Of a DNA stretch of 64,000 nt, positions 1 through 64,000 are shown piece after piece. The position numbers and the translations under genes were made by a program. The notes beneath the pieces were generated by a model that worked only from the letters and a program-made list of their open reading frames with translations, was not told the origin of the DNA and ran no database searches. How positions within the stretch are numbered: the first letter of the stretch is position 1; each line of letters begins with the position of its first letter. The stretch covers positions 1 to 64,000 of the forward strand of contig WFMF01000108.1 of the NCBI GenBank assembly GCA_011033025.1. Reading direction: 5' to 3'. Source of the stretch: Beroe forskalii (Eukaryota; Ctenophora; Nuda; Beroida; Beroidae).

Positions 1-1164
1 CAAAGGTGTTTCTTAAGAAATCTGCTTCCCCCTCAAAATTCCCTTTAAAAAAAGTACTTTTTAGTCTGCAAACACACTGTCAGGCCTGTTGACCTTATCA
101 CTTTAAAAACAGCTGCTAAAACGACACTACTTTCTGGCTAAAGTACGCTATATTTGCTATTGCTATTGCTATGCAGGGATCATAATCGAAAAATCGGAAC
201 AGAGCTAACATCTTATTTATAATTACTTAATTACTTTATTGATTGATATCATATTTCCTTGAAAGTTTTGAAATCATTTCGGTCGATAACAACATCCGAA
301 CAAATTCAGTGTAATCCCGCCAAATTTATGTAAGTTTACACCGCCAATTTAGTAACTTCGAATAAAGTCATCAGTGAACTCATCACTGATCAAACATTGC
401 CCTATTTTGGGCAATTCTCAAAAATCTTGTGACTTGATGTCACCATACACAATAAAAAGTCTTGGAGAGTCGCAAAAACTCATCTGATTCAATCAGTGAT
501 TAGTGATTTAAGTGTACATCACTACGTTTTTCTGATAACACGGTGTAATCAAATTGCGCGGAGTAAAATTTCTCTCGGGTGTCAAAGTTTCACCAAGCTT
601 TTGCTTTTGCTTTCTGACCAGCATAAATGGTACTCATGCCTCTTCAAAGTTGATGAATACCTTGTCTCACGAACCAATGACTGCTCAGTTTCCAAGCTTC
701 TTGGCTCGGGTATTAAATGAACTTGGAGTTGCTTATTACGAAGGATTAGTAGCAGTGCCGAGTACAATGCACTGCACAAAATTATTGAGAGTTAGTGAGG
801 TCAAATCGTTTATTATTTCGTGCATCATGAGCAAATGATTATTTCCATGTCGGGACTAGAAATCGAAAGAAGTGAGCTTTTGGATTATGCAGGATTGAAT
901 TTGCTCCAAGAAAAATCGCTTCGAACTGTCGTCAAGAGTTCAAACTTCCGTGGAACTTTTAATAGCAGCTAATAAGTAATGTGCGATCTTTATATTTGTC
1001 AACACAGAACAAATTCGGAGATTTTTCATAATATTTGGATATAATACAATATTTGAATGAATAGTTTTTGGTTATTTACGAAGACAACTAATTTTTGAAG
1101 ACACAAGAATCTTAGAATGAATTCATGAGTCTGACAGCAGAGCATAAAAACTCAAATTCTGGTC
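1..1164. other. Non-coding, no gene seen
   Basis: AT-rich DNA with short open frames on both strands. None has a recognisable domain, a signal peptide or splice-site support. It probably lies in an intron of the PKC gene, because the exons for the regulatory half of PKC are not found here and must be further upstream. Confidence 0.5.
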
Positions 1165-3088
1165 ATAGGGTAGAGTGACCTAATTCCGGCCATTTTTGTA
1201 CGATTTTTTTTCAAAATCATGTTTTATAAATATGGGAAGGTTTTGAACCTTGAAAATAGTTAAGTATGGTAGGAAAATGATTAAAATTGTTGATTATACC
1301 CAAAAATTTGAAAATTATGGATTTTGATACTTTTTTGGACAATTTTTGAAATGGCCGGAATTAGGCCCTGACCTAATTCCGGTCATTTGAGCCTAATTCC
1401 GGCCACCCAAAATAATTCTTCAACTACTGATCTTAGAGCAAAATTTTGCTCTGTCTATAAATTCCACCTTTCTTCTACTCAAAATGAAATTTTACTGTGT
1501 AGCTCTATTGGGTACACTGATTTTCGGTCTCTAAAGATAAGTCATTTCAACTAAGAATAAAATGTCATAAATGAAGTTTCCCAGATATTGACGGATTCCC
1601 AGAATGTTAAAAACACTTTTCTATTACCTCTTATCATTTTAAGTTATAGTAAGAACTAGGTAAGTGAGTTGAGGGCCGGCCGGAATTAGGTCCCCTTCTG
1701 GGTTATGGGTACCTTATTCGGCCACCTGCTATAACACCCTTTATTAACTATGAAGGAGCACTATTTAGTATTCTCACAAAATGAGATGTTATATTTAGCA
1801 TGGTATGTCAGAAAATCACCAAAACGATTTTCAGCTAAATTCTTGCATTTAGATTTCCGCAAGTTCGACTCCCGAATTTAAGCACACATCTGCAGGTTTT
1901 CTCATAATTTTCTGTTTGTTACGAAATATTATGTTATACTATACTCTATTAATATCACCTGAAGCATTCCCATTTAGTTTTCAACATAAACTTGCAGTTT
2001 AGTGTTTGTACCATCAAAATATCTGAAATTTCTATTTTGGGCGACAATTCCTGATTGGTGACATGTCTTTTTCATGGATTGAAAGCACTTTCTACTCTAG
2101 CTATGACTCTTAGACCGATCTTTTAAGTGAAAACTAGCAAAAATTAATTTAGGGGCGAAATCTAATTTTTCAGAGGGCCTTGGTAATTTCTGATCATCTA
2201 TGGAGTTCGCTACATCTAAAAGTCACTTTCGTGTATTCAGGATATCATTTAACAACGTTATGGATCATTTTCCATAATTTCCATGCTGCTCTGATATGAA
2301 AAAACAGCTACAGAGTTGTGGTTTAAATATAAGGTACCCATGGTAGGAGGGTCCCTAATTACGGCCATCTCAAATCATAGTCTCATTTGCTAGATTTAGA
2401 TAAAAATAAGCATCACTCTGGGCTTTTACCAATATAGACTCAATCATAACGTCATGTAATGCTTGGTTTATCACTTGAACATTCATAATTGTGCATTATG
2501 AACTTTGGCCGGATTTAGGACCCCAGATTTTTGCGACCCTAATTTCCGTCCACAGCAGTTCCTGTCTAAGTTTTTAAACTTTTTGAGCTTAAACTTTTGA
2601 AATTCAAAGCCTCGGAAAGTTAAGAAACCATAGGTGCAATAGATTAAATGAAATTTAGCTATAGAAATTGTGGCCGGAATAAGGGACCTCTGTGATTTTA
2701 GGTCCCTAATTCTGGTCACACAATTTAAAGTATTAAATCGCTCATTTTGGATTTAAAATCGATGATTTGGTCATCTATGGGCAACATTCAACATAACTCA
2801 GTATTTTTTGTCTCCAAAATACATTCCAAATCAATTTTATATCAAATGTTAACTTAACAAAAATTTTGGCCTAAAATCATTATTTCGGGGGTAAATTTTT
2901 TTAAATCAAAAAAGTGACCATATCCTAGTGATCATTTACTCAAAAATTTCAGAGAACATGGACAAATGATTGAAGTTGCCCATAAAATTGTTTTTTGGGG
3001 TAAGCAGTGTGAAATAAAAAGTGTGGAATTTTTTCAACTCAGGGTGGCCGGAATAGGGGGCCGGCCGGAATTAGGCTCCTTACCCTAT
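1165..3088. mobile_element. Inverted-repeat element, about 1.9 kb, non-coding
   Basis: The left end (ATAGGGTAGAGTGACCTAAT, then TCCGGCC) is matched in inverted orientation at the right end (GGCCGGAATTAGGCTCC, then TTACCCTAT), giving terminal inverted repeats of about 27 bp. The motif CCTAATTCCGGCC and degenerate versions recur inside in both orientations, near 1345, 1385, 1671, 2345, 2505, 2670, 2700 and 3045. There is no transposase reading frame, so this looks like a non-autonomous DNA element with subterminal repeats. I did not identify target-site duplications or a superfamily. Confidence 0.6.
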
Positions 3089-3376
3089 TTTGATAAAATT
3101 TATGACTCCATCATTGTTAGTCTGCCTTGATATTATATTTGGTGTCACAGTTGATCATATCGTCAATGCCAACAGAGCTTAAATTTATTGTTTCAAATTA
3201 TCACGATAATGTCAAATAATTAAAAACGTCATCGGCCATTACAGATGAACAGGATTTGGTGGCTGGCCTTCAAAACGATTCAAGGATGTTATTCTCATTT
3301 GAGATACTTCGTAATAAAAAAATATCTTTTTCAATAAATTACTAAACTCTTAATCCATCCTATTCCTCTTTCTCAG

Positions 3377-3444
3377 CCCACAGATCCGCTAGCGTGCCGT
3401 CGTTGGAGAAACCAGACGTCTACCAGGACACCCTAGAACTAGCA
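3377..3444 (+). CDS. PKC, probable linker exon between regulatory and kinase halves
   Basis: A pyrimidine-rich acceptor (CTCTTTCTCAG) precedes 68 nt that are open in one frame and end at the donor GCAG|GTAAAC. The translation reads roughly AHRSASVPSLEKPDVYQD and ends ...LELA plus one base. That one-base overhang joins exactly to the kinase exon at 9990, which starts with two bases, to make an Asp codon. The peptide has no fold signature, as expected for the variable hinge before a PKC kinase domain. The donor and exon end are triplicated just downstream. Support is splice phase plus position, not homology. Confidence 0.5.
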
Positions 3445-3568
3445 GGTAAACAAACATAGCATCTTCCAAATATTCTAGAAATAGCAGGTAAACAAACATT
3501 GCATTGTCCAAATATTCAAATGTTCTAGAATTGGCAGGTAAACAAACATTGCATTGTTCAAATATCTT
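3433..3568 (+). repeat. Three tandem copies of an exon end plus splice donor
   Basis: Units beginning CTAGAA(C/A/T)T(A/G)GCAGGTAAAC start at 3433, 3474 and 3525. Each contains the exon's last bases and a GTAAAC donor, followed by CAAACATTGCATTGTCCAAA-like sequence. The first unit holds the predicted exon end of the PKC linker exon. Confidence 0.8.
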
Positions 3569-4032
3569 CAATATAATTGGTACTCGAATTTCTGGACCAT
3601 AAAAAAGTTAATGTTCGAGAGGAGTGGCACTTACACTTTGAATAGTATTTAGTTTCATCAATACTACCCGCAATACTGCAAACTTGTAAAATCTAGAATG
3701 AATGACTGATGTTTAATTCCACTCAATGCGGAAGCTTTCCTAACAATTGATGACGGTTTTTGACGTATTGTAAATGTTAAACTCAATGTTAAATTGATAA
3801 CGGTATTTTCTCCTCTAGTTATTTGGTAAGGGGTTTCAAGGCTTCATTTACCATAATTTATGAACAACAGGAAATCGTTCTACGATTCCAATAATTGAAT
3901 AACAGGTAAAAGGGCAGATTAGAATATCGGAACATTTTCACGTGAAAACGATCTTGATTGAAATGGAGTGAAGCGGTAGCCGGTACAGAAGTACGGGGTC
4001 ATCATTCATGAATTGTCAGCTGTAAACCATAC

Positions 4033-4337
4033 AGTGACACAGTTCTATCTTTCATGAAATGAGAAGCTATGACAATAGCTCTTGTAACATAGCCGTGACA
4101 CAGTTCCATCTGTCATGAAATGAGGGGCTATGACAATAGCTCTTGTAACATAGCCGTGACACAGTTCTATCTGTCATGAAATGATGAGCTATGACAATAG
4201 CTCTTGTAACATAACCGTGACACAGTTCCATCTGTCATGAAATGAGGAGCTATGACAATAGCTCTTGTAACATAGCCGTAACACAGTTCTATCTGTCATG
4301 AAACAGGAGCTATGACAATAGCTCTTGTAACATAGCG
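4033..4337. repeat. 61-bp tandem repeat, 5 copies
   Basis: Five units start with GTGACACAGTTC(T/C)ATCT and end with CTCTTGTAACATAGCC. Each unit contains the hairpin-forming GAGCTATGACAATAGCTC. Copies are nearly identical apart from single-base changes and a small deletion in the last one. Confidence 0.9.
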
Positions 4338-6489
4338 ATGTTGTTTGGGGCAAACACTCGCCAGCAATACACGGTTGCTGGTGACAGTATTATCAGGGTT
4401 TGTAATGGTGAATTGATGACGTCACACCGCTTTGCTATCTTGCGCGAGATGTAAATATGTACATTCAAATTGCCCTTTCTCGCTATTGTGTCATTGTAGT
4501 GTTTTGCGGGCTAACAATGGCCCTGGATACACAGCATATATTATGTTTGTATGAGTATACTAGAGTACATGTAAAGGAGTCATTTAGTGGGTCTAATAAG
4601 CGAAAAGGTGCAGACCGTGTAAAACCCCTTTCTTTCAAACCTCTCGCATATGATGTATTGAGGCATTAGAATGTGACTCTAACCCATTTGATGGTGGACT
4701 TTTTAAGATGCAGAAGAAGTAGGACGAATCCATGTGCGAAACCTCATCCTATACATTTATTCTTTTAAAGTTTTTGATTTTCCCCAAATTTTAGGCTACG
4801 TTTCTTTATTTTTTCAAAATCCTAGCCTCAGTTTCTTGAAAATTACCCTGAGTGTACATTTCCTTGGCTCCATTACTACGGGGCTCCATCATCCATGTGC
4901 AGATGTGCTTCTCGAGTGAAAATAAGAGCGATCGGAGTCATCAACTTACTTCGTTGTGCTATGATAATGATGTCATGTCAACCACCAATGCATATCACAC
5001 ATGGTGACAAGAAAGACTGTATTTTGCATAATATATACTAATGCAGAATGTATATATCCCCTGATTATAATATACATTTTATGTACATGTCATAATAATA
5101 TGTGAATGTGGTTTTATCACAATTCAGCATGGTCTACTGCTGTCTGGGACTTATTGAATTTGAGATCATAAATCATTACTCAAACTCAGCTTTCTGATGG
5201 TATTATTTTCCTTTATTCTATGCTTTTTAACATCCAACTGCATCAGAATACGACGTTTAAAATTGAAAGCGTTATTGTTTGTACAAATTGAGCTACAAAG
5301 CAGCAATAAAGCATATTGTAATCACTGCAATTATTTATCATCCACAAAGCATGAATCCAATGCTGTTTACGTCATTATAAGACTATCGACCCGCTCGTAA
5401 ACCGCGGCTTGAGTTTGCTTTAAGCGCAAATATAATTAGTTGCTACGAGTCAAGGAATGCTTCTTCCAAATTCCAGTTATTATCATTCCGGGTCCGGAAT
5501 CGACAAAAATTACTCAATTTTGGAGTTAATTTCCACCAATATACAGAACATAATATAGGATCAGACACAGTAAAATTTTTCGTGATGGATCTAAATTGGC
5601 ACCTCAAAAAATCTGTTTTCCATTAGGGTGCAATTGTTTTCAAATCAGGAGCAGTATTGTGAGTATTGTACTAGATCCTGTGATGACGTCAGGCATTTAA
5701 ATGTCTTTGTTCTCGTTGAAGAGACGCACCGTGTTCACATTGCCAAGGGACAGACACAAACATTTTATCATTTACAGCATTTTATAACATTCTATAACAC
5801 ACAAACACACAGCCATCGAAAATTGTGTGATAATAGCCAATATTAAGATAACAATTGATACTTTCACATTTTCCTAGCTGTGCATGCGCCTCGACTGCGT
5901 ATCGGAAACTCTTTACACAGCTCTAGAAGTGGGAAGGTATTTATTATTGATACTTTGACGGTATGCTTCAGCGACTAGCAGAATAGCAGATGTTTGATCT
6001 TTGAAAGACAAAAAGTGAATAATACTTAATGTTGGTTGGGATGACATAATCATGGTTCAGAATGGTTGATTGATGACGTCTTTATCATGAATAGAATAGT
6101 GAGTTGATGACGTCATTATCATGATGAAGACTAGCTAATTGATGACGTTTGCCATTATCTATTTCATGTATTGTTCGTACCATACGAACAATACATTCTC
6201 ATCTACATGTCAGTTATTGTGTGTTTTTTGTTGTGGTGACAACATGGAATAAAATCAGTGTGGTTGACGTCATGGTGACGTCATGGTAACGGGACTACTC
6301 ACGAGTGTGACATAATGTTTACAGTGTGTAATACACAGTTATACATTCAGATACAAGGTATAATACACACACGCTGTGATGACGTCATTATCATAGCTCA
6401 AAGTGGTGAGTTGATGACGTCATTATCACAGCTCTATGTGGTAAGTTGAGCCGCCTATTTTTCACGCACGGAGGACTTATGATGGGCAC

Positions 6490-6640
6490 AATGTAGCATG
6501 ATGTAATAAACAGTGTACACACATACATCATACACACTAACATGATGTAATAAACAGTGTACACACATACATTATACACACTAACATGATGTAATAAACA
6601 GTGTACACACTAACATTATACACACTAACATGATGTAATG
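6490..6640. repeat. 51-bp tandem repeat, about 3 copies
   Basis: The unit contains CATGATGTAATAAACAGTGT followed by ACACACATACAT and ATACACACTAA. Three copies are visible, the last one shortened. Confidence 0.85.
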
Positions 6641-9349
6641 TACTCTGTGTACTTATTGGATTAGTGGACACAGAACACATTGCTGAACTATTGAATATCA
6701 TCATTATCATCAATGGGAATTATCAAGGAGCGCATTACGTAACTAATAACAATACAAACAATACGACTCTATTAAATCACGTTCAATGACGTTTTTACTT
6801 CCGTTTTCTGATCACTGTTAACTCCAAGTAGAGAAGTAGACAGCTAGGTATTATTCTACGTATGTATAGGACTAAAAGCTTTAAAAGTCAGGACAATACC
6901 ATTTCAAACATGATACACACATGCTATGTAATGACAAACACGATTTACATTATACAATATACATCGCAATGTACTCATAACAGGATCAGATCCACAATGA
7001 TGGTACAACCATCCTGAACACATAAAGTACGGAGAAAATGTTTTCTGAGCTTCTTTGGATTTAACTATTTAGGCACACTTTCAGAAATACAAATTCCCCC
7101 TTCTACGAAAAGAAATGATCTTTCCACAGTACCTACCTATATCATTGTAGTGAGATATTGTTTGACTGATTGCCACAATTCACTCGCCATGGAATAGTTT
7201 ATAAGTTTATATAGATCTTTGATCCACGGATCTAACTATGGAATCAGACCATCAGTCCTCAATGTCATCAATTTCGTTGATGCTTCCTTCAATCATTTTA
7301 TCCTCAAATTACAAAGCAATTTGCTACCAAATACCTTGGATCAAATAGCAATTACTTAATTCCAAGAAAATGTTGGCCTCACGATTTCTATGATGTATTA
7401 TTATGCTTAGATCGATTGCAATCAATGTTTACAATGCCTAATACACCGCAATGTGCAATACATTCCAAAGTATAAACATTGTAAATTCCTCTTTAACAAC
7501 TTAACAAGGTCCAGATCACCAGTAACAATTACATGTAAACTGGTTACTGGGTTTCATTGACATGGGGTTTCTACTTTCTAAACATGTGAGGGTTGTATAC
7601 TAACATTCCAATGCTTTGTATACCAGTAGTGTGGGCCTTGATAGTAGAGTTGATAGTAGAGTTGCCAAGAAAATCAAGAATTTGAAGAGCAGTTAATCAT
7701 AATATTCATTAGCTGGGTTTTAAATCAATCATTAATTAGGCGGGACCCTATTGTTCAATTTCTATTGCATTGATGCATGGCGCCTTAACTGATTACAATA
7801 TATTGGAACTATATATCCTTTTCTTAATAGTTCATATCACAGATCATGCCTCAGTGAAAATTATAATACAAAAAGTTCTATAATCTACAGTCAGAAAGCT
7901 GTCTGCGCTGCGTATACAATTTAATGTACATAAAATGTATTGCTATACAATGTACATTCTCATACTATTTAATGTACATACAATGCATTACAATACTCTA
8001 CATTCTCAATATCAGCTGACGATGATTTGCTGCTGTCTCACTAATGGTTTTGCAAGCAATAAGGAAGTGTCAACACGAAAAAGCTGCTGCAATAATATAT
8101 TATCATCACGAATCATCCTGTGTATGTTAATATATTATACCCAGACAACAAATAGAACATCATAATCTACAACCGCTATGATTTTGACAGAAATAATGTG
8201 CGATAGGGTGTATTCATTAATCTTCTGGTGTAATAGATTGAATGGGGAATTGCCCGATTTTAAAATGAAGGAAAATAAATCGGGAAAATCACTTTTAGAA
8301 ACTATTCAAAATATGAACCAATATTAAAGCTAGGTTTAGTTTTACTGGTTTAGGAGTTTAGGAAGCAAATGGTTGTGGGGCTTAAGTCCTGTGTCTTCTT
8401 ATTTGGGATTCGAGGTATTGCCCCAGCAGGAAAAGGGGAATGACTCATTGATTGTTTTATTTTATCGGTTAAAGGAAGTAGTCATCTGATTCTTTGATAG
8501 CCAGCGTCCATGCTATTTTCAAATCCCACAAATAGCACGATTTAATCATGGCATTTTATTTATATTCCTTGACGCAAACGTACCTACTAAAGAAAGAAAA
8601 AGTAAAACATTATACTATTATAGATTTCAGTCAAAGAAATTTTGCTAAAATGACTGTACTATAAATAAATTTGTTCGCCCGAATATTGAGTTGTAGTAAC
8701 GTATAATCAAAGCAATTTATTAATCTAAAAATACTGAAATAATGCGTGTCTGCAAATCTAGATTTTCTTGCGGACATGGTTCCTCAAAGAAAGCTGATGT
8801 AGGACTTATTGCTTTATAGTTAAGATTTTCATCACGTATTCTTCGCTGAGTTAGATGTGAGAAAGTACATGCCTTCATCGGCTTTGGGGATGATCTTTTC
8901 TACACAAAAGCATGTTTTGTTGGAAAATTGTGTTAAGTTATTTACACTCATTGTACAAACACAAATAAATGATACTGAACAGTAAAAGTCTAAAATTTTT
9001 GCTGCGAGGAGATGTTCATGAAAAGGATTTATTGACTTGAATTTAGATATTACTGAGGTCAATATTATTATATTATTATGAGGTGCTATTACCCCCTCTC
9101 TTGTTAAAGAGAGACCTCCTTATAAACTTTATATGTGATGTGGTACCTTAGTAATTTAATTAACTTAATTAGCCCTGGTCAATAATGTTTGCAAACAGCT
9201 TGGTAACTGCTCGCCATGATATAATAACTGGTCATTAATTACAGATCATTATATTGTGTGCTGTTATATAATAATCACACTTTAACTTGGATGTTTTAAC
9301 TCAATGAAGAGTAATTTAGTACCCAGTTCTGTTAGCCAGGATTTTTTCC

Positions 9350-9640
9350 GGGAGTTCTTGGGCAGCCCCCCAGTGCAGGGGCGAGCCCCTGCCAGGGTTC
9401 TTTAAATTTTAGGAAATTAGGGTGCTGCAGGATGATTTTTACAACAAAGAAATGTACAGGAAATGAACAGGATGATATTAATTGTTAAAATTAGGCCAAG
9501 TTATCAAATATAAACGAGCTACAACTGAAGACTAAACAATTGGAGCTAAAATAAAAAATCATGAAAAACTTTTATTCTAACTATTTTGAAATGGTACCTT
9601 TTCTTCCGAGGGGGCTGCAGCCCCTAGCTAACTCCCAGCT
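9350..9640. mobile_element. Dispersed repeat, copy A
   Basis: This stretch shares GAAATGGTACCTTTTCTTCC, GGGGGCTGCAGCCCC, an interior TATAAACGAGCTA segment and a GCAGGGGCGAGCCCCTG-like end with 60690-61140, in the opposite orientation. It has no coding capacity. It is probably an old non-autonomous transposon or a fragment of one. Confidence 0.6.
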
Positions 9641-9989
9641 ATGTTCTTACGAATGAACTAATGAAACGCCATAAATCTTTGAATGAAACACATCGTTTTA
9701 TTGTAAAATACTTTCGAACCATCATCAGTTCATCATTCTTTATTTGAGGTTCCTATCCTCAAAGGTGATTTACCCTCTGCCAAAATACACAGTAAGTTTC
9801 AGCCTAAAGTCCAACTAAAACTAACTTCCATGTTGAAATAAATGAATAATTGTATTTATGAAACTTAATCAAAAACTTCACTTAGCCTGATTAATAACGA
9901 TCTTGTGACTTGCATCAATTTACAAAAGAACACGGAACTTTATTAGTTAAGGAAAACGCCCTGTTTAACTCATCCTATTTCCATTTCAG

Positions 9990-13166
<3,177 letters not shown>

Positions 13167-13500
13167 GTACCATCCCCCGACATATATAGTGACAAATGAT
13201 AAACGATAATTATACAGTGACAACTACATAGTGAGACTAAGACATGCGCTGAGAGACATGAACTCTTGGTATGTATCCATACGATATACGCTCATGTGTC
13301 CTACTTGAAACTTTCTCAATGCGCTGGTGCATGTATGTGTGTGTCGAACAAGAAGATAAATTACCAAATCAATTACAGACTATCACTTATTGACGTTTTC
13401 TGCATTACAGTGGGACCATGGCCATGTAAAACTGTCCCTGATTCTATAATTAGCTGGAAGGAGAGTCAGCGCACGCGCACTGTGTTGCGACTCATGTGCA

Positions 13501-13630
13501 GATCGCTCGATTGAAGGAGGGGTTGATAACGATGCGCAAATTAGTTCGCGCGTCAACTTTCGATGTAAATTGTATCAAAAGTACAGCAAAATTGCGCGTC
13601 TTTATCGACCCTTCCAATCTATCGAGTGAT
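13501..13630. mobile_element. MITE, about 130 bp
   Basis: The left end GATCGCTCGATTGAAGGAGG...ATGCGCAAAT is the inverse of the right end AAATTGCGCGTCTTTATCGA...TCTATCGAGTGA, giving imperfect terminal repeats of about 40 bp. A related element with the same GCTCGATTGA terminus lies at 57811-57938. Confidence 0.7.
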
Positions 13631-15172
13631 ATTCACCAACAAATGTCAGTGATTTGCTTATCTTCCGATCTATGCTCCATCGCATGGCTTTTAATTATAA
13701 CAGTAATAAAAGTTTTATTTTTCATTAAATCAGCCGTGTATCATAAAATACCGTGTTTTGTTTGTTGCTAGCAGACTTGTGACGGTTTGCTTACGGTTTG
13801 ATACTGTACGCAAAGTTTGTCATCCGTATTTTAGTTTATTTTGCACTTTCGCTACTCGATCAAGGAGTATTCATTATATAAGGTTCAGAAACTCTTTTAC
13901 TGAACTTGTTGATATCATTAGCTACACGTTTAAAAACTTTGAACTTGCTTCTTTAATCGTATAAATTGGAATTAAACTGAATATTCGTTATATTTCAATC
14001 AAGAGTTTTTCATAATTATCATTATACTGTAGGACGTAGGTATGAGTATAATAATCAATGTTTCGAAATGGGGAATAGATTTCTTTTATTATCACCACAG
14101 GGCTGCCGGCTGCTGAGTCAATGTGTTAAGTTTTATGAGCACTCAAATATATGGGATACTTGCTCAAAAGTACAATAAATGTTATCTTCAATGTTTATTG
14201 ACCTCAACAGTTTTATGTCAGGTTAATTTTGTGTTATTAAGACGATGTATGATATTGTTCTAATACTGTAGTTATTATTTTTCTGTCGCATCAGAGAAAA
14301 GGTTTCAAGAGAATGTTTCCGAAATTTTAGGCATACGTATTATTGTTCTACTATTCACTCATAATATCAAACACACAAAAATCCTTTGTTCAGGACATAG
14401 CCTATTTGAAACATCCTCTATTGCAAAATAAGTATACAAACTACATTCATGTTTTGCCGCTTTTTGTCATATTTTAATATCTCTAAAATGGACATCTCTC
14501 ATGGAGCAGTTGTTTGGTACCTCCATCACCATATATCCACTTTCCATGATCGTTTCAAGTTCACCTTCAGTAAACTTTTATGCAGATTTGAACATATGCC
14601 TGAGGTGCAGTATCAGAAAGTATTGATTAGCGTGGAAATTAGATAAAGATTTATGTATAAATAATTGATTTTATGTTATATTGATGTTTAGCTTTTCATG
14701 TTTGAGTAAAGCAATACGATGCGATTTATCAGGATGATATTCATATTGTAAAAACCGCTTTGGGCATTATAAATTGTGATAAAAAAGGTTCAACTGATGG
14801 TCATTTTGAGATACTACACAATATTTTATGTGAAGGCTGAATTGTATTCAGGGCAATAATGCAATATTTAATTTTGAAAGCGAATGGCATACGAGTGAAT
14901 GATTCTCATGATAGTTGTCAGACGTTGCCCCGAGTTTGGATTTACATTCACAATTACATTTCATTTTCAAGTGAGGTCTGACTGCTGACAACAAACGTTG
15001 TTTGCATTCCCAATTCCGCTCCAGCTTCTCAGCACTTTTCATGATCTGTCATTTTGTCGATTTGATTTCGTTAATTTCATTTTCAAATCGACAATTAGAT
15101 AAAGATTAAGATAACACACCGATGCCGACCGATTTAGATTAGATAACATTAACAATGCCGAGTTAAATGAAT

Positions 15173-15437
15173 AAATTTTGGGTATGTCTCCCATATAAAC
15201 AGCTCTGAGTGACGTCACAGATCTAAACGTCAATTTTTCTGTATATTAAACTTAACCATTGCCCTAACCAAAACCCTAACGTTAATTCTTATCCTAAACC
15301 TAACAAATCCTGACCCTAACCAGAACCCTAACCTTACCGCTTAAAGCGCTAGATGCGCTTAATTATATTTTTCTGAGTGACGTCATTGTCATAGATAATG
15401 AAGGCTCCCGTTTATATGGGAGACTGACCAAATTTTG
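15173..15437. mobile_element. TIR element, about 265 bp
   Basis: The ends carry GTCTCCCATATAAAC and its exact inverse GTTTATATGGGAGAC, extended outward by AAATTTTGG-like sequence to about 27 bp. A GAGTGACGTCA motif lies just inside each end. The core is CCCTAA-rich. Confidence 0.75.
15253..15338. repeat. Degenerate telomere-like CCCTAA repeats
   Basis: About eight copies of CCCTAA or one-base variants (CCTAAC, CCTGAC, CCTTAC) sit in the middle of the TIR element. The usual animal telomere repeat is TTAGGG, so this is an interstitial telomere-like tract. It was either captured by the element or arose independently. Confidence 0.6.
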
Positions 15438-15535
15438 GTTTTATTATTGTCATCAAAATTTGGTTTGATCCGATCTGACCGATCTATTACTGTCGTATAA
15501 CTATTATACAATTTGACTTATCGATCAACGTTTTA

Positions 15536-15965
15536 TTGTTTGCCCCCAAAGTTGCTCAACACGTATCGTCGCGCGCTTCCTCCAGCTCCCGCGATCCCGT
15601 ACGCGTAGGGAAGAGCGCGGCGCGTACACACACACATGACACACACCTATTATGTGGTTGCCACATGGTACGTGTCCCTGTTTGTTCGCGCGCGTGGCGC
15701 GCGCCTTTAATCTTCTCTGAACACGCGCGCAGCTGCGCAAAATATATGGTCGTACAACTGCAACATAGGACAGCTATGCGGGCTTAAAAAGCTCCAAAGA
15801 ACCACTGCTCTATTTTGCGTTTGACCGGATCCGGACCCACTTTGCGCGCTTAATCATCTGACTAGATGCTTACACGCGCGCGCGGCCTATACTATGGCTA
15901 AATTCTGAGGAGGAACGACCAACGACGCGCGCGCAGAATAGGGCAACTACCCTGTAAAGAAGTGC
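15536..15965. repeat. GC-rich dispersed repeat, copy A
   Basis: This stretch is dense in GCGCGC and contrasts sharply with its AT-rich surroundings. It shares segments such as ACGCG(C/T)AGGGAAG and GCGCGTACACACAC, CACCTAT and GCGGGCTTA with 40580-40680, in inverted orientation. It has no credible coding frame. Confidence 0.5.
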
Positions 15966-17769
15966 TGCGCCGCGCACGTTCCACACCTCTGTAGGCTTTA
16001 TAGAAACCTTATCAGGAGCGTTAAATTAAACAACCTAGCCGCGGCGGGATTTGGCTTAGCCGTTTGTGTTTATCTAGTTGTTTTTTATTTATGTTTTGCA
16101 GTATTCAAATTAAATTCATATGAATTAATTGGATTCGTGGATCCCACCAGACATATATGATAAGCCATATAACATATATGTCTGGTTGAAAGGATACGGG
16201 GCATTCTGACCAGCTATCAGTCTATCTATATTCATGAGTAACAAGTAACATTGATAAATCCATGAAGACATAAGTTCATGGACTGAATTGAAACCTCTCT
16301 GTTATCTCTTGCCACCTACTTGCTGATGCAGACATACATCATTACATCATAGTTGACAATTCAATTCAATTCAATTATATATTTTTACAGCACATTCAAC
16401 TAATATATACTAAAATTAAGAAGCTTCTGGGGTGTGCTGAGGGCAGGCACCAAGACAAATTTGAAATCTGTTAAGAGGGCCTCCCACTAAAGACTAAATT
16501 TAGGGATATGTAACAGAGCTGCTGTTCAAAATGTGAGGAAAGGGTTTAAAAATTTTTAAAGCTAAAATAATAAAGTTAAAGTTAATTCTACTAAAAAGGT
16601 TCTTGAACAATTATATAAAAAAAGACAAGGGAGGACTCTTCATCTGTAAAGTTAACTGCTGATGATTCAAAGTTTTGTCTCTTCCCACTCCTGTTACAAT
16701 CCTTGAAGTATAAAATTGGTATGCAGTATTTTGATATGTTTTTAACATATTTGGATTATCTTCTTTCTTGATACAAAATACAGTCATCTTTGTACAGTCG
16801 AGCCACTTTAATGTTATCTTTCAACATCTTAATTCTCTAAATCATAAATACAACATTTGTCACAGTTGTTGTTTGGGCAAGAGCCTGGTGAACTCAGTGT
16901 ATGTTCTTGCTGAATGAATTGTTTGATAACATGTTTAATAACAAGGAACTGACTTGTTTGATCACAAGGATCTGATGCTGAGAGGTTCTGTTCAGTCCAA
17001 ACAGCTATTGTTTCAGCTATTGTTGGCTTTCATATAATGTCAACACTAACCCAGATTAAAGATTATGTCTAACCAACAAAAGAACCTTGGCAACAAGTAT
17101 GCATTCAGAAATGATATATAATTGAATTGATTTGAATTAGTTGATCAAATGGAATTTGTCAATTGATCAGAGTGATTTGAATCATGGTTTAATAAGCAGT
17201 ATTATAGTTGTTTCCATAAAGGATCAAAGATTGATTTCTTGAAGAAAGTTTTATTTTTAATTCAAATATAGATCAAAGATTTTTTGTGTAAAAAACCTCA
17301 GTCCATCAAATGAAGTTGATCAATCAACTAATTCCATAAAACACATCTATTACTACACTGTTTTCATACATAATTGCTACCTTTGTATCCACTCATAGTG
17401 ACAGATTGACTATGATTTTTGTCTTTATGATTTGAATACAATTGGAAGTATGCCCAATGTGATTGATTATTGATGCACATTGAAAAAACCAATTTTCATT
17501 GAATGAATCCAACCCATAAATTATTGTTTATGATTAACTCACTACCTTAGCTTTGTGGAAGCTATTTTTAATCGCATACTATATCTTAACTAATCAGAGT
17601 CAGAGGGCAGGGAAAAATGCATCCAGGCATTTCAAGCCCTGAGATGTAAAAAAATCAGCCAAATTCAATATTTTTCATGATGCTATTCATATAGGGAACA
17701 ATCAATTTTTCTGATTTACATGATATGGTTAATTGATCAATTAACTAACTGAGAATTATTTAGTAAGTC

Positions 17770-20548
17770 ATGCAATCACCTGGGCATCTACGTGATGCAG
17801 ATGATAATTGGGAAATCAACAGTACTACAAGTGAAGATATAGGTTACTATGGAGGGTGAGTACTAAAACTACATTCTATCCTATTTTCATATTTGGGATT
17901 GTTCACATATTATGTTATCACCTTGGAGAAGGGGGTGTTAAAAATGGCCAAAAATTGATTATATTCTTGCATGGCATACATGACACTATAATCATAAAAA
18001 ATTTCATACAAGTTTAGTCACATTGTCTAAAGGGGGGGGGGGTCTAAAGACAATTGATTGTTTTAAATTCAATTTAACTCACAAATGATTATTTATTTAT
18101 TTAACTAAATTTATTTACAGTATTTATTTAACTTAATTTATTTAATACAATTTATGTACTTACATGTGCTTCACTAGGAATAGGTCCTCTTTGTCCAATT
18201 TTTTATGACTGGTATGAAATATCTTTAGAATTTAATGCCTTGTTTGCTGGTGAACTCCTTAATTTTATCTCTAACTTATATATTTGATTTCAGAAAGAAG
18301 CCACTTGATATGAAACGGATGCAGATTAAAGGAGGCAGAGGAGGGGGAGTAGGTGTGAAGAGAAGCAGAGCATCAAATATTATACCTGAGCTTGCTGAAG
18401 ATACTATGTATGGCTATGTGAGTGGTCTTCTTTTTATGAATCTTAAAGATGTTACTGACCACGACTGACCATGATGTTTCTTGTTAGATTGTGACAACTA
18501 ATGATCACCTAAAATGATTTTTTTCAGTTTTCGTTTCATTCAACTTTTTATTCGTATCAGGTGTTAAGTGGACGTGCAGCACTGCAGGTGGTTGTGGATG
18601 AGTGGATTGATGAGTACAAGAAGGACCGAGAAAAGGCTGTTGTGGATCTTATTCAGTTCTTTGTGCAGTGTTGTGGCTGTAGAGGTAATCTGATGACTTG
18701 CTTTTGTGGCCTATCTTTGTGGCCTATCTTGATAAATTAATTTTATAGTAATCATCAACTTGCTTCATGGTGTTGTCAGTGTTATTTCTTTGTTTGACAG
18801 AATTAAAATATTTGAAATGAATCATGAAAATATTAGCAGTCGTGTTTATTAGCTACAAATCTGAAACATTTCCATTTTTGAATAGCTACAAGTAATATAA
18901 TTGAGGCTGTAGAGGAAAATTGAGTCAGATAATGTTTGCTAACCAAGAGAAAGTCAAGAGCATCCGGAAATTGACAGAATCCTTTGATGAAGAGTCTGGA
19001 GAATATCCTTTGATTCAGGTATAATTAGTTCAGTATGTTATGGAAAAGAGTGAAATTGTTTTCTGGTTTCCCACCTCATCAAATTTACTAATTTTATAAA
19101 TCAGTACTCACCAACAAAAGCAAGAAATTCTTTCTTTTCCTAGAAACATAGCATGCTATTTTTTGTCAATTCTTCAAAGAGACGTAATAACCCATTAAAT
19201 TTATTACCCACCGATCAATATTCTACTCCTTTCAAGGGTGGACCATTGTTCAAGAAGTTCAAAAGTAATCTACTGGAGTTCATCGAACGTCTGATCAGGG
19301 GGTGCAAGCATAACATCATATACGATGAGTATATGATGGATCATGTTATCAGTTGGCTTCTTGCTCTGAGTGATTCACAGGTGAGACTGGGTAGTACATT
19401 TGAAGGCGAATATGTATCATAAATATATTATTGATAAAGTTTTATGGTTCTATAATCCAACACATGACCATAAATAAGACCAACTCTGAAATAATTTTCG
19501 TATATAGCCGTGTTCCAATCTTGTAAACATTATTTTTGTATACTTCCTTTTCAAGCCCTTAGAGGTGCCCCTATACCATATACGGGGTTAACAATCAATC
19601 ACTACACTCCTCTAATCAATAATCATTATTTAGGTCCGAGCATTCAGACACACGTGTACATTGATTGGCATGACACTCGTTACATCCCTCATTGACATTG
19701 CTAAGATGGTGCAGATGGATTTGGAGAACACAGAACGACAGCTGGAAACAGAGTTGAAGAAGGGCCAAGCAAAGCGGGCCTTTGCCAAGGTGGAGCGTCT
19801 GCAGAGCAAGCAGAAGGAGCTGCGTTCCAATCTGGACGGTCATTTGACGGACTACATGAGCAAGATCTTCAGCGGTCTCTTCGTACACAGATACAGGGAC
19901 TGCAGAGCTGAGATACGGTCCATTTGCATCCAAGAACTTGGTTAGTTATCTAAACTTAGTAGTTTAGGCTCAGCTTCAGGGCAAATTCCATACTTGATTC
20001 AGTTGTGAACTGCATAATTCGTAATCAGATGATTGATAAATTGATTTGAAAAGTTCACAAGGACAAGATATTAATTCTGTACTATCTCCACCAAATCAGG
20101 TCACTGGATGAAGCACCTACCTTCTCACTTCCTCAAAGATCAGTACTTGAAGTACGTTGGGTGGACACTTCACGACAGACACGCTGAAGTCAGACTCAAG
20201 TCTGTTCTGGCACTCCAAGGTCTTTACATGATCGAGGACTTCGCTCAGCAGCTTGAGTTGTTCACTGCAAGGTTAGATAACAACACCAGATATTTAAATT
20301 GAAGTCAGTTTTAAAGTCTCAAGTATTTCATTATGCGCATTATGATACTGAAATGCTGAATAAGATATAATTTATTAATTTATTCATTCATCCCTTCCCA
20401 GACCCACCCCATATTATATCTCTGCAGGTTTAAGAACCGTATTGTGGAGATGGTTCACGATAAGGAAGAGAATGTAGCGGTTCAGGCTGTAAAACTCATC
20501 AGTTTCATGTTGAACAGCTTTGATGTGCTGGAAAACGCTGATTGCGAG
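17770..20548 (+). CDS. STAG: STAG/stromalin cohesin subunit, exons 1-8
   Basis: Exons: 17770-17855 (start ATG), 18294-18417, 18561-18684, 18915-19018, 19237-19380, 19634-19940, 20100-20271 and 20428-20548. Splice phases are consistent. The short acidic N-terminus is followed by a basic Gly-rich stretch ([14 protein letters not shown]), then the conserved STAG helical-repeat start with [13 protein letters not shown]. Next come [16 protein letters not shown] and the stromalin conservative domain ([41 protein letters not shown]). STAG binds RAD21/SMC cohesin rings, CTCF and DNA in the nucleus. The gene continues to 39124, giving about 1081 residues against roughly 1230-1270 in vertebrate STAGs. 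Most of the difference is a shorter C-terminus. Confidence 0.95.
17895..18060. mobile_element. Degenerate MITE in STAG intron 1
   Basis: The left end GGGATTGTTCACATATTATG and an interior GGCCAAAAATTGATTA resemble the better-preserved elements at 37492-37667 and 50208-50375. The right terminus is not clear. Confidence 0.45.
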
Positions 20549-20660
20549 GTTTGCTCGAGGAATAAACTACCTTCTTTAATAACCGGCCCAAACTACTGCC
20601 TAACTTGTCTATTGTCTAATACATGACACCAGGCTTCTATGACCCTTTCCCTTCGTATAT

Positions 20661-21144
20661 CAGGTAGTATACTAGCTGGTATTCGCTAACCCTTTCCCTT
20701 GTACCAGGTGGTATACCAGGTGGTATTTGCTAACCCTTTCCCTTGTACCAGGTGGTATACCAGGTGGTATTTGCTAACCCTTTCCCTTGTACCAGGTGAG
20801 TTACCAGGTGGTACAACCCTTTCCTTGTACCAGGTGGTATACCAGGTGGCTCTGGACCCTTTCCTGTACCAGGAACACCAGGTGGTATTTGCTACACCCC
20901 CCCAAGATAGGTGGTACCTCACATTATTCTCAACCCTTTCCTTGTACCAGGTGGTATACCAGGTGGTATTTGCTAACCCTTTCCCTTGTACCAGGTGGTA
21001 TACCAGGTGGTATTTGCTAACCCTTTCCCTTGTACCAGGTGGTATACCAGGTGGTATTTGCTAACCCCTTCCCTTGTACCAGGTGGTATTTGCTAACCCC
21101 TTCCCTTGTGTAACCAGGTGGTATACCAGCTGGTATTCGCCAAC
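20661..21144 (+). repeat. 44-bp tandem array carrying the STAG exon 9 acceptor, about 10 copies
   Basis: Each unit has TTTCCCTTGTACCAG (polypyrimidine tract plus acceptor) followed by GTGGTATACCAGGTGGTATT, a near copy of the first bases of exon 9 (GTGGTATACCAGCTGGTATT at 21118). The array ends at the real exon. The first, most divergent copy (20661) keeps the CTGGTATTC spelling of the exon. Several units are shortened or have insertions. Confidence 0.9.
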
Positions 21145-24100
21145 AACCGCAACATTTCGCACGCTGCGGGTGAGTTCCTGCACAAGAAGCTGCTGAGCGA
21201 GGATCTGGAGGAGGTGCTGAAGGAACACAGGGCACAGCGACACACCCGCAAGATACGAGAACCTCACATTATTCTCAAGGAACTCCTTCGTTTCTTCCTC
21301 GAGAACGAGGTGTGTTCAACGGATGAGCAGAAAATTAGGCGGCTAAGTGTAAAACATCCAATGACCCAGATTTGTTCGTCATTTCAATTGGTGAAGGTGT
21401 ATTATTACGGGTACCGTACCACAGTGCCAAAGGGTGATAGGAAACCATTTCACTGTCATTCTAAGACCTTACCCCTATCTCTAAGTGCGGATATTTTTGC
21501 CTCTGGCATTTCATTTTTGAAATATGCCAGGTGAGTGAGCATGGAGCGTACATGGTTGACAGTCTGTGGGACACAGTCGAGGTTCTACGAGATTGGAAGA
21601 GCATGAGTGAACTTCTCCTTTCTGATGAACTCGGTACGTATATTGTAAATTGTATATATCTTATTAAGTTTTCTCCGAAAAATAGGATTTTCTGTTATCA
21701 ATTTTACTCAAGTCAACCTTGTTCCTGATCCTTGTATGATATAACGATGTACGTGTTTTTCCCTCTTTTGACTTTTTCAAATCTTCAACTCAAGTATTAA
21801 CTCATACCTATTGGTAGAGACAAGATTGATCAGATAATTGAAACATGTTTGTGGTTTGTAGATGATAGTACTGTACTTGCACTCTCTCAGGCTAGAACTC
21901 TAAGTTTACACTTTCTCAGGTAAATAGTACTCTAAGTTTGTAATTTCTCAGGTGAGCTGGCGCTCAATGACGAGGAGGAAGGTGCACTAATTGAGATAAT
22001 GACGTGTGCTATCAAACGAGCCGCAGGAGAGGACCCTCCTCCAGGTAAAGAATTTAGAAAGATAAAAACATTTTGTAGTGTTACTATTAAACCCGACATT
22101 GACTACTGTTTTTCTAAACTATTTAAAAAGAAACGACCAATCCGCAATTCAGTAATCTTGCTGTTATTTCGATATCTATTGCCCGAGTAAAGAACCAACC
22201 TCACATCACTCATATCAGGTCGAGGTAAGCCACGTCAACGAGAGCTGAGCACCAAAGAACGTAGACAGCTGGAAGCAGACAGGAACTCACTTACCAAACA
22301 CTTCATAGCTGAGCTACCGGAACTTCTCAGCAAGTTCAGTACTGACGAGCAGAAGATTGTCAGTTTAGTGGAGATCCCGCAATACTTCCATTTAGGTTAT
22401 TGTCAGTTTAGTGGAGATCCCGCAATACTTCCATGTAAGTTATTGTCAGTTTAGTGGAGATCCCGCAATACTTCCATGTAAGTTATTGTCAGTTTAGTGG
22501 AGATCCCGCAATACTTCCATGTAAGTTATTGTCAGTTTAGTGGAGATCCCGCAATACTTCCATGTAAGTTGCTGTCAGTTTAGTGGAGATCCCGCTTCCA
22601 TGTAAGTTATTGTCAGTTTAGTGGAGATCCCGCAATACTTCCATGTAAGTTATTGTCAGTTTAGTGATCGCAATACTTCCATGTAAGTTATTGTCAGTTT
22701 AGTGGAGATCCCGCAATACTTCCATGTAAGTTATTGTCAGTTTAGTGGAGATGTACTTCCATGTTATTGTCAGTTTAGTGGAGATCCCGCAATACTTCCA
22801 TGTAAGTTATTGTCAGTTTAGTGGAGATCCCGCAATACTTCCATGTAAGTTATTGTCAGTTTAGTGGAGATCCCGCAATACTTCCATGTAAGTTATCGTC
22901 AGTTTAGTGGAGATCCCGCAATACTTCCACTTAGGTTATTGTCAGTTTAGTGGAGATCCCGCAATACTTCCATGTAAGTTATTGTCAGTTTAGTGGAGAT
23001 CCCGCAATACTTCCATGTAAGTTATTGTCAGTTTAGTGGAGATCCCGCAATACTTCCATGTGTTATTGTAAGTTTAGTGGAGATCCCGCAATACTTCCAT
23101 GTAAGTTATTGTCAGTTTAGTGGAGATTCCGAACATCACTTCCATGTAACCAGTTTAAGATCCCCGCAATACTTCCATGTAAGTTATTGTCAGTTTAGTG
23201 GAGATCCCGCAATACTTCCATGTAAGTTATTGTCAGTTTAGTGGAGATCCCGCAATACTTCCATGTAAGTTATTGTCAGTTTAGTGGAGATCCTAACACC
23301 CATGTAAGCACCTTGTCAGTTTAGTGGAGATCCTAACACTTCCATGTAAGTTACCCCTCAGTTTACACCCTCACCCCTATAGTGTGTGCCCTATGTCCCT
23401 TTAGTGGTTTTGCAATACCCTTTAAGTTATTGTCCATTTAGTGTCTACCACCCCATGTCTACCCTTACCTCAATACTTCCCTCATTCCTTTTGTCCTTTA
23501 GTGGAGATTCTAAACGTCACCTGTACAGTCCTGTCCCCCTTATTAACTCCTCCCCACATTTGGAAGTGTACGTGGAACACCGACTCAACAAGTTCCTGGA
23601 GCTCTACTCAAGTATATGCACGATATTGTCATGAAGCACAGCGATGCTGACGTCCTTCGTAACTGCGCTTTTACCTTCCGGTACGTTTACATTACAAATA
23701 TAATATGGCAAATGGAGTTAAATTTTTGGAGTATGAGGGGGTTTATCGCGGTTCCCTCCCCCCACGTTTAAATTTCTGATTTTGTGCACAATACCTATTT
23801 TATCAATTGTATCCTTTGTTATACGGAATTGAGCTTTATTCAAGTTGCCGGAAATCAAAACGTCGAATACATTGAAAACATTCTTATTTAATGCCTCTGA
23901 TTATGATATCAAGGAGTTAATTGCTTAGTTAGTTTGACATACTAGATTTAAGTGTACATTATTTATTTTGACTACTTAACTTATTTGAAACTTATTCATT
24001 TAACTAGATTTTTGGGTAGTTGTTTTTTGTAACATTTTTTATTTTATCCCAGCATTGTTAGAAAAATTTGCTTTAAAAGTTAGTGGAAATAAAAACGTCA

Positions 24101-24396
24101 CTATTTATTTATTTATTTATTTATTTGCCTATATGACACCCTACTGACTACTGCATCAAAATCACAGTTACGGTTCCACTTTCATCAGTTCATCACAGGT
24201 GTACTTTATCTCAGATTCTCGGATTTCTGTTTTTGAGGCAGATTTGGCTGTATTAAGACCGTACTTGTAAACTTACTAATTTCTTGTCACAGGTACTTCA
24301 TCAACAACGAACTTTCGATACAAACCACAGCAGCGGTGGCATTTAGACAGCTGATAGATGAGCTGGTTAGCAGTTTCCACTCCAGTGTGGCTGATG
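21118..24396 (+). CDS. STAG: STAG/stromalin cohesin subunit, exons 9-14
   Basis: Exons: 21118-21309, 21531-21633, 21952-22044, 22219-22395, 23567-23680 and 24293-24396. They encode the middle helical repeats: HAAGEFLHKKL, EHGAYMVDSLWD, ALIEIMTCAIKRAA, IPQYFH, then VEHRLNKFLELY and HDIVMKHSDADVLRNC, then RQLIDELV, all in the order seen in animal STAGs. Exon 13 has a one-base loss near 23612: the first half reads in one frame and the second half in another, with the correct phase at both ends. The exon 12 donor is uncertain. GGTTATT at 22396 keeps the homologous reading; a stronger GTAAGT one repeat unit later also keeps phase and would add about 14 residues. Exons 9, 11, 12 and 14 are bordered by tandem copies of their own splice sites. 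Confidence 0.9.
21885..21960 (+). repeat. Triplicated acceptor before STAG exon 11
   Basis: Three successive (T)TCTCAG|G acceptors end near 21890, 21919 and 21951. They are spaced 29-32 bases apart and separated by similar ACTCTAAGTTT(A/G)-(C/T)A sequence. Only the last joins in phase to the conserved ELALNDEEEG coding sequence. Confidence 0.75.
22366..23340 (+). repeat. 43-bp tandem array carrying the STAG exon 12 donor, about 24 copies
   Basis: The unit runs GTCAGTTTAGTGGAGATCCC, GCAATACTTCCAT, GTAAGTTATT. The first unit is the true 3' end of exon 12 (coding VSLVEIPQYFH), with TTTAGGTT in place of GTAAGT. Later copies carry a perfect GTAAGT and also a TTGTCAG acceptor-like end. About 24 copies can be counted by eye, some with deletions. 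Degenerate pieces continue to about 23520, so almost the whole intron is made of copies of the exon end. Confidence 0.92.
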
Positions 24397-24748
24397 GTAA
24401 GTCCCATGTGTTTAGTTTGTTTTGTGAAACACCTATTTCACAACACTCCAGTGTGGCTGATGGTAAGTCCCATGTGTTCAGTTTGTTTTGTGAAACACCT
24501 ATTTCACAACACTCTAGTGTAGCAGATGGTAAGTCTCATGTGTTTAGTTTGCTTTGTGAAACACCTATTTCACAACGCTCTAGTGTAGCAGATGGTAAGT
24601 CCCGTGTGTTCAGTTTGTTTTGTGAAACACCTATTTCACAACACTCCAGTGTGGCTGATGGTAAGTCCCGTGTGTTCAGTTTGTTTTGTGAAACACCTAT
24701 TTCACAACACTCTAGTGTAGCTGATGGTAAGTCTCATGTGTTCAGTTT
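24378..24748 (+). repeat. 66-bp in-frame array carrying the STAG exon 14 donor, 6 copies
   Basis: Donors GATG|GTAAGT occur at 24397, 24463, 24529, 24595, 24661 and 24727, exactly 66 bases apart. The unit contains CCAGTGTGGCTGATG, GTAAGTC and GTGAAACACCTATTTCACAA (itself a hairpin). The frame stays open through all copies (repeating HSSVADGKS / FSLFCETPISQ). Reading on past the sixth donor reaches a stop at 24792. Confidence 0.93.
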
Positions 24749-25555
24749 CACAGCACTACAAATAGAGAAAACACGAGCTGTCACAAGATTCTAGCCGTTT
24801 GTTTTGTATGTATTTGGGATTTTGTTGGATTGATGAAACGGGAATGAATGGAATGGGGACGTTTGAAAATTGTCCAAATTCACGGACATGTCTGTATCTT
24901 GTAGTGAGGGGTGTATAAGTTCATTGGTGAAATCTCTTTTTTGTTACTTGGTTAGAGTAAATAATCCACTGCCACACCGAATAATGAAGTGTGGGTATGC
25001 GATTTAACACGGCAGACTTTCAACACGTCCACTTGGATACCCGATACTTCTACCTGATACTTCTACCCGCCTGATCAGTAACTGATTCTCATAGATCATG
25101 AATTCAAAACAGTTTTTTATAATTTGATGGAAATATGCCTCAGCTTCAAATTATGAAATAAAATATTATCATCTTTGTCAAAATTTCATTTTGAGAATTT
25201 CCACCCAAAAATTTGGAAATGAAACCCTCACTGTATGGTTTTAACTTTTAAGTTTTTATTAAAATAAGCTACAGTATAATAAGCAATAACCTAACGCAAG
25301 ATCTAATAAAAGTGAAACATACATTTAAAATGTCAGACATAAGAAATACCTAGAAATGTTTTCGAAATATAACACTGACTCCGCACGATAATTTTGAACT
25401 GGTGATTTACGTTATAGTACTATTTATATAAGAATAACACTGTCTTGATATCAAAGATATATTACACTCCTCTTTTGGTCACTGTCCCGGTTGCTACACT
25501 CCCACCCGTCCTCCTTTTCCGTCCTTTCTCAGATCTTCATCTTTTGACTGTCACT
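24749..25555 (+). other. STAG intron 14, left part
   Basis: No gene is visible. A TTTATT at 25255-25260 is a plausible AATAAA polyadenylation signal for the minus-strand Ly6-like gene. Confidence 0.5.
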
Positions 25556-26227
25556 CTACATAACAAGCCAAGCAGCCACAGTAAGAAGAGGCAGGAGGAG
25601 ACTGAGGGAAGCAGCACTGTTGCACCCGTCCTTGTTATCACAAGTTTTGCATTTAGTTGCAGATGTGCAAGCGGCAGTAGTCCCACAGGCGTAGGTTTTT
25701 GTTGTAGTTTCACCGACGGTTGCCCTGGAAGAGGAAAATAGTGTAGTTCAGCTACGTAGATAAAAATTTTTGGCCGGGGGATGCGTGCCAAATTGTGACG
25801 GATGATGAGCAACCCATTTCGACCGATAATCATAAAGGATTCAAGTTTTTCAGGGGATGCAAACCAACATTCCAGGGGGATGCAGAGCATCCCCACTGGT
25901 TACGTGGCTGGTTTAGCTCCAGTAACATGTTAGGGGCAAGTCAAGTCAAGCATTCAACATGCTAGACAAAAGTATAGTAGGGTACGAATTCATTATAATT
26001 TAAATTGTTATTGAAATTATTCTTTAAATTTTCTAATCATTTCCTCGTTAATAATTTGTTTTGAAATTAAGTTATATAAGAGCCGCCTGAACTCACGATG
26101 TAGTTGTGCACACTTGACCAGACTCGCATGTTGTCAGCGTAATGGCGTCCTTGTTGGTGCTGGACCCCACATTGCATTTCAACGTGTAGCAGATTCCAAG
26201 GATAGCGAGGAGAATGAAAACCTTCAT
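25556..26227 (-). CDS. Ly6/uPAR-like small GPI-anchored protein, nested in STAG intron 14
   Basis: Two exons on the minus strand: 26227-26097 (ATG at 26227) and 25724-25556 (stop TAG). The donor is ATC|GTGAGT, the acceptor is CCTCTTCCAG, and the phase is consistent. The 99-residue product has a signal peptide (MKVFILLAILGICYT), then LKCNVGSS, nine further cysteines ending in CKTCDNKDGCN, and a hydrophobic tail (SLLLPLLTVAAWLVM). The C-x2-C-x5-CN end followed by a tail is typical of three-finger Ly6/uPAR proteins attached to the outer membrane by GPI. No specific ligand can be assigned. The spacing of the middle cysteines is not fully canonical, so another small Cys-rich GPI family is possible. 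Confidence 0.75.
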
Positions 26228-28384
26228 TTTGATGATGGAGAGCGAGCTAAATGGGAGAGTTGGTTAATTTATTAGATATAATCATTAGAACGATTGCGAA
26301 ATTAATTGGTTAGCAAGCCAAATTAAAATAAACTATTAATTAAAGTATCAAAATTTGAACACAATGCGAAATAGAAATATGATTTCGCGTGTGTTTCAAT
26401 GGACCTAGATTATGATAGGAAATTAATTTCATGTATACAAGTGTAATATAATCGAGCCGTCGCAATATAAATCCAGAGTATGATGTTATGTCTCTACTTA
26501 ATGGATAAGCAAACATTTATTACATGTTTATTGCTTAGGCATAGTCAAATAGATATCTGACGAGGGAAAAAGGAAATATTTGAGCCATTTCTAACAATTT
26601 AGCCATACAGACTGACAGACATACAAACTTGCAGGCATATAAGTTAATGCTAAAAACGATGGAGTGAGTAAAAGCCAGTCGCTTAAGATATAAGATCGAA
26701 ATTCCTGCACACTGCGCAAAGACACAATGGTTGGCGAAGAAGTCTGTATGCAGAAAACAGAATAATTTGAGTTGTCGAATTGAGGGAGCCACTACACAAA
26801 TGAGTAATATAAGCAATGAGATCAGCGCCTGAGGAATCAAGTTATAGCTTTATTTATTCCATACTTCATAGTATAAAGATGTCAATTGACGCTGGTTCCA
26901 CGTCATCAAGACACCACGGTAAACCCTGGCTATGACATCACGCTAAAACGCCTTATCTCCCTCTGTGGCATCTATCGTTAGCCCCCTGAGCTCTGGGAGC
27001 TACTGAATAACAGGCTAATGTGGGGAAGTCAGGTGACCGAACCGCTCGTTCCTTCACGTGGCGCAACCGGTATATTGGCGGCCACCGTTTACTCTTACCC
27101 GCTATTTATATAGACAATTATTAACTACCTTCACACAACTTTAATAATTGTATATATAGTGTCCTCATATGTATGTCATTGGTTATGAATAATGATGGTA
27201 AAGTCGGATGGTCATTTGAAGACTAAATATTCTGTCCAATAGATCATTTACTCTACTGGAGTTTATTCTGAGAAAAACTATAGTTTTGGATACCCCGCAC
27301 GTTAAACTCCATTTAAAAGGCCGGTGGTTTTAGAGATATCTATTAACTAATAGCAAAGATTTACTGCCCTGATAATTTGTGTGCCAAATTTAATGGTTCC
27401 AATGGCAGTACCCGGTGCCTAATCGAGATCTGTTGCATTGAATCATGTGTCGAAGGTTATCTGCTAGACACGCGATAGAATAGGCGAATACTTCTATCAT
27501 ATACTCCAACCAATAGCAAAATGGCAAAATGAATTAAAAGAAATTTGTAATTTTCAAATCTCAGTTGACATTTAATAATTGTCGTCAGGGCCTAGGCTTG
27601 ATTGAATTGAAAATTGGACACTGTGATTTATTAATCACTTCATTGGCCCATAATAATTCTCAAAAGATGAAAATTGTGTTCTTTCTTTTTCCAGAGAGCC
27701 GATATACTCAATCATAAAATGCAGACTTAAATGGGCCGGGTTCACAAAATTTTGGCTGGTTGGAAAGCAAAATGAATTTCGATTTATAGCAGCAAATTTG
27801 GAAATATTCTGGTGTTTCCCATGTCAAAAAATAATCGTTTACTGGCTCAGTAAATTATTGGCATCCTTTCAAATGTATCTCTAATTCATAACTTAACTGG
27901 AACAATTTTATAACCGGCCTTTTCGATTAAAATATTCTTGTTTTATTAACGGATGTAACATTCACTCTGATAAGACATTCTAATGAATTACAACAAGACC
28001 CAGTGAGCTTAAAGTCCTAATTCCCACCGTCCAGAAAAGGAGTTTTGCCTACCCCACTAAGTCCAACAATTCTAAATGATCATTTGTCACTTATTCCATA
28101 CTTTGACCCAGAAAACCAATATTACACCGACATAATGTTATATAAAAATTTGACGATCAATGATGATAGTAGACGACAGTCCGAGTATTTGCAAACGAGC
28201 AGCGTTGAAAATAAAGCTTAAAGCAGAGATGAAATATAATTCTGCTGACATTGAACGGAATAGAAGAATATATAATAAGAGGACTGACTAATAACACTAC
28301 CTATATTCGCGGAAAGGGGCTGTAATAATGAGCCTTCTATGCCCACTCTCTCTCACTTTCACTATATCCCCCGCGCCCCTCTTA

Positions 28385-28515
28385 TCCAATCGTAGCTCAC
28401 CGCGATGATTCCGTGCCCATCTTAGCCAATCACCGTGATGATCCCGTGACAGTTTGTGTAGCTGTCACGTGTTTTGTGTAGCTGTCACGTGGTTTGTGGA
28501 GGTGTCACGTGGTTG
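28385..28515. promoter_or_regulatory. CCAAT boxes and three CACGTG E-boxes, possible promoter
   Basis: ATCCAATCG and AGCCAATCA occur near 28386 and 28423. Three near-identical units ending in TGTCACGTG(T/G)TT follow within about 60 bases. They lie in a locally GC-rich, CpG-containing stretch inside an AT-rich intron. No transcript can be attached: this could serve the minus-strand Ly6-like gene at distance, an internal STAG promoter, or be chance. Confidence 0.3.
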
Positions 28516-29697
28516 CACAGAGATTTCACCTGGAGACGGCGCCACTCGTTTTTGATGAATATTTTATAACCCTCCTTGCACCACTAAACCCTTATTTAGC
28601 TGGGAAATAGTTGGAGGCGCATCACGTTATTTTCAATGTTTTATGCTATGAATTGATAACGTGGAGCCGCCTAAATTTCTAGGAATATTTTCTCGTTTTC
28701 CATTCCAGAAACTGGAGAATTCAGCTCCCCGCGCGGTGGGGTGTGTCGCGTTACTGAGATTCACATGACGCCCTGCTTCAGGTGGAGGACTAAGCACGTG
28801 CAATGCCACATCTCGCCGTGTGATATCGCGTATTCCGATCTGTGTTTCTCTGCACGTGCCCTCATTCGATCTGGAGCTTTACTAGGGTCAAGGAAGCCTG
28901 ATGTCTGGCTTTCGTGACCGACAACATTGCAATGTGACGTCATCAAGTTGATGTAGTTTACTGTGATAGTGAATTCACTCTCAATAGTTTATCTTTCGTG
29001 ATTGTCGTCTAGGAGATCTAAACAATTTTAACATAATACCTACAACATGACCTATAACTAGTCACCTCGTTGACCCTAACAAATGAAAAATAGCCGCCTT
29101 TTAACCGGTTGGCGTGCTCCAATAATATTTTATATGCGTTTTTGTGATACAAGAGAAATGTTATATCATCAAATACCTAACGAAAAAAAACTAGATTTTA
29201 GATCTGCCCAGAACTGTTGTCACAAAAACAAATTAACAAATTAAGAGATTTTGAATACGGCAGATTCCTCGCGATTTGAATAGTTTGCATTTAGCAAGAA
29301 AGGTGAACGTGGTGTGTAATAGTGACAATGAGATGCTTACATTGCGGAGTTCAATCCTCCAACCCTGAATATCTCCCCTACCCCGCTCCATTCCTACCCA
29401 ATTCTCCTCTCATCCCTCAACTTTGCCCCAAACGATATGAATTTTAGATAATATTAGAATTATGGTACGAATCATCTCAAATATGTCACACGAAAGTTTA
29501 CGAATTTTCTTGACAAACGTCATCTAGGAAAGTAAACGTGCCATTTAAACTGAAATCCACTTTTCAGCAATCATTAGTCTAGATATTTATAAAATTCTTC
29601 AGCTTTCAAATTAATATCTCCCTTCCCATTTCGCCTGTGTCAGGTACAAAGTATTTTCCTGATTTCCACCTTGTACTCTTGTAGCTAAGGAAACAGC

Positions 29698-29922
29698 GTA
29701 CTGGCTCCTTTTTAGTGCGACACGATAAGGCACGTGGCAAGCCAACTATAACTATTACATCATTATCACTGTATAATACCTGTGATTATCTAAATGATTA
29801 CTCTTTTACTTCAGGGGCGATCAATTTTAGCTAATAATATTATATATAGAGTGATAATGATGTAATAGTTATAGTTGGTTTGTCACGTGCGTTATCGTGC
29901 CTCACTAAAAAGGAGCCAGTAC
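29698..29922. mobile_element. Foldback MITE, 225 bp, long arms
   Basis: The left arm starts GTACTGGCTCCTTTTTAGTG and the right arm ends with its inverse CACTAAAAAGGAGCCAGTAC. The arms are about 78 bases with only a handful of mismatches, separated by about 70 bases. Both arms contain ATTACATCATTATCACT. There is no coding frame. Confidence 0.85.
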
Positions 29923-30199
29923 TACTCTGAGAATGAATTCTGGGAAATCCAAAGCACACCAATGATCCTCTCAAAATAAGGCTTATTATCATATTATATC
30001 AAAGTAATTCAATAATTGATTCCTGTTCGTTTACCTATGCAATTTCCTTGGAACGTTCTAGGTCTCCACTGTCGAGTGTGGATGAAAAAGCTAAAAGCTG
30101 TCTGAAAAGTCATCTTCTAGAAACCTTTATTTTTTAGATTCGTTGGAATCGAAACTTAGTTGGGCAAGTTTGGCATATCTGTGGAAAGTGTAAACTTTT

Positions 30200-30340
30200 T
30201 ACTTCCAGGTCTGGAAGGAAGGATTAAAAAAGGTGATTTAAAATTTGGTAATATTCTGACGCTTTTATCGCTGCATGATATGAAACAACTATACATTGAC
30301 CCTAGCCTGCACCTGATCGGGTCCATAATCCATATTAATT
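30200..30340 (+). pseudogene. Diverged duplicate of STAG exon 15
   Basis: An acceptor TTACTTCCAG at 30208 is followed by GTCTGGAAGG, an AGGTGATTTAAAATTT-like segment and GATATGAAACAACTATAC. These parallel the exon 15 start GTCTAGAAGG, CGAATTTAAGCTT and GACATGAAGAGACTGTAC. Its translation keeps GLEG...K(G)DLKFG and DMKQLY but then loses similarity and stops. It may be a dying duplicate exon or a rare alternative exon. Confidence 0.55.
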
Positions 30341-30477
30341 AATAAATACTTTGATATTTGGTTTGAATCCTCGTCATAAGGGCTGCGGGTCGAAACCGGA
30401 TACATCGCTCGGGCTAGGCCCTCGGGAAATATCCCAAAATGGACCCGATAGGCGCGTATTTACTATTTATCTTTCTT

Positions 30478-30600
30478 GATGACATGAAGAGACTGTACGC
30501 TTTCCACCCGCAGGTCTAGAAGGAGAGAACGAACAGGGCGAATTTAAGCTTCTTGTGGACATGAAGAGACTGTACGCTTTCTACCAAGCTCACGATATAA
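30478..30600 (+). repeat. 77-bp partial tandem duplication across the STAG exon 15 acceptor
   Basis: GACATGAAGAGACTGTACGC occurs at 30481, in the intron just before the acceptor, and again at 30558 inside the exon. The offset is exactly 77 bases. An exon-internal segment has therefore been placed upstream of the functional acceptor. Confidence 0.85.
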
Positions 30601-31537
30601 CTGATCTGGCGGACATAGAGCGAGATGTATCTTCCATCATAACCAAAGGTAAGAATTCATATCTTGTCACTAACGAATGGGAGTGTGACACGGGAAATTT
30701 TCACATGAGGAGTTAGCGGAGTTGGGTAATTTTTGACACCTGGTCCATGAGTCATTGTATTTTATTATCATCCGAGATATTACCACCCGTAGGTTCTGCT
30801 AATCCAAAGTGAATCTTTTCTGACCTCAGCAATCAAACAACCAATCAAATGTCTCTCCTCAGCAAACCAACAACCAATCAAATGTCTCCTCAGCAATCAA
30901 ACAACCAATCAAATGTCTCTCCTCAGCAATTCAACAACCAATCACACGTCTCTCCTCAACAAACCAACAACCAATCACATGTCTCTACTAAGCAAACCAA
31001 CAACCAATCACACGTCTCTCTTCACAAGCAATCCAACAACCAATCACACGTCTCTCCTGAGCAACCCAACAACCAATCAAATTTCTCTCCTCAGCGAACC
31101 AACAACCAATCACATGTCTCTTCTCAGCAATCCAACAACCAATCAAATGTCTCTCCTCAGCGAACCAACAACCAATCACATGTCTCTCCTCAGCGAACCA
31201 ACAACCAATCAAACGTCTCTCCTCAGCGAACCAACAACCAATCACACGTCTCTCCTCAGCGAACCAACAACCAATCACACGTCTCTCCTCAGCAAACTAA
31301 CGACCAATCAAATGTCTCTCCTCAGCGAACCAACAACCAATCAACGACGACATCACTGCTACCGGAGTTATGTTGATGCAGGTCATCCTCTCTTGGGCGT
31401 TGTACCGCACGAACCCCAGCGAGCCGAGCAAAGCGGAGCTGAAGAAACTCCGGAAAGCGGTGGTCCAGCTGGTCCAGCAGTGCGACGAGCTCATCCAGTT
31501 CGGGGTGGCGAATGTCCAGAAGGAGGCGTTCATCACG
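30514..31537 (+). CDS. STAG: STAG/stromalin cohesin subunit, exons 15-16
   Basis: Exon 15 is 30514-30648 and exon 16 is 31326-31537. They encode FKLLVDMKRLYAFYQAHDI and then LMQVILSWALYRTN, LKKLRKAVVQLVQQC and VQKEAFIT, matching the order and spacing of the corresponding STAG helices. Phases fit exon 14 before and exon 17 after. The exon 16 start is set by the last of a series of repeated acceptors. It gives an opening ANQQPINDD peptide that is repeat-derived and not conserved. The intron between exons 16 and 17 (31538-37239) contains the whole GPCR gene. Confidence 0.9.
30825..31345 (+). repeat. 33-bp tandem array carrying the STAG exon 16 acceptor, about 15 copies
   Basis: The unit contains GTCTCTCCTCAG (acceptor) followed by CGAACCAACAACCAATCA. 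The last copy forms the actual start of exon 16. The unit length is a multiple of three, but a TAA in the copy just before the last (31298-31300) blocks the protein frame for every upstream acceptor. Variants include CAATCCAAC and CACAAGCAATCC units. Confidence 0.92.
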
Positions 31538-32603
31538 GTAAATTTGACTACAATAGGAGGGGGTGTCACTGTCCGTTTTGACCGGAGAATCAGAAAAGTG
31601 AAAACGGACACGGACAAAACGGATATTAACACTCCTCCTATGATAGTATAATCTTATAATGTGTTCACTAAATCGTCCGGGGAGTCTAGGCGGGGGAAGG
31701 GGACACAGACGAAAGTGTAGACGGTACCGGTGAGGATAAGGACTTTAAGTGGGCAGGGTACAGACCAAAGTTTTTTTTTAAATATAAAAACTTAAGAAAA
31801 TAATAGCCGTAAATTTTGCCCCAACAATATCGCTCATAAAACATTTAAAATTCTAACAACAATGCTGTTTATCACCCGGAACCAGTTTAATAAGAATTTG
31901 CGTTGATCTTCAATTTCACAACTTTGGCAGCAATAACTTCGCGAATAAGCTTCTCCTTCCAAAAGGACAAAGGTTCTCTTTTACCAAATGCATCGCAAAT
32001 TACCGTGCTCTCGGTCCTCGATCTCTCATTTGTCTTTTGATAGCTTATGCGATGGATCATTTGAGCATTTGGGGTTTACATAATACTTTTCGGTATTTCT
32101 TATTAACAATTTCACGAGGGTTATGATAAAGCCTTTTATAAGTAGTAAGTGCTTGCGGGAGCGTCCATCAATCGTTAATACGTTTTTGTCGATTTTCCCA
32201 GAATTGCATGCTGTTGAAATTTGCTTGTTTTTAAAATTTGACGAGCATGTCAAAAGTTCAAAGTGTGGTGGGGTTTACATCATACATATCGGTTCTTCTT
32301 TAAAATGTTGCGGGGCTATAATACTGTAATAGTAAAGCATTTCAGTTACCTGTGTTAGTATCAATCTGTCGCTAAAAGGTGTTGTAATTTGTTATCGATC
32401 TTCCAAGAATCCTGCCTTGAAATATATTGAGATGTTAGTGGCTTTATGGGTTTGAAAAAGTTTCTTTGTCATCATCGTCCCTCATTATATATAAGTCACC
32501 CAAGTCAATAAGTAGATCCAGAAATTGCCATATCTGTTGGAAGTTGGACACTGTAGTTGTTCACCTTGAACTTATGGCATCTGAATCGGTCGAACTCAAC
32601 TCG
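31538..32603 (+). other. STAG intron 16 upstream of the nested GPCR
   Basis: No conserved coding sequence is visible. It presumably contains the promoter and 5' UTR of the GPCR gene; no clear TATA box or initiator was picked out. Confidence 0.4.
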
Positions 32604-35600
32604 ATGTACAGGAAATCCCTTGCAAAATATGCTACATTATTTGGTTTGATATGGAGTTCAGTGTCTATAATTTCTTCTGCACGAAAAGGTTGGTTTGTTT
32701 TCAATAATGATTAATTTCACTTTTAAACAAGAATTGTGCTTGTTGTTTCTGCTTTTCTGGTCTTGTTGGCTTGATTTCCCACCAAAACACTGGTGTTAAT
32801 TCGGCAATATACTCTTATGTCAGGATCAGTATGTCCAGACAGATGACACTAGGGCCACGGGACAAAGGCCACCTTAGGAAAAAGCACACCAGATAACACT
32901 CTTCCAATGCAAAATTTCCGGAATTTCAGCTTTTAATGAGTAAATAAGTCCATTGCTAACACGCGAATACTTCAGATGGAACATTCTCGTGTCAGATGAT
33001 GGAATATAACGGCTTTCTAAAGGAGATATGTAGAAACAGAAAAGGAATGTGGGTCTTTAAATGCATCAATGCAGATGCTTACTATTCCCTGAGTCATGAA
33101 ATAGTTTGCCCTGGAGACCCTTACTTTTATCAGTTGTGCGGGACTGGGTATGACAATAATAAATTGGTGAACGGAGACGGAATATCGCTTTGTGGCGAAT
33201 ACCTGTGCTTGGATAAATTCTTTACAAAACTTCCTCCAAGGTTAAGCTCTAAATACAATAGTATGAAATGCGATGGGGTGAGGGATTGCAGGAATACGAT
33301 GATTGATGAAATGAATTGTGGGAGTTTGCACCGTGACACAGAGCTTTTTCCCTCCGGAAAAACTATATACAAAGATTTGCTTTGCGATGGTGAGTGTTTT
33401 GATTCAGATGATTGTGAAGATGAAGCATTCTGCAATGGGATCCTCTATGGTCTGTATTGCGAAGTTCCCCTACGAGGGTTGCAGTATCTTCACCCCACCA
33501 GTGTTTGTGATTCGCAAACTACAGAATGTGTGGACACAGAATATGATAATACTACCTGCTCTGGGGGAAATGATGAGTATCAAGCTTGTACGACCCTTGA
33601 TGGAGAAATTAAGTTGGTACCTGATAATTGGAGATGTGCCGCAGTACGATATTTTCCCGATCCTGGCAGACCAGATAGAAGGCCTCGTGCAGTATCTATT
33701 TGCAGTGATTTCCTCGACCAAACAAACTGTTCTGACATCAATAGAGTGGGTTTTCATTGTCTCGTCAACAACTACTCTTCCACAGTTTCAAAGTTCATGG
33801 AGTGCCAAGGCCAGGATTCTGTCTGTGATGATAACCTTGAAAACCTCTGTGAGTATGTGACACCATCTTGCTTCGTTCACAGACACAAGATATGTGACCT
33901 GAAGCCAGACTGTGAAGACAGCAGTGATGAGAATCACGAAGTGTGCTCATCACTGACTGTGAAAACGTGTACCAGAAGAGGCAGACCGGGCGTGCACTTG
34001 GCTATTCCATTATCATGGCTGACAGACAATCTTAAAGACTGTATGGAGGGGGAGGATGAAGATAGATCCCAGTGGCCCACATGTGGAGTTGGGGAAACAG
34101 TTAGATACGTGCCAGAAAACAAAGCAAATTTCCAATGCCCGGATGTGTTCCTGTGTCAAGGAGGCAAGGCTGGATATGTTGAATTTGAGTTTCTCTGTGA
34201 TGGGGTAGAGAGTTGTGGATTTGAGAACAATGTATGTTCTGTTTCTAGGAGCTTCGCTGACATTTTCACAAAACTGCAGCGATTCTCAATGATTAAGAAC
34301 GATAGACCTGTCGCAATTTATTACATGTTTTACTGTACCAAAGGAATGTCCAATTTATTGGAACTTCAAAATGATATTTGCATTGGTAGGCTATCCCAAT
34401 TGTCTGGCCATGGAATTTACGGTCTTGATGACTTGAGAAATATATTCATATTACCAATACGCCCTATCTCATGTGACCATGTTTATGGAGAAAATTATGT
34501 ATTCACCAGTTGCAACCATGGGTGTGAGAATTCAGAATGCCCTCTGAAGAAACTACCTACCTATGATTCATGCCCCAAACAGCATAGACAACGGGTTGGG
34601 ACTTATGCTGGAGGTAAAGATAGAAATGATACACCATACTTGACCTTTCTTACCAGAGCACATGGCTGGTACACAAATGAGCATTTCATCTGTGCTAATA
34701 GCAGGCAATGCTTGCCTTATTCCAAAGTCTGTGATCTGGTTAGTGACTGTGATGATAGCTCTGATGAGATGAACTGTACTAATCATTTCAAGTGTGAAAC
34801 AGAAATCCATTATATCCCAAAGGTACAGAAGTGCAATGGAAAGTTCGACTGCCTAGACCTTTCTGATGAGTGCAATGATAAGTGCTCCAAAGAATTGTTG
34901 GGTCACATCAGCCAAAAGGTGGTAGCTTTGATCTTTGGGTGCACTGGAATAGTATTCAATATTAGGGCATTGGTGAATAACTTTTTTAGCATAATAAAAT
35001 CCAAGAATATGCCCTCAGTTACCAATAAAGCATTCTTATTCCTAATCTGTGTAAGTGACTTCTTGGTGGGATGCTATCTCATCTTTTTAGCATCCCTGGA
35101 CATTCTCTACAATGAGACGTATTGTAATCAGCAAAATGGATGGCTGACTGATGACAAATGTTCTTATTTAGGAATTTTGAACACAATAGGGTCTCTGATG
35201 TCTCTTTTTGCTATGACCATTCTAAGCCTTATCAGAGTCAAAACTGTGACCAATTCACTTCTCATAAGTCCGCCAATTGACAGAAAAGGTCTATTACTTT
35301 TAACGGCCAAGATGTTTGTTGTAATCTCAGTGTCAGTAACTATTGCAATAACCCCACTAGCTACCCATCTGGAGGATTTCTTTGTCAATGGTCTATATTA
35401 TGATCCAAAGGTGAAACTTTTTATAGGATTCCCAAATAAGGAAGAACATTTTGGAATATTATCACAATACTATGGAAGAATGCAAAAAGGCCGTTGAAGT
35501 GGCAGCTGATCAACAAAATGACAGAGGAAATGTTCTCTCAGGATTATGGTGTACTGCAAAAGAAGAAACTGAAATTTTATGGAAATGATGGTACTTGCAT

Positions 35601-36814
35601 GTTCAAATATTTTGTTACATCCTCTGACCCCCAGCAGAAGTTTGTATGGAGCATTTTACTGCTCAACAGTATTTGCTTCTTTATGATAGCTACCTCTTAC
35701 ATAATCATATCATCAGCTTCTAAGCGATCAGGTCAAAAACTGGGAGAAAGATTTAAGAAGAGACACAAGGTCACACAAAGAAAGATATCTGCTATTATAT
35801 TTTCAGATTGTATCTGCTGGATACCCTTCATATTTGTATGCATACTCCACTCAATGGAAGTCTTTGATGCCACAGAATGGTATTCAGTGTTCTCAGTTAT
35901 GGTACTGCCATTGAACTCTGTGATTAACCCTTTCCTTTACGATGATGGTTTGTATAAGAAGATTCTACCCATCATCTTCAAGATTTTTGGCCGATCAAAA
36001 GAAAATGTTGAGAACATTCAGATGCAGAGATTAGATTTGCCTAGAAGAGATCCCATGTCTCCTGACTTGCCCAGGAATGGTTCTCTTGTTCAGATGACAG
36101 GACCTAGTGTTTGTTCTTCAGCTACACAAGAAACAGCGCTCCATGTGGTAAGTTGGCAAATCATCAATTATACACTAGTAAGTTCTGTAATCAGTAGATT
36201 CTAAGATAGCAGTAGGTTCTAAGATAGTAGATTATAAGATAGCACTTCTTAGATAGCGTTCTAAGATAGTATTTCTAAGATAGTAGCTTATTAATAAACA
36301 TTCAAAAGGATTCGGTACAGTAAAGTATTCACAATGCGTTTCCTAGGTCAGAGAGGAAGATATGAGCAGTGACACAAATGGAGCTACTGGAAAAGGGGGC
36401 AGTGAAACAAATGAAGCTTATGGAATAGGGGGCATTGACACAAATGGAGCTACTGGAATAGTGAGCAGTGACACAAACGAAGTTACTGGAATAGGGGGCA
36501 TTGCCACAAACGAAGCTACTGGAATAGTGGAGATGGATACAAATGAAGCTACTAAAGTAGTGGGCATGGACACAAATGGACCAACTGGAATAGTTGGCAG
36601 TGACACAAATGAAGCTACTGGAATAGTGGGCAGTGAATGTGATGTTATAAGGGCAAATATAAATCAGAAGGAGTGTGGTAGTGCGATTGTTATTACTGGA
36701 ACTCTCGACGATGATGATGCGATTTACACGACCGGAATTTTAGAAAGTGGAGGCACGGACGTATATAGCGGATTTAAAGGGTCAAGCCACATAATATCTC
36801 TTGATAGACTGTGA
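32604..36814 (+). CDS. LDLa-repeat GPCR, relaxin-receptor/LGR type C-like, nested in STAG intron 16
   Basis: Exon 1, 32604-32688, encodes a signal peptide (MYRKSLAKYATLFGLIWSSV); an in-frame ATG at 32574 is an alternative start. Exon 2 is 32976-36147 and exon 3 is 36347-36814. The large extracellular part is Cys-rich with several LDL-receptor class A modules (DCEDSSDE, DCDDSSDE, DCLDLSDE). Seven membrane helices follow, from about 34918 to 35945, with DFLVG, CWIPF and an NPFLY motif. The arginine after helix 3 sits in LSLIRV, so the usual acidic DRY/ERW residue is missing. The C-tail has acidic repeats of about 15 residues (DTNEATGIVG). A one-base loss near 35485 breaks the frame between helices 4 and 5. 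The ligand is unknown; a peptide hormone is plausible from the family. Confidence 0.82.
36347..36640 (+). repeat. 45-bp-type coding repeats in the GPCR C-tail
   Basis: Repeats of GACACAAATGGAGCTACTGG and AATAGTGGGCAGT variants, about 30-45 bp each, encode (S/I)DTNGATGI(V/G)G blocks. They keep the frame and belong to the last GPCR exon. Confidence 0.8.
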
Positions 36815-37200
36815 AAAAAACTGTTGGCCAATTGTAAATCTAAATTATATAGATTTAGGCGTGAAAACATTTAAATTTAAATATTTTTTCTATGCTCTTG
36901 CTCTTTGCTCATGTTATGGATATGTTTTGGTGATGTTTGAAATTTCAAAAATTACGTTCATCCCTTCATCAGAATCGTGTCTATTCGGAATGTTTCGTAA
37001 AAAGAGGGTCAAATGATGAAAAAACGAAACATTGCCGCTCGCAAAATTTGGCAAATATTTTAACTTTATTTTTGTCTGGGGAGGCATCACCTCATTTTCT
37101 GGCTTTATCAAATGCAGTGAACGGACCCTTTTTACTGGGGGGGGGACTGAAGGGAGGGAAGGAAATCCACAATGAATTAACGACCCCGTGAACTGGTAAA

Positions 37201-37263
37201 TTTGACAGGTCTGTGTGACATGTTGATAATATTCGACAGGTGTGTGACATGTTGATAATATTC
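37201..37263 (+). repeat. Duplicated acceptor and exon start, STAG exon 17
   Basis: TTTGACAGGTCTGTGTGACATG and then TTCGACAGGTGTGTGACATG are followed in both copies by TTGATAATATTCG. The second copy (exon from 37240) is in frame; using the first acceptor (37209) would read into TGA. Confidence 0.88.
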
Positions 37264-39124
37264 GCTCCCCAACTGAAGCAGAACCCAAACTACAGCAGTC
37301 TCATTGTGGTGCCTGACAAGTCAGTGCAAATCAGGTACGTCAATTTCGATGAGAAATTTGTCAGGGGCGTAGCCAGGGGGAAGGCGACAAAGGCATCTGC
37401 ATCCCACGTTTTTGACTGAAATTGCAAAAATTTTGTTATTATGATGAGCCATACAAAAATAAAACCTTCAAAAGGTTTTGAATATAACTTAGGGATCGTT
37501 CGCATATCACGTTATCACAGAGGGGGGAAGGAGGGTTTTTTCAAATGATTACATTGCATCAATGCATGTTATTGTAAAAATGCAACTACTGTAAACTTGA
37601 TTAATACGAGGGGAAGGGTGGGGTGGTAAAATCGGCAAAAAATGATAACGTATTATGTGAACGGTTTCTTATAAGGGTTAAGTGTTCTAAGGTGTTGAAA
37701 TCCCCAGGCTGAGAGATTACGTTATGACGACTGTGTTCGCTGACGAAGAGCCCCAGCAATTCCACGAAGATGACGACGAAGAAGGTTTAATGCTTAGTTA
37801 TATATGTTATACCATGGTATATCATGTTATACCATGTTACCTATATCATGTTATCATGTTATTTCAGGCTCAGTTGTCATGTTATATCATTCAACGACCC
37901 GATCCGTGAAATCAGTCATGATCTGCTGCCGTTTACCATTATACACCACTTTACCATTAGTTCACCGGGCACAGTAAAGGTAAGTAGGTACCTTGTGGTA
38001 GTATTTTGACGATTAACTGACGACGATCAAACGATTTTCGAAAGCTTCTGATTACAACTCACTTGTATGATCTTTGTATCATTTGAACTTCACCTCTTGA
38101 GTACGCATTTCTTTCCATCACTAAAGATTTTATATTATGAATTGGATGGGAGCTAAGTAGTTTGTTGCATGTTATGTGCATCAGATGATACGAACTCCCC
38201 ACAATAAACACTTGAAAGAACAGGGTACATGTTCAGAGATCTGACTGTACCTTGCAACACCAAGTTACAACTTTTCGACTTAAATTTGTTACAGATTGTT
38301 TGCCACTTTTGAACTTGAAAAGACTTACATCACAGAAATTTTGATAAGATAACTATTCTTCAGCTAAGACGGAAGTCTTGATCGAGAAACGACGAGTTCT
38401 CGCCTCCTTCGGCAAGCTCATCGCCTTCGACATCATCGAGATGCGTCTCGCTGCGCCCATCTTTGCGCAGTACGTCAAGTCCTACCAAGAATACGGTGAC
38501 ATCGTGAAGCAGATGATGAGCAAGGCTCGCGAACTGAACCGAACGAAGTGCATGCGAACACAGCTCCTCAGTCTGGAACAGCTGTTCGAGGAGCTACGGG
38601 ACCAGAACGAGGGTCGGATTGACCGGTCCTCGGAGGAATGGACCAAGATCAAGGACCTGGCTCACAGGTTCGCGCTCATGGCGGGAGTGGATAACTACAA
38701 GTCCAGGCAAGCTGTCGTGACCTTCCACAGGGAGGGAATCATTTACTGTCTGCTGAGAAACGGACCTCCCGATGGCAGCCCGCCCTCTAACATCGTGTTC
38801 TTTGACATTCTAGCGGAAACAACCTTCAAACTCATGGATATTGACAAGAAGGGTCCTAAAGGTCTCCTGGCCTTCCTAGAGGAACAGCTCATGAAGGAAG
38901 GGGAAATCCCGGAGGATGAGATCGAGTGGGGACCGCTCCGGACATACCGCACAGCCCTCGTCGGGAGTATGTCCGACCCCTACGTGTACTACAGTAACAC
39001 TACTGCTTCCAAACGCAAGATCATGGAGAGTCCCATGCGGATCATGGACGTGAAAAGGCCCAGAGAGGACTATACGTCAGACTATATGGCGGGCCCTAGC
39101 TCATCAGGCAACTATGTGCAGTGA
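37240..39124 (+). CDS. STAG: STAG/stromalin cohesin subunit, exons 17-19 and stop
   Basis: Exons: 37240-37334, 37708-37784 and 38364-39124 (stop TGA). Exon 17 gives VCDMLIIFAPQ, exon 18 gives VFADEEPQQFHEDDDEE and exon 19 gives KRRVLASFGKLIAFDIIEM, YQEYGDIVKQMMSKARE, LAHRFALMAG and WGPLRTYRTALV. All match the C-terminal third of STAG. Exon 19 is unusually long for this gene and more GC-rich than its surroundings. The C-terminus is short after the serine/basic stretch (KRKIMESPMRIMDVKRPRED), which accounts for most of the length difference from vertebrate STAGs. Confidence 0.94.
37492..37667. mobile_element. MITE in STAG intron 17
   Basis: The ends GGGATCGTTCGCATATCACG and AACGTATTATGTGAACGGTT are inverted copies. 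The interior shares TGTAAACTTGATTA...GAGGGGA and ATCGGC(C/A)AAAAA with the element at 50208-50375. Confidence 0.75.
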
Positions 39125-39960
39125 GACTTCAAAAGAATGGGAAATTAAGTCCCGATTTTGCCTAATCCTACGACAGAAAATTTTGTCTCCATGTCTAATT
39201 TAATTGGACTTATTTCCTACGTTAACATGATGTTCCCTCAAAAAGGAAACACGTAGGCGATAATGTTGAACTTTCATCATTTCTTTGACATACTATTTTG
39301 CGTTCAATTATTGACATATTATATTGATAAATTTCTATTTTAATCGTATACCTATCTTGAAAGCTATTTATCATATTGAATAGTTATTTAGAGTTAAAGA
39401 CAGCTGCGGCTGTGAGGTTAATTTATCCATTTTGTCCTTTCAGGAGTCTTGACAAACTTCTAATTTAAATTTTTATTGCCCTGCTGCTAAAGGTGCTTTT
39501 TCAGCAAATGAATTATCTTTCGATATAAACTTATCTATTGTACATATTATGCTACTGGTATGTGTGCTCATGGGTCGAGTGGAGGGAGGTAAATATTAGC
39601 CAGGCAGAAGATCTTGGGCAAGGAATGTCCATGATTTTATTCATATTGCATTGCTGCATTGTATAGTCTCCTAGAGTCTAGTTCTTGAAGGGATATTAAC
39701 TGTCTGAACAAGAATTTTGAGAGTATAATTATTGTTCCTTCCGTCTGTAATTTCGATCCCCTTTCAAGGCGTTGCATTCGACCAATGAGCACAAATACGT
39801 GCCACCCATCTCACTTCCTGTACGGTGTTCCATCGTAGCAGATTGAGAGTAAATCAACCTGGCAAAATTCTGTCAAATCTGCAGTTTTTTTCATGTTATT
39901 AGATGTGACATTGTTTACATTGCCAATTTTAAACTTTGTCCCACGAAAATAATACTATTT

Positions 39961-40680
39961 TGTAACGCGCGATGAATGTTTTTATGTACACCCACGGTCA
40001 ATGTGAACAGTCTTAGCGGGCTTTGCGCGCCGGCCGCGCAGCGCGCGCCCGGCCGCCTTCGGGCCGCGCACGCGAGTGCATGTGCATGTAGCTGCTTGTC
40101 GGCCGGAGGGACGTCACGTACGTATATGTCGCGCGTATAATCGATTTTGAGCAATCTTCGCACGTCAAAACGTTCCGTCGTTCCATATAATAATGTTTGT
40201 CGAGAAAATTGACTGAAAATGTCCGTCGAGTGAATATAAATATATGTTTTTTTTGGATTGCTATTCAGTGCAAATGTCATGTTGTATTTTGCGCGCGCAA
40301 GCGCGTGTGTTCATATTTGTGACTTTTCGAAAAATCAGGGACACGCATATTAGCATGTGGCAGGTGTCATGATGGTGGATTATTGTCTATCGACGCGATG
40401 CAATGATAGCCCTTCCGAGCGACGCACAGCTGATGTAGCCACTTCTCGGCTGCATGAGCAGGTCTGGTATCTTTATCACCAGACATAAGATAAGTAGATT
40501 ATAATTTTCCTATTTCATGTTTTTTATTTACAATGCATTGTGCCATTAGATAAATCATTCCAATGCATGCTGATCCATTCCTAAGCCCGCATAGGTGTGT
40601 GTACGCGCCGCGCGCTTCCCTACGGGACAGCGCGCCGCGCGAGCCACACAGGGATATACGTGTTTAGCAAGCTGATCCAG
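39961..40680. repeat. GC-rich dispersed repeat, copy B
   Basis: CGCGC-rich tracts at 40020-40080, 40290-40312 and 40595-40650 lie within AT-rich DNA. The right part (AGGTGTGTGTACGCGCCGCG, then GCTTCCCTAC) is the inverse of sequence at 15590-15650. AAGCCCGC near 40583 and GCGGGCTT near 40016 are inverted, suggesting element ends. Confidence 0.5.
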
Positions 40681-41077
40681 ATAATTTCAGCCCTCTCATC
40701 TTCAGTAGCACTATACTATACTGCCCTAAAAGTTTTTTCCATTCAAATTGAGTCAAAATTATCTATTTATCTACCGAAATTTATAGGCCCAATGGATTCA
40801 GCATTTAATAATTGTTCTTTTTCATGCCACTGCCATGTTGGCACCCATTTTATGGCTGTTTCTTCTCATTGCATGGGTTCAGTATTCTTTGATTCTTTGC
40901 CCCTTTTTGGTTCCTTATAAGACATGACAATCACACTGGAGTTGTGTATGCTTCACTGTGGTGTTTGTTAGTTCACAAATGCACAAATCATGTTCCATTA
41001 AATGTGAGTATTGTTATGGTTGTGGTTTGATAATTGTCTTCTATTTTATGCTTTGCTAGTTTGATATGAATTATAAT

Positions 41078-41189
41078 GTTTTGGGCACTGTGCACTCTGT
41101 GCACCAAAACCAGGGTCCTAGTAAGGGTAGGGTCCTTACTAGGACCCTGGTTTCTGTGCACAGAGTGCACACTGCACAGTGCCCAAAAC
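41078..41189. repeat. Near-perfect 112-bp palindrome
   Basis: GTTTTGGGCACTGTGCACTC...CCTAGTAAGG is followed by a 7-base loop and its inverse, with one 7-base insertion in the right arm. Transcribed RNA would form a hairpin of about 50 bp. It could be a small MITE or an RNA hairpin. Confidence 0.85.
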
Positions 41190-41449
41190 AGCCCTTACTT
41201 ATTATTATTATCAATATTATTGAAAAATTTATGTCTTTGACAGGAATTTTAGTTCTTATAATATGATCTAATATGATCTGGGATACTACTTGCTCCACAG
41301 GTTGAAAATAGAATAAGAATATTTGATTTCATATTTGATAATTTTGATGTTTTCTGAAATAGTAAATCACTTCAAACATTTTTGAATCAAAAAGAGATCT
41401 TCAAACATTTTCTTTTTTTTCTATAAATATTTGCCATTTGAGCCCTGAA

Positions 41450-44400
41450 ATGATCTTCACAGTTCTCATCGCTCAGCTGGTTTTCAGAGTAGCAGCTGAA
41501 GTTTACAGCTCATATGAGAATGTTAAAAACATCAATGCTATTGAAGATCACCTTGTGAGTTGATAATCTATGAAACTTGAAAAAGATGAATATGCAACCT
41601 TTCTGTGACAGTTTCTCTTTTTAAATCATTATCTTTCACTGCTTATTTTACACTGTTTCATTACATTGTTTTCAATTGAGGTTAATAAACAGATTTGCTG
41701 CCCTATCAGCCCTCATTTTATTAATTATTGAATAATTCAGACAGATCTGCTTGGTAATTACATTGCTCTTGAATATCAGAGACTGGGGAGCCTTCAACAG
41801 TTTCAACAGTTTGTCCTAGATAGCAAGAAAGACACTGACCCTGATTCTTATATAAGTTACCCTACTAATCAGGTTTGTGATTACTGATGGTGCCTCATGG
41901 ATATTATACAGCAAATTTATTACTCAGAAAACACTTCTGAGAAGTTCTTCTTTATAAATTATTGAAAAATATATTGTAATTTTCAAAACATAATAATAAT
42001 AATAATTTAAACTTATTAATTATAGTGGCACATCAACTTAATTAATTGCACAGTTGTGCCACGAAAACAATACTATCAAGGAGTGCAATGACAGTGCACC
42101 AACATTGCTAGCTGTTATGCTCCAATCACTGCTTTTACAGCAAATTGTTAAGTTTTATTAAAGGCCCCTGACCAAGAAATTCCAAATTTTGATTTTCCAT
42201 TACTTGTGGTGGAATGGAAAGGGCAGCAGAATTTTCCCTATAGTACAGCGGATATTTCTTCATATGTGATGAGGATACATATCACATTACAGTGCATCTT
42301 TACATGTTATTCTAACAAAATATATGTTGGGCTATTCATGCAGTAAATTAAAATGCAATAATTCATGTGTAAAAATGATTTGAAATACTAGGCAACCATT
42401 TTATCTTTTCTGACAATATTTTGACCTAATGATCAAAAAACGTTGGTCAAAATTGATTGATCAGAAGTCCAATTACATGGGCATCAAATATTGCCAATTA
42501 TCCAAATTATGGTATTTAAACATGAATTCTCTGCTAGCGGACCTATTTTTAATCACTTATAGCAGCTAAACTAATAAGAATTATAAAGTGGGACAAAGTA
42601 CATTCTAATTCATGCCCTAAGATCTATAGAATCAGCCAAAGTAAAAATTTTGCATTCAGGGGCCTTTGACACCAGATGTTTTAGCTGTGTATTAAGATGA
42701 ATTTTTTTAAATTTTTGCAATGGTGACTTATCAGTTTGGTTACTAACTACAAGCATAACATCAAATTTTCAGTTTAATGTTATTCATAGATTCATAGCAG
42801 ACTGGAATAACTTACATTCTTGGATGCAGAGCAGAAATGAGGAAATACTATCTGCTTTTCATACTTACAGACAATTTTTTCCTGATCAAACAGATTTACA
42901 AGGTTTGAGATATCATTTTACTGTCTCTTTTGATTTTAACAAAAGAAATTGTTTCGAATAATGAGATGAATTTTTATCAAGTGTAGCTCAGCTCTTTTAA
43001 AACATTCAGTTTATGAACTTAATTATATTTTTCATATTTTATACTTTCTGACGTCTTAAAGTTCCTAACCAAACTTGAGGGTAGCAGGTTGCCTATCATA
43101 TAAACATTCTCATTGCTCACCAATTGCTCACCAATTGCTACCTGTTTCAGGTGCAATCACGGCCATACATCGACTCCAACATATTTATAAAATAAGTGCT
43201 GGTCACTTAGCTCGTGGAGATCCATTAGGTAAGCAATGTTTGAATGAAAATTCTTCAAATGGTTTGTGTTTTTTATCTAACAACTGTTTGAATTATCTAC
43301 TGTATATATCTGATGAAAACTATGAAAAAATGAAACATGAAATCGTTAATAAAACATTTGAAATGCATAAATTCAGTAATCATTAATCTAAATTCATTAA
43401 TCTATTTCATCACAATTTGTCAATCAAAACAGAACATTTGATAATGTTTCAAAGTGACCTCTTAAGAAGTGAACCTATAACTTTATAGTGATACAATTTT
43501 TCTAATGAACCAACAACTCATATATGGTACCACCTATATAATTCATAACCAGCAATAGAGCGATCAATTATTGTCCATATATAGTGTCAGCCATGTCTAG
43601 TTCAATTTAACAATTCCTCCATCAAAATCTCCATCATCCACTAGAAAACGCTCCTCTTCCTCGTCTGAAGTGTTGTCTAGACAAACTCTCTTCACGGCTA
43701 GGTTCCTGTACCCCCTGAGGTAAGCACATCTCCGTGTTACGTCATGGACTGTCGACCACCAGGTGAAACCGCCTGGCCCATGGGGACCTTCAATAATACC
43801 TAATGGTATGTCTGCTGCATTCATCAAGTGAAAAGCTTGTACCACTGCTTGATCAGCATTTTTTGGGGGCGTGATATTGGTAACCTGTGCTGCAGCCTTT
43901 ATGAAGCGACTGGGAGAAGAGTAATCACCGGGAATACCAGACAGCCCCGTTCCTGACCAGAAAGGCTGCTGCTTATACTTCATGCTGTTATATGTCCACT
44001 TGAATCCAGGCCAATCCTTCCTTCTTACCTGGGGGTAATTCCGGAGGTTGTCCATGTGCCATGAGTACTCGGGTGAGTTGGTCATGACACCCACTGTGTT
44101 CGGATAGACCTTCCTGCCATGTTTTGTGTATTCCAACACAATACTCTTCCCGTCAGCATCGTGGAATGCGAAGTGAACTGGGATGCTTTCCAGGCCCAGG
44201 TCGCCCTGATCCCACACGTAAGGGAAAGCAGTGAAGTCACCTTTCTTTTTTAGATCCTCGTTAAGTTCACTTACTGATCCGTAGTTAGCTAGCACCCACA
44301 ACACGACATTAGTTTGGGGGATTGCGTTGGGACATTTGTCTCCCATAACAGTATCTTTGGGAGGGAACTTAGCGCATGTCGTGAAGTAAAGTGCGCTTCC

Positions 44401-47400
44401 TGACATGCCAGCACTGTTGATACCTCCCATGGTGCTGTTCAGAATAACCCCATCAAAGTCCACCATAAGCCGACCTATCTTGTACTTGCTGCTGAAGGTC
44501 GTGGGGGCCTCACAGTTGGGTAAGGCTGCCATGGTGTAGGTGGTGCCAGCTGGCTCTGAAAAGAGGTAGGTTTGCACGTCGAGACCAGGGAGTTGTGCGA
44601 ACTCCATGCTTCGTCCGACCACCACACTCCCGTCCGTAGCCCGGACTCGGATATTCTGACATGAGGAGACCAGGGTAACGGTCAGAGACAGGAGCAGGAT
44701 CTTCTGTACCAAAGTCATTGCCAAAGAAGGTTATACGAGGAAGTTCAGAAGTGATTTGGTCGGGTTGAAGGTCCCCTTTATTCATGTTGGTATGTGCTGG
44801 GATATTTTGTTTATCAAAATAAGAAAGGTACTGTTTATACTGCATTATTTCAATGTTTATGGTATAGGTAGTAAGTGAGATCTCCCATGAGGGATATTTT
44901 GTTAAATGAGTGGATGGTTGCTGGTATGTAAACTTTTTAAACTAGAAAATTTGACCTTTCTGGCCGAGGTACTGTCTTATAAACTTAATGTTGATAAAAT
45001 TACAAAATTTCGGTAATAATACTATTCTTAAAAGATTTATGAAGAATAATATTATTGCGTCAATACTGTGATATTGTTAACATCAACTATCATATTATTA
45101 TTGCTGAGTCCAAATAACAGCCTGCGCCCTGCTGTTGAAATAGTGTTCATAGTTTTAATAAAACTGTAAGAGAATTTTTTAAAAGCAGGCCGTTATTTGG
45201 ACTCTGCAATGGTTTAATTTTTGTAGGATTTGATTCAGCCAATGCCAATTTCCTGATTTCACACCACGTATAATGATAGAACACACAGAATATCCTCCAT
45301 ATTGGTTCGATTTGATTATAATATTATGTTCAGGAGCAAGGATAGGGTCCAAATCATAACCAACTGTCCAACTGCACTTCAATCATAATAAGCTTACTTA
45401 TAGATGAGGTTGAGAGGTTCACACTAACTTAAATGTTAATTAATCTTAATATGCTGCAAGTTTGACAAACAAATACAGCTAAGGCGGTCTCTTGTCAATC
45501 AAGCAATCAGTACTATAGTACTAAGATTTAAAGTTACTGCTTCAAGTGGATTTTGTCAGTTAGTGAAGTTTCCTTCCAGCGCGTGGTTCCATTGTATATC
45601 CATGGCCATAGAGCGTGGTTACAAAATACAGCCATAAAACCACAGTAGTTTACAGTACGGTCTTGGATGTAATGAAAGGTTTCTCCTTCGTCCTCGCTGT
45701 CCTCTGTGTTAGGGATGGTTTCTGTCACAGTTGTAAACATTGAATATAATCTGTTAATGAGTGATGTGTATGATAGGAGGGGTGTCTTCAGAAGAAGGAT
45801 TTCAATAGGGCTTCAGAAAATATAAGGTAGTAGTAGTTGAGACACCAGTTTTACGCTTAATAAAAGAGCAATTATAGAGTAACGCTTAAAAGGGTAATTA
45901 TATTGAGAAAGCATTACTTTATGCACACATACTATTTATCTCCGTTATCTACATATTATATAAACGTCTCACCAATATCAATGAGTTTGAAACCATTTTA
46001 ATTGTCGCTGAGTACCCGTAATAAATAATGAAATTCTCAGAAATTAAAATATTATATGAAACCATTTTATTTTCAATTATGCTCGAGTATGAACACGTTT
46101 CATTATGAACACGTTTCATTCTGAACACGTATCTTTATCATGAATAGTATACTCTGCTCAACGATCCCATTATATCATATAAAGAAAAAGGACATGATAA
46201 TAGTTTACTATCTCACAAGAAAAGCATCTCTTTACCATGGTTGAATAATTTATACCATGGTTGAATAATTTATACTATCTTCATTCTCCGCCGTGAGTCA
46301 TATCCATAAAAAATATTGCAAGCCCTAAGAAGCGCTGATACCCACGCCCAGACAGACATACGAACACTATGAAATTATAAATATAGATCTCCATTCTCCG
46401 TCGTGAATCATTGTGCCTTTTTCGCCATTTTTCCTCAAGTTATTATATGATATTTTCGTCAATATTACTTTATTGTTTATTGTCTGGAACATTTTGTTAC
46501 AACCGGGAATTCGGATGATGAGTAGTTCTCCATATTCTAAATATACCGTATCTCACGTGAAACGTGTTATATTCGTTCAGCGTTGATTTAAATTCCATTC
46601 TCATACTTTCATAATACCGGGACACGGCTTTTCTATGCATCATTAACTTGTGGGCTTGAACCAAGATAATGATGTTCTACTCAGCCAGTCTCGTGCGCGA
46701 CATTTTATAGAACTTATATTTCACAAAATGAACCCCCGCGCGCGATAGATCTATCTATTGCATTTCAGCGTTATCAACTTACACCATTGCGAGCTATGAT
46801 TATGACGTCATCTTAACCGCCTATTTCTCACTTATTTCAACGTGATGGGTTTTCATCACTTATATTCAGTCGCCATGGAGCATCATTTTCCAGTTTCCCT
46901 TAAGACGTGTGCCACTGTATTTGCTCTCACTTATAGCTTCCCATCACTTATATAACACTGTTTGTGCGTATGATATACATGCGGCAGTGATATGTCGTGT
47001 TTTCTAGAGTAATGTCAGAGTCAGATGAAATCAGGTTGCCGAGTGCCCCGTTATTCGCTCTATTTTAGTATTTCGTGCTCTGCGTTCATTGTCTGATAGA
47101 TTCTTTTTTATGAAATTGTATGAAGAGAAAAAAATCAGCTCATGCCATCTTGCCGCCTATGTAGTCGTGTTAGGTATAAAAAGTATGAAAATTACCGGAA
47201 TATGAGACAGAACTGATAAGGCTCTAATTTTTAAAGCAAAATCCTGTGGATTGAAGTTAGATGATCTCCACAAGATTTGGTGGTTGGAGCACTTTCCTAG
47301 CACGTACATTGTACATATACTTTCCTAGCACGTACATTGTACATATACTTTCCTAGCACGTACATTGTACGTACTTTCCTAGCACGTACATTGTACGTGC

Positions 47401-48441
47401 TAGGAAAATCTTTCAACCACCAAACCTGATCATCATACAACAGTCAAAAACATCGTTTTTTGGGGCAATTGGTATAATAACTTCATGATTATTTCTGATA
47501 ATCTATAAACTCAAAACACTATGTCCTAGGGAACGGTGTAACGAGTGATGCCTCAGTCAGAGGACAGCCCTTCAAAGTTAAAGCACTGTCTTTGTTCATT
47601 AAGGACTCCTACGAGAAAGAAGGTAAGGCGCATTACCCTCTTAGGATTATTACTCTCTAATTATAACCCTCTATTATTTAACTCACAGCCCGTTCGCCGA
47701 GTTTGAAATCCAGTTTACGGAGCAGTACACACGGATATCGGTGTTGATTTCCCATATTCCACTCGGCTTCGCATCGAGGAATATTCACCAATCCACACCT
47801 CAATAGTGTGTAGTAACATCATATTATTATATCCTTCTATTCGTGCACTGAGAAGTTGAGAGCCTGCACCGGTCAGGCGGTAAGTGCAATGGTGCAAGGC
47901 TCTCAAAGGTATCACTTTGTTATTTTAAATTTATAATGAACCTTTACTCCTTTAGAAATATGACCACTTGATATTTATCAAATTGCTACTTCCAGTCCAT
48001 GATTATAATATTTAAAGATATGTAATCATCTTCATGAAGTGGTGATTACCTTTGCATCATGATTGCGTAGTAACAACATAACGTAGGTAAATTATGTTGT
48101 TACCTCTGTACTTGATATTGAGATTTTGACTGATCACATATCTCTGCCGCCTGAGCTATTTATCAGGTTTTGTTAATACTATGACAGTTATAGAAATTCG
48201 GTGTCTATCAAAATTAACCTCGATTTGTGCCATCTGCAGCAGCTGCAGGCAATATATTATATAAAATTTCCCGTAAAAGCGTAGTCGGACCAATGAAATA
48301 ATCCCGCTTTAGATTGGAAGAAGTGTGCTGATTGGGGGCAACAGGCGTATTACCTGCTTCAAGTCAAGAAGGAGTTCCAGCCCTCCACGCCAATGTGGTT
48401 CGACATTGCCGACTACTTCTCCTTCTGCCTCTACAAGATAG
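41450..48441 (+). CDS. P4HA: Prolyl 4-hydroxylase alpha subunit, exons 1-6
   Basis: Exons: 41450-41554 (ATG), 41741-41872, 42773-42902, 43151-43228, 47530-47622 and 48313-48441. The signal peptide (MIFTVLIAQLVFRVAA) is followed by EVYSSYENV, then IALEYQRLGSLQQF, FNVIHRFIADWNNLHSW, YRQFFPDQTD and AITAIHRLQHIYKI. These follow the P4HA N-terminal dimerisation domain in order. Exons 5-6 begin the peptide-substrate-binding TPR-like domain (KCADWGQQAYYLL, DIADYFSFCLYKIG). The protein works in the ER with protein disulfide isomerase to hydroxylate prolines of collagen-like chains. The intron 43229-47529 contains the choloylglycine-hydrolase-like gene on the other strand. Confidence 0.92.
41873..42772 (+). 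other. P4HA intron 2
   Basis: AT-rich DNA. I see nothing functional beyond the splice sites. Confidence 0.5.
43597..44724 (-). CDS. Secreted choloylglycine hydrolase/linear amide C-N hydrolase family enzyme, intronless
   Basis: The 375-residue protein has a signal peptide (MAMTLVQKILLLSLTVTLVS) directly before Cys22, the expected N-terminal nucleophile of this Ntn-hydrolase family. Family active-site residues can be aligned: Cys22, Arg38 and Glu41 (GRSMEF; bile salt hydrolases have Asp here), Asn103 (GGINSAG), Asn216 (MTNSPEYSWH) and Arg273 (PGDYSSPSRF). An acidic tail (DEEEERF) follows. It probably cleaves a linear amide bond in a secreted or lysosomal setting. Bacterial relatives act on bile salts, penicillin V or acyl-homoserine lactones, and acid ceramidase/NAAA are distant animal relatives. 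It lies inside a P4HA intron on the opposite strand. The lack of introns suggests a retrocopy or transfer from bacteria. Confidence 0.88.
   Translation of the reverse strand: MAMTLVQKILLLSLTVTLVSSCQNIRVRATDGSVVVGRSMEFAQLPGLDVQTYLFSEPAGTTYTMAALPNCEAPTTFSSKYKIGRLMVDFDGVILNSTMGGINSAGMSGSALYFTTCAKFPPKDTVMGDKCPNAIPQTNVVLWVLANYGSVSELNEDLKKKGDFTAFPYVWDQGDLGLESIPVHFAFHDADGKSIVLEYTKHGRKVYPNTVGVMTNSPEYSWHMDNLRNYPQVRRKDWPGFKWTYNSMKYKQQPFWSGTGLSGIPGDYSSPSRFIKAAAQVTNITPPKNADQAVVQAFHLMNAADIPLGIIEGPHGPGGFTWWSTVHDVTRRCAYLRGYRNLAVKRVCLDNTSDEEEERFLVDDGDFDGGIVKLN
45534..45740 (-). CDS. Possible small ORF or exon, unknown
   Basis: A 68-codon minus-strand frame starts with ATG and reads MFTTVTETIPNTEDSEDEGE, then NYCGFMAVFCNHALWPWIYN. 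The mix of an acidic start and a Trp/Cys-rich hydrophobic patch looks less random than neighbouring frames. I recognise no family and no supporting splice sites, so it may be chance. Confidence 0.2.
   Translation of the reverse strand: MFTTVTETIPNTEDSEDEGETFHYIQDRTVNYCGFMAVFCNHALWPWIYNGTTRWKETSLTDKIHLKQ
47260..47434. mobile_element. MITE with internal 28-bp repeats
   Basis: The ends GATGATCTCCACAAGATTTG...GGTTGGAG and AATCTTTCAACCACCAAACC, then TGATCATC, are inverted copies. Inside are four units of ACTTTCCTAGCACGTACATT plus GTAC(ATAT); the last folds with GTACGTGCTAGGAAA. Confidence 0.8.
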
Positions 48442-48492
48442 GTATTATTATGTGTATTAGTTAGATAGGTATTAAATTATGTGTATTAGTTA
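48430..48492 (+). repeat. Duplicated donor region, P4HA exon 6
   Basis: AGATAGGTATTATTATGTGT, then ATTAGTT, is followed by AGATAGGTATTAAATTATGT, then GTATTAGTT. The first AGATAG|GTATT is the exon 6 end and donor; the second copy lies about 28 bases into the intron. A third partial copy is ATCATTATGTGTGTAT. Confidence 0.8.
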
Positions 48493-50207
48493 TCATTATG
48501 TGTGTATATGTATTATTAGGTTTCTAAGATTATTGGTCAAGAAGATATTCCGAATTAGAGCTTAGTATAAAGGTTACAGACGATTTGCACTTGCTATTTG
48601 AAAACTACGGTCAGGCAATCAACCTCGCGTCAATTAAGTGTATTACTAGCAGGCCCGCTAGGCCTGCAAAACACAACTCACTCGGCGACGTACAAAATAA
48701 AGATATTACAGAAAATGGTAAATTATATTAGAGATATACATTATACATAGCACATATATCTGGACAGGTGTACACGGGGTTATTAATAGTGGGTTAAAAT
48801 TTTGTTATATTATCCCAAAGTATCTTAATTCAAGAACGGGATTTATTCGGCGAGTTTGGCTAGCTTAACAAAAATGTGTTATGGGGGTTTTAGGCTGGAT
48901 AGGGGAGATAAGGAGTTTATGTGAAGTATTGTGATATGTATTAGTATATTCAACCATACGTTTTTAGAAGAATTGATATCCTGTACGTTCGTTCACTGTT
49001 CAGCGCCTTCAGTTTTATATCATAGCTGTTTAAAACCCAACTGAATCCCTACTATAACCCTCTCCCTATCTACCCAGTGAATGCACCATTCCTCTCTGTG
49101 TTATAGATTGTTATAATTAGAAGAGACTGTAACCTTCTAAATACATCTTCAAAAAGCGTTTTTATAGTTTCATAGGTGTGTGCTACCTAATGGAATACTA
49201 GCAATCGAAAACAGGAACGGGCAATCACTCCCCTATGATAGTTTTTCTAATAAAATATACGGAATGGATTGCATTTATCATGAATGTTATTAATAAACGT
49301 GCTAGGTAAGTTGGCTGAGGAATCCAACAAATATATTCATTCGAGTTTCCCTTACAGTGTTGAGTGTGTTGAATATGATAATATAATATATATCAGTCGC
49401 GTTCATTTATATATAATATTCTAATATTTGACGACATAACCCAAGCCATGTGATATTCGCAACATGGTTTTTACAGTAGTTATGTCAATGCATACTCCGA
49501 TCAAAATATTGTCGTCGCTGCAGTTTCTGTTTGACAGTTGCTTTACGAAAAATATGAAATTGGGCATTGGAATGAAATTTGGGCATTTTGCAAAAAAAAT
49601 GCCCTCCAGAATTATTGTCCCCCATAAATATGTCTCGCAAGGTACTTTAATTATTTTCTGAGAAAAATAATTCCTCGAATTCAAGGTAGACAATTTTACA
49701 AGTTCAATTGCCCTTTGTTGTTAATTTATTATGTCAAAATTATGTGATCAATTATATAAGACGATCTAACAGCTGATGTTGTTAACTTGCTATCATGATG
49801 TCACCAAACTGTTACATTGACGCAATTCGTTACTTAATCCCGGATGCGGGTCGTTTTCCTATAATATACTGTAGAGTGTAGTTATGTATGATGAATACAT
49901 CCATACTGTTATCAAACACTGCGTGAATTTGATCTTGAAGTAATGGTTCGAATTGTTATTTCCGGTGGTCGTGATAATTTATTTAGTATTTCCTCTTCAC
50001 TCATGCCCATAACTGAATTCATGGATCGTTTCGTTGGATAAAAGTCGCATGAGTGCCTTTGCTCGCCAACGCTTCGGTAAGTTTTATCCAGACGTTATTG
50101 GATTCTCTGATGCAGATCTGAATCTCCACTCTTTTTCGTGTTGCAGTATGAGGTTTTGGAGAATTGGCGTGCTATAATATAAGTACGTTATATAAAACAT
50201 TTCATAA

Positions 50208-50375
50208 GGGATCGTTCACATATTACGTAATCACCTAGAGGGGGGGAGGGGGTTTCCGAATGATTACGTTACATGTTATTGTAACAAATACAACTACTGT
50301 AAACTTGATTACGAGGGGGAGGGGGGGGGAGTTGAAATCGGCCAAAAATTGATTACATAATATGTGAACGATCCC
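50208..50375. mobile_element. MITE, 168 bp, best copy of its family
   Basis: The terminal inverted repeats are GGGATCGTTCACATATTACG, then TAATCA, and their inverse TGATTACATAATATGTGAAC, then GATCCC, with one mismatch visible. Related copies are at 37492 and (weak) 17895. Confidence 0.85.
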
Positions 50376-50376
50376 T

Positions 50377-51060
50377 AATGAAGGGTTTAGTAACGAGTAA
50401 AAGTTGCAAAACGTGTTATATCGCATTTAGAACCGAGGCCGAAGGCCGAGGTTTTTATTGCAGAGTTTTGCACTTTTTACGAGTTATTAAACTGAATTAT
50501 GCACCGTAATTACTAGAAAAATAGGGAATAATTTCAAACACAAGGAAATGTTTTAATTCATGATATGAAGCTACAACTGGGTCGACTGTGCGAAATAAAT
50601 TATTACGCACACCATAATCATTTATTATGACCTACAGTGCGCAATAAATCCTGATTTTGGCACTTCAGTGCGTAATAATTTATTGCGCACGGTACCCTGG
50701 TGCCTATAGGGTTTTTGAATACATAGCAGAAACATGCCTGGAAGGTGCATAATACGCACTGTAGGTCATAATAATTTATTATGGTGCAGTAGAACAGTGC
50801 GTAACAATTTATTTCACACAGTTGGGCAAACAGTACCTTCAAATCTTGATTTAAAACATTTCCTTGTGTTTGAAAATATTGTCATTTTTCGAGTAATTAC
50901 GGTGCATAATTCAGTTTAATAACTCGTAAAATTACTAAACTCAATAAAAACCTCGGCCTTCGGCCTCGGTTTTTCAATGCCATATTACACACTCGGGCCT
51001 ACGGCCCTCGTGTGTAATATTACGTTTAGTAACTTTTACTCGTTACTAAACCCTTCATTA
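50377..51060. mobile_element. Large inverted-repeat element next to the MITE
   Basis: The left end TAATGAAGGGTTTAGTAACG and right end CGTTACTAAACCCTTCATTA are exact inverses. The arms (about 50377-50560 and 50870-51060) both contain a CGAGGCCGAAGGCCGAGG box and ATTAAACTGAATTATGCACC, then GTAATTAC. The centre holds TGCG(C/T)AATAATTTATTGCGCA-type palindromes. Confidence 0.85.
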
Positions 51061-51370
51061 TATAACGATCGTTATATAATTCTTGCTCCGATAATTTTTG
51101 TTATATAACGGCTTCAAAAATGGAGTTTAGGGGTCAATTAATCATTTTCATAAGATTTTAAAATTTTCGAAATTTTGGGGTGTGATAATTTTTCCAGGTG
51201 TGTGATAACTGTACAGTTATCACACCCCTCAAAGAAAAGTTATCACACCTTTGAAAAATTATCACACCCCAAAGATCAAAACTTTAGAATTTTGTTATTC
51301 GTATTTATTTACTATGTACAATCAATAATCATTTCAGTCTGCCTTTCAGTCAATTCTCTCACTCCATTAT

Positions 51371-51920
51371 GTTATCTTGTTTATGCATTCACCGTTCACG
51401 TTAGTCATTATATGAGCCGCGCACGCACGTGTCAGTAAAGCAGTAAGACGACTTGATCTAAATCAATACACCAGTGTATACATAATATTATGTTATCTTG
51501 TTTTGGTTTCATGAGTTTATGTATACTTGTTTGTCATTATATGAGCCGCGCACCCACGTGCCAGTAAGACCACTTGCTCTCAATCCATTATGATACACCA
51601 GTGCATACATGCTTTGTTATCTTGTTTTGGTTTCATGAGTTTATGTATAACTTGTTTGTCATTATATGAGCCGCGCACCCACGTGCCAGTAAGACCACTT
51701 GCTCTCACTCCATTGTGATACATCAGTGTATACATAGTATGTTATCTTGTTTTGGTTTCATGAGTTTATGTATACTTGTTGGTCATCATATGAGCCGCGC
51801 ACCCACGTGCCAGTAAGACCACTTGCTCTCACTCCATTAGGATACATCAGTGTAGCAGTGTATAAATTTATTTTGTTATCTTGTTTTGGTTTTATGAGTT
51901 TATGTATACCCGGTAGTCGA
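51371..51920. repeat. Satellite of about 120 bp, 5 copies
   Basis: Copies start with GTTATCTTGTTTTGGTTTCA at about 51371, 51491, 51616, 51740 and 51885. They share TTATATGAGCCGCGCACCCA, then CGTGCCAGTAAGACCACTTG. The first and last copies are the most divergent. Confidence 0.85.
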
Positions 51921-52149
51921 TATATCAACCGTGTACCTACTTACCCTGACAACAATTTTCCTATAAATGTGCATCCGTTACGGCGTTGCACACTTACACG
52001 GAAATGATCTTTCAATTTTGTTTTGTTTGCCCTATACTCTTTAGCTCAAAGGATTTTTATATTTAAAAGCTTCTAAATTTGTTTTTTATTGGAAAAACCA
52101 GTGTAGATCTCCGCCCGTTTCTCACGTTATATAATGGATTAATCAAACA

Positions 52150-52985
52150 CCCTAAGGATACGTTTATATCAATTATCACACTCGCCTTCGGCTCGAGTGA
52201 TAATTGGAATATACACTCGCCTTCGGCTCGAGCAATAATTCGAATTATCACACCGCTTCGCTCGTGTGATAATTCATATAAACATATCTAAAGATGTTCG
52301 ATTATCTATATATGCAACTTCTAAAGAGGTTTACGCAGTGCTCCTTTATACCCATTATGCACGCTAAAACAGTTCCACTTTTTAAAAAGTGTAACTACAG
52401 TGCCAAAAAAGTGGAACTACAGTTGATAATAAAACCATTTTGGCATTGTTCCCCAGTGTTCTTCAAAACGTGATCTTACTCTATAGCATGGAGAGGTGTT
52501 AAAAATGAACACTGGGGTGACAGACCGCAGATTTCACACTGAAGGATACAGTTGCTGCTCTTATTACAATAGCTCAAATACTAAACAAGCCAATAACACT
52601 ACATATTCTATTATTCTCATATTCTTGCTTGAATTATACATAATTACGAAATATATGCCTAAATGTATTGTCGTTGCATAATTCGGTTTGTAACTCGCAA
52701 AACTGCAAACCTTCCATTAAAACCTCGGCCTTCGGCCTCGGTCTTAATGTGTTATTATGCCCTCGCGCTTCGCGCTCGGTGCATAATATCGCGGTTTGCA
52801 ATTTTTGCTAGTTACAAAACCTCTCAATATAGAACTATAGGTCGAAGGAGTAACCTAATACCACATATATGTAGTGAGCGCGAAGCGCGAACTATATAGA
52901 CATTATTGGCCGAAGCGAAGCTGAGGCCAATAATAATTTGTTTGGACGAGGCGAAGCCGAGTTCAAAATAACTCCTAGGTACTCT
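52150..52985. repeat. Cluster of CTTCGG-type hairpin boxes
   Basis: Short self-complementary boxes with TTCG or GAAG cores include ACTCGCCTTCGGCTCGAGT (twice, 52178 and 52215), ACACCGCTTCGCTCGTGT (52250), CCTCGGCCTTCGGCCTCGG (52724), CGCGCTTCGCGCTCG (52765), GAGCGCGAAGCGCGAAC (52877), TTGGCCGAAGCGAAGC (52908) and GAGGCGAAGCCGAG (52948). They lie between AT-rich inverted segments such as ATTATCACAC and GTGTGATAAT. Confidence 0.7.
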
Positions 52986-53361
52986 GGACTTCCTATATTT
53001 GGCGATTACATGGCGAAATTACATAAATTGTGATGGAAACTCATAAGAAATATGAAACATGACGTCTCATAGTTGTACTTGTATCAGGCGTCATGGTAAG
53101 AATACTCTCTCCGGTAATTGCATTTTTGTCGGGCCTCAAGACATACTTGTAGACATATGTCGATGGAATGCATATTGTGATGCCATGTAGCAATTTACCA
53201 CAGTGAAGCAAGATAACGGCGTCATTTGAACAGCCTGTTGATCATTGGAGTCTCAAATACCACAAAATTCGAATATATATCTGCGTTCCAACCAAATTAT
53301 TCAAATTGAATTGGCACTTGAGGCGGCAGGTATCGTTACTCGTGTAATGGTCACCAAACAA

Positions 53362-53600
53362 ATGTAGACAACTCACGTCATAAACTTTCTTATTGAATCT
53401 ACGACGATGTCATCATTGAAAATACCCTATCAACTCTTGGAAAATCCTATAACATGGGGTTATAGGATCCGAACGACTCTAAAAAGATATGTAGGCGACT
53501 CACGTCATAAACTTTCATATTGAATCTACGTCAGGTCATCACTGTAAACACAGCTTATAGGGTCGGAAACGACCACATAACATGGGGTTATTCCGATGTA
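53362..53600. repeat. 127-bp tandem duplication
   Basis: ATGTAG(A/G)C(A/G)ACTCACGTC, then ATAAACTTTC(T/A)TATTGAAT, occurs at 53362 and 53489. Both copies also contain AACATGGGGTTAT. Confidence 0.75.
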
Positions 53601-54505
53601 TATGGTGGCGATGTATATGGTGGTAAGGGCTTATGAGCCATGTAATATAATATAAGTACGTAATGGCAGAAACGTGTTTTCATATGATCGATGAATTGAT
53701 AACGTGTCCGATGATTTGCAGTGGGCAGAGTTTCAAAATGTGGGGATGAGCGTCCACTGCCCAAACTCAGCTTTTCAAGGAGTTAAGTTGGTTTTAACCA
53801 GAAAGCCTCGTGACTTGATACTTTGATAAGTCTGTAGATCAAACTGTTATAAAGCTGTTATATATGAGTATATATCCACTCGCGTGCGCTTTTTGAAGAC
53901 ATTTTAGGTAGCGGGCGCGCATAGCCCGGTAAAATATCTGCACGCTAAATTTGATATTCCCACCCACTTTCACTTTATTTAGGGCCCGTTTTTTATTACT
54001 CAATTATTGCTCTGGTGCCTAAATACGTCCAAAAGTTAATAATCGCTGCATCATGTATGTTTGTTCTTGATGAAAAAATACAGTCATAAAAAAGATTTCA
54101 TATGATAAAAATCTGACTATCCCATTAATATGATAAAACTCTGACTATCCCATTACCGACTACTTTATTTTAATCTAAAAAGCACAGTACAGAGTAGTGG
54201 CACTCCGAGTAGTGGCACTCTGGAGGCCCGCCTGATTGTTTGATACGTCAATTACTTCAACACAGGGTTGTTTGCAACACCAGCTCCAAGATTTTCTATT
54301 TAATCTTCGGTAGTATGTTATTATATACCGTAGGCACGTTAATTAAATGTAAAATGTTGTTCGTGAATCATGAGACGTGATTCCACGCAGCTCAAGCATC
54401 TAATACTCTAATATGACTAAAGATTTATCTAACCATCTTATTTGCTTTAGAATGTCTTTCAAAGACTCAGTGACGAACTAGTGACAGTCGTAGACTTCTC
54501 TCGTC

Positions 54506-56572
54506 GTGATGATATCCGACCTTCTTCTCGTCATGCTTATCACGCTCGTGACAGCAGAATCAAAAGAATGTATTGAAAGAGACACCATCTGCACGGCAGG
54601 TTGTTATAGATCGAATGAGACATGCAAAAGGTGTTCTAGTCATGTAGGTGAGTACTCGAATGATGGTGCAACTGAGTGCATACCATGTGGGCTCGGAGAG
54701 AAGTACTGTCTTTGTGATACAACCCCACCAAATAATTATTGGTATCAAGATGAAACTTTGGCTTCATACACGTGTGTTAAGGATAACTGCGATAAAAATT
54801 GCATCAAGGCTGCCAAACAATCTCTTAACATTCGAACGAATGGAAATGAAGGTAAACTTTTTTATGAATTGTTTGATTTTCAATTCATTCCATGTGATTG
54901 TAATGTGAGTGGAGGATCATGCGATGTACAAAAAGTAAACAACATGTGTTTTTTGAACGATTGTCACCGACCACTCAATGGAACTGTTAGTAAAGAGATT
55001 TTAGAAAGCTGTCTGAAAGAATACGAAAGCACCAATGAATGCAGTTTGACTTGCTATTATAACCTCACGGAAATTTATAACCTCACGGATCTCGCACTGT
55101 GCCATTGCTTTGACGAATCTCCAGATGACTGTACCAAGTATGAAGACCTCTTTAAGAAATGTCTAAAGACCTCTTTAAGAAATAATAAATTATTAACCAT
55201 TGCATTGGTTCTTTTCGTTGTGCTGCTTGTGGTAGTCAGTTACTTCTTTGTCAAGTGGTATACTATTACATATGGCAGAAAACTGAAACGAGACGGGAGG
55301 CTATCGCAGATCCTGCCCTTTATTGATTGGTCAACAGTAGAACTGATCGGGACTGCACCTAAATACTATGATCAGTTCTTCTATGCCAATCGAGAAATCC
55401 TTGTGAAGATCAAGTTTTCAAAGCTAATGAAGTTCCCATTGGCATTTCGCCTATTTCCTACTCAACATGTCGTCGTGAAGATATTCTCCAACACCCGGGC
55501 TGAAGCTCAAACGAAGGAAATGTCTATTTTTAGGGCTATTAAGGACAATGCAGCCGCTAAGACCTGTAACATCATCAGTGTATACGATGGTGGAACAGAA
55601 AACTCATGCGACGGTGTCACTGACTTTGTCCATGGTCTCAAAAAGCACTCTCCCAGATTTTCTAACATGACAGATGTTATCTCGCGTTATTATGACGAAA
55701 GAAGCACTGGCATAATCATGAACCATTGTAATGCATTATCGCTCAATTCTTACATCAAGAAAGAGTTCCCTAGCGGCCGACTTCAACCGGAGGAAGTCAT
55801 CAAATTGTGCTGTGACCTGGCAAGTGCTATAAACTTTCTACACAAGAACAATCCCGCCATCATTCATTGCGACATCAAGCCTCAAAACATATTTGTCAAG
55901 CTGGGCATGAACAAAAAAACTCGATTCATACTTGGAGACTTTGGGTTTGCTGAAAAGCACTTGGAAGGTCAGCCATGGCGCATGCGGGGTGGCACCGCGG
56001 CATTCATACCGCCTGAATATATGATCACGCAAGATGGTGCGGCATCTGAGGATGGTTTTAGTGACGAGATGAAGAAAGCTATTCGTAATAGAGAAGAAAT
56101 GCCTACTACAATCGACGTGTACCAGTTCGGTCTCATCGTCTGGCTAGTCCTGCATGGCGAGCTGGACCCATGGCCAGAAAGAATACACCCGGAAGCTACC
56201 GCCACGCCTAATAAAGACTATCAGAACGCTAGAAGACGGCACATGTCGGAAAAGTGGTTGAAAGACTTCGGGTATAGACCGAAATTCGCTTCCAATCCCC
56301 CTCCGCATATGATTCGAGAAGTATATGTAATATTGAAAGAGATTGCGGAACAATCGTGGCATGTGGATCTTTTGAAAAGGCCCTCCTCTGCAGCTATTCA
56401 AAATCGTCTCGAAGACTGTCGTAGTCAACGTCTCGTATCTCGTTCGCCGTGGTGCATGCGGTACAGAGCTGAAAGTTCTCCTACAGCTGAAAGTTCTCCT
56501 ACTGCTAAGAACTCTCCTACAGCTGTAGCCCCATTAAACCCGAACCACGTGGTGGATTTCAGTGCTTGTTGA
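54506..56572 (+). CDS. Transmembrane receptor-like protein kinase, intronless, nested in P4HA intron 6
   Basis: The 688-residue single-exon protein starts with a signal peptide (MMISDLLLVMLITLVTA). The Cys-rich ectodomain (residues about 20-228) has tandem Cys pairs and N-glycosylation sites. One membrane helix (LLTIALVLFVVLLVVVSYFF, about 229-249) is followed by a kinase domain. Kinase landmarks are a probable beta-3 lysine K325 (VVVKIF), the catalytic loop HCDIKPQN with D456, the DFG aspartate D478 (GDFGFAEK), and TAAFIPPEY in place of APE. The Lys after the catalytic Asp indicates Ser/Thr specificity. The usual glycine-rich loop is not visible (IGTAPKYYDQ). The tail has three SSPTA-type repeats. 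AATAAA lies at 56594. The ligand and pathway are unknown, and I cannot assign a family. Confidence 0.85.
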   Translation: MMISDLLLVMLITLVTAESKECIERDTICTAGCYRSNETCKRCSSHVGEYSNDGATECIPCGLGEKYCLCDTTPPNNYWYQDETLASYTCVKDNCDKNCIKAAKQSLNIRTNGNEGKLFYELFDFQFIPCDCNVSGGSCDVQKVNNMCFLNDCHRPLNGTVSKEILESCLKEYESTNECSLTCYYNLTEIYNLTDLALCHCFDESPDDCTKYEDLFKKCLKTSLRNNKLLTIALVLFVVLLVVVSYFFVKWYTITYGRKLKRDGRLSQILPFIDWSTVELIGTAPKYYDQFFYANREILVKIKFSKLMKFPLAFRLFPTQHVVVKIFSNTRAEAQTKEMSIFRAIKDNAAAKTCNIISVYDGGTENSCDGVTDFVHGLKKHSPRFSNMTDVISRYYDERSTGIIMNHCNALSLNSYIKKEFPSGRLQPEEVIKLCCDLASAINFLHKNNPAIIHCDIKPQNIFVKLGMNKKTRFILGDFGFAEKHLEGQPWRMRGGTAAFIPPEYMITQDGAASEDGFSDEMKKAIRNREEMPTTIDVYQFGLIVWLVLHGELDPWPERIHPEATATPNKDYQNARRRHMSEKWLKDFGYRPKFASNPPPHMIREVYVILKEIAEQSWHVDLLKRPSSAAIQNRLEDCRSQRLVSRSPWCMRYRAESSPTAESSPTAKNSPTAVAPLNPNHVVDFSAC

Positions 56573-56832
56573 TGTTGCAGTGCTGCCCCATTTAATAAAT
56601 CTTGTTATATAATCTTATATTGTTGCCTTGTTACAGTATAATTTGTGACTATTATATATAGAAATGCTAGTGATGAGCATTGTGAATGGACTTCATGACA
56701 ACTGTGATGAAATGAAATGAAGAATTCTTGAATCGTGACGTCACTCTTTTTTGGTCATGCTCCAAAATTTTTGAAATTATTAGGAGCGGTTTATTATTAA
56801 GGTTAATTTTAAGCGGTTACATGTCGAAGTGG

Positions 56833-56936
56833 TGACCGTATACCGCAACTTACATGGTCGAGGCGACAGCCGAGACTGTGTAAGTTGGATAATGGACGAG
56901 GCGTGCCGAGTTCATTATCGTAGGTATACGGTCACA
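56833..56936. mobile_element. Small inverted-repeat element
   Basis: GTGACCGTATACC and GGTATACGGTCAC bracket about 100 bases holding CGAGGCGACAGCCGAG and CGAGGCGTGCCGAG boxes. A related GACCGTATAACC...ACACGGTCG segment occurs near 57117. Confidence 0.6.
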
Positions 56937-57810
56937 GCTGAGATCATGGAACCGGATTATACCCCGACCGGAAACAGCTGGGACTGACTATTTTACGGCC
57001 AAACAACAGTATTTCTTCCCACTCGGGTCTGACGACCCTCGCTTAAGTAGACTTTAGAGTGCTCCTTTATAAAATCAAATTTCATTTTTAGCTTTTTTGC
57101 ACTATTATTCAGTGAAGACCGTATAACCAAACTTACACGGTCGCTGAAACAAGCTTGGGAGGGGTATAATACTTGTTAATTTAGTTTTTTCAATTTTCAT
57201 ACAAACATGGAAATATGCATGATTTTATGACAGCAAATGCATATTTTTATGGGTATTTTGAAATTCTTTTACTGTATCGGTAAAGAGAGAATGAAGGGAA
57301 ATGAGTGAAGTCGTGAACAATGAACTGCAGTATTTTTCTTATATTATGAAGTTATTAATAGTTATTGAGCAATTTTATCTGTCCTGTTTTCATATGTTAT
57401 TATATTGGAGGAGGAGCGGTCTGTGGACTGCTACCTCTCACTGGTATTCTACCATCAATATACCTTATTGGCCCTTATTAAACCGGTCCTTATTAAGGAC
57501 GAAAACGACTTGGAGATTCTGTCCAAAGGGCCGGTTAAAAAAGGCTTGTTAAAGTGGGGCCGATTAATTAATTAAAGACCAGTTAATTTAGGCTAAATGA
57601 AACTTTATTACTTGGCTTATGTAATCCATTTCACCGTCATGAAAATAGATTGAGAAAAATTTCTTGGTTTGGCAACTTCTTGAAATATTTTCGTCCACGG
57701 AGCTGGTTAAAATGGTACAAAAAAGATTCTACTTTTTGGACAATAAAAAAGGACCGGTTAACAAAAGGTGGGGCCCTTATTAATAAAGACTTACATATAT
57801 ATGCGTGCAG

Positions 57811-57938
57811 ACCGCTCGATTGACAGAGGCCTCCATAAAGACGTGCGGATTTCTTCTGAGCACCTAACCTTTCTACATGAATTCCGTCAAAAGCACACAA
57901 TTTCGCGTGTCTTTATCGAGGCCTTTTTCAATCGAGCA
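57811..57938. mobile_element. MITE, about 128 bp
   Basis: The ends GCTCGATTGACAGAGGCCTC, then CATAAAGACGTGCG, and CGCGTGTCTTTATCGAGGCC, then TTTTTCAATCGAGC, are inverted copies over about 34 bases. It is related to the element at 13501-13630. Confidence 0.75.
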
Positions 57939-58629
57939 CACATATGGGTTATAAGGTTGGTGTCTTTTTTCAGGACGAACAAAGTATGAGTTAGAAATTT
58001 CGTTGTGAAATAACAAGCAGCAATCACATAACTAACATTTCAATCTGTTCAACGCACCATCTTGTGTGAACGTATTGAAGTGTTACTTTGTTAAATTGCT
58101 GTTTGATATTTCACTATGTAATTTCTTACATCTTACTTTGTCATCTTATTTGTTTTGAAATGCTATTCATCTTAGGAGGTGTATTTATAAAGGTTGTAAT
58201 TTGGGGATTTTTCAGAAAAATCCCCATTTTTTCACCAACCATGACAGTTCAAAATGACGTCATTATCATATGTTAACAAGAGTAATGACTTGAAAAATCC
58301 CCCATATTTACACTTACCAAAATTTGAAACACCGAAATTTTTTATTTATCCCACATAAATACACGTATACACCTCGTAAGGTATTGAATATTCCCCACAC
58401 TGTAAAAGTTCCACCATATTGTGCGGATGTGATTTTTCACGAATTGACGATAGCTTACTCAATTCATGGTACTTATTTTCACGATTTCAAAATGCTTACT
58501 TCTCGTTAAAGCATATAGAAATCTTGAGATCACGATAGAATTTCCGCAATTTGAAATTCATTTCAGAATTCGTGAAAAATAGAACGACGCGGAAATCAAT
58601 ACATTTACAGGATTAATAAGGAATCTATT

Positions 58630-59428
58630 GATGTGATCCCCTTCCCGGTATAGTTTGTCACTTTCGGTTAGTTCAGCATCAGAGTCGAAATAGGAAACGG
58701 GGTTAAAAGGGGTTTAAATAAATAGGGTATCTATTTACAATAAATTATCTCTTCAAATCGTGATTGGAAAGTACAATGCTTAGAAAGCTCGTAAAGTCTA
58801 AAAGTGTAAATCAGAACACGGAATCATCGTATTTTATAATATGACACTTAATTTGATTCTCTTCGAGTAATTTAGATAAGAGTTCATTTGCGACGCCTCA
58901 GTGAATGTTAAACATCTTATCAGCCTCCTTGTCGGGTATGAGATCAGGTGATTTGTTCGTGCAGAGTAGCTGAGCACCGTGACTAACTCCGACATTCCTG
59001 TATCCTAATTAGCAGCACGTCGAGTGGACCCTGGAAGTTGGGTTGGAGTGTGACGTAACAGACGACAAGCTCTCATACTCAACACGGAGCTCAGCTACCC
59101 TGCACGGCCGAATCACCTGATCTCATTCTCGTCAGGGAGGCTGATAAGATGTTAAACATTCACTGAGGCGTTGCAAACGGACTCTTATCTAAATTACCCG
59201 TTGAGAATCAAATTAAGTGTACTTTTATAAAACACGTTGATTCCGTGTTCTGATTCAGACTTTTAAGAATTCAGATTTTTACAGATTATATTCTCTGAAG
59301 ACTTTACATATCACATTGTAAATAAAGACCCTATTTATTTCACCCCGTTTATAACCCTGTTTCCTGTCTCGACTCTGATGCTGAATTGACCAAAAGTAAC
59401 AAACTATACCGGGGAGAGGGATTACATC
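58630..59428. mobile_element. Foldback element, about 800 bp, arms about 360 bp
   Basis: The left arm opens GATGTGATCCCCTTCCCGGT and the right arm closes with ACCGGGGAGAGGGATTACATC. Matching inner blocks include ATCTTATCAGCCTCCTTG against AGGGAGGCTGATAAGAT, and GAACACGGAATCA against TGATTCCGTGTTC. The arms are clearly homologous but diverged and leave a short centre near 59000-59070. No coding capacity is visible. Confidence 0.85.
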
Positions 59429-60689
59429 AAGTGGAATCCCGATCCAGAATCTCAATATCTGAGTTACAACACTATATGAAATGATTTATTCTTCGATGAT
59501 TGATCTGTATTTTTTTTGAAAGGGCCGTGGTATGTAAGAGTTATCAAAAAGATTGGATTGTATGATTCTTATTGGTTTATCATCTTATATCGTGTTGGCT
59601 TTTATTCAGCCTTGTTGGGTGGAAATATAGTCTCCGTTTAGGTACTTAATAAGTTAAAATCGTGATCTCTGTGAGAGAAAAAACGTTTTGCATCATTGAA
59701 GCCTGGAATTTGGAATAATCTTCATTTACAATTTATAAATTATAACTTACAGTTAAATTTAGATGTTAAAAATTTAATCATCTTGTCTTTATCCATCCAT
59801 CGTTCTAAAATTACCGATGTTTTAATATCATAATTATAAAGTGAGCTGCCATTCAACATTTCAGCATAAATATTAGTACGTTCGGAAGAGATTGTCACTT
59901 GCAATTTTCTGGAGAAACGGCTGCCGGGACTGACTTTTTGATGTTATTCTTTTTTTTTCAGACATTTTTGGATTGAGATAATCGGGTTTTACCGATAACT
60001 AAGTTTTCTAAACCCATTGACTTGGAAGTCTAGGAAGCGAGCTCAGATTTTTTGTTTATTCAAACTTTTGAAGGTGCTTTAATGATTTTAATTCAGTTAT
60101 TTGAATAAAATGCCGATATGGGGCTGTGAAGCACAGTGGAAGTATATAGTCTCAGCTGTTCAGTGAGACAAGCGAATTATACCCCGACCGATGATAAATT
60201 GATAAATTATACCTTCTCAATTTCTCATTTTGAGAGCCGATAACTCTGAAACGAAGTCGATTTCGAGGCAGCTGAACAGCTCGCAAACCGAACTGTTCCT
60301 TCATAAAATCAGATCATTTCTTATTTATAACGGGGACGTGTCGAAAACTTACGTGCGCGGCTTTTTCATGTGCGGCGTAGTCGTTGGAGGCTCACTGCCT
60401 GTCATTAATTCATTCAAACAGCCAGTGAACCGCGCAAGATCACGCCGCGCTTGGAAAAGCTGCGCACATCGGAGTTCGACACGCCACCGTATTAGCTATT
60501 TTGAACTGTTAGTTGTGGATGGCCTTATACAGTTATAACTTATAGAGCCTGGAAGGGGTATAATTCCACTTATTATTAGGCAATACGTCTTATAACTTGA
60601 TTAGTACTTTATGAATAGAAGTTTCTGCCACCACAAATCTTGCTAAAACATAATATGAATATAAAATATAAAATATGCAATCAGGCTCG

Positions 60690-61140
60690 TAGACAGAGGG
60701 GGGGCTGCAGCCCCCCTCGGAAGAAAAGGTACCATTTCAAAAAAATAGTTAAAATAAAAGTTTTTTGACTGATAATCATAATTATATACTTTGGCTAGGT
60801 TAAATAGTGGCAGTTTACTAGTTTAATCCTATTAAATATGATTAAACTAGCTATAACAGTCTGAATAACTATAAGTTATTCTGACAGTTTTAGCTCGTTT
60901 ATATTTGATGGTTTACTTTTTCGATGCTCTAATTTTGACAAATATCGTCCTGTACATTTCTTTATTTGCTGATTTCTTTATTGTAAAATCATCCGAGCAC
61001 CTAATTTCCCTAAAATTTTTCGGCTCCGCCCCCTGACCCCTGGCAGAAAATGATAGTCGATCCTGAATAGACTTTTGCCCCCAAACCCCTGCCGCAGATT
61101 GCTCGCTTCGCTCGCGGCGCAGGGCCCCTCCAAAAAAAAA
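60690..61140. mobile_element. Dispersed repeat, copy B (inverted relative to 9350-9640)
   Basis: It starts GGGGGCTGCAGCCCCCCTCGG, then AAGAAAAGGTACCATTTC, and continues through TAGCTCGTTTATATTTGATG to a GCCCCCTGACCCCTGGCAG segment. It ends with a CTCGCTTCGCTCG box and GCAGGGCCCC. It is longer than copy A and has no transposase frame. Confidence 0.6.
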
Positions 61141-61512
61141 TCAATATACAACCTGCATGCAATATTGAACTCTAGATCTGCGAAACTTATGCAAAAATAG
61201 GCGGTTTGATCAGTTTGAAGCCTTTCGTTCAATGTTCCCCGTTTTAAATTCTTACTACTTTTTCACTTTTTTCACTGCGATGAAAATTCACTTTAATTAA
61301 GTTAAAACTTTAAAACCGCCTGTTTTTGCGAGCGAATTGTTTCATAGTATAAATCACCTTTGTCTATTTGTATCTTTATCTGCTGATTTGTTTTGAAAAT
61401 CATTCGACGTCTTTCATTTGGCTATCATTTGAAAATGAAAAAAATGATTCGTATCGAATAGACTTTTGTATAAAAGTATACAATAGATTTACTAAATTCG
61501 GCGTTCCAAATT

Positions 61513-62100
61513 TTACATTATACTTTTTTCCTTCCGATTTTTAACCTTGATAAGAAGGTTATTGGATTTTTCCCTCCAAGATATTTATTGGACCATTGTA
61601 ATAAATATATCAATTTATCTTGATCTATCACCCAGGTGCCTTGATCTATCACCCAGGTGACCTGATCTATTACATTATACTTTTTTCCTTCCGATTTTTA
61701 ACCTTGATAAGAAGGTTATTGGATTTTTCCCTTCAAGATATTTATTGGACACGTGTAATAAATATATCAATTTATCTTGATCTATCACCCAGGTGCCTTG
61801 ATCTATCACCCAGGTGACCTGATCTATCACCCAGGTGACTTGATTTATCACCCAGGTGACTTGATCTATCGCCCAGGTGCCTTGATCTATCACCCAGGTG
61901 ACCTGATCTATCACCCAGGTGACTTTATCTATCACCCAGGTGACTTGATCTATCACCCAGGTGACTTGATCTATCACCCAGGTGACTTGATCTATCACCC
62001 AGGTGACTTGATCTATCACCCAGGTGACTTGATCTATCACCCAGGTGACTTGATCTATCACCCAGGTGACTTGATCTATCACCCAGGTGACTTGGCGCAT
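61513..62100 (+). repeat. 157-bp duplication plus 21-bp in-frame array carrying the P4HA exon 7 acceptor
   Basis: A 157-bp segment starting TTACATTATACTTTTTTCC occurs at 61513 and again at 61670. Each copy ends in the unit GATCTATCACCCAG, GTGACTT (21 bp). After the second copy there are 15 acceptors CACCCAG (one GCCCAG)|GTG from 61793 to the true exon start at 62087. All are in one open frame that reads GDLIYHP per unit. Confidence 0.93.
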
Positions 62101-63762
62101 GCTGTAGAAGTCACGGAGGAGATGTTACTCCATTACCCAGACGAGGAACGCCTGTCCAGTAACCTCAAATATTACATCCGCAAGTGGAACGAAGGTGGAC
62201 TGAAAGATATCGGTAACTAACTTTACTAACCACTTTACTTACTTTTTAAACGTAGCTTGAACCTTTATTGTACTTTACTTACTGACATGGCTGAACAGTC
62301 TGGGTTGTGTTGAGAACAAATTAAAGCACTTTTGTGCTGTAGTTTGTAGACAAAAAAACTGATAAGAATACCTAGACGAATGAAGAGTGAAACATTAGAA
62401 TTTTTATTTACTTCACAAGATCACTTGGCAACATCACGTTATAGTTGGCATCGTTCATGTATTACAGTTATCATTTTCTACTTCTGATAGGTTAGAGAAG
62501 GTCAATAACTTATTGCGGCTTATTTAACAATACGATTATAATGTTTATGACAGAAAGTTTTTATGATGGAATTTGAAAAAGAGAAAACTATTCATGATAC
62601 TGATAAGTTAATAACTCGCAGATGCAGACAGCATTATATCGGAACCTCTTGTTGATATAGTATCCGACATAGACCTGGAAGAAGATATTGAGATTACTTT
62701 CGTTCCTAAACTTTATCCAGGTTTACTATTTTGCAAGATTGTAATTTTGCCAGATTCAGAATTTTGCCAGGATCATTTTGCCAGATTCAAAACAAGAGCG
62801 ATATCAGTTGATCGAAAAATATCAGCCAATTACTACTCTCAAGCCATGGACATTGTACAGCTATAATACTCACTTCCCATTATAGTAGTCACTTTTTGAC
62901 AGGTTCTGACGAGACTGTCCTGAGTGAGGATCTGATAGAAAATGAAATACAAGATGTTATGTACAAGAACTGGACTCAAAGGTGATGCATACTCATGCGC
63001 CTGCGATTGATGATTCGCAGTTGTCAGTTACAATCTCGCGTCACATCATTCAAGCTTTCTATACTGTTCAACTAATAATCTTAATTCCATTAACTCATCA
63101 AAAAATAATTAATTAATATCTGATCAATTTCATTAGTATATTCTGAATGAGTTTGCTAACTCTCTTTTGCCAAAATTTAAGAGAACTACCCGGATACAAG
63201 TTGCTCTCATTGAATTACAGAGTTACCACTCTACTAAAAGACTGAACAGTTCCTCGCTATTTTCTTGATGGGCTTATATCATTACGTTTCACTCTATTAG
63301 TATCAAACATTACCCAGCACCCATTGACCATAGGCTATTGACCACAGATTTGTTGAATTGCTTGATAAGAAACACACGTCTTGCTTGATATATGCGCTGT
63401 TGTGATGACGTCATTATCATTGCGAAAAATAGTATTCTTCATTGTCCATTTCAGGCTTACAGGATGAAGAAGCCCCCATTTTACTCACCATTATTTAGTT
63501 TAGTCACTATTTTAATCGCCATTTCACTCACCTTTACAGCCCCACTTCACTCACTACTACTCACCATAGCTTTACTCATCCTTACTTAACTCTTTTACTC
63601 ACCAATTAACCAATTCACACTCGCAGGATGAAGAAGTACAGGAAGCTGTGCAGGGAGGAGGCACCCCTGACCCCCAAAATGAAGGGTCAGGTGGACAAGT
63701 TGGTGTGTTACTACAAGCAGGACACCCCCCGTAGCTTACTGCAGCCCATCAAGGTCGAGGAG
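62087..63762 (+). CDS. P4HA: Prolyl 4-hydroxylase alpha subunit, exons 7-10 (gene continues beyond window)
   Basis: Exons: 62087-62212, 62622-62720, 62903-62981 and 63627-63762; phases fit throughout. Exon 7 (GDLAHAVEVTEEMLLHYPD, then LSSNLKYYI) completes the TPR-like substrate-binding domain. Exons 8-9 encode an acidic linker (DLEEDIEIT, VLSEDLIENEI). Exon 10 (YRKLCREEAPLTPK, VCYYKQDTP) matches the Cys-containing segment (CRGEG...CRYHD in vertebrates) before the catalytic domain. The 2-oxoglutarate/iron dioxygenase domain with its HxD...H motif is not in the window. The intron before exon 7 is 13.6 kb and contains the receptor-like kinase gene. Confidence 0.92.
63461..63640 (+). repeat. Duplicated acceptor and exon start, P4HA exon 10
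   Basis: ACAG|GATGAAGAAG occurs at 63467-63480 in the intron, and GCAG|GATGAAGAAG again at the real exon start 63627. The stretch between is a degenerate series of ACTCACC-type repeats. Confidence 0.75.
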
Positions 63763-64000
63763 GTAGGTCACGCCCGTTATTCCTGGGGGCCGGGGGACTA
63801 GTCTCCCTCGTTTTTTGGTAGATTTCTGGAAAAGTTCTCGAAATCTCGAAAGTTCAATTAAAAATCTAAATTTTTCAAAAATATCGCCTGCGGCGGGCAT
63901 GTCTGCCACTATTTTGCCTTACAAAATTTCCATGTCCCCACCAATTTTTCTTTTCGATTCACGACACCTCATGAAGTTCCTGGGTGACGTATGTTTAGTG
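63763..64000 (+). other. P4HA intron 10, start
   Basis: The donor GAG|GTAGGT opens the intron. Nothing else is seen before the window ends. Confidence 0.6.

Follow-up and report, generated by a model that had tools for sequence, protein, structure and literature searches.

Splice junctions of the ctenophore Beroe forskalii carry tandem arrays in which the repeated unit spans the splice site and the adjacent exon edge. In the window (the whole stretch analysed, 64,000 nucleotides of contig WFMF01000108.1), units of this kind are repeated across eight of 68 internal junctions in three genes. Eight genes, spread over five contigs (C88, C25, C35, C305, and C306), have arrays placed at exon boundaries. 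We consider it probable that they are splice-junction minisatellites of the “mirage” kind described in lancelets: random junction-spanning duplications that are tolerated, with the exon-side copy being spliced.

Arrays across exon boundaries

The three gene models of the window, a PKC-like gene, the cohesin subunit SA (STAG), and prolyl-4-hydroxylase alpha (P4HA), contain 34 introns. Both sides of introns are affected, with arrays at four donors (3445, 22396, 24397, and 48442) and four acceptors (21118, 31326, 37240, and 62087). Unit lengths range from 21 to 66 bp in the window and the other genes. The first-pass annotation had reported about 12 of some 38 junctions; its arrays are real, but the count is corrected to eight of 68. 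Of the 11 array sites it listed, eight cross an exon boundary and three are weak or different. The repeat at 21952 yielded no similar copy in the splice-site scoring of array copies. At 30514, the copied segment is the interior of exon 15, and we rejected it as a junction unit. The site at 63627 has only a 13-mer in common at a distance of 164 bp, and BLAST at E 0.01 gave no match there.

Genes, junction arrays, and related repeats in the window.
Feature	Position	Strand	Description
PKC-like gene	3377..13166	+	8 exons modelled; earlier exons outside the model
PKC-like donor array (exon ending 3445)	3433..3565	+	~3 copies, unit 42-50 bp; 13 exon bp in array
STAG gene	17770..39123	+	19 exons
STAG intron 18685-18914	18675..18914	+	identical 10 bp (at 18675 and 18905) preceding donor and acceptor
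STAG exon 9 acceptor array (exon starts 21118)	20642..21144	+	~10 copies, unit 44 bp
STAG exon 11 acceptor (21952), short repeat	21893..21960	+	almost wholly intronic, up to AG|GT; few exon bp
STAG exon 12 donor array (exon ends 22395)	22356..23353	+	24 copies of 43 bp, mostly exon sequence
STAG exon 14 donor array (exon ends 24396)	24378..24748	+	5.6 copies of 66 bp (19 exon + 47 intron bp)
30514 site, before STAG exon 15 acceptor	30481..30504 (feature 30481..30513)	+	24-bp copy of exon 15 interior (30558-30581)
STAG exon 16 acceptor array (exon starts 31326)	30824..31345	+	~16 (15.8) copies of 33 bp; ~20 exon bp
STAG exon 17 acceptor duplication (exon starts 37240)	37212..37264	+	two copies, 24 bp identical, shift 29 bp
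P4HA gene	41450..63762	+	exons 1-10; goes on in L018
P4HA exon 6 donor duplication (exon ends 48441)	48436..48492	+	2 copies of 29 bp; 6 exon bp
P4HA exon 7 acceptor array (exon starts 62087)	61776..62094	+	15 copies of 21 bp; 8 exon bp

The 44-bp unit of STAG exon 9 consists of a pyrimidine tract, AG, and ~27 exon bp, and a fragment of the exon-9 interior also lies inside this array. Directly after the exon 12 array comes a disordered-looking stretch (23354-23560). The PKC unit was measured by TRF as both 42 and 50 bp and was entered as 46 in the frame test.

Crossing arrays also occur at the FAK kinase acceptor (two copies), the last-exon acceptor of a UBE2Q-like gene, an exon acceptor of a TMEM-like gene, a MAPK-like donor, and the donor of P4HA exon 11. 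A MAM-domain donor at C306 bears 42 copies of 30 bp; its MAM match (25.4 bits) is just below the 26.4 cut-off. The FAK acceptor array lies in a 2.7-kb tandem duplication (89% identical), with 2.7 units in one copy and ~22 in the other. Copy number thus differs between two copies of one exon. When four stretches with exon sequence were searched in the genome, a second haplotype was not found.

Likely excess of arrays at junctions

The window was chosen for the feature, and the test that counts is therefore an independent set of 56 introns with 111 junctions, from 13 further gene segments. Six of the 22 arrays in this set cross a junction against 1.53 expected (P 0.003), or 1.39 under a further null (P 0.001). 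Without the duplicated case and the continuation of the window gene, the count is 4/18 (P 0.04). In the window itself, TRF arrays with units of 20 bp or more cross a junction in 7/17 or 7/18 cases, where 0.6-0.9 would be expected (7/17 against 0.63 in one null).

Two earlier nulls gave no significant excess (5/14 against 3.24, P 0.17; 5/24 against 3.30, P 0.19). Hand curation, the 90-bp unit limit, and counting the MAPK donor, defined by its upstream exon alone, were choices made after looking at the data. These earlier nulls must therefore be weighed beside the later ones. The first-pass annotation had held that random minisatellites would not land on splice sites so often. A three- to fourfold excess elsewhere agrees with this, but P ranges from 0.001 to 0.2 with the null and the exclusions, so that the excess is likely and not settled.

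The automatic gene finder alone (one exon hand-added) gave 4/70 crossing arrays over 104 junctions; it misses exons within arrays, and exons were therefore curated by hand and by homology. The counts omit predicted exons with low scores as well as an SNM1-like exon on C35 and a PUS7-like gene on C436. One PKA-like exon on C891 has an uncertain donor, yet was kept in the 6/22 test that gave P 0.003.

Arrays within 60 bp of a junction that do not cross it number six against 3.05 expected elsewhere, and one against 1.6 in the window. An annotation-free test, which is weak, found a splice-like site in 13/51 units against 8.4 expected (P 0.045). At 5/68 window junctions and 2/94 others, the 16-mer at the end of the exon is found again in its own intron; in swapped introns, the means over five swaps are 0.2 of 81 for donors and 0.0 of 81 for acceptors. 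We rejected GC content as the cause, since introns beside exons differ little from deeper intron sequence (0.397 versus 0.379 in other genes, 0.344 versus 0.371 in the window). Crossing units are themselves GC-richer in the other genes (0.523 versus 0.426).

Choice of the spliced copy

The arrays were placed on exon boundaries by homology or coding signal, and judged on the predicted proteins, relatives have single-copy peptides at most checkable junctions. Alignments to relatives lack an inserted repeat at STAG exons 9, 14, 16, and 17, P4HA exons 6/7 and 11/12, and FAK; PKC exon 1 and STAG exon 12 fall outside this check. This continuity suggests that the splice site in use is probably the copy touching the exon, and that the extra copies are removed with the intron. 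Across STAG exons 12/13, the model lacks one residue relative to the human protein, and exon 13 changes frame.

Over 13 hand-entered units, the junction falls at widely spread positions within the unit (KS P 0.56), and five of the 13 unit lengths are multiples of three. Both are as would be seen for random segments that are not kept in mRNA, and selection for frame finds no support in the latter figure. Splice-site scoring covered 15 junctions, five of which lacked either a score or a similar copy, in two cases through a one-base boundary offset. At six of the ten that could be scored, half or more of the similar extra copies reach the score of the site in use. That so many extra copies equal the used site counts against the explanation we favor.

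The repeats might instead function as alternative splice sites, giving proteins of varied length, and well-scoring sites are present in many copies. Two of eight window units, the 66-bp unit of STAG exon 14 and the 21-bp unit at P4HA 62087, are multiples of three and open in the exon's frame, so these copies could be translated. However, eight of the 13 units are not multiples of three, three stops interrupt the exon's frame in the 33-bp array at STAG 31326, and relatives' proteins contain no inserts where checked. We therefore regard functional alternative sites as very unlikely.

Origin of the arrays and comparison with known systems

Under the tolerated-duplication explanation, a short local tandem duplication would by chance take in a splice site and some of the exon edge. 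Splicing would keep to the exon-touching copy, so the added copies would become intronic at little cost, and the array could then grow and shrink as other minisatellites do. The choice of copy, the neutrality, and the mechanism of growth are what we infer here. A strictly neutral model predicts no junction excess, and the excess in several tests counts against it. That junctions exceed intron interiors points to a higher birth rate of arrays at junctions or, alternatively, to longer survival there, with the array anchored by selection on the exon-side copy.

A higher birth rate would follow if splice junctions were mutational hotspots for tandem duplication, for example through co-transcriptional RNA-DNA structures. 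This fits the crossing excess in the window and the other genes (over 0.63 and 1.39 expected), the lesser enrichment of nearby non-crossing arrays, and a GC difference beside exons too small to account for the excess. Nevertheless, the junction may fall anywhere in the unit, which argues against a fixed cut site; the two earlier nulls and the weak annotation-free test also weigh against hotspots, and longer survival would explain the same excess. Hotspots are thus a possible but rather doubtful source. An assembly artefact from noisy long reads could account for the frame change in STAG exon 13, the disordered stretch, and the exon-9 fragment, but is highly improbable: an assembler is blind to splice sites, yet units lie on exon boundaries in eight genes and five contigs. 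The array copies also differ from one another, although the precise number of copies could still be in error.

In the Rogers model, introns are reportedly gained by AGGT tandem duplication, with both intron ends in one duplicated unit. The duplicated segment carries a splice-like site, as here, but only one of 81 introns looks like such a gain. This candidate is STAG intron 18685-18914, for which the first-pass annotation had described the same 11-mer at both ends; the shared ends are confirmed, at a length of 10 bp. Matches of at least 10 bp occur in 1/81 introns against 0.07 expected (P 0.07) and of at least 7 bp in 2/81 against 1.35; shuffled pairs show shorter matches just as often. Outside the 81, a PKA-like intron on C891 also has a 14-bp end repeat. 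The intron at 22396 is mostly an array of exon sequence, and copies of both neighboring exon edges lie within the P4HA intron in L018 (914-1219). That intron carries different sequences on its two sides, however, and the FAK pair represents array growth within an existing intron. With 80 of 81 introns lacking a 10-bp end match, the earlier proposal that AG|GT duplication creates introns is unsupported; comparing both ends of the 81 leads us to reject it as a general process and to think it quite improbable as the origin of these arrays.

Introners are repeated intron sequences of one genome, with one sequence across loci. Here, three of four arrays match solely their own locus in a genome search that passes over simple repeats and very common words. 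An introner-like or other repeat family is thus unsupported, in agreement with the first-pass view of a process rather than a family. The fourth array (31326) resembles stretches of C306 and C292 at 71-75%; the C306 resemblance (71%) is to a different donor array.

Lancelet mirages are described as minisatellite-like tandem duplications of an exon-intron boundary, donor or acceptor, with units of 10 to 160 bp, in Adh3, the globins BflGb6 and BflGb9, troponin C, and PGBD5; mRNA is said to be normal and copy number unstable, and a globin mirage has six and three copies (PMC3087553, PMC3902484). The ctenophore units likewise span the boundary, on both sides and within this length range. Unlike the mirages as described, they have a ctenophore host, affect eight genes, reach ~42 copies against the six and three of the globin case, and come with a chance estimate, and mRNA is judged from protein continuity. 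The other phylum, the eight genes, and the chance estimate are new here. Dual-specific splice sites and the UBC tandem array also involve AG|GT-carrying repeat units; those of UBC are coding monomers of 228 nt (PMC10809524), whereas the ctenophore units are short, intronic, and beside one boundary.

A curiosity of a few lancelet genes is thereby extended to a distant animal phylum, which suggests that it may be common there. If so, many natural constructs exist for the question of how a splice site is chosen among identical neighbors. Tentatively, and short of an expectation, several percent of this ctenophore's junctions genome-wide may be minisatellites, born or kept several-fold over intron interiors, with a spliceosome that reliably picks the exon-touching copy from near-identical sites numbering up to dozens, of which many equal it in score. 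If true, this would be a series of natural experiments on choice by position and not by strength. The arrays are also a warning for gene predictors, as a simple gene finder took array copies for micro-exons.

Tandem arrays at exon-intron junctions

Tandem repeats whose unit spans an exon-intron boundary (junction arrays) are present in eight genes in the sequence examined. In the window (C88:1-64000 of a 216-Mb assembly of 1134 contigs), all junction sites listed by the first-pass annotation fall in three plus-strand genes, encoding a PKC-like kinase, STAG and P4HA; their models together comprise 34 introns and 68 internal junctions. The annotation had reported tandem copies of splice site plus exon end at about 12 of some 38 junctions. 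This observation holds once the numbers are corrected: arrays cross 8 of the 68 junctions, comprising seven TRF arrays and a two-copy duplication at 37240 confirmed by BLAST. Three of its acceptors fall outside this count: the repeat at 21952 is nearly all intronic, the piece duplicated at 30514 is exon interior, and the two copies proposed at 63627 have just a 13-mer in common, 164 bp apart, with no BLAST match at E 0.01.

The STAG protein is identical at 264 of 272 ungapped positions to P0018, presumably a Pleurobrachia bachei model, which its EukProt label resembles. For the nested choloylglycine-hydrolase-like gene, the top organism-labelled matches, which rank below matches bearing no organism label, are Mnemiopsis leidyi proteins. 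The window is accordingly from a ctenophore, probably one close to Pleurobrachia. Passages of the Hormiphora (ctenophore) genome paper likewise describe many nested genes, and tandem repeats amounting to 13% of the genome (PMC8527503).

Gene models, crossing arrays and other features (L018, stretch continuing P4HA; L011 and L019, other fetched stretches)
Feature	Location	Strand	Observation
PKC-like kinase	window	+	8 exons modelled; protein matches human PKC beta
STAG, cohesin subunit	window	+	19 exons; protein matches human SA-1
Prolyl-4-hydroxylase alpha (P4HA)	window	+	exons 1-10; protein matches human P4HA1
LDL-receptor-repeat 7TM receptor	window 32960-36814		nested in STAG intron
Choloylglycine-hydrolase-like gene	window 43597-44730	antisense	nested in P4HA intron
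Single-exon kinase-domain gene	window 54494-56572		nested in P4HA intron
STAG exon 9 interior fragment	window 20893-20933		inside acceptor array; 18 bp exact at 20916-20933
STAG exon 13	window 23567-23680		frame shifts within exon; one-base assembly error or real defect
STAG exon 15 copy, decayed-looking	window 30210-30310		~300 bp upstream of exon, by eye; BLAST without match there
FAK kinase exon acceptor	independent set		crossing array, present in two copies
UBE2Q-like gene, last-exon acceptor	independent set		crossing array, ~20 copies containing exon's first bases
TMEM-like exon acceptor	independent set		crossing array
MAPK-like donor	independent set		crossing array, ~23 copies of 25 bp
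P4HA exon 11 donor	independent set		crossing array; continuation of window gene
Array at MAPK-like exon	L011 6833-7112		stops exactly at acceptor of exon whose donor bears another array; copies end in CCTCAG or alike, without exon sequence
P4HA exon pair	L018 6936-7136, 7175-7360		same exon twice in tandem, ~40 bp between, both coding; possibly mutually exclusive exons
P4HA intron	L018 914-1219		copies of both adjoining exon edges, as two different repeats
PKA-like gene, contig C891	L019 4047-4060, 4847-4860		TTCAGTGAGGCTCA at both intron ends

Probable enrichment of arrays at splice junctions

Window arrays cross junctions more often than random placement predicts. Of 18 arrays with units of at least 20 bp, 7 cross a junction versus 0.93 expected under random placement of whole arrays; placing the founding unit instead gives 7 of 17 versus 0.63-0.73. 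Because the window was selected for this very pattern, its statistic overstates the effect. One array lies within 60 bp of a junction without crossing it (1.6 expected).

Outside the window, we sampled 80 kb (eight stretches) from blindly picked contig numbers, a further 80 kb around or beside kinase-gene matches, and the 10 kb that follow the window on its contig. The resulting independent set covers 56 introns and 111 junctions in 13 gene segments, with array units limited to 20-90 bp. Here, 6 of 22 arrays cross a junction versus 1.39-1.53 expected (P 0.001-0.003). The count becomes 5 of 21 without the duplicated FAK copy (P 0.011) and 4 of 18 if the P4HA continuation is omitted too (P 0.038). 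Six arrays come within 60 bp of a junction but do not cross one (3.05 expected). An annotation-free test finds a splice-like site in 13 of 51 units versus 8.4 in random segments (P 0.045), and the raw count for a nearly automatic exon set is 4 of 70 arrays crossing.

The first-pass argument that random minisatellites would hit splice sites less often is favored by the independent set; two earlier nulls gave an excess that is not significant: 5 of 14 crossing versus 3.24 expected when whole arrays were placed (P 0.17), and 5 of 24 versus 3.30 with the MAPK donor absent (P 0.19). Junction arrays are probably enriched about three- to fourfold, the size of the excess resting on a small, hand-curated sample, and splice junctions are plausible duplication hotspots. 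A donor array on contig C306 (42 copies of 30 bp) ends at an exon whose MAM-domain match scores 25.4 bits, below the cut-off of 26.4; this array was retrieved for its resemblance to another one and is additional to the independent set.

Unit anatomy, turnover and intron origin

Exon edges recur in their own introns. Exon-terminal 16-mers (two mismatches allowed) are found again at 5 of the 68 junctions in the window and at 2 of 94 elsewhere, in a list without the FAK acceptor and MAPK donor; swapped introns (n=81, mean of 5 swaps) give 0.2 on the donor side and 0.0 on the acceptor side. Junction-array units measure 21-66 bp. In 13 units entered by hand, the exon share ranges from about 0.2 to 0.9 and no value is favored (KS P 0.56); unit length is a multiple of three in 5 of them. 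Two of the eight window units (66 and 21 bp) can be read through in the frame of the exon, and three stops interrupt that frame in the 33-bp array. This spread of junction positions, lengths and frames fits duplication of random segments that chance to contain a junction.

Junction arrays appear not to be a dispersed repeat family. In a whole-assembly search with four arrays, which passes over simple repeats and very common words, three match their own locus only and the fourth shows 71-75% resemblance on contigs C306 and C292, bearing out the earlier view of a process rather than a family. On contig C25, a 2.7-kb tandem duplication (89% identical) carries the same FAK exon in both copies, with 2.7 units in the acceptor array of one and about 22 in the other. 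Junction arrays therefore expand or contract within an already existing intron.

Intron creation by AG|GT duplication, also proposed in the first-pass annotation, lacks support as a general process. Such duplication would leave the two intron ends alike, and matches of at least 10 bp occur in just 1 of 81 introns (0.07 expected, P 0.07), those of at least 7 bp in 2 of 81 (1.35 expected). The sole candidate among these 81 is the intron at 18685; its reported end match is real but 10 bp long, not 11, and is a different phenomenon from the arrays. The PKA-like intron also has an end repeat, of 14 bp, and no GT at the expected donor; its donor could not be placed, and it is not among the 81 introns compared.

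Comparable arrays are known from lancelets as mirages, tandem duplications of exon-intron boundaries. Described cases are Adh3 and globins, with units of 10-72 and 150-160 bp and mRNA reported normal; the arrays are unstable in length and in somatic tissue and have been proposed as a route to new introns (PMC3087553). PGBD5 and troponin C are further examples (PMC3902484). The ctenophore arrays share with mirages the defining features tested here: units that span an exon-intron boundary, occurrence at both donors and acceptors, and unit length. An open-licence literature search, mainly of titles, returned no title on junction arrays in ctenophores among the matches listed, and they are absent from the Hormiphora paper's passages on tandem repeats and nested genes (PMC8527503). 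The ctenophore arrays are of a kind already known, in a new phylum, and apparently widespread.

Splice signals and the copy used

Array copies often retain splice signals. Sites were scored with a matrix built from the 34 window introns. At 6 of the 10 junctions that could be scored, out of 15 entered, half or more of the similar copies score no lower than the used site, including 18 of 20 copies in the UBE2Q-like array; at STAG exons 12 and 16 and FAK, the majority score below it. We infer that the exon-side copy is the one spliced at junctions with a protein comparison, because relatives' proteins cross them with a single exon-edge peptide: STAG exons 9, 14, 16 and 17, P4HA exons 6/7 and 11/12, and FAK (PKC exon 1 and STAG exon 12 did not permit the comparison).
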